From positions 868,001 through 932,000 of the forward strand of contig NZ_CP010776.1 in NCBI RefSeq assembly GCF_001577755.1: a stretch of DNA of 64,000 nt. Reading direction: 5' to 3'. Below the pieces are notes generated by a model that ran no database searches, was not told the DNA's origin, and was given only the letters and a program-made list of their open reading frames with translations. The DNA comes from Rufibacter sp. DG15C. Lineage in GTDB: Bacteria; Bacteroidota; Bacteroidia; Cytophagales; Hymenobacteraceae. Below, piece after piece: positions 1 through 64,000 of this stretch (positions within the stretch are counted from its first letter, which is position 1; each line of letters begins with the position of its first letter). The translations under genes and the position numbers were made by a program.

Positions 1-344
1 AAATACGGCAACACCAGAAACGCGAAGGACGCGATGTTCAACTGTTGCAACCACATGCTGAGCGCCCCCGGCGAATGTATCATCGGCTGAACCGCAGGCG
101 GGGCCACCTCCTGCTCCACCGCCACAGGCAGAGACGGCACTTCGGATTCTTCCGGCCTGGCAAATTCCTCCACCGGTTTGCCCAAGGCCTGCGCCAAAGA
201 TTTCAGGGTATAGCCCCGCGGGATGCTCTTGCCCCCCTCAATCCGTTGAATGGTCCTCAAGCTGATTTGCGAAAGGTCAGCCAGGTCTTCTTGTGACAAG
301 CCTTGGCTCTTTCTATAGGTGGTGACTTTATCAGCTAGGTTCAT
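1..344 (-). CDS. XRE-family helix-turn-helix regulator (partial, cut by left edge)
   Basis: The reading frame opens with ATG at 344-342 and runs off the window without a stop, so only about 114 codons are visible. Residues 1-60 read as a Cro/CI-type helix-turn-helix: a basic first helix, then LSQEDLADLS and ISLRTIQRIEGG, the usual DNA-recognition pair. A Pro/Glu-rich linker follows, and the last visible residues (WLQQLNIASFAFLVLPY) begin to look like a membrane segment. The family commonly carries a C-terminal membrane domain, so this may be a membrane-tethered regulator, but that part is outside the window. It is divergent from the DUF4394 lipoprotein gene at 626. Target genes cannot be inferred. 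Confidence 0.8.
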   Translation of the reverse strand, partial: MNLADKVTTYRKSQGLSQEDLADLSQISLRTIQRIEGGKSIPRGYTLKSLAQALGKPVEEFARPEESEVPSLPVAVEQEVAPPAVQPMIHSPGALSMWLQQLNIASFAFLVLPY

Positions 345-445
345 GAGGTTCAAGCAGAATAGGAATGCAGAATTCTTTCCTTAAAAGTAAGCAATAGTGG
401 GTAGCGGTTTTTGCCTAGCCTGTAAATTCTCTTGATATCATTAAG

Positions 446-483
446 CGTTTTTGGCATCTATTCCAGAAAACAGCCTAAAAACG
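446..483. repeat. 38-bp palindromic repeat, copy 1
   Basis: The copy has arms CGTTTTTGGCATCTATTC and AGAAAACAGCCTAAAAACG-type sequence; the outer stem is extended by AAG/CTT. It sits between two divergent genes (the XRE regulator and the DUF4394 lipoprotein), so it cannot be an ordinary terminator for either. The rest of the 281-nt gap shows no clear TAnnTTTG promoter. Confidence 0.9.
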
Positions 484-625
484 CTTTATAGAAAATATAG
501 GAGGGCTCAATCTTACTTCCGCCACTGTGTGTTCTGAGCATGGCAAGTTTATTTAGAAGCCCGCAATCTGGGCATCAAGCCAGTTCGTAGGTCCCTACAT
601 ATGAACCACTTAAACACATCTTGCT

Positions 626-1519
626 ATGAAAACAAACAAACATTTTGCCTTCGGGCTTTCGGGATTTCTCTCCATTTCCCTGTTATTTTCTTCTTGCTCT
701 ACAGATGAGCTTGAGACCTTGACCCCACAAAACGCGACGGCTATTGACGCAGCTAAAAAGATGGACAGCCCCACCCTTTTTTATGCGCTTACCAATATGA
801 ATCAGTTGGTGAAGTACAGCTCCAACCAAACCATACAGGAGATGAGCGCGGTTAGCATTACCGGCTTACAAAGCGGCGAGAGCCTCTTGGGCATTGATTT
901 CCGGCCAGCCACGGGCCAACTGTATGCCGTTAGTAACCAAAGTAGATTGTATGTGATTGATCAAATGACGGGGGCTGCCATGGCTATAGGTTCTCAGCCC
1001 TTCTCCCCTGCCATTGAGGGCACAGAGGTGGGCTTTGACTTTAACCCGACGGTAGACCGCATTAGGTTAGTGACCAACACAGGCCAGAATCTTCGTTTGA
1101 ACCCCATCACAGGAACAGTGGCTGCCATTGACGGTGATTTGAACCCAGGAAACCCGGCGGTAGTAGCCGCGGCGTATACCAACAGCATGGCCGGCGCTAC
1201 GTCTACCACCCTGTATGACATTGACGTAAACACTGACAAGCTCTACATTCAGTCTCCTCCTAACAGCGGCGGATTGGTAGAAGTAGGTAGCCTAAACGTG
1301 CAGGCCTCCGGCGAAGGCGGATTTGACATTTCCCCAGGCAACTCCATGGCCCTTGCTGTTTTGTATGGCCGGGGTGGCGGCGATGCCGATCAACAAGAAG
1401 AATCAAACGGCAACAAATACCGGTTCTACTCCATTGACCTGCAGACGGGCAAGGCGAAGAACCTGGGCAAAACAGACCGAGCCGTAATTGGTATTGCCAT
1501 CATGCCAACTGGCAACTAA
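626..1519 (+). CDS. DUF4394 domain-containing lipoprotein
   Basis: 297 aa. It begins with a lipoprotein signal peptide whose lipobox (LLFSSC) puts the lipidated Cys near residue 24, so the protein is probably anchored to a membrane facing the periplasm or the surface. Residues of about 50-290 match the DUF4394 pattern: FYALT near the start, then GIDFRPATGQLYAV, a VGFDFNPTVDRIR block, NLRLNPITGTV, and a closing FDISPG segment. These repeats resemble a beta-propeller that reads out as 'time/value' blocks. The biochemical role of DUF4394 is not known. It is a single gene, convergent with the esterase at 1711, and is followed by a strong terminator hairpin. Confidence 0.85.
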   Translation: MKTNKHFAFGLSGFLSISLLFSSCSTDELETLTPQNATAIDAAKKMDSPTLFYALTNMNQLVKYSSNQTIQEMSAVSITGLQSGESLLGIDFRPATGQLYAVSNQSRLYVIDQMTGAAMAIGSQPFSPAIEGTEVGFDFNPTVDRIRLVTNTGQNLRLNPITGTVAAIDGDLNPGNPAVVAAAYTNSMAGATSTTLYDIDVNTDKLYIQSPPNSGGLVEVGSLNVQASGEGGFDISPGNSMALAVLYGRGGGDADQQEESNGNKYRFYSIDLQTGKAKNLGKTDRAVIGIAIMPTGN

Positions 1520-1564
1520 GCCATTCGTTCTCTCTTGGGTAGTTTCTTCAACCCACCCCATCTT

Positions 1565-1609
1565 AAACAAAGAAGCCGTTTCAATCTAGTTGAAACGGCT
1601 TCTTTGTTT
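1565..1609. terminator. Bidirectional intrinsic terminator hairpin
   Basis: A perfect 20-bp stem (AAACAAAGAAGCCGTTTCAA at 1565-1584 and its complement at 1590-1609) surrounds a 5-nt loop. It lies between the convergent DUF4394 gene and the esterase at 1711, and both strands end in TTTGTTT, so it can serve both. This is one of the few convergent gaps here without the 38-bp palindrome. Confidence 0.85.
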
Positions 1610-1710
1610 AGTGAGCATCAGCAATAGACTTTCTTTTACTGAGATGAGTATCCTTAATGGCAACTGCCAAGATACCTTGGCCAACTTTGCTTGTACAGGG
1701 AATGATTCTA

Positions 1711-2919
1711 CTATTTCCCCGCCTCCAGGCTTTTCAGCTTTCTTCTGGTTTCTGCTACTTCCTCCAAAGACAGTGCCTTTTTAAAAGCTTCCATGGCTTT
1801 CTTCTTATTACCTACCGCCACGTAATAGTCGCCCATGGAATCATAGAGGTTGCCCACGGCGGGGTAGTTTTCAAGGTTTAATTGGAAAAATTGGTAGGCC
1901 TTGTCATACCGTTTTTCGCTCAAAGAAATATAACCCAGCGTATTCACTGTGGTCATGTCCGGCAACACTGGGTATTGTAGCATAGCAGACACGGCACGGT
2001 AATGATTTTTGATATAGTCTACGGTGATGGTAGGATCTTTTAAGTCCTTGTCTAGCTCATATTTTTTGAAGAGATACCGCAGGGCGTCGTACTGCGCCGG
2101 GAACGGCACCGAACCATGATTGTCTTCTGGGTAGTACTTCCAGGCCCAGGCCAGGTTCTTGCTCTTTCTGAGCGTCTCCCTGAACAAGAGGTGGTTTTTC
2201 ACATTATGATTGCCTTGCGTTTTGTCCTGCACTACCCGCACGGTATCCATCCCCTTCTCCATGGTATTGGCAACAGCATAGAAGAGGCTTTCATTAGCGT
2301 AGTCTTTTTGCGTGAGGGCTTTCTCGGCCTGTTTCATGATGAGTTGCTTGTCCCACCAAATGCTAGGGTCAATGGCCACATACGATGCAAAGAGGGCTGG
2401 TTGGTGCACCAGGGCCTGCAAGACGGTCAAACCGCCCAGGGAGTGCCCTACCAGCATGCGGTACGGCTGGGTTTGGTAGCGCTTTTCAATGTAGGGCATC
2501 ACTTCCTTTTCCAGGAAGGCCATAAAATTGGCTCCTCCGCCCGATGTCTTTAAATCATTGGCCGGCTCACCACTGGCCCAAAACGGATAATGGGTGGGCG
2601 TCAGGTCGCGTACCCGGTCTGTGCTTTCAATGCCGACAATGATCATTTCGGGCATCTTGCCTTGTCCGCTCACGTAGTCCACCGTGCCGGCCATGGACAT
2701 AAAAAAAGCCTCGCCGTCTAACAGGTACATGACTGGGTAACGCGTTTTCGCGCCGTCCCCAGATTTAGGCACATACACCCATAGGTTTAGGTCTTCCTTT
2801 AGAATAGCCGAGTGAATGGTCTGCTTGGTGCCTATAGTGATGGGAGCATCAGGCTGTTTAGCAGTTTGTGCAAAGCAAAAGGTTGGAAGCAGTAATAAAA
2901 GGAAAAGAAATACTCTCAT
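1711..2919 (-). CDS. Secreted esterase (alpha/beta hydrolase) with C-terminal TPR
   Basis: 402 aa with a Sec signal peptide (residues 1-18, ending CFAQ). Residues 20-290 resemble the putative esterase family (PF00756; esterase D / enterochelin esterase type): PVMYLLDGEAFF near 62-73, the nucleophile elbow GHSLGG with Ser160, and a likely catalytic His268 in EDNHGS. The last 90 residues (AYQFFQLNLENYP, GDYYVAVGNKKKAMEAFKKAL) form one or two tetratricopeptide repeats, a common add-on in Bacteroidota members of this family. Such enzymes hydrolyse acyl esters, sometimes siderophore or feruloyl esters; the substrate is not deducible. It is downstream of another exported hydrolase (3185-4198) on the same strand, but a 265-nt gap with a palindrome separates them. 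Confidence 0.85.
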   Translation of the reverse strand: MRVFLFLLLLLPTFCFAQTAKQPDAPITIGTKQTIHSAILKEDLNLWVYVPKSGDGAKTRYPVMYLLDGEAFFMSMAGTVDYVSGQGKMPEMIIVGIESTDRVRDLTPTHYPFWASGEPANDLKTSGGGANFMAFLEKEVMPYIEKRYQTQPYRMLVGHSLGGLTVLQALVHQPALFASYVAIDPSIWWDKQLIMKQAEKALTQKDYANESLFYAVANTMEKGMDTVRVVQDKTQGNHNVKNHLLFRETLRKSKNLAWAWKYYPEDNHGSVPFPAQYDALRYLFKKYELDKDLKDPTITVDYIKNHYRAVSAMLQYPVLPDMTTVNTLGYISLSEKRYDKAYQFFQLNLENYPAVGNLYDSMGDYYVAVGNKKKAMEAFKKALSLEEVAETRRKLKSLEAGK

Positions 2920-3104
2920 GAGAGATGAAGGGGAAAGAATGGGTTTTGCGCCTTTATAGCAATAATGCCTCTAAGGTAAACGGATTACTTAGCACAAGCT
3001 TAAAGAAAGACTATATATAATTCTGATAATATTGGAAAGAGGCGTTTAAAGAAGAGGAAACTACCGTCCCTCACCGCTTATAATAGCTAAAAAGAAAAGC
3101 CATT

Positions 3105-3142
3105 CGTTTTTGGCCTGTTTCCCAGAAAACAAGCTAAAAACG
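3105..3142. repeat. 38-bp palindromic repeat, copy 2
   Basis: The arms are CGTTTTTGGCCTGTTTCC and GAAAACAAGCTAAAAACG. It lies between two minus-strand hydrolase genes, about 40 nt past the stop of the 3185-4198 gene. Confidence 0.9.
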
Positions 3143-3184
3143 GATAGCCTTACACTTTCTTCACCCGACCGAGATCAGGTTTAT

Positions 3185-4198
3185 CTACTTTTGGAAGCTC
3201 TCTTGCATGGCGGTCTTCACCAGCGCCTCATACTCCAATAGCGCTGGAGCGCCTGGTTGCAGGCCAATTAAACAATGAATCTGCCCTGCGAAGCACTTAT
3301 CCCAAACCTTCACGCCGGCTTTTCTCAACTTAGAAGCATATAAAATACCGTCCTCCCGCAGAGGGTCAAACTCGGCGTTGATGATGACCGCCGGTGGTAA
3401 TCCACTCAAGTCTTTGGTGAGAATAGGCGACACTTCTGGGTTGTTGTACTGATTAGGCGCATACGTTTCTACCGCGAAGTAGCAGGCGTCTTTGGTCTGG
3501 AAGTAGCCTTTGGCGTTCTGCTGGTAAGACACAGACGTTTCCATGTGCTGGGGCCTTAGGTCCACCGGCAAACCGTTCATCACCTGCAGTTTTATCTTTT
3601 TAGCGATGCCTTCCTTCTTGGCTTTCTGGGCGATGACTGCCACCAGATTAGCACCGGCGCTGTTGCCTAGCAAGACAATGCGGTCAGTATCTCCGCCCAG
3701 ACTTCTGCCATGTTGCGCTACCCATATAAATGCGTTGTAACTGTCATTGACTGCCCCCGGGAACCTATGCTCTGGTGCCACCCTATAATCAACGGCTACC
3801 ACCACAGCCCCATACGTTTTAGACTCCAGCCACAAAGAGTGCTCCAGGCCCGGCAACAACGGCGAGATGAAGCCACCCCCATGGTAGTTGATGATGATGG
3901 GCGCGTTAGTCGTTTTAGAGGCATTGAACACCAAGACCGGAATGCTGTCTGCCGTGATCTTCATTCTCCGCATATCTTCTTTGGGATAAGGAATGGCAGG
4001 CGGACCGGCAAATTTGATCTGCTCCATGGGCATAGCCCTTAACTGGTCCAAGGTCAAATCCTGATACCCTATCATTTTCAGAAAGCCCGCTACGTTGGGG
4101 TCCAGCACCCGCGAATTGCAAGCCTGCGCCAAAACCACTGACGTGTTAAAAATGAGAGACAGAAGGCTTAGACTGGTGAGCAGGAAGAATCTCTTCAT
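3185..4198 (-). CDS. Exported alpha/beta hydrolase, hormone-sensitive lipase family
   Basis: 337 aa with a signal peptide (about residues 1-25, ending VLAQA). The oxyanion-hole motif HGGG at 106-109, the nucleophile elbow GNSAGAN with Ser180, EFDPLRED with Asp278 and the IHCL segment with His308 together make the catalytic triad and layout of the HSL (family IV) carboxylesterases. These act on short-chain acyl esters; the natural substrate is unknown. The VDYRVAPEHRFPGA block at about 136-149 is also typical of the family. The gene is monocistronic in appearance, preceded by a 272-nt gap that holds a palindrome and a terminator. Confidence 0.88.
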   Translation of the reverse strand: MKRFFLLTSLSLLSLIFNTSVVLAQACNSRVLDPNVAGFLKMIGYQDLTLDQLRAMPMEQIKFAGPPAIPYPKEDMRRMKITADSIPVLVFNASKTTNAPIIINYHGGGFISPLLPGLEHSLWLESKTYGAVVVAVDYRVAPEHRFPGAVNDSYNAFIWVAQHGRSLGGDTDRIVLLGNSAGANLVAVIAQKAKKEGIAKKIKLQVMNGLPVDLRPQHMETSVSYQQNAKGYFQTKDACYFAVETYAPNQYNNPEVSPILTKDLSGLPPAVIINAEFDPLREDGILYASKLRKAGVKVWDKCFAGQIHCLIGLQPGAPALLEYEALVKTAMQESFQK

Positions 4199-4326
4199 GG
4201 AGTTTTTCTTTTATATGTAGCATTCCATCCGGCATTATTACAAAACGCTACAGAATAAGACTCAAGAACGAAGAATCGCCCATTTCTCTTAGCTTATTTA
4301 TATAGCCTTTAAGCTATACCTCCTCT

Positions 4327-4364
4327 CGTTTTTTGCCTGTTTTCATCGAAAGAACCCAAAAACG
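4327..4364. repeat. 38-bp palindromic repeat, copy 3 (fused to terminator)
   Basis: The left arm is well kept (CGTTTTTTGCCTGTTTTC) while the right arm has drifted (GAAAGAACCCAAAAACG). Its right end abuts the terminator stem at 4365, so minus-strand transcripts from the sigma/partner operon read hairpin then CGTTTTTGGG. Confidence 0.9.
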
Positions 4365-4395
4365 AAGAAGGGACAACCTGTGGTCATCCCTTCTT
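4365..4395 (-). terminator. Intrinsic terminator of the sigma-factor operon
   Basis: A 9-bp stem (AAGAAGGGA / TCCCTTCTT) with a 13-nt loop. On the minus strand the U-tract is supplied by the adjoining palindrome (CGTTTTT). Confidence 0.75.
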
Positions 4396-4470
4396 AATTA
4401 TTCATTCTGTATGAAGCTCAACAATGGTGAGGCGCTGTGATTAATTGAAATTGATCGCTTGCTGTCAGCC

Positions 4471-5064
4471 TTACTTCTCAATGTCAGTAAGCAGGCTTTC
4501 CATATCGGTTAAGATCTTGTTGTAGGACCTTAGCACCCAATAAGCGAAGGCCAGAAACACCGCCACTCCTACCGGCACCAGCACCGTCCAGAGATACGGA
4601 ATCTGAGACAGGTCTTTGCCTTGAATGGCCGCTAGCACGGGCAGGGAAACAAACAATAGCACCAAGCCTAACAACACGTTGATTTTCTGTAGCCGCTGGA
4701 ACCTGATCTTCTGCCGGGCAAACGTCTGGATGGTTTCTACATACGACGCCACTGAGATGTTCACACCCCTAACCGCGCGCACCGAGGCCAGCGACAGAAT
4801 GGGCAATACCAACAGTACCACAATAGTCAAGCCTGCCAAGACTTGCATCCAGAACCCTTCTATTTTAGTGAGGTACACACTCACGTACCCGGCGGCGGCG
4901 TAGCAGACCAAAGTCCCGGCCAACTCAGAATACTTGATGCTGTTCAACCTAGCGTGATACCTCTGGCGCTCTGTCTGCTCTACCAGATGAGTGGTTAAGA
5001 TTTCTTGTTGTTCTACCCGTTGGCTTAGTTTCCCCCAAGCCTGTTGCATTTCTTCTAGTTCCAT
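4471..5064 (-). CDS. Membrane protein paired with ECF sigma factor (possible anti-sigma factor)
   Basis: 197 aa. The N-terminal 45 residues are charged and helical (MELEEMQQAWGKLSQRV...), followed by two membrane hairpins, about 47-95 and 128-180, and a short cytoplasmic tail. No zinc-binding anti-sigma motif (HxxxCxxC) is present and I do not recognise the family. The start codon overlaps the stop of the upstream sigma-factor gene by 1 nt (TAATG), so the two are translationally coupled; by analogy with other ECF pairs it may bind and hold the sigma factor at the membrane. That role is inference from gene order. Confidence 0.75.
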   Translation of the reverse strand: MELEEMQQAWGKLSQRVEQQEILTTHLVEQTERQRYHARLNSIKYSELAGTLVCYAAAGYVSVYLTKIEGFWMQVLAGLTIVVLLVLPILSLASVRAVRGVNISVASYVETIQTFARQKIRFQRLQKINVLLGLVLLFVSLPVLAAIQGKDLSQIPYLWTVLVPVGVAVFLAFAYWVLRSYNKILTDMESLLTDIEK

Positions 5065-5558
5065 TATGCAGGTTGTTTAACTAGTTGCGTTCTTAGTCTT
5101 TCTTTGATGCGCGAGATTCTAGTGCCCACGTTGCTGGGCGTGATGCCAATGATAGAGGCAATCTCCTCGTACTTCTTGCCTTCCAGAAACAGCAGGATGA
5201 TGCCTCTGTCCAACAGGTTGAGGCTCTGAATCTGAGCGTAGAGCTGTTGAATCTGCTCCTCCTCGTTCTGATCATAATCCTCGGCCAGGCGGTCTGCCTC
5301 CAACTCCAACGGAATGGTGCTGACCCTACGCTTAGTTTGATTTAACTGCGAAATAGCGGTGTTCAAGGCCACGCGGTACATCCAAGTGCTCAGCTTAGAA
5401 TCCTGTTTAAAGGACCCAAACGATTTCCAGAGCTGGTACACAATCTCCTGCTGCAGGTCACTCCTATCATCTGGGGTGTTGGTGTACATAGCCGACACCT
5501 TAAAGATCAAGCCTTTATTTTCTTGGATGACGCTGGTAAATTGCTGGTGTAGGTCCAT
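5064..5558 (-). CDS. ECF-type RNA polymerase sigma-70 factor
   Basis: 164 aa, the usual ECF length. Region 2 is visible at about 25-80 (DLQQEIVYQLWKSFGSF, then LSTWMYRVALNTA), and region 4 at about 110-160 (LDRGIILLFLEGKKYEEIASIIGI, then NVGTRISRIKERLR), which forms the -35-binding helix-turn-helix. It would direct RNA polymerase to a dedicated promoter set; the signal is unknown. It is the first gene of a two-gene operon with the membrane protein at 4471, a natural candidate regulator. A TCGCTTTG box about 30 nt upstream is close to, but not, the TAnnTTTG consensus. Confidence 0.9.
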   Translation of the reverse strand: MDLHQQFTSVIQENKGLIFKVSAMYTNTPDDRSDLQQEIVYQLWKSFGSFKQDSKLSTWMYRVALNTAISQLNQTKRRVSTIPLELEADRLAEDYDQNEEEQIQQLYAQIQSLNLLDRGIILLFLEGKKYEEIASIIGITPSNVGTRISRIKERLRTQLVKQPA

Positions 5559-5646
5559 GTAAAATCGATCTTCAGCCCATTAGTGTAGCAAAGCGAAGGA
5601 AAATCACAGACACGGGAAGAATTATTTTCAGGGCAGGAGGAATAGG

Positions 5647-5684
5647 CGTTTTTGGCCTGTTTTGGTGAAACCAGACTAAAAACG
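5647..5684. repeat. 38-bp palindromic repeat, copy 4
   Basis: Left arm CGTTTTTGGCCTGTTTTG, right arm GAAACCAGACTAAAAACG. It lies between the minus-strand genes 5745-6305 and the sigma factor, with no second hairpin. Confidence 0.9.
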
Positions 5685-5744
5685 GAGGTAGGCTACACTA
5701 GACAGTGCGCTATTAGCGGTGAATGAAAGGAAACGAAAGAAGCG

Positions 5745-6305
5745 TTAAACTTGCGCACTCTGCTTTCTGGTCAGCTTAGAGACCACAAATAAGAAAGCGG
5801 GTCTGATGGCCAGGTAAAGCACTGCAGTAATCAAGGAAAGAACAAGCCCAATACCCGTTGGTAGAACCGCCCCGAAGGTGAAGGTCATCCCCAGCACAAA
5901 ACCCAGTAGACACTGCGCACGGTAAACCGGAAGAAATAAGGCTAAGGCAAATACGCCCAGGAGCATAAAGCCCGGCACATTCGTATTGCCCAGCGTAAAG
6001 AAGACGGAAAGGACCACGCCAAACAGCAAGGCCCCGACAAACCGATAGAGGACGTGTTGCATTGATAGAACTGTATTAGAATGCGCGAATACCCTTTTTT
6101 CTATGCGGTATAAGAGAATCCACGTCAGGACAGGCAACAGAAGCGCTCCCCACCAATTAGAGAAAGACGGCAAGGTTTCATCTGCCAGGATATGGTGACT
6201 GGGCACGCCTCCATTATAATGCTGATAACCCAAGAGCGACCAGATAACAATGGCTACCAGCGCCGTCAACCAAATCCTTACCCTTAAAAACGATGCTTTG
6301 CTCAT
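5745..6305 (-). CDS. Hypothetical integral membrane protein
   Basis: 186 aa from ATG at 6305 (a TTG two codons upstream is less likely). The hydropathy suggests about five or six membrane segments: roughly 10-28, 50-66, 85-104, 110-125, 130-150 and 153-175. The short loops carry few charges and I see no catalytic or ligand motif. I do not recognise the family. It is flanked on both sides by palindrome copies and appears to be transcribed alone. Confidence 0.7.
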   Translation of the reverse strand: MSKASFLRVRIWLTALVAIVIWSLLGYQHYNGGVPSHHILADETLPSFSNWWGALLLPVLTWILLYRIEKRVFAHSNTVLSMQHVLYRFVGALLFGVVLSVFFTLGNTNVPGFMLLGVFALALFLPVYRAQCLLGFVLGMTFTFGAVLPTGIGLVLSLITAVLYLAIRPAFLFVVSKLTRKQSAQV

Positions 6306-6513
6306 AGTCAATTCTTAAAAGTGTTAGAATTTAGTTACTGCCTATGAGTCGCAGGGGAGGCTTACTTATTACTCGTCTTCTGCTAATAATTCAGAGCATT
6401 GTACTAACCACTAAAGTATTGGAGTGGCTTAATCGTGTTTGAGCTATTCTAAGGCATCTCGGCTTGATGTAAACTTATATTAGATGAGCGCTTCATAAGT
6501 TTTTTAGCCACAT

Positions 6514-6551
6514 CGTTTTTAGCCTGTTTTTCCAGAAACAGGCTAAAAACG
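6514..6551. repeat. 38-bp palindromic repeat, copy 5 (fused to terminator)
   Basis: Arms CGTTTTTAGCCTGTTTTT and GAAACAGGCTAAAAACG. Its last G is also the first base of the terminator stem at 6551, so on the minus strand the hairpin runs directly into GTTTTTAGCC. It lies in the 318-nt gap 6306-6623; the rest of that gap is AT-rich and I see no gene in it. Confidence 0.9.
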
Positions 6552-6583
6552 CAGAAGGAGAAACCACCGGCCTCTCCTTCTGC
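6551..6583 (-). terminator. Intrinsic terminator of the M16 peptidase gene
   Basis: An 11-bp stem, GCAGAAGGAGA (6551-6561) with TCTCCTTCTGC (6573-6583). Minus-strand transcripts meet GTTTTT from the palindrome immediately after the stem. Confidence 0.8.
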
Positions 6584-6623
6584 AAAATCTAATGTCTAGT
6601 ATCTAATTACTAACGTCTAACCC

Positions 6624-9590
6624 CTAATACCCAAACAGCTCTTTCAAGTTCAACTGCTTCACGGTGCCGTACTTGGCCAGTTCCTTGAAGTTGAGTTTGT
6701 CTTTGGAGCCGATCACCAGGATGGTCTGGTTTTGGCCCTTCACGAACTGCTGTTGGAAGGCTTTGATCTGGTCCAGGGTCAGGGCGTCCAGACTTTCATA
6801 GATGTCACGTCTAATGTCATGGTCAATGCCCAGTTTGCGGGCCTGCTCATAGTTCATCAAGATGGCCGTCTTGTTGATGCGCTCCGTAGCAATGCTGTTG
6901 CGCACCGAGGCTTTGGCATTCGCGAAGTTGGCTTCTGCCAGCGGGAGGTCATTCAGGAGTTCCTGCATGCCGGCCATGGCCTCCGGTAACTTATCTGATT
7001 GCGTTCCTATGTAGGAGAGAATGTAGTTGGCGCGGTCTTTCTTGCTGGCATTGGCAAACCGTGAACTGGCAGAATACGCCAAAGCTCTGGACTCGCGCAG
7101 TTCCTGGAAGACAATGGCGCCCATACCGCCGTCAAAATACTCGTTGTACAGCCTGATTGTCGGCACCAGTTTCGGGTCATAGTTGAGTGACTTGGTTAGG
7201 AACAGCAACTCGGCTTGTACCATGTTGTAGTCGGTCCAGTAGACCTGGCGTTTGGTGATGTCCAGCTCTTTGAACGGCTTTTCGGCGGGCACGGGCTTTA
7301 AGGTAGCCGGTACTATGTGACCGGTGTTGAGCGTGGCGGTGATAGCCTGGAGTTCTCTTGGGCCGTAGTACAACACGCGGTGCTGGTAGCTGGGAATGCT
7401 TTTGATCAAGGCCACCAGTTCTTGCGGTTTCACCTTCTTCAGTTCCTGCTCAGACAAGATGTTGGTGAACGGGTTCTTTGGACCATACTTGGCGTAGTTG
7501 ACCATGGCCACGCTGTGGATGATGTTCTTGTTAAGCTTGGCGTCTTTGCGGTCCTTCAGGATGCCGGCCACCATATCACTCAGGGCTTTCTGATCGGGTT
7601 GCGGATTCTTTAAGAGACTTTCGAACAGGTTCAGGCCCTGCTCCATGTTTTCATCCAGGCCAGACAGAGACACATAAATCTGGTCCTGCCCCGACGACAC
7701 GTTAAACGAGCATCCAATCTTGAAGAACTCCTTCTGTAGCTCCTCGGCTGAGTATTTGTCGGTGCCCAGGTACTGCAGGTAGTTCACCGCCAAGCCCAGC
7801 TTAAGGTCATTGTTGGTGCCCATGTCCAGCACGTAGTACAGGTTGAACAGGCCGTTCTCCTTGTTGCGCGTGTAGTACACCGGTATACCAGCCTTCAATT
7901 GCCCCTGCTGAATGTCTTTCTTGTAGTCCACAAACTCAGGCTGAAGATCAGATACCGGCTTGCTGGCTACTGTTTTGTAGTAGTCTGACTGCGCCTCGCG
8001 GTTGGCGGGCACCGGGGTGATAGTTGGCTTCTCTACCTTCTGCGCGTTGGGGTCTTTGCCGGTCCGCTTGTAGATTAGGGCGTAGTTGTTGCCGTAGTAG
8101 CGGTTGGCCACTTCCATCACGTCCTGCTTGGTGATCTTGGCAAACTCTGCGTCCTGCTTCACATAGTCGGCCCAGTCTTGGCGAGCAATGAACGCATCCA
8201 CGAAGGCCGTGGCGCGGGCCTCGTTGCTTTCATAGGCTTCCATCTGGCTAATCTTGTTCTTGTTGACAATGGCCGGAATCAGCCAGTCCTCAAACTGACC
8301 TTTCTTCACCAGCTCAATCTGCTGTAACAACAGATCCTTCACCTGGTCCAGGCTCTGTCCCTGGCGCGGATTCCCAGACAGGAAGTGCGCACTGTAGTCA
8401 TTGTAGATTTCGGCGAAGGAGCCTGCGCCCAGGGCCGCCTGCTTCTGGTTGATGTTTAAGTCAATCAAGCCCGCCTGGCCGTTGCTCAGAATCTGACTGA
8501 TCATGCGTAACACTAAAGCATCCTTAGATTTCACCCCCGGGAACCGGAAGCCCAGAAACACGCTCTCGGCGTCTGGCCCTACCACTTCTTTAACCACCGG
8601 TGCCGTCAGTGGTTTCTCCTGCGGTGCGTTGTATACCGGGTCTGTCTTCTTCTGCCACTTTCCAAAATACTCATCAATGATCCTGATGGTTTGGTCTGGG
8701 TCCAGGTCGCCGCTCATGGCAATAGCCATGTTGTTGGGCACGTAGTATTTGTCAAAGTACTTCTTGATCTCGGTAATGGACGGGTTCTTTAAGTGCTCTA
8801 CCGTGCCAATGGTAGTCTGCGTCCCGTACTGGTGCGTGGGGTACAAGGCCGCGAAGGCCGCTTCAAACACCTTGTTGTTGTCTGAGTCCAAGGAACGGTT
8901 TTTCTCCTCGTAGACTGCCTCCAGTTCTGTGTGGAACAAACGGGGCACCATTACGCTCAGGCGCTCAGATTCTAGCATTGCCCAGCGCTCCAGTTGGTTG
9001 CTTGGGATGTCTCCGTAGTAAATAGTCTGCTCTACCCAGGTGCTGGCGTTGGAATTCTGCATACCCATAGAGGCTACCAGCTTGTCATACTCATTGGGGA
9101 CGGCATATTTGGCGGCCACACCCGAGATGGAGTCAATCTGGTGGTAGGTTTTCTTCCGGACGGCCGGGTCTTTCTGAGTGCGATACAGTTCATACAGCGC
9201 CTCTATTTTGGCCAGCTCCACTTGCTCCTTTTCCCAGTCTTTCGTGCCCAGTTTGGAGGAACCCTTGAACGCCATGTGCTCCAGATAATGCGCCAAACCC
9301 GTGGCATCTGCCGGGTCATTCTTACTACCCGCGCGCACGGCAATGTACGTTTGAATACGGGGCGCATCTTTATAGTCCGTTAGATAGACCGTCAGGCCGT
9401 TGTCCAGTTTGTAGATGCGGGCTTTGAGTGGGTCGTTCGGGACGGTGGTGTAGGTATAGTCCTTGGCCTTTGGCGTAGCGGTCTGCGCCTCAGGTGTAGT
9501 GGTTTGTGCTGCTGGCGAAGGCGTGCTGGTCTTACACTGGGTAAACAGCATTGCGCCTATTAGTGAACAGGCTATGAGTCTTTTCTTCAC
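6624..9590 (-). CDS. M16 family zinc metallopeptidase (two fused M16 units), exported
   Basis: 988 aa if started at GTG 9590, which places a signal peptide first (KKRLIACSLIGAMLF); a TTG start at 9629 would add 13 residues that make the signal peptide less good. Cys19 in LFTQC could be lipidated, but Gln at -1 is unusual. The N-terminal unit has the inverted zinc motif HYLEH (His101, Glu104, His105), with the downstream acidic ligand probably in LEAVYEEK near 225-229. The second half (about 530-985) is the inactive partner fold typical of double M16 proteins (pitrilysin/PqqL-like). It probably degrades or processes peptides in the periplasm. It ends in a bipartite terminator and appears monocistronic. 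Confidence 0.9.
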   Translation of the reverse strand: MKKRLIACSLIGAMLFTQCKTSTPSPAAQTTTPEAQTATPKAKDYTYTTVPNDPLKARIYKLDNGLTVYLTDYKDAPRIQTYIAVRAGSKNDPADATGLAHYLEHMAFKGSSKLGTKDWEKEQVELAKIEALYELYRTQKDPAVRKKTYHQIDSISGVAAKYAVPNEYDKLVASMGMQNSNASTWVEQTIYYGDIPSNQLERWAMLESERLSVMVPRLFHTELEAVYEEKNRSLDSDNNKVFEAAFAALYPTHQYGTQTTIGTVEHLKNPSITEIKKYFDKYYVPNNMAIAMSGDLDPDQTIRIIDEYFGKWQKKTDPVYNAPQEKPLTAPVVKEVVGPDAESVFLGFRFPGVKSKDALVLRMISQILSNGQAGLIDLNINQKQAALGAGSFAEIYNDYSAHFLSGNPRQGQSLDQVKDLLLQQIELVKKGQFEDWLIPAIVNKNKISQMEAYESNEARATAFVDAFIARQDWADYVKQDAEFAKITKQDVMEVANRYYGNNYALIYKRTGKDPNAQKVEKPTITPVPANREAQSDYYKTVASKPVSDLQPEFVDYKKDIQQGQLKAGIPVYYTRNKENGLFNLYYVLDMGTNNDLKLGLAVNYLQYLGTDKYSAEELQKEFFKIGCSFNVSSGQDQIYVSLSGLDENMEQGLNLFESLLKNPQPDQKALSDMVAGILKDRKDAKLNKNIIHSVAMVNYAKYGPKNPFTNILSEQELKKVKPQELVALIKSIPSYQHRVLYYGPRELQAITATLNTGHIVPATLKPVPAEKPFKELDITKRQVYWTDYNMVQAELLFLTKSLNYDPKLVPTIRLYNEYFDGGMGAIVFQELRESRALAYSASSRFANASKKDRANYILSYIGTQSDKLPEAMAGMQELLNDLPLAEANFANAKASVRNSIATERINKTAILMNYEQARKLGIDHDIRRDIYESLDALTLDQIKAFQQQFVKGQNQTILVIGSKDKLNFKELAKYGTVKQLNLKELFGY

Positions 9591-9706
9591 AGGTATAGGA
9601 TTGAATGAAATTCTACTTAAATAAAGCAAAAAGCAGGGAAATTATTGTCTTAGGCAAGGATTGAGTTTCGATAAACTAACCGCAATAGACAATGACCAAG
9701 GGAGTT

Positions 9707-9744
9707 CGTTTTTGGCCTGTTTTCAGGAAACCAGCCTGTTTTCA
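9707..9744. repeat. 38-bp palindromic repeat, copy 6 (half degenerate, overlaps a gene end)
   Basis: The left arm is intact (CGTTTTTGGCCTGTTTTC); the right arm keeps GAAACCAGCC and then reads TGTTTTCAG instead of AAAAACG. The stop codon and last six or so codons of the 9723-10226 gene lie inside it, the only copy in this window that overlaps a credible coding sequence. Confidence 0.75.
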
Positions 9745-10226
9745 GAAGGAACCTGTAGGCGATGAGATAATAATTCTAGTGTTTGCAGGGCTTCGTGCTC
9801 ATGGCTGGTGCGTAGTTCATAGGCGGGCTCATCTGCGGTGGCATACAAACCCACCGTGTACCATTTCACCAAGGCAGGTTCCTCCCCCGGAAGGTCATGG
9901 TCTGTCGGGATCAGGTTGGTCGTCAATACCACGCGTTCAAAGGCAGGCAAGGGTGCCCATTGGCCAAACTTAATCCCAAACATCAACAAGTATTCCCGCA
10001 CCCGACCTTGCTCAAAATCCAGTTGAAAGCCATGGTGCGTAAACTTGAACAAAACACCCAAAACCATTAGCAACGCTCCCACCGCCAACATCTGCGTCTG
10101 GTTCACCTCCCCACTCCACCACCATCGACTGCTCATCATCAACGCGCCTACCAACAACAACCCATACCCGGCGTAACTGAGCGAGCCAAAGAAAGAATCT
10201 GTTTTGCGGTCGAAGATGTGGGACAT
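9723..10226 (-). CDS. Hypothetical membrane protein with cytoplasmic tail
   Basis: 167 aa. Two membrane helices at about 17-33 and 46-62 are followed by a soluble domain of about 100 residues with FEQGRVREYLLMFGIKFGQW and a C-terminal LRTSHEHEALQTLELLSHRL helix. This resembles the PH-like 'bPH' small membrane proteins in outline only; no motif proves it. The last residues (ENRLVS) and the stop come from palindrome sequence, suggesting the repeat replaced or extended the original 3' end. Transcribed on the minus strand, upstream of the M16 peptidase gene. Confidence 0.65.
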   Translation of the reverse strand: MSHIFDRKTDSFFGSLSYAGYGLLLVGALMMSSRWWWSGEVNQTQMLAVGALLMVLGVLFKFTHHGFQLDFEQGRVREYLLMFGIKFGQWAPLPAFERVVLTTNLIPTDHDLPGEEPALVKWYTVGLYATADEPAYELRTSHEHEALQTLELLSHRLQVPSENRLVS

Positions 10227-10294
10227 GTGGGAAGTTAGTAGCTGAGGGGAAAGGTATTAATGTGGAAAGGCAAATCTATATCCTTTTCCTCTAT

Positions 10295-10335
10295 TGTCAT
10301 CCTGAAAGGATTTTGTGGGAAAACTAGAAAAGCGT
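10295..10335. repeat. Second intergenic repeat family, half copy
   Basis: TGTCATCCTGAAAGGATTTT and the following 20 nt match the left half of the longer inverted element at 54468-54556, with only a few differences over about 40 nt (shared blocks ATCCTGAAAGGAT, TTGTGGG, CTAGAAA, AGCG). The opposite arm is missing here. Confidence 0.7.
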
Positions 10336-10399
10336 TGAAGTAAATGCCTCCAATGCAATCACCTAAAGAGTTAATTTTTAAAGCTTGTCAACTATTATT

Positions 10400-10786
10400 T
10401 TACAACTCTCCATCGAATCCCTTTTTAAGATAAGCTTTCTCTCTATCATTTAAAGGACGTTTTCTATAATCAGAATATATAGCATACACTTCATCCAGTG
10501 ATTTTATGCCTGCATCAGAAACTGCTTTTCCCCATTTATAAATGGCAAGGCTAATGTTTGCGGCGTAAATCCCGGGTTTTACCTGTAATCCGTCATATTC
10601 ATGCCCCTTTATAGAAGTGAAAAAGTCAAACTTACCACCTTCCTGCGATTCCTTAAGTATGTATGCCTTTAAATCGGATTGAGAAGACACTTCATTAGTT
10701 GCTTGGGTATTTTGACCAAGAGCCTTTTGAGTACAACTTGAAAAGACAAGCAGTAGTAAGATTAAACTACAAAGGGCCTTTGACAT
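10400..10786 (-). CDS. Hypothetical lipoprotein (AT-rich)
   Basis: 128 aa. The signal peptide has a good lipobox (LVFSSC, Cys near residue 18). The mature part is a small soluble domain with GKFDFFTSIKGHEYDGLQVKPGIYAANISLAIYKWGKAVSDAGIKSLDEVYAIY and a basic end (RKRPLNDREKAYLKKGF, written here in pieces of the full chain). I do not recognise the family. The base composition is visibly more AT-rich than in neighbours, as for the next gene, so both may be recent arrivals. Confidence 0.7.
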   Translation of the reverse strand: MSKALCSLILLLLVFSSCTQKALGQNTQATNEVSSQSDLKAYILKESQEGGKFDFFTSIKGHEYDGLQVKPGIYAANISLAIYKWGKAVSDAGIKSLDEVYAIYSDYRKRPLNDREKAYLKKGFDGEL

Positions 10787-10840
10787 GATGTATTATTTTT
10801 TATTGAAACAACAGAGGAGGCAATTAGCCACTATCATCAA

Positions 10841-11533
10841 TTACTTCTTGACTAATATAAAGTCTTTCCCATTATAGAGATAGAAATACCCTTTCGCCTC
10901 CACCACTTGCTCATTATTACCGCCTGGGTTCAAAACTACTGAATCGGCGTCAAAACTAAACTTGAGGTTAGAGCCTGTTTTCTCAATCTTTATCACGTTT
11001 GAGACATCATCATAATCATCCAAAGCCAAATCTATTCCAGCTACGTCAATCTCACCAATTTCCTTTATACCATTTTCATTTAAGGAGAAAACAATGTTTC
11101 CCCAAGAGTACTCCGTCCCAATTTCTGCAAAGACAAGCAAAGGAGATTGAGCATTTAATGCGTAGAATTTAGGTCTTAGTATATAGCTGTCACCTTGTCC
11201 TTTGGAGCGGAAAACTAATTGATCTGCTTGGTCTAGCACCAAGAGCCTTACACCAATATCAGACTCAGATTCATTGGGAGATAATTCCCCTATCTGTGAA
11301 TCAAACGCCCCGAACAAAAGCTTATAATTCTTATATCTATAAGCCTCATTCACACTGAAGTCTTTGTAAGACGCATTAGTCAATGTATCTAAGCTTATTT
11401 GAGTATAAAAGCTTTGTTTAGAATTGATTATTGACTGCTCAAAATTTTCTGGCGCTTGGCCAGTGTGCTGAACTGTTGAAGAGCAACTAATTAAGAGGGT
11501 TGCACAAAGCGAAATGGTCACTATTCTTATCAT
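10841..11533 (-). CDS. Hypothetical lipoprotein (AT-rich)
   Basis: 230 aa. A short signal peptide ends in the lipobox LLISC (Cys near residue 17). The rest is soluble and predicted beta-rich, with YKNYKLLFGAFDSQIGELSP, VRLLVLDQADQLVFRSKGQ and a C-terminal KGYFYLYNGKDFILVKK. No known motif is seen. It is 54 nt upstream of the lipoprotein gene at 10400 on the same strand, so they may be co-transcribed. AT-rich composition and rare-looking codons mark both as accessory. Confidence 0.7.
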   Translation of the reverse strand: MIRIVTISLCATLLISCSSTVQHTGQAPENFEQSIINSKQSFYTQISLDTLTNASYKDFSVNEAYRYKNYKLLFGAFDSQIGELSPNESESDIGVRLLVLDQADQLVFRSKGQGDSYILRPKFYALNAQSPLLVFAEIGTEYSWGNIVFSLNENGIKEIGEIDVAGIDLALDDYDDVSNVIKIEKTGSNLKFSFDADSVVLNPGGNNEQVVEAKGYFYLYNGKDFILVKK

Positions 11534-11650
11534 ACAGTATTAGGTAAGCTTTGAATAACCTTTACTACTGCTTGCCCACAAGTTCCTTTTAGGACGACTA
11601 AAAGGAGAGCGATATTACCTTTCGTGAATATGAAGGCAACAGCTTTCTAC

Positions 11651-13582
11651 TTAAAAATCTGTGTCCAGTCCAAGGCGGTTTTTCAGCTCTAACAAGCCTG
11701 GATACAACTCTGACAAGTAATTGAAACGGTCTTGTGAGGTGTAGAGATTGCGGCCGATATTTTCCTGCTGGGCTACTTCAATGTTCACCTGCAGGCGGTT
11801 GTGGCCCAAGCTTTGGCGCAAATACAAGAGTAGTTCAGGCTTGAAAGAGTTGAACTCGGCTACCTGCACGTCATTCTCCACGGTCAGACGCACCTCAGCG
11901 CGTTCCACGTCAAAGGACCAGTCGCGGTTCATGATGGTTAACTCCAGCGTACGGTCCGTTTGCTTGACGCGGTCCACGTAGGCTTGCCACAACCGTCTCA
12001 GCTTCTCTTCATTAATGGCAGGAAGGGAGCCGGGCACGTAGGCCTCGGTTTCTTCTTCCAGCACGTCTATGGCCGGGGCTGCCGAAGCAGCCACCTTTTC
12101 CTCTATGTTCTTGAGGCTGGGCAGTTTGGACATCTTGCGCCCGGCCAGCGGCGAAGCGATGGGCGCGCGCAAGGGAGCGGGCGTAGTCACCGGCGCAGCG
12201 GGCGCTATCATAGAAGGCACCGGCGAAGGCGCCTCTTCTGGATACGTGTCAAAGATGGGGTCCTCGCCAGCATCCATGTCTGAGGGTGCCGTATTGTGGT
12301 GCGTTTCTGGGCTGTTTTTCTCAAAACCAGCAGAAACCGAGGGTGCTGAGGCAACTGCTACCGGAGCAGAAACAGGAGCTGGGGCGGGAATAGCAGTTGC
12401 AGGAGCCGCAGGTGCGGCTACGCTGGAACTTCCATTAGTTTTTTTTTTGACGTCCCCGGTAAGAGAGACGTCTGAGGCCAGTTGCAAGGCTTGCGGCAAA
12501 TGCGCCAGTTTCATGAGCAACAGCTCCACGTGCAGGCGCTGGTTCTTGGCGGCTTTAAAGTTCTGGTCACAGGTACCCACTAGGTTCAAGCCTGACAGTA
12601 AGAAGCTCAAACTGGCTTCCTGCGCCTGTTGCGCGTACCGGGACTTAATGTTCTCAGAAACCTCCAGCAATTGTACCGTCACCTGGTCTTTGCACACCAA
12701 CAGGCTTCTGAAGTGGTCGCCAATACCCAAGATAAAGTTATGGGAATCGAAGCCGTTTTTCAAGATCTCGTCATACAGTAACAAGGTGCCGCTCAGGTTC
12801 TGCGTGAGCAGGTAGTCGGTCAGCCTGAAGTAATAGTCATAGTCCAGAATGTGCAGGTTCTGCACCGTGGCCTTATAGGTCAAATGATTACCCGAGAAGG
12901 TCACCATCTGGTCAAAAATGGAAAGCGCATCGCGCAGGGCGCCGTCTGCCTTCTGCGAAATCAGGTGCAGGGCGTCTTCTTCGGCTTCAATGTTCTCTTT
13001 GCCCGCAATGCTGCCCAAATGCTGGACCATGTCTTCAATGCGAATGCGGTTGAAGTCAAAAATCTGACAGCGGGACAGAATGGTAGGGATGATCTTATGG
13101 CGCTCCGTAGTGGCCAGAATGAAAATGGCGTAGGACGGTGGCTCTTCCAGGGTCTTCAAAAACGCGTTGAAGGCTTGGTTGGAGAGCATGTGCACCTCAT
13201 CTATGATGTAGATTTTGTACTTGCCCGTCTGCGGCACATAGCGCACCTGCTCCACCAGACTTCTAATATCATCTACGGAGTTGTTGGACGCCGCATCCAG
13301 CTCATGGATGTTGAACGAACTGCTGGTGTTAAAACTTTTGCAGGAGTCACAGACGTTGCAGGCCTCAGTCTCTGGCGTGATGTTCTCACAGTTGATGGTC
13401 TTGGCCAGAATACGCGCGCACGTAGTCTTGCCCACCCCTCTTGGACCGCAGAACAAGAAGGCCTGCGCCAGATGGTTACTGCTAATCGCGTTCTTTAAGG
13501 TAGTGGTAATATGGTGCTGGCCCACTACACTGTCAAAGGTAGCAGGACGGTATTTTCTAGCCGATACAACAAAATTCTCCAT
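11651..13582 (-). CDS. dnaX: DNA polymerase III subunit gamma/tau
   Basis: 643 aa clamp-loader subunit. The AAA+ core shows the P-loop GPRGVGKT (46-53), four zinc-binding cysteines (Cys65, 75, 78, 81), the Walker B box DEVH (128-131) and a sensor-1 region (LATTERHKIIPTILSRCQ). Domain III ends near residue 375. Residues of about 382-500 are a Pro/Ala-rich linker, and the C-terminal 150 residues are the tau-specific part that contacts the polymerase and helicase. A run of ten A in the coding strand at codons 379-382, exactly at the core/linker border, could allow slippage; a -1 shift gives Lys-Lys-Lys-Asn-stop. A TAACTTTG element ends 7 nt before the ATG. Confidence 0.96.
   Translation of the reverse strand: MENFVVSARKYRPATFDSVVGQHHITTTLKNAISSNHLAQAFLFCGPRGVGKTTCARILAKTINCENITPETEACNVCDSCKSFNTSSSFNIHELDAASNNSVDDIRSLVEQVRYVPQTGKYKIYIIDEVHMLSNQAFNAFLKTLEEPPSYAIFILATTERHKIIPTILSRCQIFDFNRIRIEDMVQHLGSIAGKENIEAEEDALHLISQKADGALRDALSIFDQMVTFSGNHLTYKATVQNLHILDYDYYFRLTDYLLTQNLSGTLLLYDEILKNGFDSHNFILGIGDHFRSLLVCKDQVTVQLLEVSENIKSRYAQQAQEASLSFLLSGLNLVGTCDQNFKAAKNQRLHVELLLMKLAHLPQALQLASDVSLTGDVKKKTNGSSSVAAPAAPATAIPAPAPVSAPVAVASAPSVSAGFEKNSPETHHNTAPSDMDAGEDPIFDTYPEEAPSPVPSMIAPAAPVTTPAPLRAPIASPLAGRKMSKLPSLKNIEEKVAASAAPAIDVLEEETEAYVPGSLPAINEEKLRRLWQAYVDRVKQTDRTLELTIMNRDWSFDVERAEVRLTVENDVQVAEFNSFKPELLLYLRQSLGHNRLQVNIEVAQQENIGRNLYTSQDRFNYLSELYPGLLELKNRLGLDTDF
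12439..12448 (-). other. A10 slippery run in dnaX (candidate programmed frameshift or transcriptional slippage site)
   Basis: The coding strand reads GTC, then ten A, then CTAATGG. In frame this is AAA AAA AAA ACT (codons 379-382). One extra A, or a -1 ribosomal slip, gives AAA AAA AAA AAC TAA, a stop at once, producing a gamma-like protein of 382 residues with the full ATPase core and no tau region. E. coli and Thermus make gamma from dnaX by frameshifting or slippage on similar A runs (established); its use here is inference. Confidence 0.7.
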
Positions 13583-13589
13583 CGCTCTA

Positions 13590-13597
13590 CAAAGTTA
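13590..13597 (-). promoter_or_regulatory. Probable -7 element of dnaX, near-leaderless
   Basis: TAACTTTG on the minus strand matches the Bacteroidota -7 consensus TAnnTTTG. Only 7 nt separate it from the dnaX ATG, so the transcript would have a leader of a few bases at most. The expected -33 TTTG is weak (TTCC at 19-nt spacing). Confidence 0.6.
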
Positions 13598-13670
13598 ATC
13601 GATTCTCTTTCTATTTGGAAAGGAATAAAAGCACGCCCGCAAGGTTCTTGATTTTGTGCAATGGCTCGTT

Positions 13671-13708
13671 CGTTTTTGGCTTGTTTTGGTTGAAACAGGC
13701 CAAAAACG
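13671..13708. repeat. 38-bp palindromic repeat, copy 7
   Basis: Arms CGTTTTTGGCTTGTTTTG and GAAACAGGCCAAAAACG. It lies 12 nt past the stop of the PorT-like gene and upstream of dnaX, both on the minus strand. Confidence 0.92.
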
Positions 13709-13719
13709 AGAGCAGAATG

Positions 13720-14382
13720 CTAATTAGCAGTTAACTTATAGTGGAGACCGAAAAGAAGGTTTGTGGAGTTGTTTCTGACGGGATAATCTTTGTTCTCTGA
13801 ATTATTGGCCAGCCCTAAATTATGTCTTACTTCAGCGCTAACCACTAACTTAGTTGATAAAGCATGTTCGTAGCCAATACCTGCCACCACGCCCAAGTCT
13901 ATCTTCTTATCCCGCTCTATCTCTTGCTTGTCTCCTCGCTCAGTTTTCAGATCATCCTTTAACAGATACGCCCCATACGCCCCTCCAGAAACAAATAGAC
14001 CTGTGTTCCTAAGATAAGCGCCTACCAGTATGGGAACAGTTATGTAATGGTACCTAAAATCTACTGTGTAAATGCCATCGCCGGTTGGTTCAAAAAGGGC
14101 AGGGTCTGAGGTATCAAACATTTCCTCAGGGTAATTAATCACGTAGCCCTTGTTTTCATACAGCACATTCGTCTTCAAGAAGAACTTGTTGAATTGGTAT
14201 TGGCCAGAAATTCCTACTGCCTTTCTAAAGTCAGCTTCAGTTTTGATGTTATCATTGCCTCTGACGAATGTATGGGTAGGGCCTGCCACAATGCCTAATT
14301 GCAAGGTGCCAGGGGCCTGTTGCGCCAATCCAGAAGCAGAGGCTATTATTACTAAGGAAAGCGTAAGGATTAAATTTTTCAT
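13720..14382 (-). CDS. PorT-like outer-membrane beta-barrel protein
   Basis: 220 aa from the ATG at 14382, which gives a clean signal peptide (NLILTLSLVIIASASGLAQQ). An upstream in-frame start would add 45 residues translated from the palindrome at 14479 and is rejected. The mature chain has alternating strand pattern and motifs of the PorT / outer-membrane beta-barrel family (PF13568): LQLGIVAGPTHTFV, VGISGQYQFNKFFLKTNVLYE, FRYHYITVPILVGAYL, and a closing NLLFGLHYKL. About eight strands are likely. Members sit in the outer membrane, some linked to type IX secretion; this short one has no proven role. Confidence 0.8.
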   Translation of the reverse strand: MKNLILTLSLVIIASASGLAQQAPGTLQLGIVAGPTHTFVRGNDNIKTEADFRKAVGISGQYQFNKFFLKTNVLYENKGYVINYPEEMFDTSDPALFEPTGDGIYTVDFRYHYITVPILVGAYLRNTGLFVSGGAYGAYLLKDDLKTERGDKQEIERDKKIDLGVVAGIGYEHALSTKLVVSAEVRHNLGLANNSENKDYPVRNNSTNLLFGLHYKLTAN

Positions 14383-14478
14383 ATTATAGAATTTGATATA
14401 ACTCTCAAATATAGAAAGGTGAACAAACAACTTAAATGGTATTTCAGGAAGTAGTGGTTGTAAGAAAATCCCCCCTTT

Positions 14479-14516
14479 TGTTTTTGGCCTGTTTCCCATA
14501 AAAAAGGCCAAAAACA
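14479..14516. repeat. 38-bp palindromic repeat, copy 8
   Basis: Arms TGTTTTTGGCCTGTTTCC and AAAAAAGGCCAAAAACA: the outer base pair has changed from C-G to T-A on both sides, a compensatory change. It lies between the genes at 14552 and 14382, both minus strand. Confidence 0.9.
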
Positions 14517-14551
14517 TAGTATCTCTTATAAACCAAAAAGCTAGGTAAATT

Positions 14552-14956
14552 TTATCTAAAAGGATACTTCACAAAACTCACCTGGCCCATGGCGTCCTTC
14601 TCATACTTGGCCAGGCAGTGCTTTTGGTATTGCGCGTCAAAGTTCTCCTGGCCGGGAGCCACGGTCTCAGGAAAAGGCTGATCCTTTAAGAAGAAGTAGA
14701 TTTTAGTAATGCCGTATTTAGTATGCGGCATAAACTCGCCGTACTGTTGCATCTGGTCCCAGAGGGTGTCTTCTACCGTGACGGCGTAGATCCGCTGGAT
14801 GGGGCCGGTGTTGTTCTCGTTTCGGTAAAAAGCTACTTCATTAAACTCACCAGAGAGATCATCTATGCTGGGCTGGGTGAAGGCATCTTTCACAAACCAA
14901 ATCACTAACAAGGCGCCTAGGGCTATCAACAGGTATTTTATTTTCTTTCCAGACAT
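14552..14956 (-). CDS. Small hypothetical membrane-anchored protein
   Basis: 134 aa from ATG 14956, which puts KKIKYLLIALGALLVIWFV as a single N-terminal membrane helix (residues 4-23). The soluble remainder contains FNEVAFYRNENNTGPIQRIY, EDTLWDQMQQYGEFMPHTKYG and KIYFFLKDQPFP; it faces the periplasm if the helix is a type II anchor. I do not recognise the family. A longer frame reaching 15046 would run into a terminator hairpin and is not believed. Confidence 0.7.
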   Translation of the reverse strand: MSGKKIKYLLIALGALLVIWFVKDAFTQPSIDDLSGEFNEVAFYRNENNTGPIQRIYAVTVEDTLWDQMQQYGEFMPHTKYGITKIYFFLKDQPFPETVAPGQENFDAQYQKHCLAKYEKDAMGQVSFVKYPFR

Positions 14957-15044
14957 GGTGCTTCTCTCAGGGTATCTAAAGGCTAAGCCAGTTTCTGGGC
15001 AAAGGTAAGAAACGGAAGCCAGGTTATGAGAGCAGCTCAAACGC

Positions 15045-15099
15045 AAAGACTCCCCCAGGGAAGCAACCGCTAAACGGCGTCTTCCCTGGGGGAGTCTTT
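15045..15099 (-). terminator. Strong intrinsic terminator
   Basis: A perfect 19-bp stem (AAAGACTCCCCCAGGGAAG and its complement) around a 17-nt loop. It follows the 15115-15522 gene on the minus strand and also has TTTTT on the plus side, so it can act both ways. No palindrome is attached. Confidence 0.88.
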
Positions 15100-15114
15100 T
15101 TAAAAGAAGCTTAT

Positions 15115-15522
15115 CTATCTTACCGGGGCTGCACCTGGCGCTGGCGTCTTCTTCATCATGGCCATCACATCGCCCTCTGGGGTCATTTTGAAACTTGCGT
15201 AGCTAAGAAAGGTATCCTTTTTAAGGACGCCCGCCAGGTTGGCTTCAAATTCCTTTTCAATCTCGTTTAAACGGGTGTCTAACCCGGCTTGGTCATGGCT
15301 GTACATAGTGAGCGCCTCGGTCATTTTAGAAACCCGAGCAAAGTTCAGCTCCTTCACCTTTATGTATTCTAACTCATTGAGCCTCAACACCTGTAACATC
15401 TTTTTAGAAACCATGGCAGAGGTTTTGTCTGCTTCAGGGCTGCTCTGGCCGAAGGCTACATGAGCAGTACCAGAAGTGCCTAACAAGAATATGACCAACA
15501 GTGCACTAATGAAGTTTTTCAT
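15115..15522 (-). CDS. Hypothetical secreted protein
   Basis: 135 aa with a Sec signal peptide ending near residue 25 (VAFGQ). The mature chain is mostly helical and charged: KKMLQVLRLNELEYIKVKEL, then VSKMTEALTMYSHDQAGLDTRLNEIEKEFEANL, with a short Pro/Ala tail. The layout recalls Spy/CpxP-like or small helical periplasmic proteins often seen in Cytophagales, but no family is proven. It is transcribed alone and ends in a strong hairpin. The 299 nt between this gene and 15822 is AT-rich and shows nothing else. Confidence 0.75.
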   Translation of the reverse strand: MKNFISALLVIFLLGTSGTAHVAFGQSSPEADKTSAMVSKKMLQVLRLNELEYIKVKELNFARVSKMTEALTMYSHDQAGLDTRLNEIEKEFEANLAGVLKKDTFLSYASFKMTPEGDVMAMMKKTPAPGAAPVR

Positions 15523-15821
15523 GACGCTATAGCTTTAATTAGAACAATAGTAATATTAATTTGACTTAAATCATATAACTATAGCATTTTTATTTTTAAC
15601 ACATCTAATAACCGCCTATCTATCAGGCATGAAAGAATTCTTACCGGTTTCTGACAAAAGCAAAAGAGAGCAAAATGAGAGATAACATTTTCTACAGGAT
15701 TTAGTACATGCAATACCACCAAAGAACTGATTAGCCTCTCCAGAAGCTCTTTTCTTGCTCTTTGCTGGGACAGACGCCTCTACAAAAGGTACCCATTTAC
15801 ATTTCAGAGCTTTAGAAGAAT

Positions 15822-16562
15822 ATGGAACTTGACGATATGGCCCCCGAAGTGGCCAAAGAATTTTACCCGCAGGCCCTGCAAATGCTGCACGAGAGCGGTC
15901 TGCCTTTTTTGATGGGTGGCGGTTTTGCCTTACGCCAGTATACCGGCATGCAGCGCAACATGAAAGACATGGACGTCTTCTGCAAAGCCGGCGACTGCCC
16001 ACGCCTGCTTAAGATCTTCTCAGACGAGGGCTTCAAAACCGAACTGGTGGACGCCCGCTGGCTGGCCAAGGCCTTCAAGGACGGCAAGTACGTGGACTTC
16101 ATCTTCAACAATCCCGCCAGCAACATGCCCGTCAACGATGGCTGGTTCAGGAGAGCGCCCGAAGGCACCGAGTTTGGCGTGCCCGTCAAGTATATCTCTG
16201 CGGAGGATCTGTTCAAATGCAAAATCTACGTGCAGAACCGCGAGCGCTATGACGGCTCAGACTTGAACCACTTAATTCTAAGACACGGTGACAAGATGGA
16301 CTGGGAGCGCATCTTGCAGACCCTGGAGCAACACTGGCAATTACTGCTCATGCAACTCCTCTCCTTCCAGTTTGTGTACCCCTCAGAGCGGGACATCATT
16401 CCGCGCGATTTGTTTGATGAGCTGCTGCTACGCGCCAAAGAACAGTTTGACATGCCACCGCCCACCGAGCGCGTGTGCCGTGGCCTGCTCATCGACCAGA
16501 CCCAGTACGCCCCAGCCGTCACCGAGTGGGGCTTCAAGGCCATGACCATCATGACTATTTAG
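15822..16562 (+). CDS. Nucleotidyltransferase-like protein
   Basis: 246 aa, no signal peptide. Residues 28-55 carry the pattern of the DNA polymerase beta-type nucleotidyltransferase superfamily in its 'uncharacterised NTase' branch: a GGG at 32-34 followed 15 residues later by DMD (Asp49, Asp51), the metal-binding pair. A later VDFIF (about 85-90) may supply the third carboxylate. The C-terminal half is helical. The substrate is unknown. It is followed 82 nt downstream by a metallophosphoesterase gene on the same strand, a suggestive enzyme pair (transfer and removal of a nucleotide or phosphate group). Confidence 0.75.
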   Translation: MELDDMAPEVAKEFYPQALQMLHESGLPFLMGGGFALRQYTGMQRNMKDMDVFCKAGDCPRLLKIFSDEGFKTELVDARWLAKAFKDGKYVDFIFNNPASNMPVNDGWFRRAPEGTEFGVPVKYISAEDLFKCKIYVQNRERYDGSDLNHLILRHGDKMDWERILQTLEQHWQLLLMQLLSFQFVYPSERDIIPRDLFDELLLRAKEQFDMPPPTERVCRGLLIDQTQYAPAVTEWGFKAMTIMTI

Positions 16563-16644
16563 TTATTAGTTGATCGTTACAAGTTGTTCGTCCTTAAAAC
16601 AATATTCTTAAACAACTGACCATCAACCACCAACAATTAAAAGA

Positions 16645-17475
16645 ATGGAGCAATCACCTAACACGCCCCCGGCCCCAGACACGCCTCAACCGCAACAACC
16701 ATTGGCGCCTTACCCGCAGCCGGTTCCCGCGTCGCCTCAAGAGTCGCAGCGCCCTACGCGCATTGCGGCCGTAGGTGACATTCATGTGCGCGAAACAGAC
16801 AAAGGCAAATGGGTGGATTTCTTCAGGGCGGCCAGCGACCAGGCAGACGTATTGCTATTGTGCGGCGACTTAACCGACCATGGATACGCCCGCGAGGCCG
16901 AGGTTTTAGCCGAGGAAATGCGGGCTTGCACCATACCCGTGGTGTGCGTGCTGGGCAACCATGATCATGACAAGAACGAGCAGGACGAAATCAGAAAGTG
17001 CCTCATCAAAGACAACGTGCACTTTTTGGACGGAGACGCGGTAGTGATCAGAAACGTAGGCTTTACCGGCGTGAAAGGCTTTGGTGGCGGCTTTGACCAC
17101 CACATGCTCTCCATGTTTGGCGAAACGTCCAACAAAGCCTTCGTACAAGAAGCCGTAGACGAGGCCCTGAAACTGGAAGCTGGCCTGTCCAGACTGGACA
17201 GTGAGAACCCAGACATCAAGAAAATAGCCCTGCTGCATTATTCACCCATCCGGGCCACCGTAGAAGGCGAGCCCGAAGCCATTCATCCATTTCTGGGCTG
17301 TTCCCGTTTGGCTGAACCCTTAAACCGGCAGAATGTCTTAGCTTGCTTTCACGGCCACGCACACATTGGCACGCTGGAGGGTGCCACCTCGCATGGCGTA
17401 AAGGTGTTCAACGTGGCCAAACCCATCCTGCAGAAAGCCGGTTTTGCCATGCCGTTCTTCCTGTTTGACGTGTAA
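16645..17475 (+). CDS. Calcineurin-like metallophosphoesterase
   Basis: 276 aa. The first 38 residues are Pro/Gln-rich and probably disordered. The catalytic fold shows all dimetal motifs: GDIH (Asp45, His47), GDLTDHG (Asp75), GNHDHD (Asn105, His106), a histidine in LLHYSPI, and GHAH near residue 240. Such enzymes hydrolyse phosphomono- or diesters; the substrate here is not known. It lies just downstream of the nucleotidyltransferase-like gene, and the long palindrome-based hairpin at 17494-17543 ends the pair. Confidence 0.88.
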   Translation: MEQSPNTPPAPDTPQPQQPLAPYPQPVPASPQESQRPTRIAAVGDIHVRETDKGKWVDFFRAASDQADVLLLCGDLTDHGYAREAEVLAEEMRACTIPVVCVLGNHDHDKNEQDEIRKCLIKDNVHFLDGDAVVIRNVGFTGVKGFGGGFDHHMLSMFGETSNKAFVQEAVDEALKLEAGLSRLDSENPDIKKIALLHYSPIRATVEGEPEAIHPFLGCSRLAEPLNRQNVLACFHGHAHIGTLEGATSHGVKVFNVAKPILQKAGFAMPFFLFDV

Positions 17476-17499
17476 CTAACATTGCATTAAAGCGAATCC

Positions 17500-17537
17500 C
17501 ATTTTCGGCCTGTTTTCCGGAAAGCAGGCCGAAAACG
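17500..17537. repeat. 38-bp palindromic repeat, copy 9, with extended stem
   Basis: Arms CATTTTCGGCCTGTTTTC and GAAAGCAGGCCGAAAACG. Flanking GAATCC (17494) and GGATTC (17543) extend the stem to about 24 bp. Note the matched change of T-A to C-G in the arm (TTTTCGG with CCGAAAA). It separates two convergent genes and probably terminates both. Confidence 0.92.
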
Positions 17538-17560
17538 GGATTCTTATTTTCTATCCATCC

Positions 17561-18310
17561 TTACTTCATAATCCTGCCAATCCTACTGAAGACCGGGAAG
17601 CGCACTGGCCACTCCTCCTCTTCCTTCCAGACCTTTCTAATTTCTACCATGCAGGCATCCACTGGATTCTCTCCGTGCTTCTGGATGTAGGCTTGCACAC
17701 TGGACCAAGTGTTTAAGTAGCCTTCTAAATCTGATACCGCCCACGTCTGTTCAATAACTCCAGCAAAGGATGGCAACTCCTCCAACGGGAAAGGCAGAGA
17801 AGAATAGTTGGCGTCAATGTGTTTTCGTTCCACATCCCAGTACGGACCAATCACCTCTGTGTAGAAATGCTGGATGATGGCGTCTATGGCGGGTGTAATG
17901 GACAACAAGCCGTAACCCCACAGCGCTAAAATGGCATTAGGCTTGGCTACGCGTTGTACCTCAGGATAAAACCGAGTAAAGTCAAACCAATGCGCAGCCT
18001 GCCCCATGGTAATTAAGTCAAAGGAATTACCAGGGAAATCAGTCTGCTCCGCGGGCTGAAGGCTATATTCTATGTTGTCTTTGGTTGGCGCTTGTTGCAG
18101 TTGCTTCTCACTGATGTCGGTGGCTTTTACGTGGGTGAAATGCTTGCCCAACTCTACCGCCACCTGTCCGTTGCCGGTGCCGCAGTCCCAGGCGCATTCT
18201 TTGTCCGGTACTAAGGCCAATAGAAACTCAAACAAGGCTGGCGGGTAGGTGGGCCTGAATTTCTTGTAGAGCGAGGCCTGCCGGGAGAAATTGTCTTTGG
18301 GAGCGGTCAT
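17561..18310 (-). CDS. SAM-dependent class I methyltransferase
   Basis: 249 aa. Residues 38-55 hold motif I (AWDCGTGNGQVAVELG), with the acidic motif II in VKATDISEKQL and motif IV in FDLITMGQAAHWFDF, the Methyltransf_11 pattern. The C-terminal part (WAVSDLEGYLNTWSSVQAY) is typical of the small-molecule or SAM-methyltransferase subgroup found across bacteria and fungi. The methyl acceptor is unknown. A TACCTTGT box lies 4 nt before the ATG, one base off the -7 consensus. Confidence 0.85.
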   Translation of the reverse strand: MTAPKDNFSRQASLYKKFRPTYPPALFEFLLALVPDKECAWDCGTGNGQVAVELGKHFTHVKATDISEKQLQQAPTKDNIEYSLQPAEQTDFPGNSFDLITMGQAAHWFDFTRFYPEVQRVAKPNAILALWGYGLLSITPAIDAIIQHFYTEVIGPYWDVERKHIDANYSSLPFPLEELPSFAGVIEQTWAVSDLEGYLNTWSSVQAYIQKHGENPVDACMVEIRKVWKEEEEWPVRFPVFSRIGRIMK

Positions 18311-18480
18311 AGGAACAAGGTACGAATTTGCGCTGCTTTAAATTTCCAAACAGGAAACAACACTCCTGCTTCCCATTATTCAGGAATCAAAGAAAAGCCC
18401 CATTTGTTCTAATTTGAAGCTAGTGACTTGCCAAAAGATTCAGTAATTTGAAGCCTTATTCCTATCCTATATTCAATTCC

Positions 18481-19029
18481 ATGAAAAGCATTCTTTCCTC
18501 TAAAACAACCATTTCACTTTTTGCTATTTGCATTACCGTGCCACTTCTCGCGTTCACTATTCGCACATCAGATTGGATTAGACAGCACCTAGACCAGAGG
18601 TTATCTATTGAATTTCCGGGGACTCCTACTGAAAAAACAGGATCTGGCACTAGCCACAGACTGTACTTTATCAAGTCAACCGATGCAGGCTTTATAGCGA
18701 CTGCCATTCATTATAATAATCAGCCAAGCCTCAAACCCATTACCAACCCTTACCAGTATTATGTCAGTTTAATGACCTCTCAGATTAAAGGGGCAAATGG
18801 CACATTGGTAGATTCATCTTCTTTCACATTAGACAATTATAGAGGGCTTGAATTCTCTTTTTCGGCAGCGCCTCCGCTTGGCAAGTATCCAATCACGTTT
18901 AGCAAACGGGTAATTTTTGTTGATGGACGGGTATATCAGGCGCAATACACACCCATTTCGCATCTGCACAAACCAAGCAAAGAGAGAATCAGAAAATTCT
19001 TTGACTCCATGCGTCTTACGCATATGTAA
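18481..19029 (+). CDS. Hypothetical exported protein
   Basis: 182 aa from ATG 18481, which begins a signal peptide (KSILSSKTTISLFAICITVP); a TTG start 33 nt upstream would bury it. The mature part starts with LDQRLSIEFPGTPTEKTGSG and reads as a small alpha/beta domain ending in a helix (SKERIRKFFDSMRLTHM). The pattern 'SIEFPGTP...' recalls a group of small periplasmic proteins of unknown function, and the gene at 44236 is similar in plan. No motif points to activity. Confidence 0.7.
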   Translation: MKSILSSKTTISLFAICITVPLLAFTIRTSDWIRQHLDQRLSIEFPGTPTEKTGSGTSHRLYFIKSTDAGFIATAIHYNNQPSLKPITNPYQYYVSLMTSQIKGANGTLVDSSSFTLDNYRGLEFSFSAAPPLGKYPITFSKRVIFVDGRVYQAQYTPISHLHKPSKERIRKFFDSMRLTHM

Positions 19030-19109
19030 GATTAATCAAAGCAACGTAGAAATAGGGAGAGGTATACAGCCTGAACGTACAGGCGTTAGCCTTTTCCCTC
19101 TAGATGCCC

Positions 19110-19117
19110 TACCTTTA
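19110..19117 (+). promoter_or_regulatory. Possible -7 element of pruA
   Basis: TACCTTTA, one base from TAnnTTTG, 32 nt before the pruA ATG. The -33 box at 19-nt spacing is poor (TAGC). Confidence 0.4.
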
Positions 19118-19149
19118 CACCATAACCAGAATCTAAAACTATAGTCAAT

Positions 19150-20802
19150 ATGGCCAACGGATTTTTCAATGTTCCCATTCCGGTGAACGAGCCTGTGAAG
19201 AGCTACGCTCCGGGCAGCAAAGAAAGAGAAGAACTTCTCAACACATACAATGAACTGCGCGAACAGCAGTTAGACATCCCCATGTACATTGGCGGCGAAG
19301 AGGTGCGCAGCGGCAAGACCGCTACCATCGCGCCTCCGCATGACCACAAACGCGTGATTGCCAATTACCACCAGGGAGATGCCAGCCACGTACAGCAAGC
19401 CATTGACGCCGCCTTGGCCGCCCGTGAGCAATGGGCCAACATGCCCTGGGAAAGCCGCGCCGCCATCTTCTTGAAAGCCGCCGATTTGTTGGCCGGTCCT
19501 TTCAGAGCGCGCATGAACGCCGCTACCATGCTGGGTCAGTCTAAGAACGCTTTTCAGGCTGAGATTGATGCCGCCTGCGAGCTGATTGACTTCTTCAAGT
19601 TCAACGTGAAGTACATGACCGACATCTACAAGATGCAACCAGAGTCATTACCTGGCATGTGGAACCGTTTGGAGCACCGCCCGCTTGAAGGTTTTATCTT
19701 CGCCTTGACACCGTTCAACTTCACCTCCATTGCCGCCAACTTACCGGCCGCTCCTGCCTTGATGGGCAACGTGGTGGTTTGGAAGCCAGCCAACACGCAG
19801 ATTTACTCGGCTAAAGTGATCATGGACTTGTTCAAAGCCGCTGGCGTGCCAGACGGCGTGATTAACCTAGTTTATGTGGATGGCCCAACTGCTGGTGACG
19901 TCATCTTCAAGCACCGTGATTTCTCTGGTATCCACTTCACCGGTAGTACCGGCGTTTTCAATAACATCTGGAAAACCATTGGCGAGAACGTAGGCAACTA
20001 CCGCAACTACCCACGCATTGTAGGGGAGACCGGCGGTAAGGACTTTATTGTAGCCCATAAATCAGCGGATGCCAAAGAAGTAGCCGTAGCCATTACCCGC
20101 GGTGCCTTTGAGTATCAGGGACAGAAATGTTCGGCGGCCTCTAGAGCGTATGTTCCTAGCAACATCTGGGATGACGTGAAAAAGTACGTGATTGAAGACT
20201 TGAAATCCTTAGAGATGGGCGACCCGCAGGACTTCGGAAATTTCATCAACGCGGTGATTGACGAGAAGTCTTTTGACAAACTGGCCAAGTACATTGACGC
20301 CGCCAAGAAAGACAAAGGCGTAGAGATCATTGCCGGTGGTAACTATGACAAGAGCAAAGGCTACTTCATTGAGCCAACCATCATAGTGGCGCAAGATCCG
20401 CAATACGTGACCATGTGCGAAGAGCTCTTCGGCCCGGTGTTGACCTTGCACGTGTATGACGAGAACAAGTTTGAGGAGACGCTGGAGATGGTAGACAAAA
20501 CCTCTCCGTATGCCTTGACCGGTGCCATTTTCTCTAATGACCGTTACGCCATTGATGTAGCGTCTAAAAAACTGAGCCACGCGGCAGGTAATTTCTACAT
20601 CAATGACAAGCCAACTGGCGCCGTAGTAGGCCAACAGCCGTTTGGTGGATCACGCGCGTCTGGTACCAATGACAAGGCCGGCTCTATGCTGAACCTGTTG
20701 CGTTGGACAACCGCCCGTACCATTAAAGAAACGTTTGTACCGCCAGTAGACTATCGCTATCCTTTCTTACAGCGCGGAAGCGCCGCAGAAGGCGCCATTT
20801 AA
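19150..20802 (+). CDS. pruA: L-glutamate gamma-semialdehyde (1-pyrroline-5-carboxylate) dehydrogenase
   Basis: 550 aa aldehyde dehydrogenase that oxidises glutamate semialdehyde to glutamate with NAD+, the second step of proline breakdown. Visible features: TPFNFTSIAANLP and the Lys of VVWKPANTQ for NAD binding, FTGSTGVF at about 258-265, the general base Glu293 in VGETGGKD, and the nucleophile Cys327 in GQKCSAASR. The C-terminal PFGGSRASGTND is family typical. Length and the N-terminal NEPVKSYAPGS match the stand-alone P5C dehydrogenases of Bacteroidota and eukaryotes rather than the fused PutA. No proline dehydrogenase gene is nearby. Confidence 0.94.
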   Translation: MANGFFNVPIPVNEPVKSYAPGSKEREELLNTYNELREQQLDIPMYIGGEEVRSGKTATIAPPHDHKRVIANYHQGDASHVQQAIDAALAAREQWANMPWESRAAIFLKAADLLAGPFRARMNAATMLGQSKNAFQAEIDAACELIDFFKFNVKYMTDIYKMQPESLPGMWNRLEHRPLEGFIFALTPFNFTSIAANLPAAPALMGNVVVWKPANTQIYSAKVIMDLFKAAGVPDGVINLVYVDGPTAGDVIFKHRDFSGIHFTGSTGVFNNIWKTIGENVGNYRNYPRIVGETGGKDFIVAHKSADAKEVAVAITRGAFEYQGQKCSAASRAYVPSNIWDDVKKYVIEDLKSLEMGDPQDFGNFINAVIDEKSFDKLAKYIDAAKKDKGVEIIAGGNYDKSKGYFIEPTIIVAQDPQYVTMCEELFGPVLTLHVYDENKFEETLEMVDKTSPYALTGAIFSNDRYAIDVASKKLSHAAGNFYINDKPTGAVVGQQPFGGSRASGTNDKAGSMLNLLRWTTARTIKETFVPPVDYRYPFLQRGSAAEGAI

Positions 20803-20803
20803 G

Positions 20804-20841
20804 CGTTTTTAGCCTAATTTTTAGAAAACAGCCCAAAAACG
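20804..20841. repeat. 38-bp palindromic repeat, copy 10 (shares arm with a second hairpin)
   Basis: It starts 2 nt after the pruA stop codon. Left arm CGTTTTTAGCCTAATTTT is weak; the right arm GAAAACAGCCCAAAAACG is also the left arm of the hairpin at 20824-20865, so only one of the two can form at a time. Confidence 0.9.
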
Positions 20842-20865
20842 GTTCTCCGTTCTTGGGCTGTTTTC
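20824..20865 (+). terminator. Terminator hairpin built on the right arm of a palindrome
   Basis: A 19-bp stem with one mismatch (20824-20842 with 20847-20865) and loop TTCT; ends in TTTTCATTT. It competes with the 20804-20841 palindrome for the segment 20824-20841. It ends the pruA transcript. Confidence 0.8.
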
Positions 20866-20920
20866 ATTTAGGACCAGAACTGGCGGGATTCATTGATTTT
20901 TAAGGTTGGTAATTGCCCAT

Positions 20921-20950
20921 AAAAAAGCCCTTCCTCTAAAGAGAAAGGGC
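20921..20950 (-). terminator. Intrinsic terminator of the 20984-21643 gene
   Basis: An 11-bp stem with one mismatch (GCCCTTCCTCT / AGAGAAAGGGC) followed on the minus strand by TTTTTT (20926-20921). Confidence 0.82.
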
Positions 20951-20983
20951 AGTTGTTTGTGTAGTTTGGATTGGTACTGTATT

Positions 20984-21643
20984 CTAAATAAAGTTCTCTA
21001 CCTGCTCCCTGAAAGAAGCTCTAGCGGATGAACGTTTGCGTTGCTTCTGGGTGCGCACGTCATCAAACGCGTCTGCTATCTGTGGGTCACCAGAGATGTA
21101 GTTGATGGTCAAGTGGAAGGCCTGCGTAAACTCAATGCGGTTACGGCTGGCATCACATACCGGCAGCTGCGCCTCTAGGTCAGACACGCTGGCTCCTTTA
21201 GAAGGCATCAACTCATATTTCTCCAACACCTTTTCTAAAAAGGCCTTGTATTGCTCCTGGGATGGTCTTCTCAAGATGGTCTGCCCCAAAAAGAAGCTGT
21301 CATCTTTAAAATGAAGACACTGCGTGACGCGTACAGAGCCAATGGAAGAAGAGTAAAAAAGGATCTCATGTCCTTCTACCTCCATGTCACGGTGAGCATG
21401 TAAATCTGGTTTACCAAGGGTCTGTCTTGCCTCTTTCAAGGTAGTGCCAAACTCCACGCCTCTGAAGGTAATAGTCAGGTCAGAATTCTCTGCAACCGAC
21501 TTATTATCAGTGACCATGTTCAATAAACTTACAGCCGTGCGGGGGTAATTTACTCTATCAAAATATTCTTCCTTAGTAGAGCTCGTCTCGTATCGTTTTT
21601 TAGACTTTCCCGATTTAGACTTATGCCATAATAAACCAAACAT
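20984..21643 (-). CDS. Hypothetical cytoplasmic protein
   Basis: 219 aa, no signal peptide or membrane segment. A basic N-terminus (HKSKSGKSKKRYETSS) precedes a domain with LTITFRGVEFGTTLKEARQTLGKPD, a stretch typical of small 'GVEFGxTxxEAxxxLGKP' modules that in some proteins act as lipoprotein-like BLIP/SmpA folds; here that is only a resemblance. The C-terminus is basic again (TQKQRKRSSARASFREQ). I do not recognise the family. It is convergent with pruA. Confidence 0.7.
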   Translation of the reverse strand: MFGLLWHKSKSGKSKKRYETSSTKEEYFDRVNYPRTAVSLLNMVTDNKSVAENSDLTITFRGVEFGTTLKEARQTLGKPDLHAHRDMEVEGHEILFYSSSIGSVRVTQCLHFKDDSFFLGQTILRRPSQEQYKAFLEKVLEKYELMPSKGASVSDLEAQLPVCDASRNRIEFTQAFHLTINYISGDPQIADAFDDVRTQKQRKRSSARASFREQVENFI

Positions 21644-22024
21644 TGCTGATATTTTAAGTAAATGCTGTATTTAACTGTTTCCTATTTATATATAAATGTC
21701 TTTGACAATCCTTTTGCAGCCTAGGCTGCACTCTTGCTATTATACATTTTAAGCTAGTTACTACCCCTTGCGCATTCTTCAAAGATATTCCTATAAGATT
21801 ATAATAACTTCTTGCTTGGATGTAATAAACAGCTCAATACAGGCAGCTACAATCCTAAAAAATATACTTAATTTACTATATACTATTCCTTATATAGTAA
21901 TAAAGCCGCATCACAAAAATACAGAATATCTGACTGTTAATAAAATCAAGCTCTTGTCTAATCAGTTAGTATTATTCATTGATTCCAAATCAGCTATCTC
22001 CTTCATTAGCTAGCGTATTAAAAA
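21644..22024. other. AT-rich gene-free region with a 16-bp palindrome
   Basis: About 380 nt of AT-rich sequence upstream of the 20984 gene and downstream of the beta-barrel gene's terminator. It holds a perfect palindrome TGCAGCCTAGGCTGCA at 21715-21730, 72 nt upstream of the 20984 gene's ATG (21643), a possible operator. An 81-codon frame at 21768-22013 has no recognisable content and is probably not a gene. Confidence 0.5.
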
Positions 22025-22070
22025 AGAGGGAGCCAAGTGATGTAGCTAACTACACCTCTTGGCTCCCTCT
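22025..22070 (-). terminator. Intrinsic terminator of the TonB-plug barrel gene
   Basis: A 13-bp perfect stem (AGAGGGAGCCAAG / CTTGGCTCCCTCT) with a 20-nt loop, followed on the minus strand by TTTTTTAAT. Confidence 0.9.
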
Positions 22071-22106
22071 CAATGTAGGATGCTTTAGAAAAGAGTAGGT
22101 GATTAC

Positions 22107-24584
22107 TTATCCGGCACGGCGTTTCTCATCTTCGGCACCGCCGGTGCGTCTACGCGATGGCGCTACCTGGCTCTTGCCAAATCTGTAAGTAAAGCTTAAA
22201 GTGGCCACGCGGGTGTCTCTGCGCTGGTAAAAGCGCTCAAAATAACCCGTCAGCTCTGTGGTGGCGCGGGTTTTATTGGAATAGAAGACATCAGACACGT
22301 TTAGCTTGAGGCTGGCTTTCTTGTCCATAAACTGCTTTTGCACCCCCACAGATAAAAACCTAACCGGCTCAACATCCAAGAAACCATAAATCTCACGGGC
22401 GCGGTACACTCCCACCAACTCTGCGGACCAGTTGTTAGGCATCAAGAAGGAGTTGTTAGAGTTGATGTTTAAAGTGGGTCTTCCGTTGCGTAGGGTGGTC
22501 TTGGCCAAGTTGCCCTGGTACAAGCCATAGTACATTTCAATATTATTGGTGCTGGTAAACCAACGGGCCACTGTAACAGGCACAGAGACAGTAACGCCGT
22601 AATAATCTAGCTGGGCCAAATTCTGGTCTTGCTGTTTTACAATTGGCTTTCCGTCCTCAGTGGTTTCATCTGTAGGCGAAAGCACGCTCACAATCACGTC
22701 TGTGGTGCGGCTGTAGCTCAGCTTTGTTACAAATTTTTGCAGAAGCGTGTGCGTAAACTCAAAGGAATACGTGAGCTGTGGCTTCAACGCAGGGTTTCCT
22801 TGTGAATAGGTAGTCTGGTCCAGCAAGAATCTGAAGGGGTTGAGTTGATTATACGTAGGTCTATCAATGCGTCTGCTTAAGGACAAGCCCACGTCATGCT
22901 TTTCACTTACGGTATAACCCACAAAAGCACTTGGGAACAGTTGGGTGTAGTTCCGGTCAAAGTTATCATTGGTGATCAATTGCTTTCCTTCTGCCAAAGT
23001 ATTCTCTAAGCGCAGCCCTAGTTGCAAACTCAACTTGGTCCATTTCTTATTCAGGTTCACGTACCCGGCATTGATGTTCTCTGAGTACAGGAAGTGATTG
23101 CTCATTTTAGTCAGGTAGGTGTTTCTACCTTCAGAACGGTCAAAGAACTGCAGGTCATTGTCTGCCTTCACCAAGCTTGCCTTGACACCCGCCTCTAAGT
23201 TAGCACTGATAGAGGGCAACGGCTGGGAGTAGTCTACCTTAGCCGAATAAATAGCCAAGCCACCGTCTAAATCACTGAATAGCGTAGAATCTGGGGTAAC
23301 CTTTGATGGGTTCACAAAAGAAATGTTGATGTTCTGCAAATCACGGACCTGAAAAGCGGCATAGTCCACATCCGCTGAAATCTCACGGCCGGCAGAGTCT
23401 ATAGAGTGTTTCAGGTTAAAGTTGAGCGCTTGGTTGTTACGATTGGTACCAGTGAAACCGTTTGTCAGGAAAGAACTTTCATACTGGCGGTTGGCATCCA
23501 GGATATCAGCCTTGTTGTTGACCGTGCGGTTAATGTCTGTGAACGCGCCGCTGCCCACTATGCCCACAATGGTTTTAGGTGAAACTGTATAGTCTACTCC
23601 TACTCTGCCATTGTGCCCGTTGATGATGTGCCCAAACACGTTTTTCTGATCATAAATACCTACCAGATTGCCAGATCTTGGACCGTCCTTATCAGATTCT
23701 ACCACCTCATAGAACTGGCGGTACAAGTCCAGTTTGTTGATGTCATTGCGGTGCACGTAGTTGTAAGAGCCAAACACGTTTACGTTCCTGTTGCGGTGGT
23801 TGAGCTGCAAGCCTTGGTTGGCTTTAGGATACATGCCCATTCCCAAAGAAGAGGACAGCGTTCCATTGGTACCCACGCGGTTATCTTTCTTGAGCCTGAT
23901 GTCAATAATTCCGGCATTGCCCGCCGCATCATACTTAGCCGATGGGTTAGTAATCAAATCAATCTTGGCCACGGTGTTGGCCCCCATGCCGCGCAGCATG
24001 TTAGCCAATTCTGCGCCAGACATAGGCACGGGCTTGCCGTCCACCATCACAATCACGCCGCCTTTGCCGCGCATGCTAATGTTGTCGTTTTGGTCAATGT
24101 TCACGCCAGGCGCTTTCTCCAGCACTTCTAGCACGGTACTGCCCGTAGCGGCAATGCTGTTCTCTACGTTAAGCACCGTTTTGTCAAAGTGCTGTTCCAC
24201 CAAGGGCTTCTGCTGCTCAATTTTAATTTCTTTTAAAGCCACGGCCCGTTCTGGCATTACCAGGTCACCTAGGTCAGTGTTCTGTCGCAGCTGGATGGTG
24301 CCCGACTGGTACGTGGCGTAGTCATAGTGCGTAGCCATGAGCTTGTACTTACCTGCCGGAAGGTTGCTGAACGTGAAGGAGCCGTCCTCTGCGGAGACTT
24401 CTACTTTGACCAGGGCCATGGAGGAGTCTTTCACTAATTGGATGTTGGCAGCCAGCAAAGGCTCAGCTTTGGTGCCTTTCAGTTTGCCTTTTAGCTCAAA
24501 TCTATTGGCGTCTTGCGCCCAGGCAGGCACCACGCCCACCAGCAAAAGGAAGAAAAGCAGGAAAAGTTTGTCTTTGTGCATCAT
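22107..24584 (-). CDS. TonB-dependent receptor-like outer-membrane beta-barrel protein
   Basis: 825 aa with a signal peptide (HKDKLFLLFFLLLVGVVPAWAQ). Residues 28-115 are a carboxypeptidase-regulatory-like domain (FELKGKLKGTKAEPLLAANI, then GSFTFSNLPAGKYKLMATHY). A plug domain follows (VLEVLEKAPGVNIDQNDNIS, MRGKGGVIVMVDGKPV, NPSAKYDAAGNAGIIDIRLKK), and the rest is a large barrel of the OMP_b-brl_3 type (PF14905), ending in ATLSFTYRFGKSQ. No clear TonB box is seen, which is common in this subfamily. Family members move unknown ligands or shape the cell surface. It is divergent from aspS. Confidence 0.88.
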   Translation of the reverse strand: MMHKDKLFLLFFLLLVGVVPAWAQDANRFELKGKLKGTKAEPLLAANIQLVKDSSMALVKVEVSAEDGSFTFSNLPAGKYKLMATHYDYATYQSGTIQLRQNTDLGDLVMPERAVALKEIKIEQQKPLVEQHFDKTVLNVENSIAATGSTVLEVLEKAPGVNIDQNDNISMRGKGGVIVMVDGKPVPMSGAELANMLRGMGANTVAKIDLITNPSAKYDAAGNAGIIDIRLKKDNRVGTNGTLSSSLGMGMYPKANQGLQLNHRNRNVNVFGSYNYVHRNDINKLDLYRQFYEVVESDKDGPRSGNLVGIYDQKNVFGHIINGHNGRVGVDYTVSPKTIVGIVGSGAFTDINRTVNNKADILDANRQYESSFLTNGFTGTNRNNQALNFNLKHSIDSAGREISADVDYAAFQVRDLQNINISFVNPSKVTPDSTLFSDLDGGLAIYSAKVDYSQPLPSISANLEAGVKASLVKADNDLQFFDRSEGRNTYLTKMSNHFLYSENINAGYVNLNKKWTKLSLQLGLRLENTLAEGKQLITNDNFDRNYTQLFPSAFVGYTVSEKHDVGLSLSRRIDRPTYNQLNPFRFLLDQTTYSQGNPALKPQLTYSFEFTHTLLQKFVTKLSYSRTTDVIVSVLSPTDETTEDGKPIVKQQDQNLAQLDYYGVTVSVPVTVARWFTSTNNIEMYYGLYQGNLAKTTLRNGRPTLNINSNNSFLMPNNWSAELVGVYRAREIYGFLDVEPVRFLSVGVQKQFMDKKASLKLNVSDVFYSNKTRATTELTGYFERFYQRRDTRVATLSFTYRFGKSQVAPSRRRTGGAEDEKRRAG

Positions 24585-24839
24585 AGTCTATTGTTTTCTA
24601 AGGGTAAGGACTTTGGATTTCTTAGGCAGTTGCATGCGCATGAGCCACTTGGACACTATAGCGCACACCTTGCCGTTTTCACCCTTTTACAAGCTATGTG
24701 CCAACATTTTATACCATTGATTGTCAATCACTTAAAACACAGACCACTTCCAAAGTGTATAAAACCGGACACTTTCCTATCCAGAACCGAACAGCAGACA
24801 CCGTACACCCCGTTCTAGTGGGCGTACAGAAAGTATTTC

Positions 24840-24877
24840 CGTTTTTGGCCTCGTTTATGGGAAATACCCCAAAAACG
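24840..24877. repeat. 38-bp palindromic repeat, copy 11
   Basis: Arms CGTTTTTGGCCTCGTTTA and GGGAAATACCCCAAAAACG; the inner half is poorly paired. It lies between divergent genes (22107 minus, aspS plus), directly upstream of the aspS promoter, so it is not a terminator of either. The rest of the 363-nt gap shows no gene. Confidence 0.88.
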
Positions 24878-24879
24878 GC

Positions 24880-24912
24880 TTTCGGCAGAACAAAGGAGAT
24901 TGTGTACCTTTG
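24880..24912 (+). promoter_or_regulatory. Promoter of aspS
   Basis: A full -7 match TACCTTTG at 24905-24912, 35 nt before the ATG; the -33 box is imperfect (TTTC at 24880-24883, 21-nt spacing). The palindrome ends 3 nt before the -33 region. Confidence 0.6.
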
Positions 24913-24947
24913 CTTCTTGTTTTTGCGACTTAAGAAATAGAGATACA

Positions 24948-26702
24948 ATGCTTCGTTCACACACCTGCGGCGAATTGCGCCTAGAGAATGTAGGCCAGGA
25001 AGTTGTCCTGACCGGTTGGGTTCAGAAATCACGCGACAAAGGCGGTATGCTTTGGGTGGACCTGCGCGACCGCTACGGCATCACGCAGCTGATGCTGGAA
25101 GAAGGCGTTTCTAACCCTGAGGCTCTTACTCTGGCGCGCACCCTGGGCCGTGAGTTTGTGATAAAAGCCACCGGCACCGTGATTGAGCGCGTGTCTAAGA
25201 ATGATAAAATTGGCACAGGCGATGTAGAGATTAAGGTAATGGACCTTGAAATCCTGAATCCTGCCAAACTCCCTCCCTTCTTGATTGAAGACGAAACCGA
25301 CGGCGGTGATGACCTGCGCATGAAGTACCGCTACCTGGACCTTCGCCGGAACCCGGTACGCAAGAGTTTGGAACTGCGTCACCGCATCGGTCAGCAGACG
25401 CGCGCATATTTAGACGGACAGGGCTTTATTGAAGTAGAGACCCCGGTCTTGATCAAGTCAACACCCGAAGGCGCCCGCGACTTTGTAGTGCCTAGCCGCA
25501 TGAACCCCGGTGAGTTCTACGCCCTGCCACAATCCCCGCAGACGTTCAAGCAGTTGTTAATGGTGTCGGGTTTTGACAAGTACTTCCAGATTGTGAAATG
25601 CTTTAGAGATGAAGACCTGCGCGCCGACCGCCAGCCGGAGTTTACCCAGATTGACTGCGAAATGTCCTTTGTGACGCAAGAAGACATTTTGAACACCTTT
25701 GAAGGGCTAGTGAAGCAACTGTTCCGTGCCGTGAAAGGCATTGAGTTACCAGATTTCCCACGCATGACGTACGCAGATGCGATGCGCCTCTATGGCTCAG
25801 ACAAGCCAGATACCCGTTTCGGGATGCAGTTTGTGGAGCTGAATGACGTGGTAAAGAACAAAGGCTTCAAGGTATTTGACGATGCCGAGCTGGTGGTGGG
25901 CATCAACGCCAGTGGCAGTGCCCATTTCACCCGCAAGCAATTGGATGAGCTCACAGACTTCGTGAAGCGCCCACAGGTAGGTGCCACCGGTTTGGTGTAC
26001 GCCCGCGTGCAGGAAGACGGAAGCGTGAAATCAAGCGTGGACAAATTCTACTCGCCAGAAGACCTGCAACTGTGGGCGCAAGCCTTCAACTCCCAGCCGG
26101 GTGACTTGCTGTTAGTCTTGGCCGGCGGCGCAGATAAAACAAGAAAAGCCTTGAATGAATTGCGTCTAGAGATGGGCACCCGTTTGGGCATGCGCGACAA
26201 GGACACATTCTCTACGCTGTGGGTGCTGGACTTCCCGCTGTTGGAGTGGGACGAGGAAAGCAACCGCTACCACGCCATGCACCACCCGTTCACCTCACCA
26301 AAGCCAGAGGACATGGGCCTGATTGACACCAACCCGGGCGCCGTGCGTGCCAATGCCTATGACATGGTGATTAACGGCGTAGAAGTGGGCGGAGGTTCTA
26401 TCCGTATCCATGACCGCGCGGTGCAGTCACGCATGTTCAACCTGCTAGGTTTCTCCCCAGAGGAAGCACAGGCCCAGTTCGGGTTCCTGCTAGACGCCTT
26501 TGAGTACGGCGCTCCTCCGCACGGCGGTATCGCTTTCGGGTTTGACCGTCTTTGCTCCCTGTTCGGTGGCGCTGACTCCATCCGTGACTTCATCGCCTTC
26601 CCTAAAAACAACTCCGGCCGTGATGTCATGATAGACGCTCCCTCCCCTATCGCGCAAGCGCAACTGGATGAGTTGCAGATTGACGTGAAGTTGAAAGGCT
26701 AA
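24948..26702 (+). CDS. aspS: Aspartyl-tRNA synthetase
   Basis: 584 aa class II synthetase that charges tRNA(Asp). The ATG at 24948 opens with [20 protein letters not shown], the usual beginning; an earlier in-frame start would precede the promoter. Features: the OB-fold anticodon-binding domain (residues 1-110, [11 protein letters not shown]), motif 1 around FIEVETPVL, motif 2 in [19 protein letters not shown], the bacterial GAD insert (about 280-420) and motif 3 GIAFGFDRL near residue 535. The transcript ends in a hairpin joined to a palindrome copy. Whether it is a discriminating or non-discriminating enzyme is unclear; gatA elsewhere in the window would fit a transamidation route in this species. 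Confidence 0.96.
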
Positions 26703-26728
26703 TTGTTGATTGTTGATTGTTGATTGTT
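26703..26728. repeat. Short tandem repeat after aspS
   Basis: Three full copies and a partial fourth of the 7-bp unit TTGTTGA, directly after the aspS stop codon. It may vary in number between strains; no function is apparent. Confidence 0.85.
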
Positions 26729-26731
26729 ATA

Positions 26732-26766
26732 AAAGAGCCTGCGGAGTTGTACTTTGCAGGCTCTTT
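26732..26766 (+). terminator. Intrinsic terminator of aspS
   Basis: An 11-bp stem (AAAGAGCCTGC / GCAGGCTCTTT), followed at once by the palindrome's CGTTTT, which serves as the U-tract. Confidence 0.85.
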
Positions 26767-26803
26767 CGTTTTGGCCTGTTTTCTAGAAATTAAGCCAAAA
26801 GCG
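26767..26803. repeat. Palindromic repeat, copy 12 (37 bp, fused to aspS terminator)
   Basis: Arms CGTTTTGGCCTGTTTTC and GAAATTAAGCCAAAAGCG; one T is missing from the left arm. It begins on the base after the aspS terminator stem. Confidence 0.9.
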
Positions 26804-26869
26804 ATTTAGCAGAGAGTCTCTCAGGTCCTGCCGGATGCTATGAAGCCTTTTGAGTAGTGGCAGTTCTAG

Positions 26870-27240
26870 CCGGACATGGCCCTAGTCATCCCCCTACCCC
26901 CTTCAAAGGGGGACGGAATGCGCAGGTTGAAGTCTAGTGCTTCGCGGCAGTCGCAGACTGCCTCCACCATGGGTCCGAGTCGCAGACTTGAACCATGGCC
27001 ACGGGACATCAGATCAAGCAAACCGTGCGCAGCACGCATGCCTCTGCAGCGACAGTACCTGCCATTGCCTGTAAGCAACAAACCCACCATCAGGCCATTA
27101 CAGAACTGGGACCCAAGCCAGTCCTGACCCTGAGCGCCTCTGTTGTTTCGTTGCCGAAGGCAGGGCCCCACAGGCCCAGAGTACAACAGCAGTGCGAAGG
27201 GCCAGGACGGGCCCCCGCGGCCGTGAGCGCTTACCAGAAG
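26870..27240. other. Gene-free, GC-richer stretch with several small hairpins (possible degenerate repeat element)
   Basis: Part of a 781-nt gap between aspS and the hydrolase at 27484. It contains CCCCCTTCAAAGGGGG (26897-26912), GGCAGTC-GCA-GACTGCC (26946-26962), CGTGC-GCA-GCACG (27024-27036) and a twice-occurring AGTCGCAGACT. Open frames on both strands have no recognisable content. Composition differs from the AT-rich gaps elsewhere. It looks like a remnant or an interspersed element; I cannot name it. Confidence 0.45.
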
Positions 27241-27304
27241 AGATGCAACAAATTAGTCATTAATACCCACAACAAAGGGTTCTTCTCTAGAAATCGCTTT
27301 CAGG

Positions 27305-27342
27305 CATTTTTCGCTTATTCCTCAGTAAACAAGCCAAAAACG
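27305..27342. repeat. 38-bp palindromic repeat, copy 13 (degenerate)
   Basis: Left arm CATTTTTCGCTTATTCCT is much altered; right arm TAAACAAGCCAAAAACG is recognisable. Upstream of the hydrolase gene at 27484. Confidence 0.7.
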
Positions 27343-27483
27343 ACATCCCCTTCCAAGTAAAACAAGAGCCTCTGCCGTTCACACATCCGAACAACCGCTC
27401 ATCATATTTCACTTCTCTAGCATGGTGACTTCCTGCATCTTTGTATCAAGCAATCGCACTTAAAACCCTAATCCATAGAAACC

Positions 27484-28350
27484 ATGAAAGCAAAACTAAC
27501 TTCTCTCCTAACTCTGTTGCTGTTCATCACCTTGACAGCACAAGCCAAAGCCCCCTCGTTCAAAGTAGTGAAAACCGGCAAAGGCCCAGCCATGATTCTG
27601 ATTCCTGGTTTGAATTCTGACGGTGAGGTATGGGACGAGACCGTAAAACACTACCAGAAAAACTACACCTGTTACGTACTGACCTTACCCGGTTTTGCCG
27701 GACAGCCGGCCATCCAAACTGACCATTTCCTGAACACCGTGCGCGACGAAATCATCACCTACGTGCAGGAGACTAAGCTCAAGAAACCAGTATTGGTGGG
27801 CCATAGCCTGGGCGGGTACATGGTGCTGTCCTTGAGTGTCAAAGCGCCTGAGCTGTTTGGGAAAGTTGTAGTGGTAGACGGCCTGCCGTACATTGGCGCC
27901 GCCCAGAACCCAAACGCCACCGTGGAAACCATCAAGCCCATGGCCGACCAGATGAAGAATTCCATGGCTAAGATGAGCCCCGAGATGCAGAAACAACAGG
28001 AGGCCAGCTACGGCGTGACCATGGCCACGGACTCGGTGCACATCAAGAAGGTGATTGACTGGGGTAGAAAGTCTGACTATAAAACCACCGGCCAGGCCAT
28101 GTATGAAATGTACACCACAGACCTGCGCAAAGACATCGCCGCTATCAAATCGCCGGTGTTGGTATTGGGTGCTTGGTTCGGGTACAAAAATTACGGCGTG
28201 ACCAAAGATACAACCACCAACATGTATAAGGGGCAATTTGCTAACTTGCCTTCCGCCGAAGTTAAGATAGCAGACACCGCCCGCCACTTCATCATGTATG
28301 ATGAGCCTGCCTGGATGTTTGCACAAATGGACGCCTTCCTGAAGAAATAA
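27484..28350 (+). CDS. Exported alpha/beta hydrolase in a two-component operon
   Basis: 288 aa with a signal peptide (KAKLTSLLTLLLFITLTAQA). The fold is the abhydrolase_1 type: ILIPGLNSDGEVWDE near 38-52, nucleophile elbow GHSLGGY near residue 105, and a probable catalytic His in ADTARHFIMYDEP near 270. The substrate is unknown; possibilities include esters or acylated signals. It is the first gene of a tight operon: the LytS-type kinase starts 9 nt after its stop and the response regulator overlaps the kinase, so the enzyme may be functionally tied to the signalling pair. Confidence 0.85.
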   Translation: MKAKLTSLLTLLLFITLTAQAKAPSFKVVKTGKGPAMILIPGLNSDGEVWDETVKHYQKNYTCYVLTLPGFAGQPAIQTDHFLNTVRDEIITYVQETKLKKPVLVGHSLGGYMVLSLSVKAPELFGKVVVVDGLPYIGAAQNPNATVETIKPMADQMKNSMAKMSPEMQKQQEASYGVTMATDSVHIKKVIDWGRKSDYKTTGQAMYEMYTTDLRKDIAAIKSPVLVLGAWFGYKNYGVTKDTTTNMYKGQFANLPSAEVKIADTARHFIMYDEPAWMFAQMDAFLKK

Positions 28351-28359
28351 GCACGGTTC

Positions 28360-29418
28360 ATGTCTAACGCACGTCAACAAAAATGGTATTGGGTCTGCCA
28401 AGGTATTGGCTGGACCCTTTACTTTTTTATGGGATTGTTCATTAGTTATAAGTTCTTCAAAGGCTCCCCTACCATTTACGGCATCCAGTTCACCGGTGCT
28501 TTCTTGTTTCTGGTAGCTACGCACCTACAACGCTTCCTTTCCAAAAAATACCACTGGCAGAAACTTTCCATCCCCAAGCTGGCCCTTTTGATATTGCTCT
28601 ACAATGCTGTCAGCTCTGTGCTCGTGCAATTGATTACCTATGCCCAGATGGTCTTTAGCGGGGCTTACACCTGGGATCAGATGGATTTTTTGATTCTTCT
28701 CCTGTATTCCATCAATGGGATTTTGGTACTCACCGCTTGGTCCTCCTTTTACTTCGGGTTTCAATCCATTCAACGCTGGAAAGCCAAGGAAGTGGAAACG
28801 CTCAAACTGCAACTGTCTTTGAAAGAGGCCGAGCTGGAAGCTATAAGGTCGCAACTGAATCCGCATTTCCTGTTCAATAGTCTCAACAACATAAGGTCCC
28901 TGGTGCTGGAAGACCCGTCCAAGGCCCGCGAGATGATTACGCGCCTTTCTGCCATGATGCGCTACGTAATTGGCTACAACCGCAACAACCTGGTGAGCTT
29001 AGCCGAAGAGCTGGAGTTTCTGGACCATTACGTGGCCCTGGAGAAAATCCATTTTGAAGACAAGCTGGCTTTCTCTTCTGAGGTCGCCGAAGACCTAAAA
29101 TCAGCCGCCATTCCGCCCATGGGAATTCAGTTACTGGTGGAGAATGCTATTAAACACGGCATCGGGACGCAGGCTAAAGGAGGCCAAATTGTATTGTCTC
29201 TGCTCCGCCAGAACGGGCATTTACAGGTACAGGTAGAGAACACCGGTAGATTGGGCGCCTCGTCTGCCCCTGCTGGCATCGGCATTCAGCGATTGCTGGA
29301 GCGCGTCGCTCATTCGCTAGACCAACCCGGTACATTTGCTTTACATCAAACTACAGAAACCAGCGTGACCGCCATGCTCACGCTACCTTTCAAAAAGTAT
29401 GAGAATCTGCATAGTTGA
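28360..29418 (+). CDS. LytS/YesM-type sensor histidine kinase
   Basis: 352 aa. The N-terminal 145 residues form four membrane helices with no large sensor domain. A coiled coil (KAKEVETLKLQLSLKEAELEAIRSQ) leads to the His_kinase motif LNPHFLFNSLNNI with phospho-acceptor His169, then the ATPase domain with the N-box LVENAIKHGIG. The short loops imply sensing within or at the membrane. Its last 20 nt overlap the response-regulator gene at 29399, so both are made together. It probably phosphorylates that LytTR regulator. Confidence 0.93.
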   Translation: MSNARQQKWYWVCQGIGWTLYFFMGLFISYKFFKGSPTIYGIQFTGAFLFLVATHLQRFLSKKYHWQKLSIPKLALLILLYNAVSSVLVQLITYAQMVFSGAYTWDQMDFLILLLYSINGILVLTAWSSFYFGFQSIQRWKAKEVETLKLQLSLKEAELEAIRSQLNPHFLFNSLNNIRSLVLEDPSKAREMITRLSAMMRYVIGYNRNNLVSLAEELEFLDHYVALEKIHFEDKLAFSSEVAEDLKSAAIPPMGIQLLVENAIKHGIGTQAKGGQIVLSLLRQNGHLQVQVENTGRLGASSAPAGIGIQRLLERVAHSLDQPGTFALHQTTETSVTAMLTLPFKKYENLHS

Positions 29419-30115
29419 AGACTCCCGGCTGGCGCGCCTGGAGCTGAAGCACCTGCTCACCAAGTTTCCAGAACTTGAACTGGTAGGCGAAGCCGAGAAC
29501 GCCGAAGAAGGCATTGCGCTCATTGAGGAGCTTCGGCCGGACCTGGTTTTCTTAGACATTCACCTACCCCAGAAAAACGGCTTCGAGCTGCTGGAGGCCT
29601 TGGAGCATGTCCCGCAGGTCATCTTCACCACCGCCTATGACCAGTACGCCCTGCAAGCCTTTGAGCGAAACGCCTTGGACTACCTCATGAAACCCATTGA
29701 GGAAAACCGCCTGCGCCAAGCCGTGGAAAAAGCCCTGTCTAGACAAGCATCCGTCAAGCCTGCCATTGCTCCTTCTCAGCTCAGCGAAGACGACCGGGTG
29801 TTTGTGAAAGACGGCGAGCGCTGTTGGTTTGTCGCCTTGAAGCAAGTGCGTCTCATTGAATCCAATGGTAATTACGCCCTGCTCTCCTTTGACAACGAGC
29901 GGCCCTGCATCCTCAAAACCTTGAATTACCTGGAAAGCCGTCTGGACCCCAAGGTGTTCTTCCGGGCCAACCGCCAGCAGATCATCAACGTGAACTACAT
30001 TGAGCAGATTAACCCCTGGTTCAGCGGAAGCATCAAGATTCAACTCAGAGGCGGCGAGGAAGTGGAAGTTTCCAGAAGGCAGACGCAGGTGTTTAAGGAT
30101 TTGATGAGTTTGTAG
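29399..30115 (+). CDS. LytTR-family response regulator
   Basis: 238 aa. The receiver domain (1-120) has the acidic pocket VED near residue 7, the phospho-acceptor Asp53 in LVFLDIHLP, the Thr of IFTTAYD and Lys of YLMKPIEE. Residues 135-238 are a LytTR DNA-binding domain (RVFVKDGERCWFVALKQVRL, FFRANRQQIINVNYI). It is the output of the kinase encoded just upstream, translationally coupled by overlap. Target genes are unknown; its own operon with the hydrolase is a natural first candidate. Confidence 0.93.
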   Translation: MRICIVEDSRLARLELKHLLTKFPELELVGEAENAEEGIALIEELRPDLVFLDIHLPQKNGFELLEALEHVPQVIFTTAYDQYALQAFERNALDYLMKPIEENRLRQAVEKALSRQASVKPAIAPSQLSEDDRVFVKDGERCWFVALKQVRLIESNGNYALLSFDNERPCILKTLNYLESRLDPKVFFRANRQQIINVNYIEQINPWFSGSIKIQLRGGEEVEVSRRQTQVFKDLMSL

Positions 30116-30123
30116 AAGAGGTG

Positions 30124-30161
30124 CGTTTTTAGGCTGATTTCTGGGAAACGGACTAAAAACG
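30124..30161. repeat. 38-bp palindromic repeat, copy 14 (fused to terminator)
   Basis: Arms CGTTTTTAGGCTGATTTC and GGAAACGGACTAAAAACG. It lies 9 nt past the response-regulator stop and 1 nt before the terminator at 30163, between convergent transcripts. Confidence 0.9.
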
Positions 30162-30162
30162 C

Positions 30163-30208
30163 AGAAAGCAGAAGAGGCGCTCCCTTAGGAGCGCCTCTTC
30201 TGCTTTCT
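30163..30208. terminator. Strong bidirectional terminator, end of nuo locus
   Basis: A perfect 21-bp stem (30163-30183 with 30188-30208) and a CTTA loop. On the minus strand (end of nuoN) the hairpin runs into GC then GTTTTTAG of the palindrome; on the plus strand it is followed by a short AAAAG. Confidence 0.9.
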
Positions 30209-30226
30209 AAAAGAATTATGTTTTGC

Positions 30227-31603
30227 TTACAGTAAGTCATTGAACAGGTCTGGCAGAACGCCCATCAGCACGGTCAATACCACCAAGGCAATTAGCGTAA
30301 AGCTGGCCAAGGCATCAACGGTGATACGCTCGCCGGCTGGCTCTTTCATATACATGGCAATGATGACTCTGAAGTAATAGTAGATACCCACGGCAGACAT
30401 CAGGATGGCCACTACAATCAGCCACAGCATGTCTTGCTCCAGAGCGGCAGAGAACAGGAACAACTTCCCAAAGAAACCGCCCGTCAACGGTATACCGGCC
30501 AAAGACAACATCGCTACTGTCATCACAAATGCTAGCAAAGGATTTGTCTTGCCCAAGCCATTGAAAGCCTCATAGGCATCTGATTTACGTTCGTCTGCCA
30601 CGTACTTTAATATCCCGAATGCCGCGATAGTAGCCACTGAATAAGCCAGTGAATAGAATAAGATGGCGTTCTCAGAACGGTCATTGAATGAGGTCAAGGC
30701 AATCATCAGGTAGCCCGCGTGCGAGATACTGGAGTACGCTAGCATACGCTTCATGCTGGTTTGGGCCACCGCGCCAATGTTACCAATCAACAAAGTCAAC
30801 ACGGTGATGGCCACCACGGTTGGGAACCACTGCTCATATACTCCGCCAAACGCCGCCGACATCAATTTGTAGAAAGCCGCAATACCAGCCGTTTTCACCA
30901 CGGTAGACATATAACTGGTAAACACGGTGGGCGTACCTTCATACACGTCTGGCGTCCAGAAGTGGAAAGGCGCGGCCCCTACTTTAAAGGTGATTCCTAT
31001 CAACACCAACAGAAGACCCATTAGTAGCAACGGTGCGTTGCCGGCGTCAATGTTTCTGGCGGCGTCAGAGATGGTAGTCAAGTCAAAAGAACCGGTGGCA
31101 CCGTACAACAACGCCACCCCGAACAAGATGATACCCGTGAAGAAAGACCCCATCAAGAAGTACTTCATGGAGGCCTCATTAGACAGGATGTTGCGCTTGT
31201 CAGAACCAGCCAGGATGTACATGCTAATGGACATAATCTCAATCCCGATGAACAGCATCAACAGGTTCTCATAGCCTACCATCATGATACCGCCCACCAA
31301 AGAGAACAGCATCAAAGAATAGTATTCGGCTAGGTTACCATCTTCATCGCGGCCATATTTGCTGGAGAAGGGCAGGATGAACAGCGTAGACAACACCATC
31401 ACTGCGGTAAACCCGACGGCGAAGTTGTCCATGGTGAACATGTTGTTGAAATACGTCTGAGGATTGTTCCAGTCCAGTAACGTAGCGCCCAAGGAAACTG
31501 CCAGAAACAGCATTACCATAGGCATAAGTACCTTTTTAGATTTCATGAACCCTAAGAACAGGTTCACAATACCAAAAATAGAGAGTAGAATTAATGAGGT
31601 CAT
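30227..31603 (-). CDS. nuoN: NADH-quinone oxidoreductase subunit N
   Basis: 458 aa, about 14 membrane helices, one of the three antiporter-like proton-pumping subunits of complex I. The proton_antipo_M region is clear: ALLYGATGSFDL, the buried Lys of VGAAPFHFWTPDVYEGTPT (GxxxPFHxWxPD signature), KRMLAYSSISHAGYL and LAGIPLTGGFFGKLFLF. Length is slightly short but normal for Bacteroidota. It is the last gene of the locus and is followed by a strong terminator. Confidence 0.95.
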   Translation of the reverse strand: MTSLILLSIFGIVNLFLGFMKSKKVLMPMVMLFLAVSLGATLLDWNNPQTYFNNMFTMDNFAVGFTAVMVLSTLFILPFSSKYGRDEDGNLAEYYSLMLFSLVGGIMMVGYENLLMLFIGIEIMSISMYILAGSDKRNILSNEASMKYFLMGSFFTGIILFGVALLYGATGSFDLTTISDAARNIDAGNAPLLLMGLLLVLIGITFKVGAAPFHFWTPDVYEGTPTVFTSYMSTVVKTAGIAAFYKLMSAAFGGVYEQWFPTVVAITVLTLLIGNIGAVAQTSMKRMLAYSSISHAGYLMIALTSFNDRSENAILFYSLAYSVATIAAFGILKYVADERKSDAYEAFNGLGKTNPLLAFVMTVAMLSLAGIPLTGGFFGKLFLFSAALEQDMLWLIVVAILMSAVGIYYYFRVIIAMYMKEPAGERITVDALASFTLIALVVLTVLMGVLPDLFNDLL

Positions 31604-31645
31604 GTGCAGGTAATTTCTCCTGTGTATATACTATTGTCGCTAAAC

Positions 31646-33097
31646 TTAGCGGTTAATCACGTTCAGCAACTGCCCAATGGCCGGTTCAGAGATGTTCAAA
31701 AACGTATTGGGGTTCAAGCCAATCCAGAACACCATGATGACCAAAGGTACCAATACGGCTTTCTCCGTAAAAGTCAAATCGGTGAATACCTCGGTGATGT
31801 GGTTGGTCTCCCCGAACATCACGCGCTGGAACATGCGCAACATGTACACGGCTCCCAAGATGATGGTCAGACCGGCTACCGCACCCATCCAGGCATTGTA
31901 CTGGTACACGCCCATCAAGAGCAGGAACTCGCCCACAAACCCATTGGTCAACGGCAAAGCAACGGCGCCTAGCATCAAGACCATAAAGCAAACGGTCAGG
32001 AATGGTGCCTTCTGCGTGATACCACCCATGGCGGCAATTTCGCGGGTACCGGTGCGCTGTTGAATGATGTCAATGATGAAGAACAAGCCTACCACGTTGA
32101 TACCGTGGCTCAGCATCTGTATCATCACGCCTTGCAAGCCCTGCTCTGTCAACGTGAACAAACCAGCGGCAATCAGACCCACGTGCGAGATGGAAGAGAA
32201 CGCAATCAGGCGCTTCATGTCATGCTGCCGGATGGCGATGATGGCTCCGTACACAATCCCGATAATAGACAGGACGATGGCCACCGTAGCCCACTGGCTA
32301 ACACCCAAGGGCACCACTGGCAACAACCAGCGCAGGACGCCATAGATACCCATCTTCAGCATGATACCAGACAGCAACATGGTGCCGGCGGTCGGAGCCT
32401 CGGCGTACGTGTCTGGTTGCCAGGTATGGAACGGGAACACCGGCATTTTAATAGCGAAGGCAATGAACAAGAACCAGAACAGCCAGCTCTGCGTACCCGC
32501 ATCCAACACCAGTTGGTAGAAAGCCGAAAGTTCAGACGTATGCGTGCCTGGCGTCTGGAAGTACAGATACACAAACGCGGCCAGCATGAACAACGAACCG
32601 AAGACTGTGTACAAGAAGAACTTGAACGTCACTCTAATTCTGTTCTCACCGCCCCAAAGGCCGGCAATGAAGTAGATTGGAATCAAGGCTACCTCCCAGA
32701 AGAAGTAGAACAAGAAGGCATCCAGCGCCGTGAACACACCAATCAAACCGGTCTGCATAAACAGAATCAAGGCATAGAAAGACGACGGACGCTCATAGTT
32801 GTGTTTGAAGGTGGACAGGATAATCAACGGCAATAAGAATACCGTCAGCAACACCAGCAGTAAGCTGATGCCGTCCATGCCTACTTTAAACACAATGCCC
32901 GCAGATTCAATCCACGGAAGGTTAATTAAATACTGGGCTGAGCTGTCTGCCGGGTTAAAACCAACCCATGCCCAGATTCCCAAAAGCAATTCTACCAAGG
33001 CTGCGCCAAATGCTACTTTCTTGGCTCCCTGTCCTTTTACCAACAGTACCAGCAGTGCGGCCACAGCAGGCCATAAGATTAATAATGCGGTTAACAT
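31646..33097 (-). CDS. nuoM: NADH-quinone oxidoreductase subunit M
   Basis: 483 aa, about 14 membrane helices; antiporter-like subunit of complex I. Signatures: FFWEVALIPIYFIAGLWGG, the conserved Glu of helix 5 within it, PVFPFHTWQPDTYAEAPT with the channel Lys nearby (FAIKMPVFPFH), KRLIAFSSISHVGLI and LPLTNGFVGEFLLL. It lies between nuoL (10 nt upstream) and nuoN (42 nt downstream). Confidence 0.96.
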   Translation of the reverse strand: MLTALLILWPAVAALLVLLVKGQGAKKVAFGAALVELLLGIWAWVGFNPADSSAQYLINLPWIESAGIVFKVGMDGISLLLVLLTVFLLPLIILSTFKHNYERPSSFYALILFMQTGLIGVFTALDAFLFYFFWEVALIPIYFIAGLWGGENRIRVTFKFFLYTVFGSLFMLAAFVYLYFQTPGTHTSELSAFYQLVLDAGTQSWLFWFLFIAFAIKMPVFPFHTWQPDTYAEAPTAGTMLLSGIMLKMGIYGVLRWLLPVVPLGVSQWATVAIVLSIIGIVYGAIIAIRQHDMKRLIAFSSISHVGLIAAGLFTLTEQGLQGVMIQMLSHGINVVGLFFIIDIIQQRTGTREIAAMGGITQKAPFLTVCFMVLMLGAVALPLTNGFVGEFLLLMGVYQYNAWMGAVAGLTIILGAVYMLRMFQRVMFGETNHITEVFTDLTFTEKAVLVPLVIMVFWIGLNPNTFLNISEPAIGQLLNVINR

Positions 33098-33107
33098 GTG
33101 TGGCCTA

Positions 33108-35063
33108 TCAGATAATAAAGTTCAGCAATAAAATTAACGCGATGCCCAGCACCATCATCAGAATGTAAGAACCGGTGGCTCCGCTCTGTACAAAGCGCAA
33201 GGTGCGTCCGCCACCCAAAGTAGCTTTCCCGAAACCGTTCACGATAGGGTCAATGATGCCCTTCTCCACGAAACGGTGTAGGCCCGTAGACATGGCCATG
33301 ACTGGTTTCACTAGGATAGCGTCATACAGCTCGTCCACGTAGTACTTGTTGTACACCAGCTTGTGCAAAGGAGACAAAGCGGCGCCTTCCTCAGCAGGAA
33401 CAGATTTCTTTTTGCCATAGATGACATAAGCCAAGATGATGGCGACTACTGCCACAGCCACAGAAACGCCCATCAACATGTATTCTGTCTCATGCGAAAG
33501 GTGTGGTGCTTCAAACGCACTTGGCACGGCTCTTCTGGCCAGCTCATAGATTGGTGATAGGAAGTTACCCAGCATGTGGTTCTGGCTGAATACCGCCGGC
33601 AAGCCCATGAATCCACCAATGGTGGAAAGGATGGCCAGGATAATCAATGGAATGGTCATCACGGCTGGTGACTCGTGCAAATGCTTGCGCTGTTCTTCGG
33701 TGCCTCTGAACTCCCCGAAGAAAGCCAGATACAACAGTCTGAACATGTAGAAGGCCGTCATGAACGAGGTCAACAGACCAAAGGTCCACATCACTTTGCT
33801 GTGCACAAACACGTGCGCCAACAACTCGTCTTTAGAAAAGAAACCGGCAAACGGTGGAATACCAGAAATGGCCAGCGTCCCGATTAAGAATGTCAGGAAG
33901 GTGATAGGCAATACTTTTTTCAGGCCGCCCATTCTGCGCAAATCCTGCTCGCCAGACATAGCGTGAATCACGCTACCCGCGCCCAAGAATAGAAGGGCTT
34001 TGAAGAAGGCGTGCGTCAATACGTGGAACAGAGAGGATGAATACGCCATCACGCCAAGCGCCAGGAACATATACCCCAGCTGACTCACGGTAGAGTACGC
34101 CAATACTTTTTTGATGTCGTTTTGGAACAAGCCAATGGTAGCGGCAAACAAAGCCGTAGCCAAACCAATGATGGCCACGAACTCAAGCGTGTCCGGTGCC
34201 AAGGTATAGAGCACGTTGGAGCGAATCACCATATAGATACCCGCCGTCACCATAGTAGCGGCGTGAATCAAGGCAGATACCGGGGTTGGACCGGCCATCG
34301 CGTCTGGTAACCACGTGTAAAGCGGCAACTGGGCAGATTTACCCATGGCACCCACAAACAGCAACAAGGTAATGGCAATCACTACGCCATCGTTAACCTG
34401 GTTCAGCTGTGAGGCTTGGTTGAACACCTCGCCGTAGCTCACGCTACCATAGGTGATAAAGATTAAGAAGATTCCCAGCAAGAAGCCTAAGTCACCAATG
34501 CGGTTGATGATGAAGGCTTTCTTAGCAGCATTGTTATATGGCGTTACCTTGTTCCAGAACCCGATGAGCAGGTACGAGCAAAGACCCACGCCTTCCCAAC
34601 CCACAAACATCATCACGTAGTTAGAACCCATCACTAAAAGGAGCATGGAGAACACAAACAGGTTGAGGAAGGAGAAGAATTTACCGAAGTTCTCATCATG
34701 GCTCATGTAGCCCGCTGAGTAGATATGAATCACAGAACCCACGCCCGTCACCAACAACAGCATCACCAGCGACAACTGGTCAATCTGGAAGGCGAACGGA
34801 ATCTGCAGGTTGGCGACGTTAATCCAGTCAAAGATTTGCGTGGTGTACGGACGGTTGCCGTATCCCTCAAACCCGAAGAACAGGTACAAAGACAGCAGGA
34901 ACGAGCCCAGGACAGAGGCACAGCCAATGAGTCCCGCCAGCCCTTTCGGCAATTTCCGGTTGCCTAGCCCGTTAATCAGAAACCCGATGAACGGCAGGAG
35001 CGGAATCAGCAACGTAATGAGACGCATCTCAGAATTGTTTGCCGGCAAAATAAATTCTTGCAT
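33108..35063 (-). CDS. nuoL: NADH-quinone oxidoreductase subunit L
   Basis: 651 aa, about 16 membrane helices and the long lateral C-terminal helix. Signatures: MLLLVMGSNYVMMFVGWEGVGLCS with the key Glu, GKSAQLPLYTWLPDAMAGPTPVSALIH, KKVLAYSTVSQLGYM, and FAGFFSKDELL. An alternative ATG at 35027 would start at MRLITLLIPLLPFIGFLING, a common beginning in homologs; the longer start adds 12 residues. Distal proton pump of complex I. Confidence 0.96.
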   Translation of the reverse strand: MQEFILPANNSEMRLITLLIPLLPFIGFLINGLGNRKLPKGLAGLIGCASVLGSFLLSLYLFFGFEGYGNRPYTTQIFDWINVANLQIPFAFQIDQLSLVMLLLVTGVGSVIHIYSAGYMSHDENFGKFFSFLNLFVFSMLLLVMGSNYVMMFVGWEGVGLCSYLLIGFWNKVTPYNNAAKKAFIINRIGDLGFLLGIFLIFITYGSVSYGEVFNQASQLNQVNDGVVIAITLLLFVGAMGKSAQLPLYTWLPDAMAGPTPVSALIHAATMVTAGIYMVIRSNVLYTLAPDTLEFVAIIGLATALFAATIGLFQNDIKKVLAYSTVSQLGYMFLALGVMAYSSSLFHVLTHAFFKALLFLGAGSVIHAMSGEQDLRRMGGLKKVLPITFLTFLIGTLAISGIPPFAGFFSKDELLAHVFVHSKVMWTFGLLTSFMTAFYMFRLLYLAFFGEFRGTEEQRKHLHESPAVMTIPLIILAILSTIGGFMGLPAVFSQNHMLGNFLSPIYELARRAVPSAFEAPHLSHETEYMLMGVSVAVAVVAIILAYVIYGKKKSVPAEEGAALSPLHKLVYNKYYVDELYDAILVKPVMAMSTGLHRFVEKGIIDPIVNGFGKATLGGGRTLRFVQSGATGSYILMMVLGIALILLLNFII

Positions 35064-35123
35064 TTGGTAAAGCGTATATGAAACGGTATGCTTAACAGAT
35101 TCAGGCAGAGACTACACGTCTGT

Positions 35124-35453
35124 CTACCACTTCAATTTGTTCAGGAAATGTATGTCTGTGGTGCGCAGGTTGCGGTAAATCATCACAATGATGGCAAGAC
35201 CCACAGCCACTTCGGCGGCGGCAACTGCCATGATGAAGAACACAAAAATCTGTCCGTGCGGGTCTGAGCGGTACGCTGAGAAAGCCGTGAGCAACAAGTT
35301 CACAGAGTTCAGCATCAACTCAATGCACATAAAGATGATGATGGCATTACGACGAACCAATACGCCCGTAACCCCAATACAGAACAGCATAGTACTGAAG
35401 AACAGGTAGTAGTTCAACGGGATGGTTCTGATTACCTCAGGTATCTCATTCAT
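35124..35453 (-). CDS. nuoK: NADH-quinone oxidoreductase subunit K
   Basis: 109 aa, three membrane helices; proton-channel subunit. The two conserved glutamates lie in [14 protein letters not shown] and in [13 protein letters not shown]. It is separated from nuoJ by a 242-nt gap holding a terminator, a palindrome and a TAACTTTG box, so nuoK-L-M-N may be a separate transcript. Confidence 0.96.
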
Positions 35454-35502
35454 GGTTTTTGTATTCGCAGGAATTGCCTTGCCCGGGCGCGTGAACGGCG
35501 GC

Positions 35503-35510
35503 CAAAGTTA
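35503..35510 (-). promoter_or_regulatory. Possible internal promoter for nuoK-nuoN
   Basis: TAACTTTG on the minus strand, a full -7 match, 49 nt before the nuoK ATG. The -33 box is weak (TTTA at 14-nt spacing). It follows a terminator hairpin and a palindrome. Confidence 0.5.
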
Positions 35511-35590
35511 TTCCCATTTTTTGGTAAATCCACATTAAAAGGCGCCTACTTGCTAGGTGCCTGCAATCTGCTTCTGTCGATTGTACTTGG

Positions 35591-35628
35591 CGTTTTTGGC
35601 TTGATTTCTGAAAACCAGGCCTAAAACG
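35591..35628. repeat. 38-bp palindromic repeat, copy 15 (inside nuo locus)
   Basis: Arms CGTTTTTGGCTTGATTTC and GAAAACCAGGCCTAAAACG. Between nuoJ and nuoK, 21 nt beyond the nuoJ terminator hairpin. Confidence 0.9.
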
Positions 35629-35649
35629 AAGCGACGGTTAGACAAGAAA

Positions 35650-35676
35650 AAAGGACAACATGCACAGCTGTCCTTT
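35650..35676 (-). terminator. Intrinsic terminator after nuoJ
   Basis: Stem AAAGGACA / TGTCCTTT (8 bp) with an 11-nt loop that can pair partly (AGCTGT). On the minus strand it is followed by TTTTTTCTTG, giving its own U-tract. It lies 20 nt past the nuoJ stop, within the complex I locus. Confidence 0.7.
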
Positions 35677-35695
35677 AAGAGGCTCTTGAAAAGCC

Positions 35696-36208
35696 TTAGA
35701 ATCTATTCTGCTCGCCTGGTTCGCGCTTGCCCAGCATCACGGCTCCTGCCATAGCGGCCAGGAATAACACAGACGCCAGCTCAAACGGCAATAAGTAGTC
35801 TCTGAACAATACCTTGCCCAAGTTCTCCACTAAACCTACCTGCGAGTTGAAGTCTGTGGCGTACCCACCGGTGCTCACGTCTTTCAAGGCGGCAATCATA
35901 ATCACCAACAGGATTCCTCCGGCAATGGCGGCGGCAAACTTACTCAGGTTAGACTTGTGCTCTTCGGTGTCTTCACGCATGTTCAGGAACATGATCACAA
36001 ACAGGAACAACACCATGATGGCGCCCATGTACACGATGAAGTTCACGGCGGCCACAAACTGAGCATTCAACAAGATGTAATGGCCTGTTAAAGCGAAGAA
36101 GGTCAAAATCATGAACAGAATACTGTACACGGGGTTCTTAGACACTACCACACCAATTCCCGCGAACAAGGTCAAGAAGGCTAAGAAGAAGAATAAATTT
36201 CCAGTCAT
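35696..36208 (-). CDS. nuoJ: NADH-quinone oxidoreductase subunit J
   Basis: 170 aa, five membrane helices. The pi-bulge helix region FIVYMGAIMVLFLFVIMFLNM (quoted as FIVYMGAIMVLFLFVIMF) is clear. A membrane-arm subunit that transmits conformational change. Last gene before the internal terminator. Confidence 0.95.
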   Translation of the reverse strand: MTGNLFFFLAFLTLFAGIGVVVSKNPVYSILFMILTFFALTGHYILLNAQFVAAVNFIVYMGAIMVLFLFVIMFLNMREDTEEHKSNLSKFAAAIAGGILLVIMIAALKDVSTGGYATDFNSQVGLVENLGKVLFRDYLLPFELASVLFLAAMAGAVMLGKREPGEQNRF

Positions 36209-36241
36209 TTTATAGATGATTAGATGCGTCTGGTGCTTGGG

Positions 36242-36754
36242 TTATTGGTTGTTTCCTGTAGCAGGCATAGGCTCCACTAAACGGTCTTTACCGTAGATGA
36301 ACTCATCACGCTCATAGCGGGCCGGGGCCGTCTTGTCGTTCTGCAGGAAGATGGCCGCCTTAGGGCAGGCTTCTTCACACAGGCCGCAGAAAATGCAACG
36401 CAACATGTTAATCTCATAGCTCACTGCGTATTTCTCCTCACGGTACAAGCCCTCTTCCCCACGCTTGCGCTCACCGGCTACCATGGTAATGGCCTCGGCT
36501 GGGCAAGCCACGGCGCACAGACCGCAGGCCGTGCAGCGCTCTCTTCCCTTCTCATCCCGCTTTAACACGTGCAAGCCCCGCCAAACCGCACTCATCGGGC
36601 GGGTCTGCTCAGGATAGCTGATGGTCGCCTTCTTCTTGAAGAAGTGACGCATGGTAATGGTCAAGCCCTGAAAAATAGCCGGCAGATACATTCTCTCGGA
36701 GAAGTTCATCGGTTTCTTTTCCAGCTTCTTTGCTCTATTACTTAATGATTGCAT
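36242..36754 (-). CDS. nuoI: NADH-quinone oxidoreductase subunit I
   Basis: 170 aa with two 4Fe-4S motifs: CTACGLCAVACP and CIFCGLCEEACP (clusters N6a and N6b), which pass electrons toward NuoB. The first 20 residues are basic; an ATG at codon 16 (MNFSERM) is an alternative start. It sits 33 nt upstream of nuoJ and 73 nt downstream of nuoH. Confidence 0.96.
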   Translation of the reverse strand: MQSLSNRAKKLEKKPMNFSERMYLPAIFQGLTITMRHFFKKKATISYPEQTRPMSAVWRGLHVLKRDEKGRERCTACGLCAVACPAEAITMVAGERKRGEEGLYREEKYAVSYEINMLRCIFCGLCEEACPKAAIFLQNDKTAPARYERDEFIYGKDRLVEPMPATGNNQ

Positions 36755-36826
36755 ATCATTCTAGTCTTTAAATAGTGGGTAAGGCTTTTCTAAACAGAGA
36801 GCCTTACAACTCACGGCAATTGCTTC

Positions 36827-37885
36827 TTATTGGAAGTACTCTTGCTTGAACAAAATAATGGCCGCAGTCACAATCACGTTGGCAATGGACAACGGAATCA
36901 AGATTTTCCAGCCAAGGTTCATCAACTGGTCATATCTAAAGCGCGGCAAGGTCCAGCGCACCCACATGAAGAAGAAGATGAAGAAGAAAATCTTACCAAA
37001 CAACGCCACCGTTCCCAGCAAAGTCACAATATTGTGCGGCAAGCCCATGTCATACATGAACGGGAAGTTGTAGCCGCCAAAGTAAAGCGTCGCCATCACA
37101 GCCGAAGCCACAAAGATGTTCACATACTCGGCAAACAGGTACAAGCCCATCCCCATGGAGCTATACTCGGTGTGGTACCCGCCAATCAGCTCGGTCTCGC
37201 ACTCAGGTAAGTCAAACGGTACGCGGTTAGTCTCTGCAAACGCACATATGATGAAAATCAGGAAGCCCAGCGGCTGATAGAAGATGTTCCAGTTCATACC
37301 CGAGATGCCAAACAAAGGCTCCCCCTGCTGACGCGCCATCTCGCCCAAAGACAAGGTAGACGTCACTAGCAAAAGAGCAATGATAGACATACCCATGGCC
37401 AGCTCATAGCTGATGTTCTGCGAGGCCGCTCTAATAGCTCCCAACAAAGAGAACTTGTTGTTAGACGCCCAGCCACCAATCATGATACCGTACACGCCCA
37501 AGGCCACAACGCCAAAGATGTACAGGATACCAATGTTTACTTCAATGGCCTGCACGTTGATGTACTGACCGTCAATGAGAATACTGCCGCCAAACGGAAT
37601 CACCGCGCTGGCCATACACGCTGTCAGCATAGACAGAGACGGCCCCAGGATGAACAAGAACTTATTGGCATTGGCCGGCACAAACTCTTCTTTAAAGAAA
37701 AGCTTCACCGCATCTGCCAACGGCTGAAACAAACCTAGCGGACCCGCCCGGTTTGGCCCAATCCTGTCCTGGATGAAGGCAGCCACCTTGCGCTCAGCGT
37801 AGGTAGAGTAAGTGGCAATTAATAAAGTGACCCCAAACACCGCCAGGATGATGAGGGCTTTTACCAAAAATACGGTTGACTCCAT
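36827..37885 (-). CDS. nuoH: NADH-quinone oxidoreductase subunit H
   Basis: 352 aa, eight to nine membrane helices, part of the quinone chamber at the arm junction. Signatures: ERKVAAFIQDRIGPNRAGPLG, GGWASNNKFSLLGAIRAASQ, AETNRVPFDLPECETELIGG and the C-terminal LPRFRYDQLMNLGWK. It overlaps the nuoG stop by 1 nt at 37885. Confidence 0.97.
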   Translation of the reverse strand: MESTVFLVKALIILAVFGVTLLIATYSTYAERKVAAFIQDRIGPNRAGPLGLFQPLADAVKLFFKEEFVPANANKFLFILGPSLSMLTACMASAVIPFGGSILIDGQYINVQAIEVNIGILYIFGVVALGVYGIMIGGWASNNKFSLLGAIRAASQNISYELAMGMSIIALLLVTSTLSLGEMARQQGEPLFGISGMNWNIFYQPLGFLIFIICAFAETNRVPFDLPECETELIGGYHTEYSSMGMGLYLFAEYVNIFVASAVMATLYFGGYNFPFMYDMGLPHNIVTLLGTVALFGKIFFFIFFFMWVRWTLPRFRYDQLMNLGWKILIPLSIANVIVTAAIILFKQEYFQ

Positions 37886-38889
37886 TATACTTGTCTTCCT
37901 AGGTTAAAAGGCGTGCTTTTTAAATCTTCTTCGGTAGATCCTGGCAAGTTAGGCACCACTGGAACGTTCAATACCGGCAACTCATAGTGGTTGGTGGCAA
38001 TGACAGAACGTTGGTCAATGTGACGCGGTCCTTCAATGGTCCAATCCTGCGGGTCTTTGTGGTCAAAGCGGCACTCATTACAGATGAACTCCTGCACTTC
38101 GCCGTACTGGTCTTTGCGACCGGTCACGCGCAACACATCATTCCCGCGCATCCACAACACAACTTTACCAGAGCATTTAGGGCAGTCACGGTGCGCATCT
38201 AGAGGCTTGGTGAACCATACACGGTTTTTGAAACGGAAGGTCTTATCGGTCAAGGCGCCTACCGGGCACACGTCAATCACGTTGCCAGAGAACTCGTTGT
38301 CAATCACATTCTCAATGTAGGTACCAATCTCGGCGGCATCGCCACGACCCAATACACCATGCACGCGCTTCTCAGTAATCTGGTCAGCGGTGTACACGCA
38401 ACGGTAGCACAGAATGCAACGCGTCATGTGCAATTGGATCAACGGCCCGATGTCAATTTTGTCAAAGGTGCGGCGCTCTTCCTCATAGCGGGTACCAGAA
38501 GTACCGTGCTCATAGGCAAAGTTCTGCAAGTCGCACTCCCCGGCCTGGTCGCAGATAGGGCAATCCAGGGGGTGGTTGATCAACAGCATTTCTACCACGC
38601 CTTTGCGGGCGGCCAGTACGTCTGGGTTGGTAGTGTTCTCCACCACCATGCCGTCTTGTACTGGGGTAATGCAGGAAGCCACCAGCTTAGGCATAGGGCG
38701 CGGGTCTTTGACAGAACCAGCCGCCACCTTCACCAGGCAAGCCCGGCACTTTCCGCCGCTTCCTTTTAAAGGAGTATAATAGCACATGGCCGGAGGAACC
38801 ACCTCGCCGCCGATTTTACGGGCCGCGTTGAGGATGGTAGTTCCTTCTTCTACCTCCACCTCTATGCCATCAAAAGTTATCTTTACCAT
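37885..38889 (-). CDS. nuoG: NADH-quinone oxidoreductase subunit G, short form
   Basis: 334 aa from ATG 38889 (a GTG at 38919 would add 10 residues). It holds the N-terminal iron-sulfur part only: a 2Fe-2S ferredoxin domain (CYYTPLKGSGGKCRAC, then SCITPV), the His-Cys-type motif around CDLQNFAYEHG, the N4-like set CILCYRC with CPVGAL, and a MopFe4S4-like segment (DCPKCSGKVVLW, FICNECR). The molybdopterin-oxidoreductase-like domain that makes most NuoG proteins 700-900 aa is absent. Short NuoG is known in Bacteroidota. It passes electrons from NuoF to NuoI. Confidence 0.93.
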   Translation of the reverse strand: MVKITFDGIEVEVEEGTTILNAARKIGGEVVPPAMCYYTPLKGSGGKCRACLVKVAAGSVKDPRPMPKLVASCITPVQDGMVVENTTNPDVLAARKGVVEMLLINHPLDCPICDQAGECDLQNFAYEHGTSGTRYEEERRTFDKIDIGPLIQLHMTRCILCYRCVYTADQITEKRVHGVLGRGDAAEIGTYIENVIDNEFSGNVIDVCPVGALTDKTFRFKNRVWFTKPLDAHRDCPKCSGKVVLWMRGNDVLRVTGRKDQYGEVQEFICNECRFDHKDPQDWTIEGPRHIDQRSVIATNHYELPVLNVPVVPNLPGSTEEDLKSTPFNLGRQV

Positions 38890-38960
38890 TTCAATATATT
38901 GTTGATTGCTGGTTGTCACTTGTTGGTGAACATCAGCAAATGGCTATTTAATCTATTGCT

Positions 38961-38998
38961 CGTTTTTAGCCTCTTTTCTAGAAAACAGGCTAAAAACG
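38961..38998. repeat. 38-bp palindromic repeat, copy 16 (inside nuo locus)
   Basis: Arms CGTTTTTAGCCTCTTTTC and GAAAACAGGCTAAAAACG, one of the best matches. Between nuoF (8 nt past its stop) and nuoG, with no other hairpin. Confidence 0.93.
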
Positions 38999-39006
38999 AA
39001 ATCTTA

Positions 39007-40350
39007 TTAGGCTAACACCGAAGCGTTTTTATTAAACACCGCGCCCGGAGAAGTTGCCTGCTCTGGGTGTTTCACGTGCCACTCAAACTCCTCTCTGAAG
39101 TGACGCACCGCCGCCGCTACTGGCCATGCCGCAGCATCACCTAGTGGACAGATGGTGTTTCCTTCAATCTGCTTGGCAACGCTCACCAGCAAGTCAATGT
39201 CATGCATGTGGCCATGGCCGTACTCAATGCGGTGCAAGACTTTCTCTAACCAACCGGTTCCTTCACGGCATGGGCTACACTGGCCGCAAGATTCGTGGTG
39301 ATAGAAGCGGGCCAAGGTCCAGGTATGTCTTACAATACAAGTCTGGTCATCCATCACGAAGAAGCCGCCAGAGCCCAACATGGTACCCGTGGCAAAACCT
39401 CCGTCAGACAAAGACTCATAGGTCATCAATCTATCCTCGCCAGCGGCAGTTTTCAAAATCAGATCCTTTGGCAGAATTGGAACCGAAGAACCACCAGCAA
39501 TGACCGCTTTCATGTCACGGCCTTTCCAGATGCCACCGCAGTACTCCTCTGAGTAGATGAATTCCTCTACTGTGATGCCCATTTCAATCTCATAGACGCC
39601 TGGCTTGTTGATGTTACCACCAGCGGAGATCAATTTGGTACCGGTGCTGCGCCCTACGCCAATCTTGGCATATTCAGCGGCAGTGTTGTTTACAATCCAG
39701 GGAACAGTGGCAATGGACTCCACGTTGTTCACCACTGTTGGCGAGCCGTAAAGACCCCACACCGCTGGAAAAGGTGGTTTGTTACGCGGGTTTCCGCGTT
39801 TGCCTTCCAAAGACTCAAGTAAAGCAGTCTCTTCTCCGCAGATGTATGCGCCGCCGCCTGGGTGCACGTGCAAATCAAGAGAGTAACCGCTTCCTAAGAT
39901 ATTCTCACCTAAGAACCCGTTGGCATAGGCTTCCGCGATGGCTTTCTCCAAAATGCGCAGGATGTACATTAACTCCCCGCGTATGTAGATGTAAGAGGTG
40001 CGGCAACCCAAGGCGTAGCTAGAGGTAATCATGCCTTCCACCAAAAGGTGCGGCAGTTTTTCCATCAGATAGCGGTCCTTGAACGTGCCCGGCTCAGACT
40101 CATCTGCGTTGCACACCAAATAACGCGGCTTGCCTTCTGGCTTGGCCAAAAAACTCCACTTCATCCCCGTCGGGAAACCAGCGCCACCGCGGCCTCTCAA
40201 GCCAGAGGTTTTCACCTCTTCCACCACTTCCTCTGGGGTCATGGTCTTCAATGCTTTCTCTACAGAGGCGTAGCCGCCGTGCTTGCGGTACACGTCAAAG
40301 GTTTCAATTCCTTCAACGTTGATATGTTCAGTTAATAATTTTCTTCCCAT
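39007..40350 (-). CDS. nuoF: NADH-quinone oxidoreductase subunit F
   Basis: 447 aa. NADH/FMN-binding subunit: [16 protein letters not shown] (FMN and NADH glycine-rich loop), [30 protein letters not shown], and the N3 4Fe-4S cluster ligands CGQCSPC plus a distal Cys in [10 protein letters not shown]. Takes electrons from NADH. Its start overlaps nuoE's 3' end by 19 nt, so the two are coupled. Confidence 0.97.
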
Positions 40351-40871
40351 GGTTTCTTCACCGTTGAAGCTTTCAGGTCCTCCAGCAGCTGGTCTGCGCT
40401 GGCTGCATCCAAGTTCTCATAATACTGCTCTCTCACCTGCAACATTGGGCCGGTACCGCAAGAGGCAAGGCACTCCACGGTCTTCAAGGTGAAGTTTCCG
40501 TCTGCGCTGGTCTCTCCTACTCTGCAACCCAGCTTGTTCTCCAAGTGCATGATCAGGTCATCTGAGCCACGAAGCATGCAAGGCCCTGTGCGGCAAACCT
40601 CCAACACGTGCTTGCCTACCGGCTTCAGGTTGAACATAGTATAGAAGGTAGCCACCTCATACACCTCAATAGGCTGGATGTTGAGGATCTCCGCTACTTT
40701 GTCCATTGCCTCTGGGCTTACCCAGCCGCCAAACTCGGCCTGCGCAATGTGCAGAATAGGCAGTAACGCAGACTTCTGACGGTCTGCTGGGTAATGGGAC
40801 AGGTAGCGCCGAATCTCGGCCATCGCCCCTTCAGAGAACTGTACTTCTTTTTTTTCTACTGTTTGATCCAT
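40332..40871 (-). CDS. nuoE: NADH-quinone oxidoreductase subunit E
   Basis: 179 aa with a thioredoxin-like 2Fe-2S domain: ligands in CRTGPC and CLASCG (cluster N1a). The N-terminal helical part has AQAEFGGWVSPEAMDKVAEIL and EVYEVATFYTMFNLKPVGK, as in all NuoE. Forms the NADH dehydrogenase module with NuoF and NuoG. Confidence 0.97.
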   Translation of the reverse strand: MDQTVEKKEVQFSEGAMAEIRRYLSHYPADRQKSALLPILHIAQAEFGGWVSPEAMDKVAEILNIQPIEVYEVATFYTMFNLKPVGKHVLEVCRTGPCMLRGSDDLIMHLENKLGCRVGETSADGNFTLKTVECLASCGTGPMLQVREQYYENLDAASADQLLEDLKASTVKKPWEENY

Positions 40872-40939
40872 TTGGTCAATGGTCGATATAAAGCCGCCTC
40901 ACAGCAAGCTTGGGAAAATGTTTCTGTTATAAGAACCGC

Positions 40940-42163
40940 TTAGGCGTCTAGCTCACCGGCAATCACATTCATAGAAGAAAGGATCACAATGGCATCTGAC
41001 AACTGCGTGCCTACTACCATTTCTGGGTAGGCCTGGTAATAGATAAAGCAAGGTCTTCTGAAGTGCAAACGGTATGGTGTGCGGCCTCCGTCAGACACCA
41101 GGTAGAAGCCTAACTCACCGTTACCGCCCTCTACTGCATGGTAGACCTCACCTACTGGTGCGTCAATCTCGCCCATCACTATTTTGAAGTGGTAAATCAA
41201 GGCTTCCATGTTGCGGTACACCTCTTGCTTTGGCGGCAAGAAAAACTCTGGCGCGTCTGCGTGGAACGGTCCCTCTGGAAGGTTGTCAACCGCCTGCTGA
41301 ATGATGCGCAAGCTCTGCCAGATTTCTTCGTTACGCACCATGAAGCGGTCATAGGTGTCACCCTTGGTACCTACCGGAATCTCGAAATCGAAGTCTTGGT
41401 AAGAAGAGTAAGGATTCATGACGCGCACGTCATAGTCCACGCCGGCGGCCCGCAGGTTAGGACCTGTGAAACCGTAGTTCAAGGCACGCTCCGCGGTGAT
41501 GGGGCCCACGCCTTCCACACGGTCCACAAAGATGCGGTTGCGGTTGAACATGGTCTCAAACTCACGCATTACGGCTGGGAACTCAGCTAAGAACTTTCTT
41601 ATTTTTTCAATGGCTAACGGAGAAAGGTCACGCTCCATGCCGCCAATTCTACCCATGTTGGTAGTCAAGCGGGCACCGCAGATCTCCTCATAGATCTCAT
41701 AGATTTTCTCACGCTCCTGGAACACGTACAAGAAGCCCGAGAAGGCGCCCGTGTCCACACCCAGAATAGAGTTACAGATCAAGTGGTCCGCAATACGGGC
41801 CAGCTCCATCACAATCACTCTAATGTATTCGGCGCGCTTAGGTACGGTCACGCCCAACAGCTTCTCTACCGTCATCCACCAGCCCATGTTATTGATGGGT
41901 GAGGAGCAGTAGTTCATGCGGTCAGTGAGCGGGGTGATTTGATAGAACGCTCTACGCTCGGCAATCTTCTCAAAGGCCCGGTGAATGTAGCCAATGGTAG
42001 GCACGCCCGAGACAATCTTCTCGCCATTCATCTGTAGAATGTTCTGGAAGATGCCGTGCGTAGCCGGGTGTGTAGGACCTAGGTTAAGAGTGGTTAACTC
42101 CTGTACAAAGGTGTCTGTGGTGTTTAACTCTGTTGTTCCTGTGGTTGCTTTGTCTAACTCCAT
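40940..42163 (-). CDS. nuoD: NADH-quinone oxidoreductase subunit D
   Basis: 407 aa, the 49-kDa quinone-site subunit. Signatures: LNLGPTHPATHGIFQ (residues 27-41; the quinone-binding His pair of HPATHG), YIHRAFEKIAERR, and a C-terminal IYYQAYPEMVVGTQLSDAIVI. Separate from NuoC, not fused as in some proteobacteria. Confidence 0.97.
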   Translation of the reverse strand: MELDKATTGTTELNTTDTFVQELTTLNLGPTHPATHGIFQNILQMNGEKIVSGVPTIGYIHRAFEKIAERRAFYQITPLTDRMNYCSSPINNMGWWMTVEKLLGVTVPKRAEYIRVIVMELARIADHLICNSILGVDTGAFSGFLYVFQEREKIYEIYEEICGARLTTNMGRIGGMERDLSPLAIEKIRKFLAEFPAVMREFETMFNRNRIFVDRVEGVGPITAERALNYGFTGPNLRAAGVDYDVRVMNPYSSYQDFDFEIPVGTKGDTYDRFMVRNEEIWQSLRIIQQAVDNLPEGPFHADAPEFFLPPKQEVYRNMEALIYHFKIVMGEIDAPVGEVYHAVEGGNGELGFYLVSDGGRTPYRLHFRRPCFIYYQAYPEMVVGTQLSDAIVILSSMNVIAGELDA

Positions 42164-42231
42164 GATGGCTGTTAGGGTATGCGGCCAGACCGATGACCAC
42201 GTTTGTACGCAGTCACCGGTCCGGCCTTCTA

Positions 42232-42738
42232 TTATCTTCCGAAGAAGGTATTAATCTTGTCTTCGCGGGTTTGATCCTCTAGCGGGAACTCCTTGCGCAT
42301 GGGAAACACCTCCATCTCCTCCACATTCAGAATGCGGATGAGGTTAGGGTGGCCCTCAAACCGGATACCGTAAAAATCCCAGGTCTCACGCTCCATCCAG
42401 TTAGCGGTGGCGTATAGGTTGGTAGCGGTAGGCACCACGGCATCATCCTCAGAGAAGAAGATTTTGATGCGAAGGCGCACATTGTGCACCAGGCTGTGCA
42501 CGTGGTATATCACGCCTAGTTCCTGGCCCTTGTTGTCTGGGTAATGGATTCCGCACATGGTGGTGAGGAACTGGAACTGCATCATCTCATCATCATACAA
42601 GGCCTGCAGGATGGGGATGATGTTTTCACGGGTGGTGGTCACAGTGACCAGACCGTACGGCTCCTGGATATCAAACACCTGGTCCCCAAACTTCTCTTGA
42701 AGCTTCTGGATGAGGAGTTCGTTGGTAAGTTCGGACAT
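42232..42738 (-). CDS. nuoC: NADH-quinone oxidoreductase subunit C
   Basis: 168 aa, the 30-kDa subunit. The signature region WMERETWDFYGIRFEGHPNL(I)RI and EEMEVFPMRKEFPLE is present at about 110-155. Two nucleotides separate its start from the nuoB stop. It helps hold NuoD and NuoB together in the peripheral arm. Confidence 0.96.
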   Translation of the reverse strand: MSELTNELLIQKLQEKFGDQVFDIQEPYGLVTVTTTRENIIPILQALYDDEMMQFQFLTTMCGIHYPDNKGQELGVIYHVHSLVHNVRLRIKIFFSEDDAVVPTATNLYATANWMERETWDFYGIRFEGHPNLIRILNVEEMEVFPMRKEFPLEDQTREDKINTFFGR

Positions 42739-42740
42739 GC

Positions 42741-43295
42741 CTATTTAATGTTGTAAGAAGCTAGTAATGCTTGATATTCTGGTGAGTTACGGCGGCGCAG
42801 GGACTCATTCTCAGCCAAATCCTGAATACGCATCAAGCCATCCAGAATCTGCTCTGGGCGCGGCGGGCAGCCCGGCACGTACACGTCTACCGGTACCACA
42901 CGGTCAATGCCCTGCAATACGCTGTAAGAGTCAAAGATACCACCGCTGCTGGCGCAGGCGCCCACGGCAATCACCCAACGTGGTTCGGCCATCTGCTCAT
43001 ACACCTGCTTTACCACCGGCGCCATCTTCTTGGCAATGGTGCCCATCACCATCAGCAAGTCTGCCTGACGCGGCGAGAAGCTGGGACGCTCAGACCCGAA
43101 ACGGGAAATATCATAATGAGAACCCATGGTGGCCATGTACTCAATACCGCAGCAAGACGTAGCAAACGGCAAAGGCCATAAAGAGTGCTTGCGGGCCATG
43201 CCTACCACCTTCTCAATAGAGGTGGCAAAGAAACCGGCACCTTCAATGCCCTCAGGGGCATTCACCAAGGTAATATCGCTTTTGTTATCGCTCAT
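42741..43295 (-). CDS. nuoB: NADH-quinone oxidoreductase subunit B
   Basis: 184 aa from ATG 43295. A longer frame would translate the palindrome 43299-43336 and is rejected. Cluster N2 ligands: the Cys pair in TSCCGIEYM, Cys in GACASSGG and Cys in VPGCPPRPEQILDGL. N2 gives electrons to quinone. The palindrome ends only 3 nt before the start codon, so an RNA hairpin could press on the ribosome-binding region. Confidence 0.97.
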   Translation of the reverse strand: MSDNKSDITLVNAPEGIEGAGFFATSIEKVVGMARKHSLWPLPFATSCCGIEYMATMGSHYDISRFGSERPSFSPRQADLLMVMGTIAKKMAPVVKQVYEQMAEPRWVIAVGACASSGGIFDSYSVLQGIDRVVPVDVYVPGCPPRPEQILDGLMRIQDLAENESLRRRNSPEYQALLASYNIK

Positions 43296-43298
43296 TGT

Positions 43299-43336
43299 TG
43301 TTTTCGCTTTGTTTTCTGGAAAAGAGGCCAAAAACG
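43299..43336. repeat. 38-bp palindromic repeat, copy 17 (next to nuoB start)
   Basis: Arms TGTTTTCGCTTTGTTTTC and GAAAAGAGGCCAAAAACG. It lies in the 104-nt nuoA-nuoB gap, 3 nt from the nuoB ATG. Confidence 0.88.
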
Positions 43337-43399
43337 CCTGTCCTCTAGAACACCTGTAAGCTTATAATAGTTTGTTGCCGGCGGCGGTAAAATGCAATT

Positions 43400-43783
43400 C
43401 TATTCCCACTTAAGGACGCCCTTCTTCAATACATAGAAGAAGCCGGTCAAAAGTAATCCCATAAACACCAGCATCCACACAAAACCGTCCACGCCCAGCG
43501 CCCTGAAGTTCACCGCCCAAGGATACAGGAAGATGACCTCCACGTCAAAAAGTACAAACAGGATGGCAATCAGGAAATATTTGATGGAGATAGGAGCCCG
43601 GGCATCACCTTTGGACTCAATACCACACTCCCAAGAAGCGTCTTTTACCTTGCTGTGGCGCTTAGGGCCAATGAGGTGCGTCACCACCATGGCGAAAACC
43701 ACAAAGCCCAGAGCGGCCGCGAACTGAATCACGATGGGCAGGAAATCGCCCGGTACATATAGCGCAGTTGCTGTCGGTTCCAT
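43400..43783 (-). CDS. nuoA: NADH-quinone oxidoreductase subunit A
   Basis: 127 aa, three membrane helices. Signatures: LIGPKRHSKVKDASWECGIESKGDARAPISIKYF (WECG with the redox-state marker Cys; quoted in part), FDVEVIFLYPWAVNF. First gene of the 14-gene complex I locus, 19 nt downstream of a consensus promoter. Confidence 0.97.
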   Translation of the reverse strand: MEPTATALYVPGDFLPIVIQFAAALGFVVFAMVVTHLIGPKRHSKVKDASWECGIESKGDARAPISIKYFLIAILFVLFDVEVIFLYPWAVNFRALGVDGFVWMLVFMGLLLTGFFYVLKKGVLKWE

Positions 43784-43802
43784 AATAAAGCAAATTAGGT
43801 GG

Positions 43803-43833
43803 CAAAATTAGGCACTATTACCTAAGATTCAAA
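43803..43833 (-). promoter_or_regulatory. Promoter of the nuo locus (full consensus match)
   Basis: On the minus strand: TTTG at 43833-43830, exactly 19 nt, then TAATTTTG at 43810-43803, which equals the Bacteroidota consensus TTTG-N19-TAnnTTTG. The nuoA ATG is 19 nt further on, predicting a short leader of about 13-15 nt. Confidence 0.85.
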
Positions 43834-44081
43834 GGAAAATACAGAATGGTCACATATCCCTGAGATACCACCGTCCAGACTTGGCTTTTTCTTAATTCTT
43901 CTTTGGCAAACGATATTTCTTTTAGAAAAAATGAAATAATCTGGCGGCCTGCTGTTATTATTCTCAAAAAAATTCTTTCTTTACATAGTAGAACATGAAT
44001 GTTCTCATAAGGTTTAGCGGACTCCCCCTCAGACCCTAAACCTTCCTTGTTTGAATTATTAAAGCTTTCTTCAAACATGGC
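43834..44081. other. Gap upstream of nuo with several hairpins
   Basis: AT-rich stretch between divergent nuoA and the 44236 gene. It has GAACAT-GA-ATGTTC (43991-44004), AAGGTTTAG / CTAAACCTT around an 18-nt loop (about 44009-44044), and then the terminator at 44082. An 86-codon minus-strand frame (43818-44078) runs into the nuo promoter and shows no known family. The hairpins followed by a terminator could mark a small plus-strand RNA. Confidence 0.4.
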
Positions 44082-44112
44082 AAAAGCCCGGTTATTTTAG
44101 CCGGGCTTTTTC
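44082..44112 (+). terminator. Intrinsic terminator without an obvious gene
   Basis: A 10-bp stem (AAAAGCCCGG / CCGGGCTTTT), loop TTATTTTAG, then TTC on the plus strand. It lies between two divergent genes, so no annotated gene ends here; it may end a small RNA or shield against read-through. Confidence 0.8.
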
Positions 44113-44127
44113 TCTGCCCTGCCTTCA

Positions 44128-44160
44128 TTTGAAAAGCTCCTCTTTTCTCCCCTACCTTTG
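44128..44160 (+). promoter_or_regulatory. Promoter of the 44236 gene
   Basis: TTTG at 44128-44131, 21 nt, then TACCTTTG at 44153-44160; leader of about 70 nt. Confidence 0.7.
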
Positions 44161-44235
44161 CCCTGCCTACTTCTGGAACTTACCGGCCCGGTATTTGCTT
44201 TTGCCAGCGTGGCAACCACATCCTTATAAAAGAAC

Positions 44236-44784
44236 ATGAACAGAAAATACCTTATAGCCCTTATCCTTCCGTTTTTACTGGCCTTCGCCGGACCCAAGCT
44301 GAAAAAGATTGCTATTACCAAAGACGTGAGCCTCTCCATCCCGGAGACCTTTGCGGTGATGCCTGATGACGGCATTGCCCGCGAATACCCGGCGGCCCGC
44401 AAGCCCCTGGCCGTGTTCACCAGCCCAGACGGCCAGATTGACATCAGCGTAAACCAGCGCCCAAGTACCTTTCCAGAGGGAGATGTGAAAATGATGCAGG
44501 CTTTTTATAAGGCGTCCATCCAGCGCATGTTCTCTGAAGTGAAATTCATCAAAGAGGAGAATCAAAAAATCAACGGCCGCGACTTTCTAGTGTTTGAGTT
44601 TGTCTCTACCGTCAAAGATGAGCGCAAGACCCAGCAATTGGCCCCGGTGAGAAAGTACACCATCATCCAATACACCTTCCTCAAAGACCAGATGCTCATC
44701 TTCAGCTTCAATGCCCCGGCGCAGCTGCAGCCGCAGTGGCAGGAGACCGCCAAAGCCGTGATGGCCAGCGCCCAAGTCAAGTAG
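44236..44784 (+). CDS. Hypothetical exported protein
   Basis: 182 aa with a signal peptide (NRKYLIALILPFLLAFA). The mature chain begins KKIAITKDVSLSIPETFAVM and reads AVFTSPDGQIDISVNQRPS, then NGRDFLVFEFVSTVKDE and MLIFSFNAPAQLQPQWQETA, a layout like PsbP/DcrB-type small alpha/beta proteins that bind at membranes. That is a resemblance, not proof. In plan it matches the gene at 18481. It is followed by a palindrome and a terminator. Confidence 0.72.
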   Translation: MNRKYLIALILPFLLAFAGPKLKKIAITKDVSLSIPETFAVMPDDGIAREYPAARKPLAVFTSPDGQIDISVNQRPSTFPEGDVKMMQAFYKASIQRMFSEVKFIKEENQKINGRDFLVFEFVSTVKDERKTQQLAPVRKYTIIQYTFLKDQMLIFSFNAPAQLQPQWQETAKAVMASAQVK

Positions 44785-44791
44785 ATTTTTC

Positions 44792-44829
44792 CGTTTTTAG
44801 CCTTTTTCCCAGAAAACAGGCCGAAAACG
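44792..44829. repeat. 38-bp palindromic repeat, copy 18
   Basis: Arms CGTTTTTAGCCTTTTTCC and GAAAACAGGCCGAAAACG. It begins 7 nt after the stop of the 44236 gene and precedes the terminator at 44847. Confidence 0.92.
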
Positions 44830-44846
44830 CTTTTGTAACATAGCAG

Positions 44847-44880
44847 AACGGGTAGCGGTAAAAAGAGCTACCCGTTTTCA
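44847..44880 (+). terminator. Intrinsic terminator between the 44236 gene and tadA
   Basis: A 10-bp stem (AACGGGTAGC / GCTACCCGTT) with a 10-nt A-rich loop, then TTCATTT. It ends 18 nt before the tadA start. Confidence 0.8.
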
Positions 44881-44897
44881 TTTAACCCAACCCAGCC

Positions 44898-45344
44898 GTG
44901 CTTAGTGTACACTCAGACGAACATTTCATGCGCGAGGCCTACAAACAGGCCCAGTATGCTTTAGAAGAGGGCGAAATCCCCATTGGCGCCGTTATTGTCT
45001 GCCAGAACAAAATCATAGCCCGCGCCTATAACCAGACCGAAAAGCTCAACGACGTCACCGCCCACGCCGAGATGCTGGCCTTTACCGCCGCCGCCAATCA
45101 CCTGGGCAACAAGTACCTTCATGACTGCACCTTGTATGTGACCGTAGAGCCTTGCGTGATGTGCGCCGGCGCCAGCTACTGGTCGCAGCTCAAGCGGGTA
45201 GTCTATGCCGCTGCAGATGAAAAACGCGGCTACCGCAGATTGGGCGTGAACCTTTTGCACCCTAAGACCGAACTGGTGGCCGGCATCCTGGCCAATGAAT
45301 GCAGTCAGCTGATGTCTGATTTCTTTAGAGCGAAAAGAATTTAG
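44898..45344 (+). CDS. tadA: tRNA adenosine(34) deaminase
   Basis: 148 aa, started at GTG 44898 because the next Met (codon 11) would remove a conserved first helix. Zinc cytidine/adenosine-deaminase motifs: HAE with His56 and the proton-shuttling Glu58, and PCVMC with Cys86 and Cys89. It converts A34 to inosine in tRNA(Arg) ACG. A guanine-deaminase-like role is less likely given YLHDCTLYVTVEPCVMCAGA. It precedes the superoxide dismutase gene, which has its own promoter. Confidence 0.9.
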   Translation: MLSVHSDEHFMREAYKQAQYALEEGEIPIGAVIVCQNKIIARAYNQTEKLNDVTAHAEMLAFTAAANHLGNKYLHDCTLYVTVEPCVMCAGASYWSQLKRVVYAAADEKRGYRRLGVNLLHPKTELVAGILANECSQLMSDFFRAKRI

Positions 45345-45354
45345 ATTAACTTTG
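45324..45354 (+). promoter_or_regulatory. Promoter of the superoxide dismutase gene
   Basis: TTTA at 45324-45327, 19 nt, TAACTTTG at 45347-45354: one base from the full consensus. It overlaps the tadA stop and gives a leader of about 55 nt. Confidence 0.78.
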
Positions 45355-45412
45355 GCGCAGTCCGTATGTCTATACAGACATCATTTATTGTACAACCTTA
45401 ACCTATAAAACT

Positions 45413-46024
45413 ATGCCATTTGAACTTCCGCCACTTCCGTATGCGTACGATGCGCTTGAACCGCACATTGACCGTCAGACCATGGAAATCCACCATACCA
45501 AGCACCACCAAGCGTACACTACCAACCTGAACAACGCCATCCAGGGCACTGACAAAGAAGGTCAGACCATTGAGGAGTTGCTGCGCGATGCAATTAAAAC
45601 CCCAGCCATTAGAAACAACGGCGGCGGTTATTACAATCACAACCTGTTCTGGACCATCTTGAGCCCGAACGGAGGTGGCAACCCAACCGGTCCGGTGGCT
45701 GAGGCGATTGACAAAGCCTTCGGATCATATGATGCGTTCAAAGAAGAATTCACCAAGGCCGCTACTACCCGTTTCGGGTCTGGCTGGGCCTGGCTGTGTG
45801 CCGTAGAAGGAGGCGGGGTGCAAATCTGCTCTACCGCCAACCAGGACAACCCTTTAATGGAAGGCGTTGACACCTGCGGCGGATTGCCAATTTTAGGATT
45901 GGACGTTTGGGAGCACGCCTATTACCTGAAATACCAGAACCGCAGACCAGAGTACATCTCAGCGTTCTTCAACCTCATCAACTGGGACGAAGTGAACAAG
46001 CGCTACGCCCAAGCCAACGGCTAA
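45413..46024 (+). CDS. sod: Superoxide dismutase, Fe/Mn family
   Basis: 203 aa cytoplasmic enzyme. Metal ligands by position: His27 (MEIHHTKHH), His76 (YYNHNLFW), Asp164 and His168 ([19 protein letters not shown]). It converts superoxide to oxygen and peroxide. The sequence cannot settle whether Fe, Mn or either is used. Own promoter, own terminator at 46048. Confidence 0.96.
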
Positions 46025-46047
46025 GCATCCCTGCGTTCTCTAATTAG

Positions 46048-46079
46048 AAAAGCCTCACTGCCAGCAGTGGGGCTTTTTT
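46048..46079 (+). terminator. Intrinsic terminator of sod
   Basis: Stem AAAAGCCTCACTG / CAGTGGGGCTTTT with one mismatch, loop CCAG, then TT. Confidence 0.9.
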
Positions 46080-46108
46080 GTGCCTAAAGGTTCCAGACAC
46101 TGTACATC

Positions 46109-46146
46109 CGTTTTTGGCCTATTTTCGAGAAAACAGCCCAAAAACG
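46109..46146. repeat. 38-bp palindromic repeat, copy 19
   Basis: Arms CGTTTTTGGCCTATTTTC and GAAAACAGCCCAAAAACG; flanking ATC/GAT extends the stem. It lies past the sod terminator and upstream of the DUF2339 gene. Confidence 0.92.
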
Positions 46147-46243
46147 GATTGCTATAGCGTTTCCAACCCATTGCACTCGGCTCCCTTCACGCTTTTACAA
46201 GATAAAGTCGTAATATAGAATCTAATATATGTGATGGGCTCCT

Positions 46244-48664
46244 ATGGAAATTGCGTTGCTTCTGACGTTACTGGTACTGCTGATAGTGACTGGCAGCCGT
46301 TTACTGAAACGGTTGGAGCAGCAAAGCCACACGCTTGAAAGACTGCATGACGAGGTACGTCATCTAAGAGAACAGCAAGCCCAACGACCCTCGGCACCTC
46401 CTCGGGACGCTGCTGCCCTGGCCGCTCAACGAGACACCGCTTCTACTAGCACCCCAGTTCAAGAACCGATTCCTGCGCCAGTACCTTTACCTCCGCCGCC
46501 TTCCAGACCAGCGCCCAAGCCGCCGGTGCTTGAGCCCTACATCCCTGAACGTACCGCCACGGCGGCTTTCACTCCGGTGGAAGATGAGAAACCATCGCGC
46601 AGAAACATCTTTTCCTCTTTCACGGAGAACCTGGACTGGGAGAAATTCATTGGGGAGAACCTCATCAACAAGTTGGGGATTGCCATTCTGGTGCTGGGCA
46701 TCGGGTTCTTTGTGAAGTATGCCATTGACCAGGACTGGATAAATGAGATAGGCCGCGTAGCCATTGGTCTGCTGGCTGGTGGTGCCCTGATTGCCGTAGC
46801 CCATAGATTGCGGGTGGAGTACAAGGCATTCAGTTCTGTGCTGGTGGGAGGCGGCATGGCCATTCTGTATTTCACCATCGCCATTGCCTTTCATGAGTAT
46901 CAGCTGTTCAGTCAGACGGCGGCGTTTCTTTTAATGGTGGCCATCACGGGGTTTACCATTCTCCTGTCCATTGCCTATGACAGGATTGAACTGGCGGTGC
47001 TGGCCTTGATTGGTGGGTTTGGCAGTCCGTTCATGCTCAGCACCGGCGAAGGCAACTACGTGGTGCTCTTCAGTTTCATCCTGGTCTTGAACGTGGGCAT
47101 TCTGGTGCTGGCGTATTTTAAGAAATGGAACCTGCTCAACCTCATCGCCTACGTTTTCACCATCATTCTGTACGGCGGCTGGCTGGGCACCCAGGTGGTC
47201 TCGGTGCCCAACGCTCCACTAGCCGGTGCCTTGCTCTTCGCGACGCTCTTTTACCTGGTGTTCTTCCTGATGAACATGGTCTACAACCTCAAAGAAAGCA
47301 GGCGCTTCACCGCCCCCGAGATTCTAGTCTTGCTCAGCAACAGCTTCTTGTATTACGCAGCGGGCATGTACATTTTGACCTACCTGGGTCGGGGGCAGTA
47401 CCAGGGACTCTTCACCATCCTGTTGGCGGTGTTCAACTTTGTCTTCGCGTTTGCCTTGTACCGCCGCCAGCAGGTGGACCGAAACCTGGTGTATCTGCTC
47501 ATTGGCCTGGTGCTCACCTTTGTGAGTTTGACGGCACCGGTGCAATTGGAGGGTAATTACATCACGCTGTTCTGGGCTTTGGAGGCAGTTCTGCTGTTAT
47601 GGTTGTTCCAGCGGTCGGGCATTCAACTGCTCAAATCAGCATCGGTGCTGGTGCTGGGTTTGATGGTGGTGAGCCTGGCCATGGACTGGATGGGCTATAC
47701 CATCACCAGAACGCAATTGTCGCCGCTTATCAACAAACTGTTTATCACGGGCGAGGTGGCCGTGGTCGGATTGGCGGGCACCTGGTGGCTGTTGGGCAAA
47801 GAGGAAGTCAACGCACAACAATCTAGGTTCTGGCACCGGTACCGGCAACTGGTAGGCACGGCGTTGGTCATTTGCTTGTACCTGGTGCTGGTACTGGAAC
47901 TGGACCACCAGCTCAGCTATTCTTCTTTAACCGGAAACGCCCAGACGCTGGTCTTTGGCTTGTTCCATTACCTATACCTGCTGGGCTTGGTCTGGTGGGG
48001 ACAGCGCCGCGGCAACCCTGTGTACCAATGGGGCGCTTTGGCGTTTTCACTGGCGGCCATCCTCTCCTATCTGGTTATCCTGCACCCCACTACCATAGAA
48101 ACCCGCAACGCGTATCTGTTAGGACAAGGCGAAACGATGGCCTCCTTCCTGCTGCACTATCTGCCATTTCTGCTGATTCTGGTGCTGCTGGTGGCTATGG
48201 TGCGTCTGCTGCAAAGGATGGTGGGATTGCACAGGAGGTTAGGCAAGATTGGCTTATGGCTGGTGAGCTTTGTGGCGGTGTTTTTAGCCTCCGCTGAGCT
48301 GGAGCATTGGTGGATGATACTCTTCTTCGAGGCCAAAACCGGCCTTTACGCCCTCCAACAACATATCCAAAAGATTGGCTTCCCTATTCTCTGGGGCGTG
48401 GCTTCCTTTATCTTGATGGCAGTGGGTATGTCCAAAAAGCTGAAAACCCTGCGCATTATCTCGCTTTCCCTGTTCTTCCTGACCTTGGTGAAACTGTTCC
48501 TGTTTGACATCAGGGGCATCTCGGAAGGCGGGAAGATTGCGGCCTTCATTTGTCTAGGCGTCATCCTGCTAGTGGTGTCCTTTATGTACCAAAAACTCAA
48601 AAACCTCATTCTTGTAGATGATGCCCAAACGCCTGATTCTTCCTCTCATTCTCCAGAAGCGTAG
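46244..48664 (+). CDS. DUF2339 multi-spanning membrane protein
   Basis: 806 aa. An N-terminal helix, then a coiled coil (QQSHTLERLHDEVRHLREQQ) and a Pro-rich linker (65-120), then about 20 or more membrane segments. The WEKFIGENLINKLGIAILVLGIGFFVKYAID stretch and the following GRVAIGLLAGGALI are hallmarks of DUF2339 (PF10101). Function is not known. The next gene, a DUF3999 protein, overlaps its 3' end by 47 nt; the two are found together in many bacteria, which suggests a complex in the envelope. Confidence 0.9.
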   Translation: MEIALLLTLLVLLIVTGSRLLKRLEQQSHTLERLHDEVRHLREQQAQRPSAPPRDAAALAAQRDTASTSTPVQEPIPAPVPLPPPPSRPAPKPPVLEPYIPERTATAAFTPVEDEKPSRRNIFSSFTENLDWEKFIGENLINKLGIAILVLGIGFFVKYAIDQDWINEIGRVAIGLLAGGALIAVAHRLRVEYKAFSSVLVGGGMAILYFTIAIAFHEYQLFSQTAAFLLMVAITGFTILLSIAYDRIELAVLALIGGFGSPFMLSTGEGNYVVLFSFILVLNVGILVLAYFKKWNLLNLIAYVFTIILYGGWLGTQVVSVPNAPLAGALLFATLFYLVFFLMNMVYNLKESRRFTAPEILVLLSNSFLYYAAGMYILTYLGRGQYQGLFTILLAVFNFVFAFALYRRQQVDRNLVYLLIGLVLTFVSLTAPVQLEGNYITLFWALEAVLLLWLFQRSGIQLLKSASVLVLGLMVVSLAMDWMGYTITRTQLSPLINKLFITGEVAVVGLAGTWWLLGKEEVNAQQSRFWHRYRQLVGTALVICLYLVLVLELDHQLSYSSLTGNAQTLVFGLFHYLYLLGLVWWGQRRGNPVYQWGALAFSLAAILSYLVILHPTTIETRNAYLLGQGETMASFLLHYLPFLLILVLLVAMVRLLQRMVGLHRRLGKIGLWLVSFVAVFLASAELEHWWMILFFEAKTGLYALQQHIQKIGFPILWGVASFILMAVGMSKKLKTLRIISLSLFFLTLVKLFLFDIRGISEGGKIAAFICLGVILLVVSFMYQKLKNLILVDDAQTPDSSSHSPEA

Positions 48665-49895
48665 CCTGTTTCTTCTGGCCTTTTTGCTGGGTTGGATGTC
48701 TGCGCGAGCCCAGGATTTCGGCTGGAAGGCGACCTTGTCGCCTGTGTCTACGCAAGGATGGCACCGGGTGCTGTTGCCCGCTTCGGTGACCGGGCGTTTG
48801 CAAGCGGGTTTGGAAGATTTGCGCCTGTATAGCGCCGATGGAAAAGAAGTGCCCTACCTGTTGCAGACCGAACAGCCGGTGCAGTACCGGACCCTTTTCA
48901 AACCCTACCAGGTTCTGCGCTACACTCGCCAGCCCGGCGGCCTTTCTGAACTGCTCATCCATAATCCAGAACAACGGAGCATCAACAACATCAGCCTGCT
49001 CATCGGCAACGCCGAAGTCCGGAAAACGGTGGCCCTGAGCGGCAGCGACAACCAGCAGGACTGGTACGTGCTCAAAGAGCAGGACGTACTCTATGCCATC
49101 CGGAATGAAAAGCAGACCGCCGAGGTCAAGTTGCTGGACTTCCCGCTGAGCAAGTACCGCTACTTCAGGCTACAGCTCAACGACTCTGCCAGCGCACCGC
49201 TCAACATTCTAAAAGCGGGCTACTATGACACCTATTCTGAGGCTGGCAAATATACCCGTATTCCCATTCAGCACCTATCCCGCAAAGACAGCTCTAATAA
49301 AACCACGTACCTGCGCCTAGACTTCGGGCAGCCGGAGTATCCAGAGCAGTTGGTCTTTTACATCTCTGCGACCCAGCTGTATTACCGCGAAGGCAAAGTG
49401 ATTCTAGGAAAACGCACAGGAGGGACTCGTCGAGAAAAGAAACGCCGCCGTCGCAACCAAACACATGAGATTTATGAGTCCTTTACCTTGCATTCCAACG
49501 CGCCCGCCCAAGTCAACCTGCCTCGTCAGAAAGTGGAGCGGCTGGTCATTCAGCTCCAGAACAAGGACAACCAGCCGCTTAAAATCGACTCAATCCAGGT
49601 CCTGCAACTGAACCGCTATGCTGTGGCTCAGCTGCAACCTAGCCAGACTTACACACTGCGCTACGGAGACGAGGATGTACCAGCGCCCAATTACGACTTG
49701 CAGTTTTTTCAAGACAGCATTCCAGCCAATCTGCCTGTTGTCACCGTCAAGGCAATCACCTCGCTCAAAGAGGAGAAGCCCAAATCACAAGGTTCTAAGA
49801 TGTTGATGTGGGCAGTGATTGGAGTAGTGGCCATTGGCCTGGGATACATGACCCTGCGGTTGTTGAAGGATATGGATAAGAAGAGGGGAATTTAA
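48618..49895 (+). CDS. DUF3999 family exported protein
   Basis: 425 aa with a signal peptide (LILQKRSLFLLAFLLGWMSARA) and a C-terminal membrane helix (MLMWAVIGVVAIGLGYMTL, about 393-412). The middle is beta-rich: VLLPASVTGRLQAGLEDLRLY, then YRYFRLQLNDSASAPLNIL, as in DUF3999 (PF13163). It is probably a periplasmic protein tethered at its C-terminus. It is translated in another frame over the last 47 nt of the DUF2339 gene. Confidence 0.85.
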   Translation: MMPKRLILPLILQKRSLFLLAFLLGWMSARAQDFGWKATLSPVSTQGWHRVLLPASVTGRLQAGLEDLRLYSADGKEVPYLLQTEQPVQYRTLFKPYQVLRYTRQPGGLSELLIHNPEQRSINNISLLIGNAEVRKTVALSGSDNQQDWYVLKEQDVLYAIRNEKQTAEVKLLDFPLSKYRYFRLQLNDSASAPLNILKAGYYDTYSEAGKYTRIPIQHLSRKDSSNKTTYLRLDFGQPEYPEQLVFYISATQLYYREGKVILGKRTGGTRREKKRRRRNQTHEIYESFTLHSNAPAQVNLPRQKVERLVIQLQNKDNQPLKIDSIQVLQLNRYAVAQLQPSQTYTLRYGDEDVPAPNYDLQFFQDSIPANLPVVTVKAITSLKEEKPKSQGSKMLMWAVIGVVAIGLGYMTLRLLKDMDKKRGI

Positions 49896-49905
49896 AGACC
49901 ACTCC

Positions 49906-49944
49906 ATTTTCAGCCTCTTTCCCCAGAAAATAGGCCCAAAACGC
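49906..49944. repeat. Palindromic repeat, copy 20 (39 bp)
   Basis: Arms CATTTTCAGCCTCTTTCC and AGAAAATAGGCCCAAAACG, with one extra base at the centre. It begins 10 nt past the DUF3999 stop. Confidence 0.88.
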
Positions 49945-50026
49945 GCACCATCTATCCAAGCAATGGCTTTTTTGCTTAGCTTCAGACACTCAATCCTATA
50001 CACTACCTAACAAACCAGAATCTCCC

Positions 50027-53000
50027 ATGAAGAACCCTTTCCCGCAGCGGTTCCTGCGTCAGTCCGTGCCCGTGTTGCTGGGCGGATTGCTCTTGTTGCC
50101 GGCCTTGCCCAGCGAGGCGCAACAGAAACCTGCCACCTCTAAAACATCTAAGGCCAAAGCCAGCAAAGAAGGCTTTGATGAGAAACTATACAATGCCCTC
50201 ACCTGGCGCTCCATCGGGCCGTACCGGGGCGGGCGCTCAGGCACAGCGGTAGGCGTGCCGGGCCAGCCTAATCTGTTCTACTTCGGGGCGACGGGCGGTG
50301 GCGTTTGGCGCACCAAAGACGGAGGCTCCAGCTGGGAGAACATCTCTGACAAGTTCTTCGGGGGTTCTATTGGCGCGGTGGCCGTAGCCGAGTCTGACCC
50401 TAATGTGATTTACGTGGGCGAAGGCGAGAAAACGGTACGTGGCAACGTGTCCTCGGGCTTCGGCATGTGGAAGTCGGAAGACGCCGGCCTTACCTGGAAA
50501 CATATCGGGCTGAAGGATTCCAAGCACATCCCAAGAGTACGCATCCACCCTAAAAACCCAGACTTGGTCTACGCGGCCGTGCTGGGCAACATCTATGCGC
50601 CCAATGAACAGCGCGGCGTGTACCGCTCCAAGGACGGCGGCAAGAACTGGGAGCGCGTGCTGTTTGTCAACAAAGAAGTAGGCGCCTTTGACCTCACCAT
50701 TGACCCGGTGAATCCGCGCAACCTGTACGCCACCACCTGGCGCATGCAACGCACGCCGTACAGCCTGTCTTCGGGCGGCCCCGGTTCTGGCATCTGGAAA
50801 AGCACCGACGGCGGTGACACTTGGAAAGAACTCTCCAAAAATACCGGCTTACCGAAAGGTACTTTGGGCATTATTGGGGTAGCCGTGTCCCCAGTGAACA
50901 ACCAGCGCGTGTGGGCCATGGTAGAAGCTGAGGACGGCGGACTGTTCCGGTCAGATGACGGTGGCCAGAACTGGACCAAACTCAACGATGACCGAAACCT
51001 GCGCCAGCGCGCCTGGTACTATACCCGCGTGACCGCAGACCCTAAAAACGAAGACGGCGTGTACGTGATGAACGTAAGCTACCACCACTCCACAGACGGT
51101 GGCCGCACGTTCAAAAGCTACAACGCCCCGCACGGTGACCACCATGACCTCTGGATTGCCCCAGAGGACCCCAAACGCATGATTATAGCGGATGACGGCG
51201 GTGCGCAGGTAAGCTTTGACGGCGGGCAGAATTGGAGCACCATGGACAATCAGCCTACCGGGCAGTTTTACCGCGTAGTGACGGACAACGCCTTCCCGTA
51301 CCGCATTTACGGCGCGCAACAGGATAATTCTACCGTGCGCATTGCCCACCGTACCACCGGCCGAAGCATTGGCATGCATGACTGGCAGGAAACCGCCGGC
51401 GCCGAAAGTGCGCACTTGGCGGTAGACCCTACCAACCCAGAGATTGTGTACGGCGGCAACTACGGAGGCTTCTTATCCAGGGTGGACCACAGCACCGGCT
51501 TTGAGCGCACCATCAACGTGTGGCCAGACAACCCCATGGGCCACGGCGCCGAGGACTTGAAGTACCGCTTCCAGTGGAACTTCCCTATCTTCTTTTCGCC
51601 GCACAACCCCAAGAAGATGTACACCACGTCTAACCATGTGCACGTGACCACCAACGAGGGACAAAGCTGGCAGGACATCAGCCCGGATTTGACGCGCAAT
51701 GAGAAGTCTACATTAGGACCGTCGGGTGGGCCTATCACCAAGGACAACACCAGCGTGGAATACTACGGCACCATCTTCGCGGCCGCGGAGTCACCCGCCG
51801 AGGAGAACGTAATTTGGACGGGCTCTGACGACGGCCTAGTGCACGTGACCCGTGACGGCGGAAAGACCTGGAAAAACGTAACGCCTAAGAACCTGCCCGA
51901 GTGGAGCATGGTGAACAGCGTGGAGCCGCATCCTACCCAGAAAGGCGTGATGTACTTTGCCGCCACGCTGTACAAAAAAGGCGATTTCCAGCCGCTGTTG
52001 TACAAGACAGATGACTACGGAAAGTCCTGGACCAAAATCATCAAAGGCATTAATGAAAACCATTTCACCCGCGTAGTGCGCGTAGACCCTAAACGCGCTG
52101 GCTTGCTGTACGCCGGTACGGAGTATGGCATGTACGTCTCGTTTGACGATGGCAAGAACTGGCAACCTTTCCAGATGAACCTGCCCATTGTGCCCATCAC
52201 TGACTTGACCCTTAAAAACGACAACCTCATTGCCGCTACTCAGGGTAGAAGCTTCTGGATTATTGATGACTTGACGCCCCTGCACCAGCTCAACAGCACC
52301 GTGGCTTCTAGCAAAGTGCATTTGTACAAGCCCATGCCGAGCTACCGCATGAATGGAGGCAACAACGCCAACCCTAAACTGGAAGGCCAGAACCACCCGG
52401 GCGGGGTCATGATTCACTATTACCTGGCGCAGAAACCAGATTCGGCGACTACCGTGACGCTGGAGCTGTTGCAGAAAGACGGAAAGCTGATTAAGAAGTA
52501 CGCCAGCAACGCCAAAGACCGCGCCTCTAAACTGGACGTGAAAGACGGCATGAACCGCTTCGTCTGGAACATGCTCTACCCAGAGGCCTCTAAGTTTGAA
52601 GGGATGATTCTATGGGGAGGCGGCACGCAGGGACCGAGAGCCATTCCGGGCACCTATACCGCGCGCCTCACCGTGAACGGGCAGAAACAGGAAACCGATT
52701 TTGAGATTCTTCAGGACCCACGCAGTAAAACCGCCCCGGCCGACTTGAAGGCGCAATTTGATTTCTTATTAGCCGTGCGTGACAAACTCACCGAGACCAA
52801 TGACGCCATCAGCAAGATACGCGAAGCCCGCACGCAGATTAATAGCGTGACGTCTAAGTTCCAGGGACGTGAGGACATGAAAGACGTGCTGGCCACTGCC
52901 AAGGACCTGAACAAACGCATGACCGAGGTAGAAGAAGCCTTGTACCAGACCAAGAACCGCTCGGGCCAGGACCCTTTGAACTACCCTATCAAGCTGAATA

Positions 53001-53221
53001 ACCGCCTGGCCAACGTGGCCTCGCAGGCGTCGCAGGGAGATTATAAGCCTACGGAGCAACAGTACGCATTCCAGAAGGAAATCACCGCTGAGATTGACAA
53101 GGAGTTGCAGAAGCTGAACCAAGTGTTCACCAAAGAACTGCCGGCCTTGAACCAGCTCATCCGGAACAAGAACGTAGACGCCATCATCATCAAAGACACC
53201 ACCAAGAAAGAAGGTATGTAA
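50027..53221 (+). CDS. VPS10/sortilin-like BNR-repeat exported protein
   Basis: 1064 aa with a signal peptide (about 1-32, ending SEAQQ). Residues 50-740 hold many Asp-box repeats (S/T-x-D-x-G-x-x-W), for example TKDGGSSWENI, SEDAGLTWKHI, SKDGGKNWERV, STDGGDTWKEL, SDDGGQNWTKL, TRDGGKTWKNV and TDDYGKSWTKI: a sortilin/VPS10-type ten-bladed propeller. The rest is a C-terminal beta domain and a helical, coiled-coil region (FLLAVRDKLTETNDAISKI). Often annotated as glycosyl hydrolase in Bacteroidota, but no catalytic residues are visible. It ends in a hairpin joined to a palindrome. Confidence 0.9.
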   Translation: MKNPFPQRFLRQSVPVLLGGLLLLPALPSEAQQKPATSKTSKAKASKEGFDEKLYNALTWRSIGPYRGGRSGTAVGVPGQPNLFYFGATGGGVWRTKDGGSSWENISDKFFGGSIGAVAVAESDPNVIYVGEGEKTVRGNVSSGFGMWKSEDAGLTWKHIGLKDSKHIPRVRIHPKNPDLVYAAVLGNIYAPNEQRGVYRSKDGGKNWERVLFVNKEVGAFDLTIDPVNPRNLYATTWRMQRTPYSLSSGGPGSGIWKSTDGGDTWKELSKNTGLPKGTLGIIGVAVSPVNNQRVWAMVEAEDGGLFRSDDGGQNWTKLNDDRNLRQRAWYYTRVTADPKNEDGVYVMNVSYHHSTDGGRTFKSYNAPHGDHHDLWIAPEDPKRMIIADDGGAQVSFDGGQNWSTMDNQPTGQFYRVVTDNAFPYRIYGAQQDNSTVRIAHRTTGRSIGMHDWQETAGAESAHLAVDPTNPEIVYGGNYGGFLSRVDHSTGFERTINVWPDNPMGHGAEDLKYRFQWNFPIFFSPHNPKKMYTTSNHVHVTTNEGQSWQDISPDLTRNEKSTLGPSGGPITKDNTSVEYYGTIFAAAESPAEENVIWTGSDDGLVHVTRDGGKTWKNVTPKNLPEWSMVNSVEPHPTQKGVMYFAATLYKKGDFQPLLYKTDDYGKSWTKIIKGINENHFTRVVRVDPKRAGLLYAGTEYGMYVSFDDGKNWQPFQMNLPIVPITDLTLKNDNLIAATQGRSFWIIDDLTPLHQLNSTVASSKVHLYKPMPSYRMNGGNNANPKLEGQNHPGGVMIHYYLAQKPDSATTVTLELLQKDGKLIKKYASNAKDRASKLDVKDGMNRFVWNMLYPEASKFEGMILWGGGTQGPRAIPGTYTARLTVNGQKQETDFEILQDPRSKTAPADLKAQFDFLLAVRDKLTETNDAISKIREARTQINSVTSKFQGREDMKDVLATAKDLNKRMTEVEEALYQTKNRSGQDPLNYPIKLNNRLANVASQASQGDYKPTEQQYAFQKEITAEIDKELQKLNQVFTKELPALNQLIRNKNVDAIIIKDTTKKEGM

Positions 53222-53247
53222 GCTTAAACCTTCTTTCTATTTAGCGC

Positions 53248-53276
53248 AAAGCCGATGCCTTACCCGCATCGGCTTT
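53248..53276 (+). terminator. Intrinsic terminator of the VPS10/BNR gene
   Basis: A perfect 11-bp stem (AAAGCCGATGC / GCATCGGCTTT), loop CTTACCC, then GT and the palindrome's CGTTTTTGGG as U-tract. Confidence 0.88.
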
Positions 53277-53278
53277 GT

Positions 53279-53316
53279 CGTTTTTGGGCTATTTTCTGGA
53301 AAGTAGGCCAAAAACA
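53279..53316. repeat. 38-bp palindromic repeat, copy 21 (fused to terminator)
   Basis: Arms CGTTTTTGGGCTATTTTC and GAAAGTAGGCCAAAAACA. It starts 3 nt after the terminator stem. Confidence 0.9.
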
Positions 53317-53427
53317 AAACTTCCTCCAGACGGGCTTACACCTGTATTTTACCAAGACTTAACCTATTGTCTCATATTAATTTATTGGTATATTTAAACA
53401 CAAATTACCTAAACAACCAACCCTATT

Positions 53428-53910
53428 ATGGAACATCAAGACCTTAACGTATCTTATGCGGCTTCCTCTTCCTTTGCCACAACAGACGCGGTCCTCTATG
53501 CTGGCTTTTGGGAACGCGTGGGTGCGTACCTCATTGATGCCATGGTTCTCTGGATCCCCAACACCCTCATCCAATTCTTGGTAACCGGAAACTTGACTGG
53601 CGCAGATGAAAACAACTCTGTAAACACACTCGTCCTGAGCACCTCTCTATCCTTTGTACTATGGACGCTGTACCGTTCTATTCTGGAAAGCTCTACCTGG
53701 CAGGCCACGGTGGGCAAAAAAGCCCTAAGCTTGCAAGTAACCACCGAAGAAGGAGAGCGCCTTTCTTTAATACGTGCCCTAGGAAGAAGCCTTGCCAGCC
53801 TTCTGTCTGCCTGTATTATTTTGATTGGCTATATCATGGTGGCGTTCACGGCCAAGAAACAAGGATTGCATGACATCATCGCCAGCACCTTGGTCATTAA
53901 AAGAAAGTAG
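53428..53910 (+). CDS. RDD family membrane protein
   Basis: 160 aa. The RDD pattern is present: Arg-x-x-Ala-Tyr-x-x-Asp in WERVGAYLIDAMVLW (residues 30-44), then three membrane helices, with GKKALSLQVTTEEGERLSLI and GRSLASLLSACIILIGYIM, and the closing HDIIASTLVIK. RDD proteins are small membrane proteins of uncertain role, sometimes transport related. The mscL gene follows 51 nt later on the same strand. Confidence 0.88.
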   Translation: MEHQDLNVSYAASSSFATTDAVLYAGFWERVGAYLIDAMVLWIPNTLIQFLVTGNLTGADENNSVNTLVLSTSLSFVLWTLYRSILESSTWQATVGKKALSLQVTTEEGERLSLIRALGRSLASLLSACIILIGYIMVAFTAKKQGLHDIIASTLVIKRK

Positions 53911-53961
53911 CCGCCACTTATTCCTAACCATTTTCATCAGTTAACCTTAAACTAGCATACT

Positions 53962-54390
53962 ATGTCCATGATCAAAGAATTCAAAGAGTTTGCCATGCGT
54001 GGCAATGTAGTTGATTTAGCAGTGGGGGTGGTGATTGGAGCGGCCTTCGGGAAAGTAGTGACCTCTTTTGTAGAGGATGTCTTGATGCCCCCGCTGGGCG
54101 TACTTTTGGGCGGTGTTGACTTCTCAGACCTTAAAGTTGTCTTGAAGAGAGGTGTGCAAGACGCAGAAGGTAAGTTCACAGACGTGACCTTGAACTACGG
54201 TAACTTCATCCAGAGCTTGATTGACTTCATGATCATTGCCTTCGCCATTTTCATGGTCGTAAAGCTGATGAACTCCTTGAAACGCAAAAAAGCAGACTCA
54301 CCAGGCGTACCGCCAGCACCTACCAAAGAAGAAGTATTATTGACTGAGATTAGAGACGCCTTGCGCGCACCTAACAAGCCAACTGTGTAA
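53962..54390 (+). CDS. mscL: Large-conductance mechanosensitive channel
   Basis: 142 aa homopentameric channel that opens under membrane tension to release solutes in osmotic downshock. TM1 is the Gly/Ala-rich [21 protein letters not shown] (quoted partly), followed by [19 protein letters not shown], a periplasmic loop, TM2 ([19 protein letters not shown]) and a basic, then helical tail ([14 protein letters not shown]). An alternative ATG two codons later is possible. Close to the RDD gene, so perhaps co-transcribed. Confidence 0.95.
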
Positions 54391-54467
54391 GAGTTCCAGT
54401 GGACAGACTGATGCGAAAGTAAAATTCCGCTCTTCCTCTGTCCTTCTCCTGCTCTGACTTTCTTTTT

Positions 54468-54556
54468 GTTATCCTGAAAGGATCTTGTGGGCAAGCTGTA
54501 GTAGCGTTTACTTAAGCGCGTTTCTAGCTGGCTACCAAGATCCTTCCAGGATGACA
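54468..54556. repeat. Second intergenic repeat family, full inverted copy
   Basis: The left end (from 54466) TTATCCTGAAAGGATCTTG and right end CAAGATCCTTCCAGGATGAC are inverted repeats of each other around about 50 nt that include a partial hairpin. The half copy at 10295 matches both ends. It lies between convergent mscL and rlmN. Confidence 0.75.
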
Positions 54557-54592
54557 ATTGAGGTTGATTGTATAATTGATTTTCTAAACTGC

Positions 54593-54630
54593 CATTTTTA
54601 GGCTATTTACCAGAAAACAGGCTAAAAACA
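54593..54630. repeat. 38-bp palindromic repeat, copy 22 (overlaps terminator)
   Basis: Arms CATTTTTAGGCTATTTAC and GAAAACAGGCTAAAAACA. Its last six bases (AAAACA) are also the outer arm of the 54625-54664 hairpin. Confidence 0.9.
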
Positions 54631-54664
54631 GAAAGCGCTACCCTAGGGTAGCGCTTTCTGTTTT
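54625..54664. terminator. Bidirectional terminator of rlmN and mscL
   Basis: A 40-nt perfect inverted repeat: AAAACAGAAAGCGCTACCC (54625-54643), TA, and its complement (54646-54664). On the minus strand it runs straight into TTTTTAGCC of the palindrome; on the plus strand into TATAACG. Confidence 0.9.
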
Positions 54665-54682
54665 ATAACGTCACAAGAACGA

Positions 54683-55765
54683 TTACGCTTCTTGCTGTTG
54701 GTCTTTGATAGCCAATTGCCCGCAGGCGGCGTCAATGTCTTTGCCACGGCTCCGGCGCACGTTGACTTGTACGCCTCTGTCGGCTAGGTAGCGCATAAAC
54801 GGTTCCAAGCGGTCATCCTCAGACTTCTGGAAAAGGCCATCGCCGATGGGGTTGTATTCAATGATGTTCACCTTACACGGGATGAGCTTGGAGAACTCCA
54901 GCAATTCCTTGGCATCTTCAATGTTGTCATTGAAGTGGCTGAGCAAAATGTATTCATAGGTGACCTTGCGGCCAGACTTGTTGTGGTAATAGACCAGTGC
55001 TTCTTTCAAGGCCTCCAGAGAGTTGGTCTCATTGATAGGCATGATTTCGTTGCGTTTCACGTCATTGGCAGCGTGCAATGATAAGGCCAGATTGGCTTTA
55101 ATACCATCATCGGCCATCTTCTTAATCATCTTGGCAATACCGGCGGTAGAGACGGTGATTCTACGAGCGGCCATGTTGAGGCCGTCGGGCGCGGTGATGC
55201 GCTCAATGGACTTCATGACGTTGGCGTAGTTGAGTAAAGGCTCGCCCATACCCATGTACACAATGTTGGTGAGCGGACGGTTGTAGTTGCCTTCGGTCTG
55301 TTCTTTGATGCGCACCACCTGGTCATAGATCTCATCTGCGTTGAGGTTTCTAATGCGGTCCATCTTGCCGGTCGCGCAGAAAGAGCAGGTAAGCGAGCAA
55401 CCTACCTGGCTAGACACGCAGGCGGTCATGCGCTTAGGGTGCGGAATGAGTACGCCCTCTACAATATTGCCGTCATACAGCCTGAAGGTAGATTTAATGG
55501 TATAGTCCTCGCTCAGCTGGCTGGTGTTCACGGCCACGCTGTTGATGGTGAAATGGCGTTCCAGTTTCTCGCGCAGGGGCAAGGCGATGTTGTTCATCTC
55601 TGCGAACGACATCGCCGTCAGCTTCCAAATCCACTCATACACTTGCTTGGCCCGGAAAGGCTTTTCGCCCTGCTCGGTCATCCATGCCTTGAGTTGGTCT
55701 AAGGAAAGCTTTCTTATGTCCTGGCGGTTCAGAATCTCTATGTCTGGAATCAAAGTGGTACTCAT
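54683..55765 (-). CDS. rlmN: 23S rRNA (adenine2503-C2) methyltransferase / tRNA A37 methyltransferase
   Basis: 360 aa from ATG 55765. Radical-SAM motif CSLTCSFC gives cluster ligands Cys123, Cys127 and Cys130; Cys116 (TACVSSQVGC) and the C-terminal Cys in DAACGQ are the usual methyl-carrying and resolving residues. It methylates C2 of A2503 in 23S rRNA and A37 in some tRNAs. A TACCTTTG element ends 4 nt before the ATG, predicting a leaderless mRNA. Confidence 0.96.
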   Translation of the reverse strand: MSTTLIPDIEILNRQDIRKLSLDQLKAWMTEQGEKPFRAKQVYEWIWKLTAMSFAEMNNIALPLREKLERHFTINSVAVNTSQLSEDYTIKSTFRLYDGNIVEGVLIPHPKRMTACVSSQVGCSLTCSFCATGKMDRIRNLNADEIYDQVVRIKEQTEGNYNRPLTNIVYMGMGEPLLNYANVMKSIERITAPDGLNMAARRITVSTAGIAKMIKKMADDGIKANLALSLHAANDVKRNEIMPINETNSLEALKEALVYYHNKSGRKVTYEYILLSHFNDNIEDAKELLEFSKLIPCKVNIIEYNPIGDGLFQKSEDDRLEPFMRYLADRGVQVNVRRSRGKDIDAACGQLAIKDQQQEA

Positions 55766-55769
55766 ACCA

Positions 55770-55777
55770 CAAAGGTA
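55770..55777 (-). promoter_or_regulatory. -7 element of rlmN (leaderless)
   Basis: TACCTTTG on the minus strand, 4 nt before the rlmN ATG and 10 nt after the stop of the upstream thioesterase gene. No good -33 box is present. Confidence 0.6.
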
Positions 55778-55786
55778 CAAAATATC

Positions 55787-56215
55787 TTACGCTTTAGTTT
55801 CCAGGCGCTCCCTGGCTTCTTCGGGCACCGATTTTAATTTCCGGATAGTGTAGTCAAAGCACAGCATGCCGGTTTTGGCGTGGGCCACTTCTTTGCCGTT
55901 CTGGTTAGTGAGCAAGTACACCAGATCAAAGCCGTACTTGTTAAAATCAGTGGCCGCTACCTGTATAGTGAGGGTGTCGCCGTAAAAGCCTTCGCCTTTG
56001 TAGACGATGGCCACATCGCTCATTATCAAGCCTGCCCCCGCCAAGTCCAGCTCTGAGTAGCCGTGCTGCAGCAAGAACTGCACCCGCGCCTCATGCAAGA
56101 GACTCAGCAGCGCGTCATTGCCCAAATGCCCTCCGTAGTTCAAGTCGGTGATTCTAATGAGCAGTTGCGTCTGGAAGGAATAGCTTGCTGGGAGGTCAAT
56201 CTGGATACGGGCCAC
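55787..56215 (-). CDS. Acyl-CoA thioesterase (hot-dog fold)
   Basis: 142 aa. The 4HBT/hot-dog pattern is clear: LLIRITDLNYGGHLGNDALLSLLHEARVQFL (residues 19-49; quoted in part), with the catalytic region DLNYGGHLGN in place of the common D..GHVNN. Later YKGEGFYGDTLTIQVA and FDLVYLLTNQNGKEVAHAKT. It probably hydrolyses acyl-CoA or acyl-ACP thioesters; the chain length is unknown. It lies 21 nt upstream of rlmN on the same strand. Confidence 0.85.
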   Translation of the reverse strand: MARIQIDLPASYSFQTQLLIRITDLNYGGHLGNDALLSLLHEARVQFLLQHGYSELDLAGAGLIMSDVAIVYKGEGFYGDTLTIQVAATDFNKYGFDLVYLLTNQNGKEVAHAKTGMLCFDYTIRKLKSVPEEARERLETKA

Positions 56216-56301
56216 GTTCTGTTAATTAATAATTAGTAATGAATAATTAAGAATGGGGAAGATACGGGGAATGGAGTAAAACTGGTAAAGTAAAGCAGAG
56301 T

Positions 56302-56339
56302 CGTTTTTAGGCTCTTCCTGAGAAAAGAGGCCAAAAACG
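56302..56339. repeat. 38-bp palindromic repeat, copy 23, between divergent genes
   Basis: Arms CGTTTTTAGGCTCTTCCT and AGAAAAGAGGCCAAAAACG. Flanking GTAAAG and CTTTAC can extend the pairing. It abuts the -7 box of the gene at 56394. Confidence 0.9.
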
Positions 56340-56343
56340 GCTT

Positions 56344-56351
56344 TACTTTTG
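56344..56351 (+). promoter_or_regulatory. Possible -7 element of the LD-carboxypeptidase gene
   Basis: TACTTTTG, a full -7 match, 42 nt before the GTG. The -33 region falls inside the palindrome and is not TTTG. Confidence 0.5.
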
Positions 56352-56393
56352 CGGCCTTTTGCTACTTTCAAGATTCATTAGCCTTTAAGAACC

Positions 56394-57302
56394 GTGAACA
56401 TACCTGCCCTACAGAAAGGAGATACCGTTGGCATTGTGTGCCTGGCCAGAAAAGTAAGCCTAGAGGACATACAGTTGGGCGTACAATTGTTGGAAAGCTG
56501 GGGCCTGCTGGTGGTACTGGGGAAAACGATTGGCGCCGAAGACCATTACTTTGGTGGCACTGATGAACTGCGCACCACAGATTTCCAAGAGATGCTGGAC
56601 AACCCAGACATCAAGGCCATTTTCTCAGCGCGCGGCGGCTATGGCACCACTCGTATTCTGGATGCCTTGGACTTTAGCACGCTGCAGGAAAACCCGAAGT
56701 GGATTGTCGGCTTCTCTGACATCACCTCCTTGCACTGCCACTTGCACGCGCTGGGCATGGAAAGCATTCACGGCACCATGCCCCTACTCATGGGCCAGAC
56801 CGATACCCAGGAAGCCGATGAGACATTGCGTCAGGCCTTGTTTGGTGAACCTCTCGCCTACACTATTCCAGCGCATGCTCAGAATGTAGAAGGCACGTCT
56901 GTGGGTGAACTAGTAGGCGGCAATCTGATTCTGCTCAACAACATTGTGGGCACTGCCTCAGATATTGATTATGCCGGCAAGATTCTGTTTCTGGAAGACG
57001 TGGGCGAATATTTTTACAACGTGGACCGCGTCTTGGTGCACCTCAAACGCCTGGGCCGCTTGCAGCAACTAGCGGGCTTGGTGATTGGCCAATTCTCAGA
57101 CATGCAGGACACGGCCGTTCCCTTCGGCCGAGACGTAGCAGATATAGTGCTGGAGCATTGCACCGAGTACGGCTATCCCATCTGCTTTGACTTCCAGGTG
57201 GGGCATGTGACAAGAAACTTGGCTATGATTGTGGGCCGCGAAGTGACTTTGGAAGTAACCCCCGAAGGCGCTTCGCTGACGTTTGCTTTCACGCAGGCTT
57301 AA
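56394..57302 (+). CDS. LD-carboxypeptidase, peptidase S66 family
   Basis: 302 aa from GTG 56394. Catalytic triad by pattern: Ser108 in GFSDIT, Glu201 in LFLEDVGE and His271 in VGHVTRN. FSARGGYGTTRIL precedes the nucleophile, as in S66 enzymes. It removes the terminal D-Ala from tetrapeptides in cell-wall recycling, or acts like MccF on modified peptides. No signal peptide, so cytoplasmic. Convergent with the M28 gene, with a long palindrome hairpin between them. Confidence 0.92.
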   Translation: MNIPALQKGDTVGIVCLARKVSLEDIQLGVQLLESWGLLVVLGKTIGAEDHYFGGTDELRTTDFQEMLDNPDIKAIFSARGGYGTTRILDALDFSTLQENPKWIVGFSDITSLHCHLHALGMESIHGTMPLLMGQTDTQEADETLRQALFGEPLAYTIPAHAQNVEGTSVGELVGGNLILLNNIVGTASDIDYAGKILFLEDVGEYFYNVDRVLVHLKRLGRLQQLAGLVIGQFSDMQDTAVPFGRDVADIVLEHCTEYGYPICFDFQVGHVTRNLAMIVGREVTLEVTPEGASLTFAFTQA

Positions 57303-57313
57303 AAATAGAAATC

Positions 57314-57351
57314 CGTTTTTGGCTTGTTTCTAAGGAAACAGGCCAAAAACG
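57314..57351. repeat. 38-bp palindromic repeat, copy 24, with extended stem
   Basis: Arms CGTTTTTGGCTTGTTTCT and GGAAACAGGCCAAAAACG; flanking GAAATC (57308) and GATTTC (57357) extend the stem to about 24 bp. It is the only hairpin between convergent genes, so it is a probable terminator for both. Confidence 0.92.
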
Positions 57352-57378
57352 GATTTCACACTTCTCCTTTTATATCAA

Positions 57379-58386
57379 TTACTTCTCTGACTTCACTACT
57401 TGTAGCACTGTTTGACCGACGGCCTTCAAAGTGTTCTTGTCAATGATCTGCATGTTGTCTGCATGGCGGTGATGATACGGCCCAAAGTAGCCGTCTGGGC
57501 TGGTGGCGTCATAGGCAATGATGTCCGCCATCGGGATTTCTGCGTTTTGGATGACGTAGTAATGATCATCCGTGATGCTGGCGCTGTTCTGGTACGGGAA
57601 GTAGTCGGAGAAGCCCATGCTGTGCGCCGCTTTCCAGATGTTGTCCACCACATTTTTGGCGTAGGTTCTGCTGATTTCTTCTTGCGCGAAGCGTGAGCCT
57701 TTAGCACCTACCATGTCTAACAGAATACCATACTGCGCTTTGTAGCCAATAGGCATTAGGTTCTTGGACCAGTGCTGCGAGCCCAGGCAATACGTATCTG
57801 GGATGTAGTCGCCGGCATCATCGGGTTGGCCGTAGTCTTCACCGTCAAACAGCATGATGTCCACGCCTATACCTTCACTTAAAGGATTAGCCTGTAGTTG
57901 ACGAGCAATCTCTAAAAGCACACCCACACCGCTGGCACCGTCGTTGGCGCCGTCAATAGGTTTATCGCGGTTCTGCGTGTCCTTGTCGGCTACGTGGCGG
58001 GTGTCCCAGTGGGCGGCCAGCAGGATTCTGCGCGATGCCTTCGGGTTAATCTGGCCCATGATGTTGCGCAGTTCCAGGGTCTTGCCGTCATAGGCCTTGG
58101 CCGTGAAGCTCTGCACCTGCACCGTCGCCCCGAAGCCTTTCAGCTTACCAATCAAAAAATCGCCGCAGGCGCGGTGCGCAGGCGTGTTGGGCACCCTCGG
58201 CCCGAAGGCCACCTGCGCAGCCACGTACTGGTACGCCGAGTCAGCGCTGAACGCCGGCGGGGTCACGGTTGCCATCTTTGTGGCCGGTTCACTGGTCTCA
58301 GTGCTGGCTGTGTTTTTGTCTTTGCAGGCATACAGGTTGGCGGCTACTAACAGAGCCAGTGCCGCTACTTTCATGTTATTCTTCAT
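57379..58386 (-). CDS. M28 family zinc peptidase / glutaminyl-cyclase-like lipoprotein
   Basis: 335 aa from ATG 58386. The signal peptide has lipobox LYAC (Cys21). The M28 fold shows AHWDTR (His126), GANDGASG (Asp149), FDGEDYG (Glu183), with later Asp and His ligands around [12 protein letters not shown]. The pattern [14 protein letters not shown] and LGSQHW resembles bacterial glutaminyl-peptide cyclotransferases as much as aminopeptidases. Its start overlaps the cysS stop by 11 nt; the alternative ATG at 58374 shortens the signal peptide too far. Confidence 0.87.
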
Positions 58387-59869
58387 AAGCCCAGTCAATC
58401 CCGGTTTTCATATCTTTAATGACAATGCCCTGTCCTTTAAGCTGCGCCCTAATCAAATCCACCTTGGCGTAGTCTTTGGCTTCCTTGGCTTCTTTGTAGA
58501 AACTGAGCACCAGCTGGAGCATATCCATGGCATTGGCAGTCTGCTCTTCTTTTAGGCCCAAGATGTCTTTCACCATGGTCTGGTAGGCGGTGCGCATCTG
58601 CTCAAATACTTCTTTGGAGATGGTCTCCAATTTAAAGCCGCCCGTGAACATGCTGTTGATTTTCTTGAGCAGGTTGAACAAGGCCGCAATGACTTTGGCG
58701 GTGTTTAAATCATCATTCAAGCTAGTAAATAATTCGGCTACTTGCTTCTTGATTTCCTCTTCGGCTTTGGCGTCAATCTCACCAGCAGTTTCTGGGTACT
58801 GCAACTGCTCCAAGATGCGCAGTCCGTTCATCACCTTCAAGAAGCCTTTGCGCGCGGCCTGCAGCCCTTCATTGCTGAAGTCCAGCGTGCTACGGTAATG
58901 GGCCTGCAAGATGAAGAACCGGATGGTCATGGGGCTATAGGCCTGTTGCAATACCTCATGCTTGCCAGTGAACAACTCGCCCAACGTGATGAAGTTGCCC
59001 AAGGATTTGCCCATCTTCTTGCCGTTGATGGTGATAAGGTTGTTATGCATCCAGAAGCGGGCGGCGTCTGAATGGTTGTGACTGGCCTGGCTCTGCGCAA
59101 TCTCGCATTCATGGTGCGGGAACATCAAGTCCAAACCACCGCCGTGGATGTCAAACTGCGTGCCCAGGTATTTTCTACTCATGGCCGAGCACTCCAAATG
59201 CCAGCCCGGAAATCCTTCTGACCAAGGTGAGTTCCAGCGCATGATATGACTTGGCGAGGCCTTTTTCCAGAGCGCAAAATCCAGCGGCGAGCGCTTCTCC
59301 TCCTGCCCTTCCAGGTTGTCGCGGGTATTGGACAACAAGTCTTCTATCACGCGGCCAGACAGCTTGCCGTAGTTATGCTCCTTGTTATAGGCAGGTACGT
59401 CAAAATAAACCGACCCGTTGGACTCATAGGCCAGGCCGTTGGCCAGAATCTCCTGAATCATCTCAATCTGCTCAATGATGTGGCCCGAGGCGCGTGGCTC
59501 TATATCCGGGGGCAATACGTTCAGGCTGGCCATGTCTTTATGGAAGCTGTTGGTGTATTTCTCCACCACTTCCATGGGCTCCAAGTGCGCAGCTTTGGCC
59601 AGTTTCTGAATCTTGTCCTCGCCAAAGTCGGCATCGTTCTGCAAGTGGCCCACGTCTGTGATGTTGCGCACGTAGCGTACCTTGTAGCCCAAATGTTGCA
59701 TGTAGCGGCGCAATACGTCAAAGGTGATGTACGGGCGGGCGTGGCCTAAATGGGCATCGCCGTAGACGGTAGGCCCGCAGACGTAAAGCCCCACGAACGG
59801 GCTGTGCAAGGGTTCAAAGGTTGACTTCTGGCGCGTGAGCGTATTATATAATGACAATGGGTGTTGCAT
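58376..59869 (-). CDS. cysS: Cysteinyl-tRNA synthetase
   Basis: 497 aa class I synthetase. Zinc ligands start with Cys31 (YVCGPTVYG), then WHLECSAMS and FPHHECE. The HIGH motif is HLGH (40-43) and the KMSKS motif reads KKMGKS. The C-terminal helical domain is complete. It is co-transcribed with the M28 gene. A TAATTTTG element ends 4 nt before the ATG. Confidence 0.96.
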
Positions 59870-59873
59870 GGGG

Positions 59874-59881
59874 CAAAATTA
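59874..59881 (-). promoter_or_regulatory. -7 element of cysS (leaderless)
   Basis: TAATTTTG on the minus strand, 4 nt before the ATG. TTGG lies 21 nt upstream as a weak -33. Confidence 0.65.
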
Positions 59882-59955
59882 TAAAACTTACTGGTACTTC
59901 TGCCAAGACAGCGGCTGCAGAGAAATACGCAGGTGGTTTAGATTAAGGTGAACGC

Positions 59956-59993
59956 CATTTTTCACCTATTTCCTGGAAAACAGGCCAAAAACG
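59956..59993. repeat. 38-bp palindromic repeat, copy 25
   Basis: Left arm CATTTTTCACCTATTTCC, right arm GGAAAACAGGCCAAAAACG. 18 nt past the endonuclease/phosphatase gene stop, upstream of cysS. Confidence 0.9.
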
Positions 59994-60011
59994 GACATTT
60001 GTAGTTCAAGA

Positions 60012-61124
60012 CTATTCTTCTGAGACTACCCCTTCGGGCTTTCTCTCCAACACATACGTGCTTTCCAGGGGAAAATGGTCTGAAAAAGAAATATGCTTTA
60101 GCACGTCAAACCGAAGCAACTGCATGGTGGGGCTGAAGAACTGGTTGTCAATGCGCAGAGGCAGCTTGCCGTTGTAGGTAAACCCAAAACCGCTTCCGCC
60201 CTCTTCAAACGCGTTGTCTAGGTGCCGGCGCAACTGTTGGTAGGTGTAAGAACTGGGCACATCGTTTAAGTCGCCGCAAATCAAAACCGGATGCGGACTT
60301 TCTTGCAAATGCTCTACCAAACGCTGTACCTGGTGGCTACGGGCAATGAAGCCGCCCTTGAGCCTTCGGGCAATGCCGCGGCCTTTGGTTTTGAAGGCGG
60401 CTTCGCTTTCTACGGCTTGGGCTACTTCCTTTTCCTCAATGCTCATGGATTCCAGGTGCATGTTGTAGACCCGCAGCGTGTCTTTGTTGGGCAGCTTGAC
60501 GTCCACAAAAATGACCTGGTTTTTGGTAGGGCGATCAAAGGTCACGTTGCCTTTGTTCACGATAGGGTACCGGGAAAAAATAGCCAAGCCAAACTCAGCG
60601 CCTATTTTGTTAGTGAGCGCCTTGCCCAGGAACATTTCGCGGCCCTTACTGGTGCCTATGCGCTTTTTGCTGTTGTACTGCCGGCTTTTCTTGTCATAAT
60701 AGAATTCCTGCAGGCAAAGGATGTCAGCGGGGTGGTTGGCCACCCATTCCAGCTCCTTTTCAGGAAGGTCTGGATCTGATGCGTGCAGGTGCTTGTATAC
60801 GTTGAACACGCGCACGTTGTAACTTAACACACTCACGCGCTGTTGTTCTGGGTGAGGCTCTGCGTCTGGGGTATTCAAGGTAAAGTAGCGGGTATGCTGG
60901 CTCCAGAAAAGAACAATCAATAGCAATGGCAGAAGCGCCATGAGCGGTTTCTTCCAGAGCCAGAGCAGACCCATGAAGAAATTAAAGAGCAAGGCCCCAG
61001 GCAGCGACATGGCCAAAAAGCCAGCCGGCCAAAACACGTGCGGCGGCACATATTGACATAAAACTCCCACCAGCAGCCAGCCCGTAGACAGCGCGGTCAG
61101 GAAAGAAAGAAGCGTCTTCAGCAC
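60012..61124 (-). CDS. Membrane-anchored endonuclease/exonuclease/phosphatase family protein
   Basis: 370 aa from GTG 61124, which starts LKTLLSFLTALSTGW; a TTG at 61160 would add 12 residues. Three membrane helices in the first 95 residues precede an EEP domain: LSYNVRVFN, LCLQEF (Glu), MHLES, GDLNDVP, and SDHFPLE (Asp-His). The family cuts phosphodiester or phosphoester bonds in DNA, lipids or sugars. Its substrate is unknown; the domain probably faces the periplasm. Confidence 0.88.
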   Translation of the reverse strand: MLKTLLSFLTALSTGWLLVGVLCQYVPPHVFWPAGFLAMSLPGALLFNFFMGLLWLWKKPLMALLPLLLIVLFWSQHTRYFTLNTPDAEPHPEQQRVSVLSYNVRVFNVYKHLHASDPDLPEKELEWVANHPADILCLQEFYYDKKSRQYNSKKRIGTSKGREMFLGKALTNKIGAEFGLAIFSRYPIVNKGNVTFDRPTKNQVIFVDVKLPNKDTLRVYNMHLESMSIEEKEVAQAVESEAAFKTKGRGIARRLKGGFIARSHQVQRLVEHLQESPHPVLICGDLNDVPSSYTYQQLRRHLDNAFEEGGSGFGFTYNGKLPLRIDNQFFSPTMQLLRFDVLKHISFSDHFPLESTYVLERKPEGVVSEE

Positions 61125-61197
61125 AAAAAAAGAATTTCTAGCAGGGGTAAACCTACGCAAAAAATCCGGAGAGGGCTTGCCGCTCGTAGATGAGAAG

Positions 61198-61235
61198 CGT
61201 TTTTGGCCTAGTTCTGGGAAAACACCTCCAAAACA
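61198..61235. repeat. 38-bp palindromic repeat, copy 26, between divergent genes
   Basis: Arms CGTTTTTGGCCTAGTTCT and GGAAAACACCTCCAAAACA. Upstream of both the EEP gene and tatA. Confidence 0.88.
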
Positions 61236-61325
61236 GAAGCTGCCTTTGGACCCCGCCGTACACTACCCAAACTCTGCAATCGTTTTAAACTTGGTGATAG
61301 TTACCAGCTTTTGGAAATTATACCC

Positions 61326-61333
61326 TAATTTTG
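61326..61333 (+). promoter_or_regulatory. Possible -7 element of tatA-gatA
   Basis: TAATTTTG, 27 nt before the tatA ATG. The upstream TTTG lies at only 12-nt spacing, so the -33 is uncertain. Confidence 0.55.
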
Positions 61334-61360
61334 CAATCTAACACTTTTAACAGTACAGCT

Positions 61361-61720
61361 ATGATGCTATCTAACATTTTGGCGTTTATCGGTAACCTGG
61401 GCACGGGAGAGATGATTTTGATCGTGCTTGTGATCCTTCTTCTTTTCGGCGCGAAGCGTATTCCAGATTTGGCCCGCGGCTTAGGAAAAGGTATCCGGGA
61501 GTTCAAGGACGCCACCAATGAGATCAAGTCAGACATTGAGAAGTCGGCCAACAACAACGACCGTCCCAACAATAGCGGCTACAACAACGGCCCTTACAAC
61601 CCAAACCCTAACGCCGGTTATCAGCAACCAGCCCCGCAAAACCCTGCGCCTGGTGCCTACAACAATGACCCAGCGGTAAATCCAAACCCAACCACAACTC
61701 CCAACAATACCAACGTTTAA
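61361..61720 (+). CDS. tatA: Twin-arginine translocase subunit TatA
   Basis: 119 aa from ATG 61361. One membrane helix (GEMILIVLVILLLFGAKRIPD), then the amphipathic helix LARGLGKGIREFKDATNEI with the FGxKRIPDLARGLGKG signature. The last 55 residues are Asn/Pro/Gln-rich and disordered. It forms the protein-conducting part of the Tat system for folded proteins; tatC is not in the window. gatA begins 2 nt after its stop. Confidence 0.93.
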   Translation: MMLSNILAFIGNLGTGEMILIVLVILLLFGAKRIPDLARGLGKGIREFKDATNEIKSDIEKSANNNDRPNNSGYNNGPYNPNPNAGYQQPAPQNPAPGAYNNDPAVNPNPTTTPNNTNV

Positions 61721-61722
61721 GC

Positions 61723-63159
61723 ATGCACTACACATCCCTTGACGCTATCCGTGAGGAGATAGGCCGAGGCTCGCTCACCTGTAAAAAACTTGTAGAGCAG
61801 TACTTGCAGAACATATCAGAAAAGCGCCACCTCAATGCTTTTTTAGAAGTGTTTGAAGAAGAAGCCCTTCGGCAAGCCGAGGAGGTGGATGCTAAACTAA
61901 AAGCCGGCACCGCCGGCAAACTGGCAGGAATGGTGATTGGCCTGAAAGACGTGTTGGCCTACGAGGGCCACGCGCTCCAGGCCTCCAGCCAGATCCTGAA
62001 CGGTTTCAAGTCCCTGTACACCGGTACCGCCGTACAGCGCCTGTTGCAGGAAGACGCCATCATCATTGGCCGTCAGAACTGCGACGAGTTTGCCATGGGC
62101 GCCTCTAATGAGAATTCTTCCTTTGGCCCCGCGCTCAATGACGCAGACAACACCCGCGTGCCGGGTGGCTCCTCTGGGGGCTCTGCCGTGGCCGTGCAAG
62201 CACACCTTTGTTTAGCCTCTATTGGCTCAGACACGGGTGGTTCTGTGCGTCAGCCGGGCGCGTTCTGCGGAGTGGTGGGTTTTAAGCCCACGTATTCCCG
62301 CATTTCTCGCTACGGCCTCATCGCCTATGCTTCTTCTTTTGACCAGATTGGGGTTTTGACGCATAGCGTGGAAGACGCCGCTCTTTTGACAGAGGTAATG
62401 GCGGGCGCCGATGAGTTTGATTCTACTGTGAGTCAGCGCGAGGTACCAGCCTACAGCCAGAGCCTGACCTATGACCGCCCAGCGCGCATTGGTTACATAA
62501 AGGATTCTATTGAAAGCCCAGGCTTGCAGCCCGAGGTGAAAGACGCCGTGATGGGCGTGCTTGACAGATTGCAGGAAGAAGGCCACACCGTAGAGGCCGT
62601 GGACTTCCCGTACCTGGACTACATGGTGCCTACCTATTACATCCTGACCACGGCAGAGGCCAGCTCTAACCTGGGCCGCTATGACGGGGTCAAGTACGGC
62701 TACCGCAGCGAGAATGTCACAGACTTAACTTCGCTTTATAAAAAGACCCGCTCAGAAGGATTTGGTCCTGAAGTGCAGCGTCGTATCATTCTGGGCACCT
62801 TTGTGTTGAGCGCAGATTACTATGACGCCTACTATACCAAGGCCCAGCAGGTAAGACGCCTCATCAAAGACAAGACAGATGAGTTGCTCAAGCAATATGA
62901 TTTCTTGATATTGCCTACCGCCCCCACCACAGCTTTTAAGATAGGCGAGAACACCAAAGACCCGTTGGCCATGTATTTGGCAGACATCTTCACGGTGCAG
63001 GCTTCGTTGGCGGGCGTTCCGGCTATTTCGTTACCAATTGGGCAAGACGCCGCAGGCCTGCCTATTGGGGTGCAACTGATGACAAAAGCGTTTGGAGAAG
63101 AGCAACTGTTTGCCTTCTCCAAGCAACTGATGGACCACCAAAAAACCGTTTCTGCTTAA
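61723..63159 (+). CDS. gatA: Asp-tRNA(Asn)/Glu-tRNA(Gln) amidotransferase subunit A
   Basis: 478 aa amidase. The Ser-cisSer-Lys triad is Lys75 (GLKDVLAYEG), Ser150 (GGSSGGSAVAV) and Ser174 (GSDTGGSVRQPG). It frees ammonia from glutamine for transamidation of mischarged tRNA, in complex with GatB and GatC, which are not in this window. It is coupled with tatA and with the lytic transglycosylase gene (TAATG overlap at its stop). Confidence 0.95.
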   Translation: MHYTSLDAIREEIGRGSLTCKKLVEQYLQNISEKRHLNAFLEVFEEEALRQAEEVDAKLKAGTAGKLAGMVIGLKDVLAYEGHALQASSQILNGFKSLYTGTAVQRLLQEDAIIIGRQNCDEFAMGASNENSSFGPALNDADNTRVPGGSSGGSAVAVQAHLCLASIGSDTGGSVRQPGAFCGVVGFKPTYSRISRYGLIAYASSFDQIGVLTHSVEDAALLTEVMAGADEFDSTVSQREVPAYSQSLTYDRPARIGYIKDSIESPGLQPEVKDAVMGVLDRLQEEGHTVEAVDFPYLDYMVPTYYILTTAEASSNLGRYDGVKYGYRSENVTDLTSLYKKTRSEGFGPEVQRRIILGTFVLSADYYDAYYTKAQQVRRLIKDKTDELLKQYDFLILPTAPTTAFKIGENTKDPLAMYLADIFTVQASLAGVPAISLPIGQDAAGLPIGVQLMTKAFGEEQLFAFSKQLMDHQKTVSA

Positions 63160-64000
63160 TGCGCATTTCTACTTTTCTCACTGGCGTTTTATTGGTAGTA
63201 GGTCTGGGCTTTCCGGCCCAAGCCCAACAAACCCCTGCTCCTGAAGTACCTTTGCTGGCGTCGAAAGACTCTACCAAAGTGCTTATAGACAGCGTGGAGT
63301 TTATTCCAGTAGAATCCAATGAACTCATCCAGGACCGCCTGAGCTGTTTGGAGCAGGAGATTCCCTTGGAGTTCAACAAGCACGTGAGAGGGTTGATAGA
63401 TTACTTCACCATAAGAAACCGCAAGTACACCCGCCGCATCTTGGAGCGCGAGCAGCTGTACTTCCCTATGTTTGAGAAATACCTGGCCAAGCACAACATG
63501 CCAGACGAGCTCAAGTACCTGGCAGTGGTAGAATCTGCGTTATTACCAAAAGCGGTCTCCTCAGCTAAGGCAGTGGGTTTGTGGCAGTTCATGTCGCCTA
63601 CGGCCAATGACTTTAGATTGGTGCAAAACACCTACCTGGATGAGCGCATGGACCCTGAGAAGTCAACCGAGGCCGCCTGTAAGTTTTTAAAGCAACTACA
63701 CCGCATGTTTGGCAGTTGGGAGATGGCGCTGGCCGCCTACAATTGCGGACCGGGCAACGTAAAAAGAGCCATTACCCGTTCTGGCGGAAAGAAAACCTTC
63801 TGGGAGATTTACCCTTACCTGCCCAAAGAGACGCGCAGCTACGTGCCCTCGTTCACGGCCATTGTCTATGCCATGAATCACGCGCCCGACCATAACATCA
63901 AGCCAGACTCCATCCGGAAGCCCATTGCCGTGGATACGTTGATGTTGAGCCAAGGCGTGGACTTGAAACTGCTGGCTAAACAATTGAATCTGCCTGCCAA
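63159..64000 (+). CDS. Lytic murein transglycosylase, MltD-like (partial, cut by right edge)
   Basis: About 280 codons are visible from ATG 63159, which overlaps the gatA stop by 1 nt. A signal peptide (RISTFLTGVLLVVGLGFPAQA) is followed by a family-typical N-terminal part (VRGLIDYFTIRNRKYTRRIL) and an SLT domain with the catalytic Glu in VVESALLPKAVSSAKAVGLWQF. MALAAYNCGPGNVKRAI is the second signature. It cleaves peptidoglycan glycan strands with anhydro ends. The visible tail (GVDLKLLAKQLNLPA) looks like the start of a LysM or linker, beyond the window. Confidence 0.92.
   Translation, partial: MRISTFLTGVLLVVGLGFPAQAQQTPAPEVPLLASKDSTKVLIDSVEFIPVESNELIQDRLSCLEQEIPLEFNKHVRGLIDYFTIRNRKYTRRILEREQLYFPMFEKYLAKHNMPDELKYLAVVESALLPKAVSSAKAVGLWQFMSPTANDFRLVQNTYLDERMDPEKSTEAACKFLKQLHRMFGSWEMALAAYNCGPGNVKRAITRSGGKKTFWEIYPYLPKETRSYVPSFTAIVYAMNHAPDHNIKPDSIRKPIAVDTLMLSQGVDLKLLAKQLNLPA

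Follow-up and report, generated by a model that had tools for sequence, protein, structure and literature searches.

What is a 38-bp palindrome doing between so many genes of one bacterium? An earlier note on a 64-kb stretch of the Rufibacter sp. DG15C chromosome (here called the window) had listed 26 copies of such an element. We trained a symmetric weight matrix on these 26 copies, and the scan of the window is therefore not independent of them. The scan recovered 26/26 positions at 13.8 to 58.2 bits, compared to a maximum of 5.6 bits in ten Markov shuffles. All 26 copies are real, two of them beginning one base earlier than first listed (at 26766 and 49905), and the consensus and arm length originally proposed hold. 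The element consists of two 18-bp mirror arms around a central dinucleotide, with weaker outward T-runs beyond. The two weakest copies are those at 49905, whose arms are separated by one extra base, and at 9707, where one outer arm is lost. Additional sites at 12302 (25.5 bits, within a 643-aa ORF) and 44270 (9.2 bits) were not counted as members. We obtained no matches to Rfam families at gathering score in the window and found no tRNA.

The rest of the genome is an independent test of the element family. In a 464-kb sample of the host genome (G000, 4.14 Mb), 174 copies scored at least 20 bits, and shuffles gave none; the sample counts by score (174 and 175) take in the site at 12302. This density therefore leads to an estimate of about 1,500 copies per genome. 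Across the whole host genome, 882 places fit the IUPAC form of the motif with at most 2 mismatches. These counts support the guess of more than a thousand copies per genome and confirm a genome-wide family, as the motif is neither absent outside the window nor equally frequent in shuffled sequence.

Within the window, copies were found in every type of gap; they are given without strand, followed by the score in the list of copies. Tandem gaps contain 3105..3142 (59 bits), 4327..4364 (44 bits), 5647..5684 (46 bits), 6514..6551 (51 bits), 26766..26803 (41 bits, after aspS), 44792..44829 (52 bits), 46109..46146 (59 bits), the 39-bp copy with the extra inter-arm base at 49905..49943, 53279..53316 (54 bits), and 59956..59993 (50 bits). 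Convergent gaps contain 17500..17537 (50 bits), 20804..20841 (55 bits, with a stop codon 1 bp before), 30124..30161 (46 bits), 54593..54630 (45 bits), and 57314..57351 (54 bits), while divergent gaps contain 56302..56339 (43 bits) and 61198..61235 (33 bits). The copy at 446..483 (47 bits) has a stem lengthened by its flanks and belongs to a terminator-like class, and the one at 13671..13708 (49 bits) has a stop codon 11 bp before it. The copy at 24840..24877 (45 bits) lies upstream of a gene for a class II tRNA synthetase (read as aspS), in a gap that is divergent if the 80-aa ORF 24698-24940 is spurious. Several copies touch ORFs: the partial copy 9707..9744 (19 bits) lost its outer arm at the overlap with the 3' end of ORF 9723-10226, as it did in the close relative G013; 14479..14516 (48 bits) lies at the very start of ORF 13720-14517, whose start codon was probably called too far upstream; 27305..27342 (35 bits) overlaps the end of the 121-aa ORF 26995-27360; and 43299..43336 (46 bits) covers the start region of ORF 42741-43331. 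The copy at 35591..35628 (48 bits) occupies a gap in the nuo region, where, by eye, a classical terminator-like sequence stands between it and the upstream stop codon. Finally, a single copy, 38961..38998 (59 bits), separates nuoF from the next same-strand gene, 8 bp past the nuoF stop. A copy begins 5 to 8 bp beyond this stop in 15/15 genomes with a readable gap, host included. Gene order at nuoF differs in G012.

In the 464-kb sample, copies occupied 112/197 gaps of at least 100 bp, 103 of them with one copy and 9 with two. Random placement would give about 25 to 26 gaps with two or more and never gave fewer than 15 in 2,000 simulations. By a crude gene call, 144 of the 174 copies were assigned to gaps and 23 fell inside ORFs, 15 of these within 63 bp of the ORF end and 8 deeper. 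In tandem gaps the median distance was 26 bp from the stop codon and 90 bp from the start codon, 11/34 convergent copies lay within 10 bp of a stop, and 19/43 divergent gaps of at least 100 bp were occupied. Low-GC blocks, which we chose after inspecting the gap table, were poor in copies (3/22 gaps versus 109/175; p = 1.5e-5).

To describe the constraint on the element, we compared its columns in the same sample. Columns 4-6, 12, 15, and 16 and their mirrors are near-fixed. Columns 8, 10, 11, 13, 14, and 17-22 vary, within limits set by the column: 10 takes C or G, and 14 mostly T or A. The statement that the middle drifts therefore stands for the variable columns but not for 12, 15, and 16. 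Of 175 copies, 102 have TG or CA as the central dinucleotide and 130 have a pyrimidine-purine step there. As first supposed, the orientation of the dinucleotide has no clear link to gene strand (sense TG 20 versus CA 33; p = 0.10). The element is symmetric, without a fixed GTAG/CGTC-type tag in consensus or flanks, and positions within it are near linkage equilibrium. Lone half-sites above 18 bits were scarce: seven are listed in 464 kb, and three of these are parts of dyads or lie at the end of the stretch. An apparent inverted pair of half-sites at one locus (L051), considered as the ends of an insertion sequence, was dropped, as it overlaps or flanks a long ORF, presumably a type IA topoisomerase.

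The element family is nearly confined to Rufibacter. The strict pattern was present in 15/16 genomes of the genus, and the 16th had decayed copies. Searched with the strict IUPAC form at 2 mismatches, only 1/188 genomes of the family outside Rufibacter had a copy (one), and in an order-wide draw 6/390 genomes matched, all Rufibacter, with 0/383 among non-Rufibacter genomes. There were no exact matches to the strict form in viral_contigs. At the nuo loci of 15 non-Rufibacter records, inverted repeats resemble ordinary terminators by eye. We found no published description of this repeat in the literature searched, whose coverage omitted most subscription journals.

Across the genus, copies occur at orthologous gap positions. 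Between G000 and G013, 11 one-to-one orthologous copies showed no difference at columns 1-6, 12, 15, 16, 23-25, 33-36, and 38, whereas the 10-bp flank columns of the same pairs, except the innermost left, had 3 to 6 differences. Species also differ in spelling. Column 13 is C in 97% of the arms of G012 (48 copies) and G in 55 to 89% in 13 other listed genomes; column 6 is A in 78% of the arms of G005 (only 9 copies) and T in 48 to 99% elsewhere. In 6/6 testable species pairs, copies resembled their orthologs more closely than they did other copies, and therefore the dialects arose in place. The motif is largely gone from G008, where 6 copies reached the strict threshold in 100 kb and weak copies numbered 47, versus 5 in a shuffle. 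Given this loss and the looser motifs of seven species (33 to 41 bits), the function cannot be essential to every member of the genus.

The element is thus conserved without pairing between its arms, rarely as a lone arm, about once per gap, and at orthologous positions where its dialects changed in place. One-per-gap placement and different spelling at the same places suggest that the element is read as a double helix by a DNA-binding protein, and not as an RNA hairpin. Judging from sequence comparison, we consider it on balance probable that the element serves as a recognition site in double-stranded DNA for a putative protein, marking gene boundaries, with about 10% of copies co-opted as terminators. 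The candidate reader would bind some 1,500 places as a symmetric dimer; each half probably touches two modules, the outer and the inner, which lie one turn of the helix apart. Most likely the site would serve between genes as a boundary, as an insulator, or in organising the nucleoid; its consensus would coevolve with the putative reader, and about a tenth of the copies would have become intrinsic terminators by extension. A mobile element in an ancestor of the genus was probably responsible for the first spread. Points against this reading are the loss in G008 and the looser motifs of seven species, the copies called inside ORFs, the covariation of one column pair (7/32) in G000, an excess of near-identical copies (90 pairs with at most 3 differences versus 60 expected), and raised arm pairing in thinly sampled genomes. 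The nearness to stop codons could also be explained at the RNA level or by tolerance.

The element could instead be a selfish repeat of the REP/MITE type, kept numerous by a trans-acting transposase whose recognition would account for the fixed columns. Its size, palindromy, and intergenic, stop-proximal placement fit REPs (PMC3733652). About 49 bits at some 1,500 sites hardly come from point mutation, so that some copying presumably founded the family, and the slight excess of near-identical copies points the same way. Y1 transposase (PF01797) matches occurred in 15/16 genomes of the genus, all relatives of the host, and of three full-length Y1 genes viewed, two were flanked by the element on either side and the third on one side. 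However, G000 itself had no PF01797 match at E 1e-3, and the copies flanking Y1 genes adjoin the ends of neighbouring genes at varying distances from Y1, as at ordinary genes; we rejected a RAYT/REP system on these grounds. There was also no clear target-site duplication: identical flanks of 6 to 9 bp were seen in 0/175 copies, and shorter identical flanks numbered 13 versus 8.0 in shuffles at 2 bp, 4 versus 1.2 at 4 bp, and 2 and 1 at 3 and 5 bp. Near linkage equilibrium, positions kept across the genus, and in-place dialects also argue against it, and the copy-poor low-GC blocks, chosen post hoc, argue against recent spread. We regard this explanation as unlikely.

The palindrome might also form a hairpin within the 3' part of mRNAs, acting as a terminator or stabiliser. 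Its proximity to stops in tandem and convergent gaps is consistent with this, while the many occupied divergent gaps, and the copy between nuoF and the next same-strand gene, speak against a terminator. In G000, the arms formed 13.9 of 19 pairs versus 14.1 expected if independent. The difference from expectation was -0.5 to +0.2 in six genomes with at least 26 copies, and 0.5 to 1.5 above it in five of ten thinly sampled genomes (3 to 19 copies). Among sense-oriented tandem copies, G-U pairs (122) were fewer than A-C mismatches (156), central step included. For the whole set, folding energy was -12.05 kcal/mol versus -12.03 in column-shuffled copies. On missing covariation and unchanged folding energy, we rejected a hairpin or terminator as the general function. 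A subclass behaved differently. In 17/171 copies the flanks pair, and their arms had 15.71 of 18 positions paired versus 13.65 in the rest (p = 8e-5); the other 154 matched expectation (13.65 observed versus 13.85), their arms varying independently. A T-rich stretch was present on at least one side in 15/17 of the class, and in tandem gaps a downstream T-rich stretch in the sense direction followed 9/9 flank-paired versus 43/83 other copies (p = 0.005). Strong sense T-runs were somewhat commoner downstream than upstream (19 versus 9 of 92; p = 0.06). At two gaps, those of 17500 and 57314, the flanks extend the stem with different letters in G000 and G013, by eye. Longer stems, better arm pairing, and sense T-runs therefore make about a tenth of the copies look like real terminators. 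The consensus T5 stands 5' of the stem on both strands, and the 38 bp alone is therefore not a canonical intrinsic terminator; on the transcribed strand, no U-run follows the stem within the 38 bp itself, whereas one does in the flank-extended subclass. Terminator-like sites, by a crude detector (117 sites in 464 kb), neither avoided nor favoured element-holding gaps (p 0.36 to 0.64). The terminator proposal consequently suits the flank-extended tenth and not the bulk, and we find the RNA reading as a whole quite improbable.

The element might be a DNA uptake or self-recognition signal of the kind known in Neisseriaceae and Pasteurellaceae, which biased uptake with recombination would have spread; this appears very doubtful. 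Uptake sequences commonly occur as single units, also in genes, whereas here lone half-sites are nearly absent and copies lie one per gap, 144 in gaps versus 23 in crude ORFs. The dialects do resemble those of DUS, for which inverted pairs at terminators and overlapping dyads are also reported (PMC3630211). ComEC and DprA families matched in 16/16 genomes, but these include the motif-decayed G008, and among 14 control genomes they matched in 10 and 11; they therefore say little.

A site-specific or homologous recombination junction for gene cassettes entering and leaving is extremely improbable: the only comparisons in which a single copy had the outer flanks of another species' pair were 25 of 1,268, at 6 listed loci (3 convincing), the others showing the same copy with both flanks (150), one flank (418), no flank (467), or no copy in the other species (208). 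These pairs start 75 to 2,077 bp apart, none reversed; at one, G000 seems to have lost about 2 kb kept in G013. Serine recombinases matched in 16/16 genomes, with 4 in G000. By eye, however, paired copies often differ in their central dinucleotide, which speaks against a strict overlap at the crossover; slippage, or recombination by RecA, between repeats lying close together suffices without a dedicated enzyme; and a junction alone leaves one-per-gap placement unexplained. The gap of copy 30124 has two copies with a variable insert between them in 12/13 other readable species.

The usual interpretation of high-copy intergenic palindromes in bacteria is an RNA hairpin or a selfish REP. Comparing 16 genomes of the genus separates these levels: what is conserved in the bulk of copies is the DNA, not a hairpin, and orthologous sites changed their motif together and in place. 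If the reader of the proposed DNA site exists, Rufibacter would offer a natural series of specificity changes, each covering hundreds of sites. It would also be a testable case of boundary marks along a whole chromosome, in a phylum where chromosome organisation has been little studied.

Known systems share some of these features. The dRS3/NIME repeats of Neisseria are short repeats bracketing variable intergenic blocks; in Rufibacter the element brackets such blocks only exceptionally, and it keeps its positions throughout the genus. Like the DUS of Neisseriaceae, the element has more than 1,000 copies in the Rufibacter genome, species dialects, and some copies within terminators, but it is a 38-bp two-armed dyad, mostly intergenic, with lone arms nearly absent. 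With REPs and REPINs it shares a short, high-copy, intergenic palindrome near stops, common in convergent and tandem gaps. Most but not all REPs are said to have an unpaired GTAG/CGTC tag at one end, CGTC REPs are said to lack a dedicated RAYT (Y1 transposase), and compensatory changes between REPIN arms are reported to be common. The Rufibacter element differs in having no such tag, no Y1 match in the host, and no compensatory arm changes in the bulk of copies, and in occupying many divergent gaps, usually once per gap, with dialects at orthologous positions. CTCF sites in mammals are repeat-borne architectural sites: a genome-wide binding site, probably spread by repeats and then kept as a boundary mark. 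In Rufibacter, the reader and the boundary role are putative. We tentatively propose, as a possibility of rather low probability, that the element is a counterpart of such sites, with a predicted two-domain homodimeric protein, perhaps a domesticated transposase, reading about one site per gene boundary, its specificity shifting between species and some 1,500 sites following in place.

We scored the 38-bp palindrome with a symmetric weight matrix made from its 26 copies in the window, which the scan confirmed as real and far beyond chance. By identity of the NuoH encoded in the window, the closest named records are from Rufibacter (up to 90%). The host genome (G000, a single contig of 4.14 Mb) was sampled through the window and 20 further stretches of 20 kb each at even spacing (464 kb in total). 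This analysis revealed 174 copies of at least 20 bits, 167 of them above 30 bits; the maximum in shuffled controls, one per stretch, was 0.8 bits. Scaling gives about 1,550 copies per genome, in line with the earlier note's projection of well over a thousand. A search with a strict IUPAC form, 2 mismatches allowed, matched 882 places in the host, 1,263 and 421 in its congeners G013 and G012, and 0 to 108 in the 13 remaining Rufibacter genomes. The same search matched 1 of 188 non-Rufibacter genomes of the family, at 1 place; in an order-wide draw of 390 genomes (383 from other genera) the 6 that matched were all Rufibacter. A covariance-model search of related genomes likewise found the element in every one of the 16 Rufibacter genomes, including G008, and in 1 of 43 others. 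A lone strong copy in another genus of the family (G035, L025:1499-1536) lies 3 bp past an ORF stop codon and possibly arrived alongside a transferred gene.

The consensus has a pyrimidine-purine step at its centre and an 18-bp arm on each side. Each arm carries an outer and an inner GTTTT spaced by 11 bp, about one helical turn; across the dyad, the spacing between the two inner modules is 9 bp. Almost no variation is seen in columns 4, 5, 6, 12, 15 and 16 or in their mirror columns, the others admit certain bases only, and outward T is enriched at about +3 to +5 on either side.

Among 197 gaps of at least 100 bp, 85 held no copy, 103 one and 9 two, whereas random placement would give about 26 gaps with at least two. 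Copies occupied 34 of 51 convergent gaps of at least 50 bp, 71 of 122 tandem and 19 of 43 divergent gaps of at least 100 bp, and 5 of 69 tandem gaps below 50 bp. A stop codon lay 0 to 10 bp upstream of 28 of the 91 tandem copies. By a crude gene call, 23 copies fell inside ORFs, 15 within 63 bp of the ORF end and 8 deeper. Copies of 40 to 53 bits deep within called ORFs of 243 to 755 aa (L042:15831, L047:10724, L049:19319 and L050:16714) are either genuinely intragenic or mark miscalled ORFs. A 25.5-bit look-alike at 12302-12339, within a 643-aa ORF and present in G013 with one change, is probably a coding coincidence. The copy at 43299-43336 overlaps the start region of the ORF at 42741-43331; in the orthologous gaps of 8 other species the copy ends 2 to 4 bp upstream of the start codon, and the element may have been recruited into the translation start region. 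Three low-GC 20-kb host blocks (GC 0.40 to 0.44; L032, L041 and L050), chosen post hoc with the table already seen, had 3 of 22 gaps occupied versus 109 of 175 elsewhere. One contains a serine recombinase match (G000:C1:112339). The blocks suggest acquired islands; as they are poor in copies, newer DNA seems to lack the element.

A selected hairpin would be expected to show covariation between its arms. Arm pairing in the host was 13.9 of 19 versus 14.1 under independence, and in each of the five other genomes with at least 26 copies the difference was -0.5 to +0.2; an excess of 0.5 to 1.5 appeared in 5 of the ten thinly sampled genomes (3 to 19 copies). Two host positions depart from this: covariation is seen at pair 7/32, and pairing is avoided at the central step. 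G-U was not preferred in the sense orientation (122 G-U versus 156 A-C), folding energy did not differ from that of column-shuffled copies, left and right arm scores were uncorrelated (-0.06), and lone half-sites were nearly absent from the host sample. Across 11 one-to-one orthologous copies of the host and G013, the 17 fixed columns held 0 differences and every flanking column but one held 3 to 6. The missing covariation, unchanged folding energy, scarce half-sites and fixed orthologous columns hence indicate that the bulk of the copies are maintained as double-stranded DNA, with both halves required.

The terminator hairpin proposed in the earlier note thus loses the bulk of the copies, whose arms do not covary, and survives for a flank-extended subclass. 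Pairing of 5 or more of the 6 flanking bases marks 17 of 171 copies, and the arms of these copies pair better (15.71 versus 13.65 of 18, p = 8e-5), a tendency repeated in G013 (3 copies), G012 (12) and G006 (7); G009 had one flank-paired copy only. In tandem gaps, a T-rich stretch occurred on the sense strand in 9 of 9 flank-paired copies versus 43 of 83 others (p = 0.005). At two gaps, judged by eye, G013 keeps the flank pairing with different letters. These features suggest that flank extension has turned individual copies into intrinsic terminators. One copy stands in the gap from nuoF to the following gene on the same strand, probably within an operon, which disfavours a strong terminator there.

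The copy past nuoF begins 5 to 8 bp after the stop codon in 15 of 15 genomes with a readable gap, and several more gaps of this region show like positional conservation. The consensus itself varies: G012 has C in column 13 (97%) and A or G in column 14, G005 (9 copies only) has A in column 6 and G in column 7, and column 7 is A or G in G006 and T in the host and G013. Orthologous copies were closer than unrelated ones in 6 of 6 testable species pairs (at least 4 orthologous pairs; 6 of 66 pairs qualified), so these dialects changed in place. Motif strength was 48 to 52 bits in G000, G013, G012, G005, G006 and G001, an overestimate in those with few sampled copies, and 33 to 41 bits in seven other genomes; in G008 the motif has largely decayed (L144, L155, L168-L170, L188 and L189).

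Several gaps that hold one copy in one species contain two in another, with additional DNA enclosed. The flanks on either side of the lone copy matched the outer flanks of the pair in 25 of 1,268 comparisons, with 6 listed loci, 3 of them convincing, and 0 reversed cases. The convergent gap at 30124 shows this best: the host has one copy there and 12 of the 13 other species carry two, separated by 42 bp to about 2 kb; no copy was detected in this gap in G015. The pattern fits either deletion between neighbouring copies or an insertion event at them. In the gap past nuoF (L053, L054 and L056), a second inverted-repeat family, GTCATCCTGAAAGG with a mirror-like partner, separates the paired copies of several Rufibacter species; some Pontibacter records carry similar sequence in this gap.

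The simplest account is a protein-read DNA dyad marking gene boundaries. Its predicted reader protein would have two contact modules per half, since the outer and inner modules shifted separately in G005 and G012; the decayed genome G008 offers a useful comparison for finding this missing protein. The element may act as an insulator or nucleoid mark, and the family may have been founded by a mobile element. The host genome gave no match to the Y1 transposase family (PF01797) at E 1e-3, and copies showed no clear signal of target duplication. Three full-length Y1 genes of relatives are flanked by copies, two on both sides and one on a single side; these copies adjoin the ends of neighbouring genes at variable distances from the Y1 gene, as beside ordinary genes. 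This arrangement leaves the odds of the competing readings as they were. A 146-aa Y1 family, 66-79% identical, has copies nearby in three Rufibacter species (L132, L133 and L134), and L132 and L133 also share a neighbour gene.

Lone half-sites are expected of DNA uptake sequences (DUS), whereas they are nearly absent here. The element resembles REPs, as described in PMC3733652, in size, palindromy and stop-proximal placement, but is without their tag, RAYT and compensatory pairing. For REPINs, compensatory changes are reported (PMC3116915). We therefore place the element in the interspersed-palindrome class, as neither a REP nor a DUS. Of the precedents known to us, the DUS dialects come closest to a high-copy motif changing in concert (PMC3630211).
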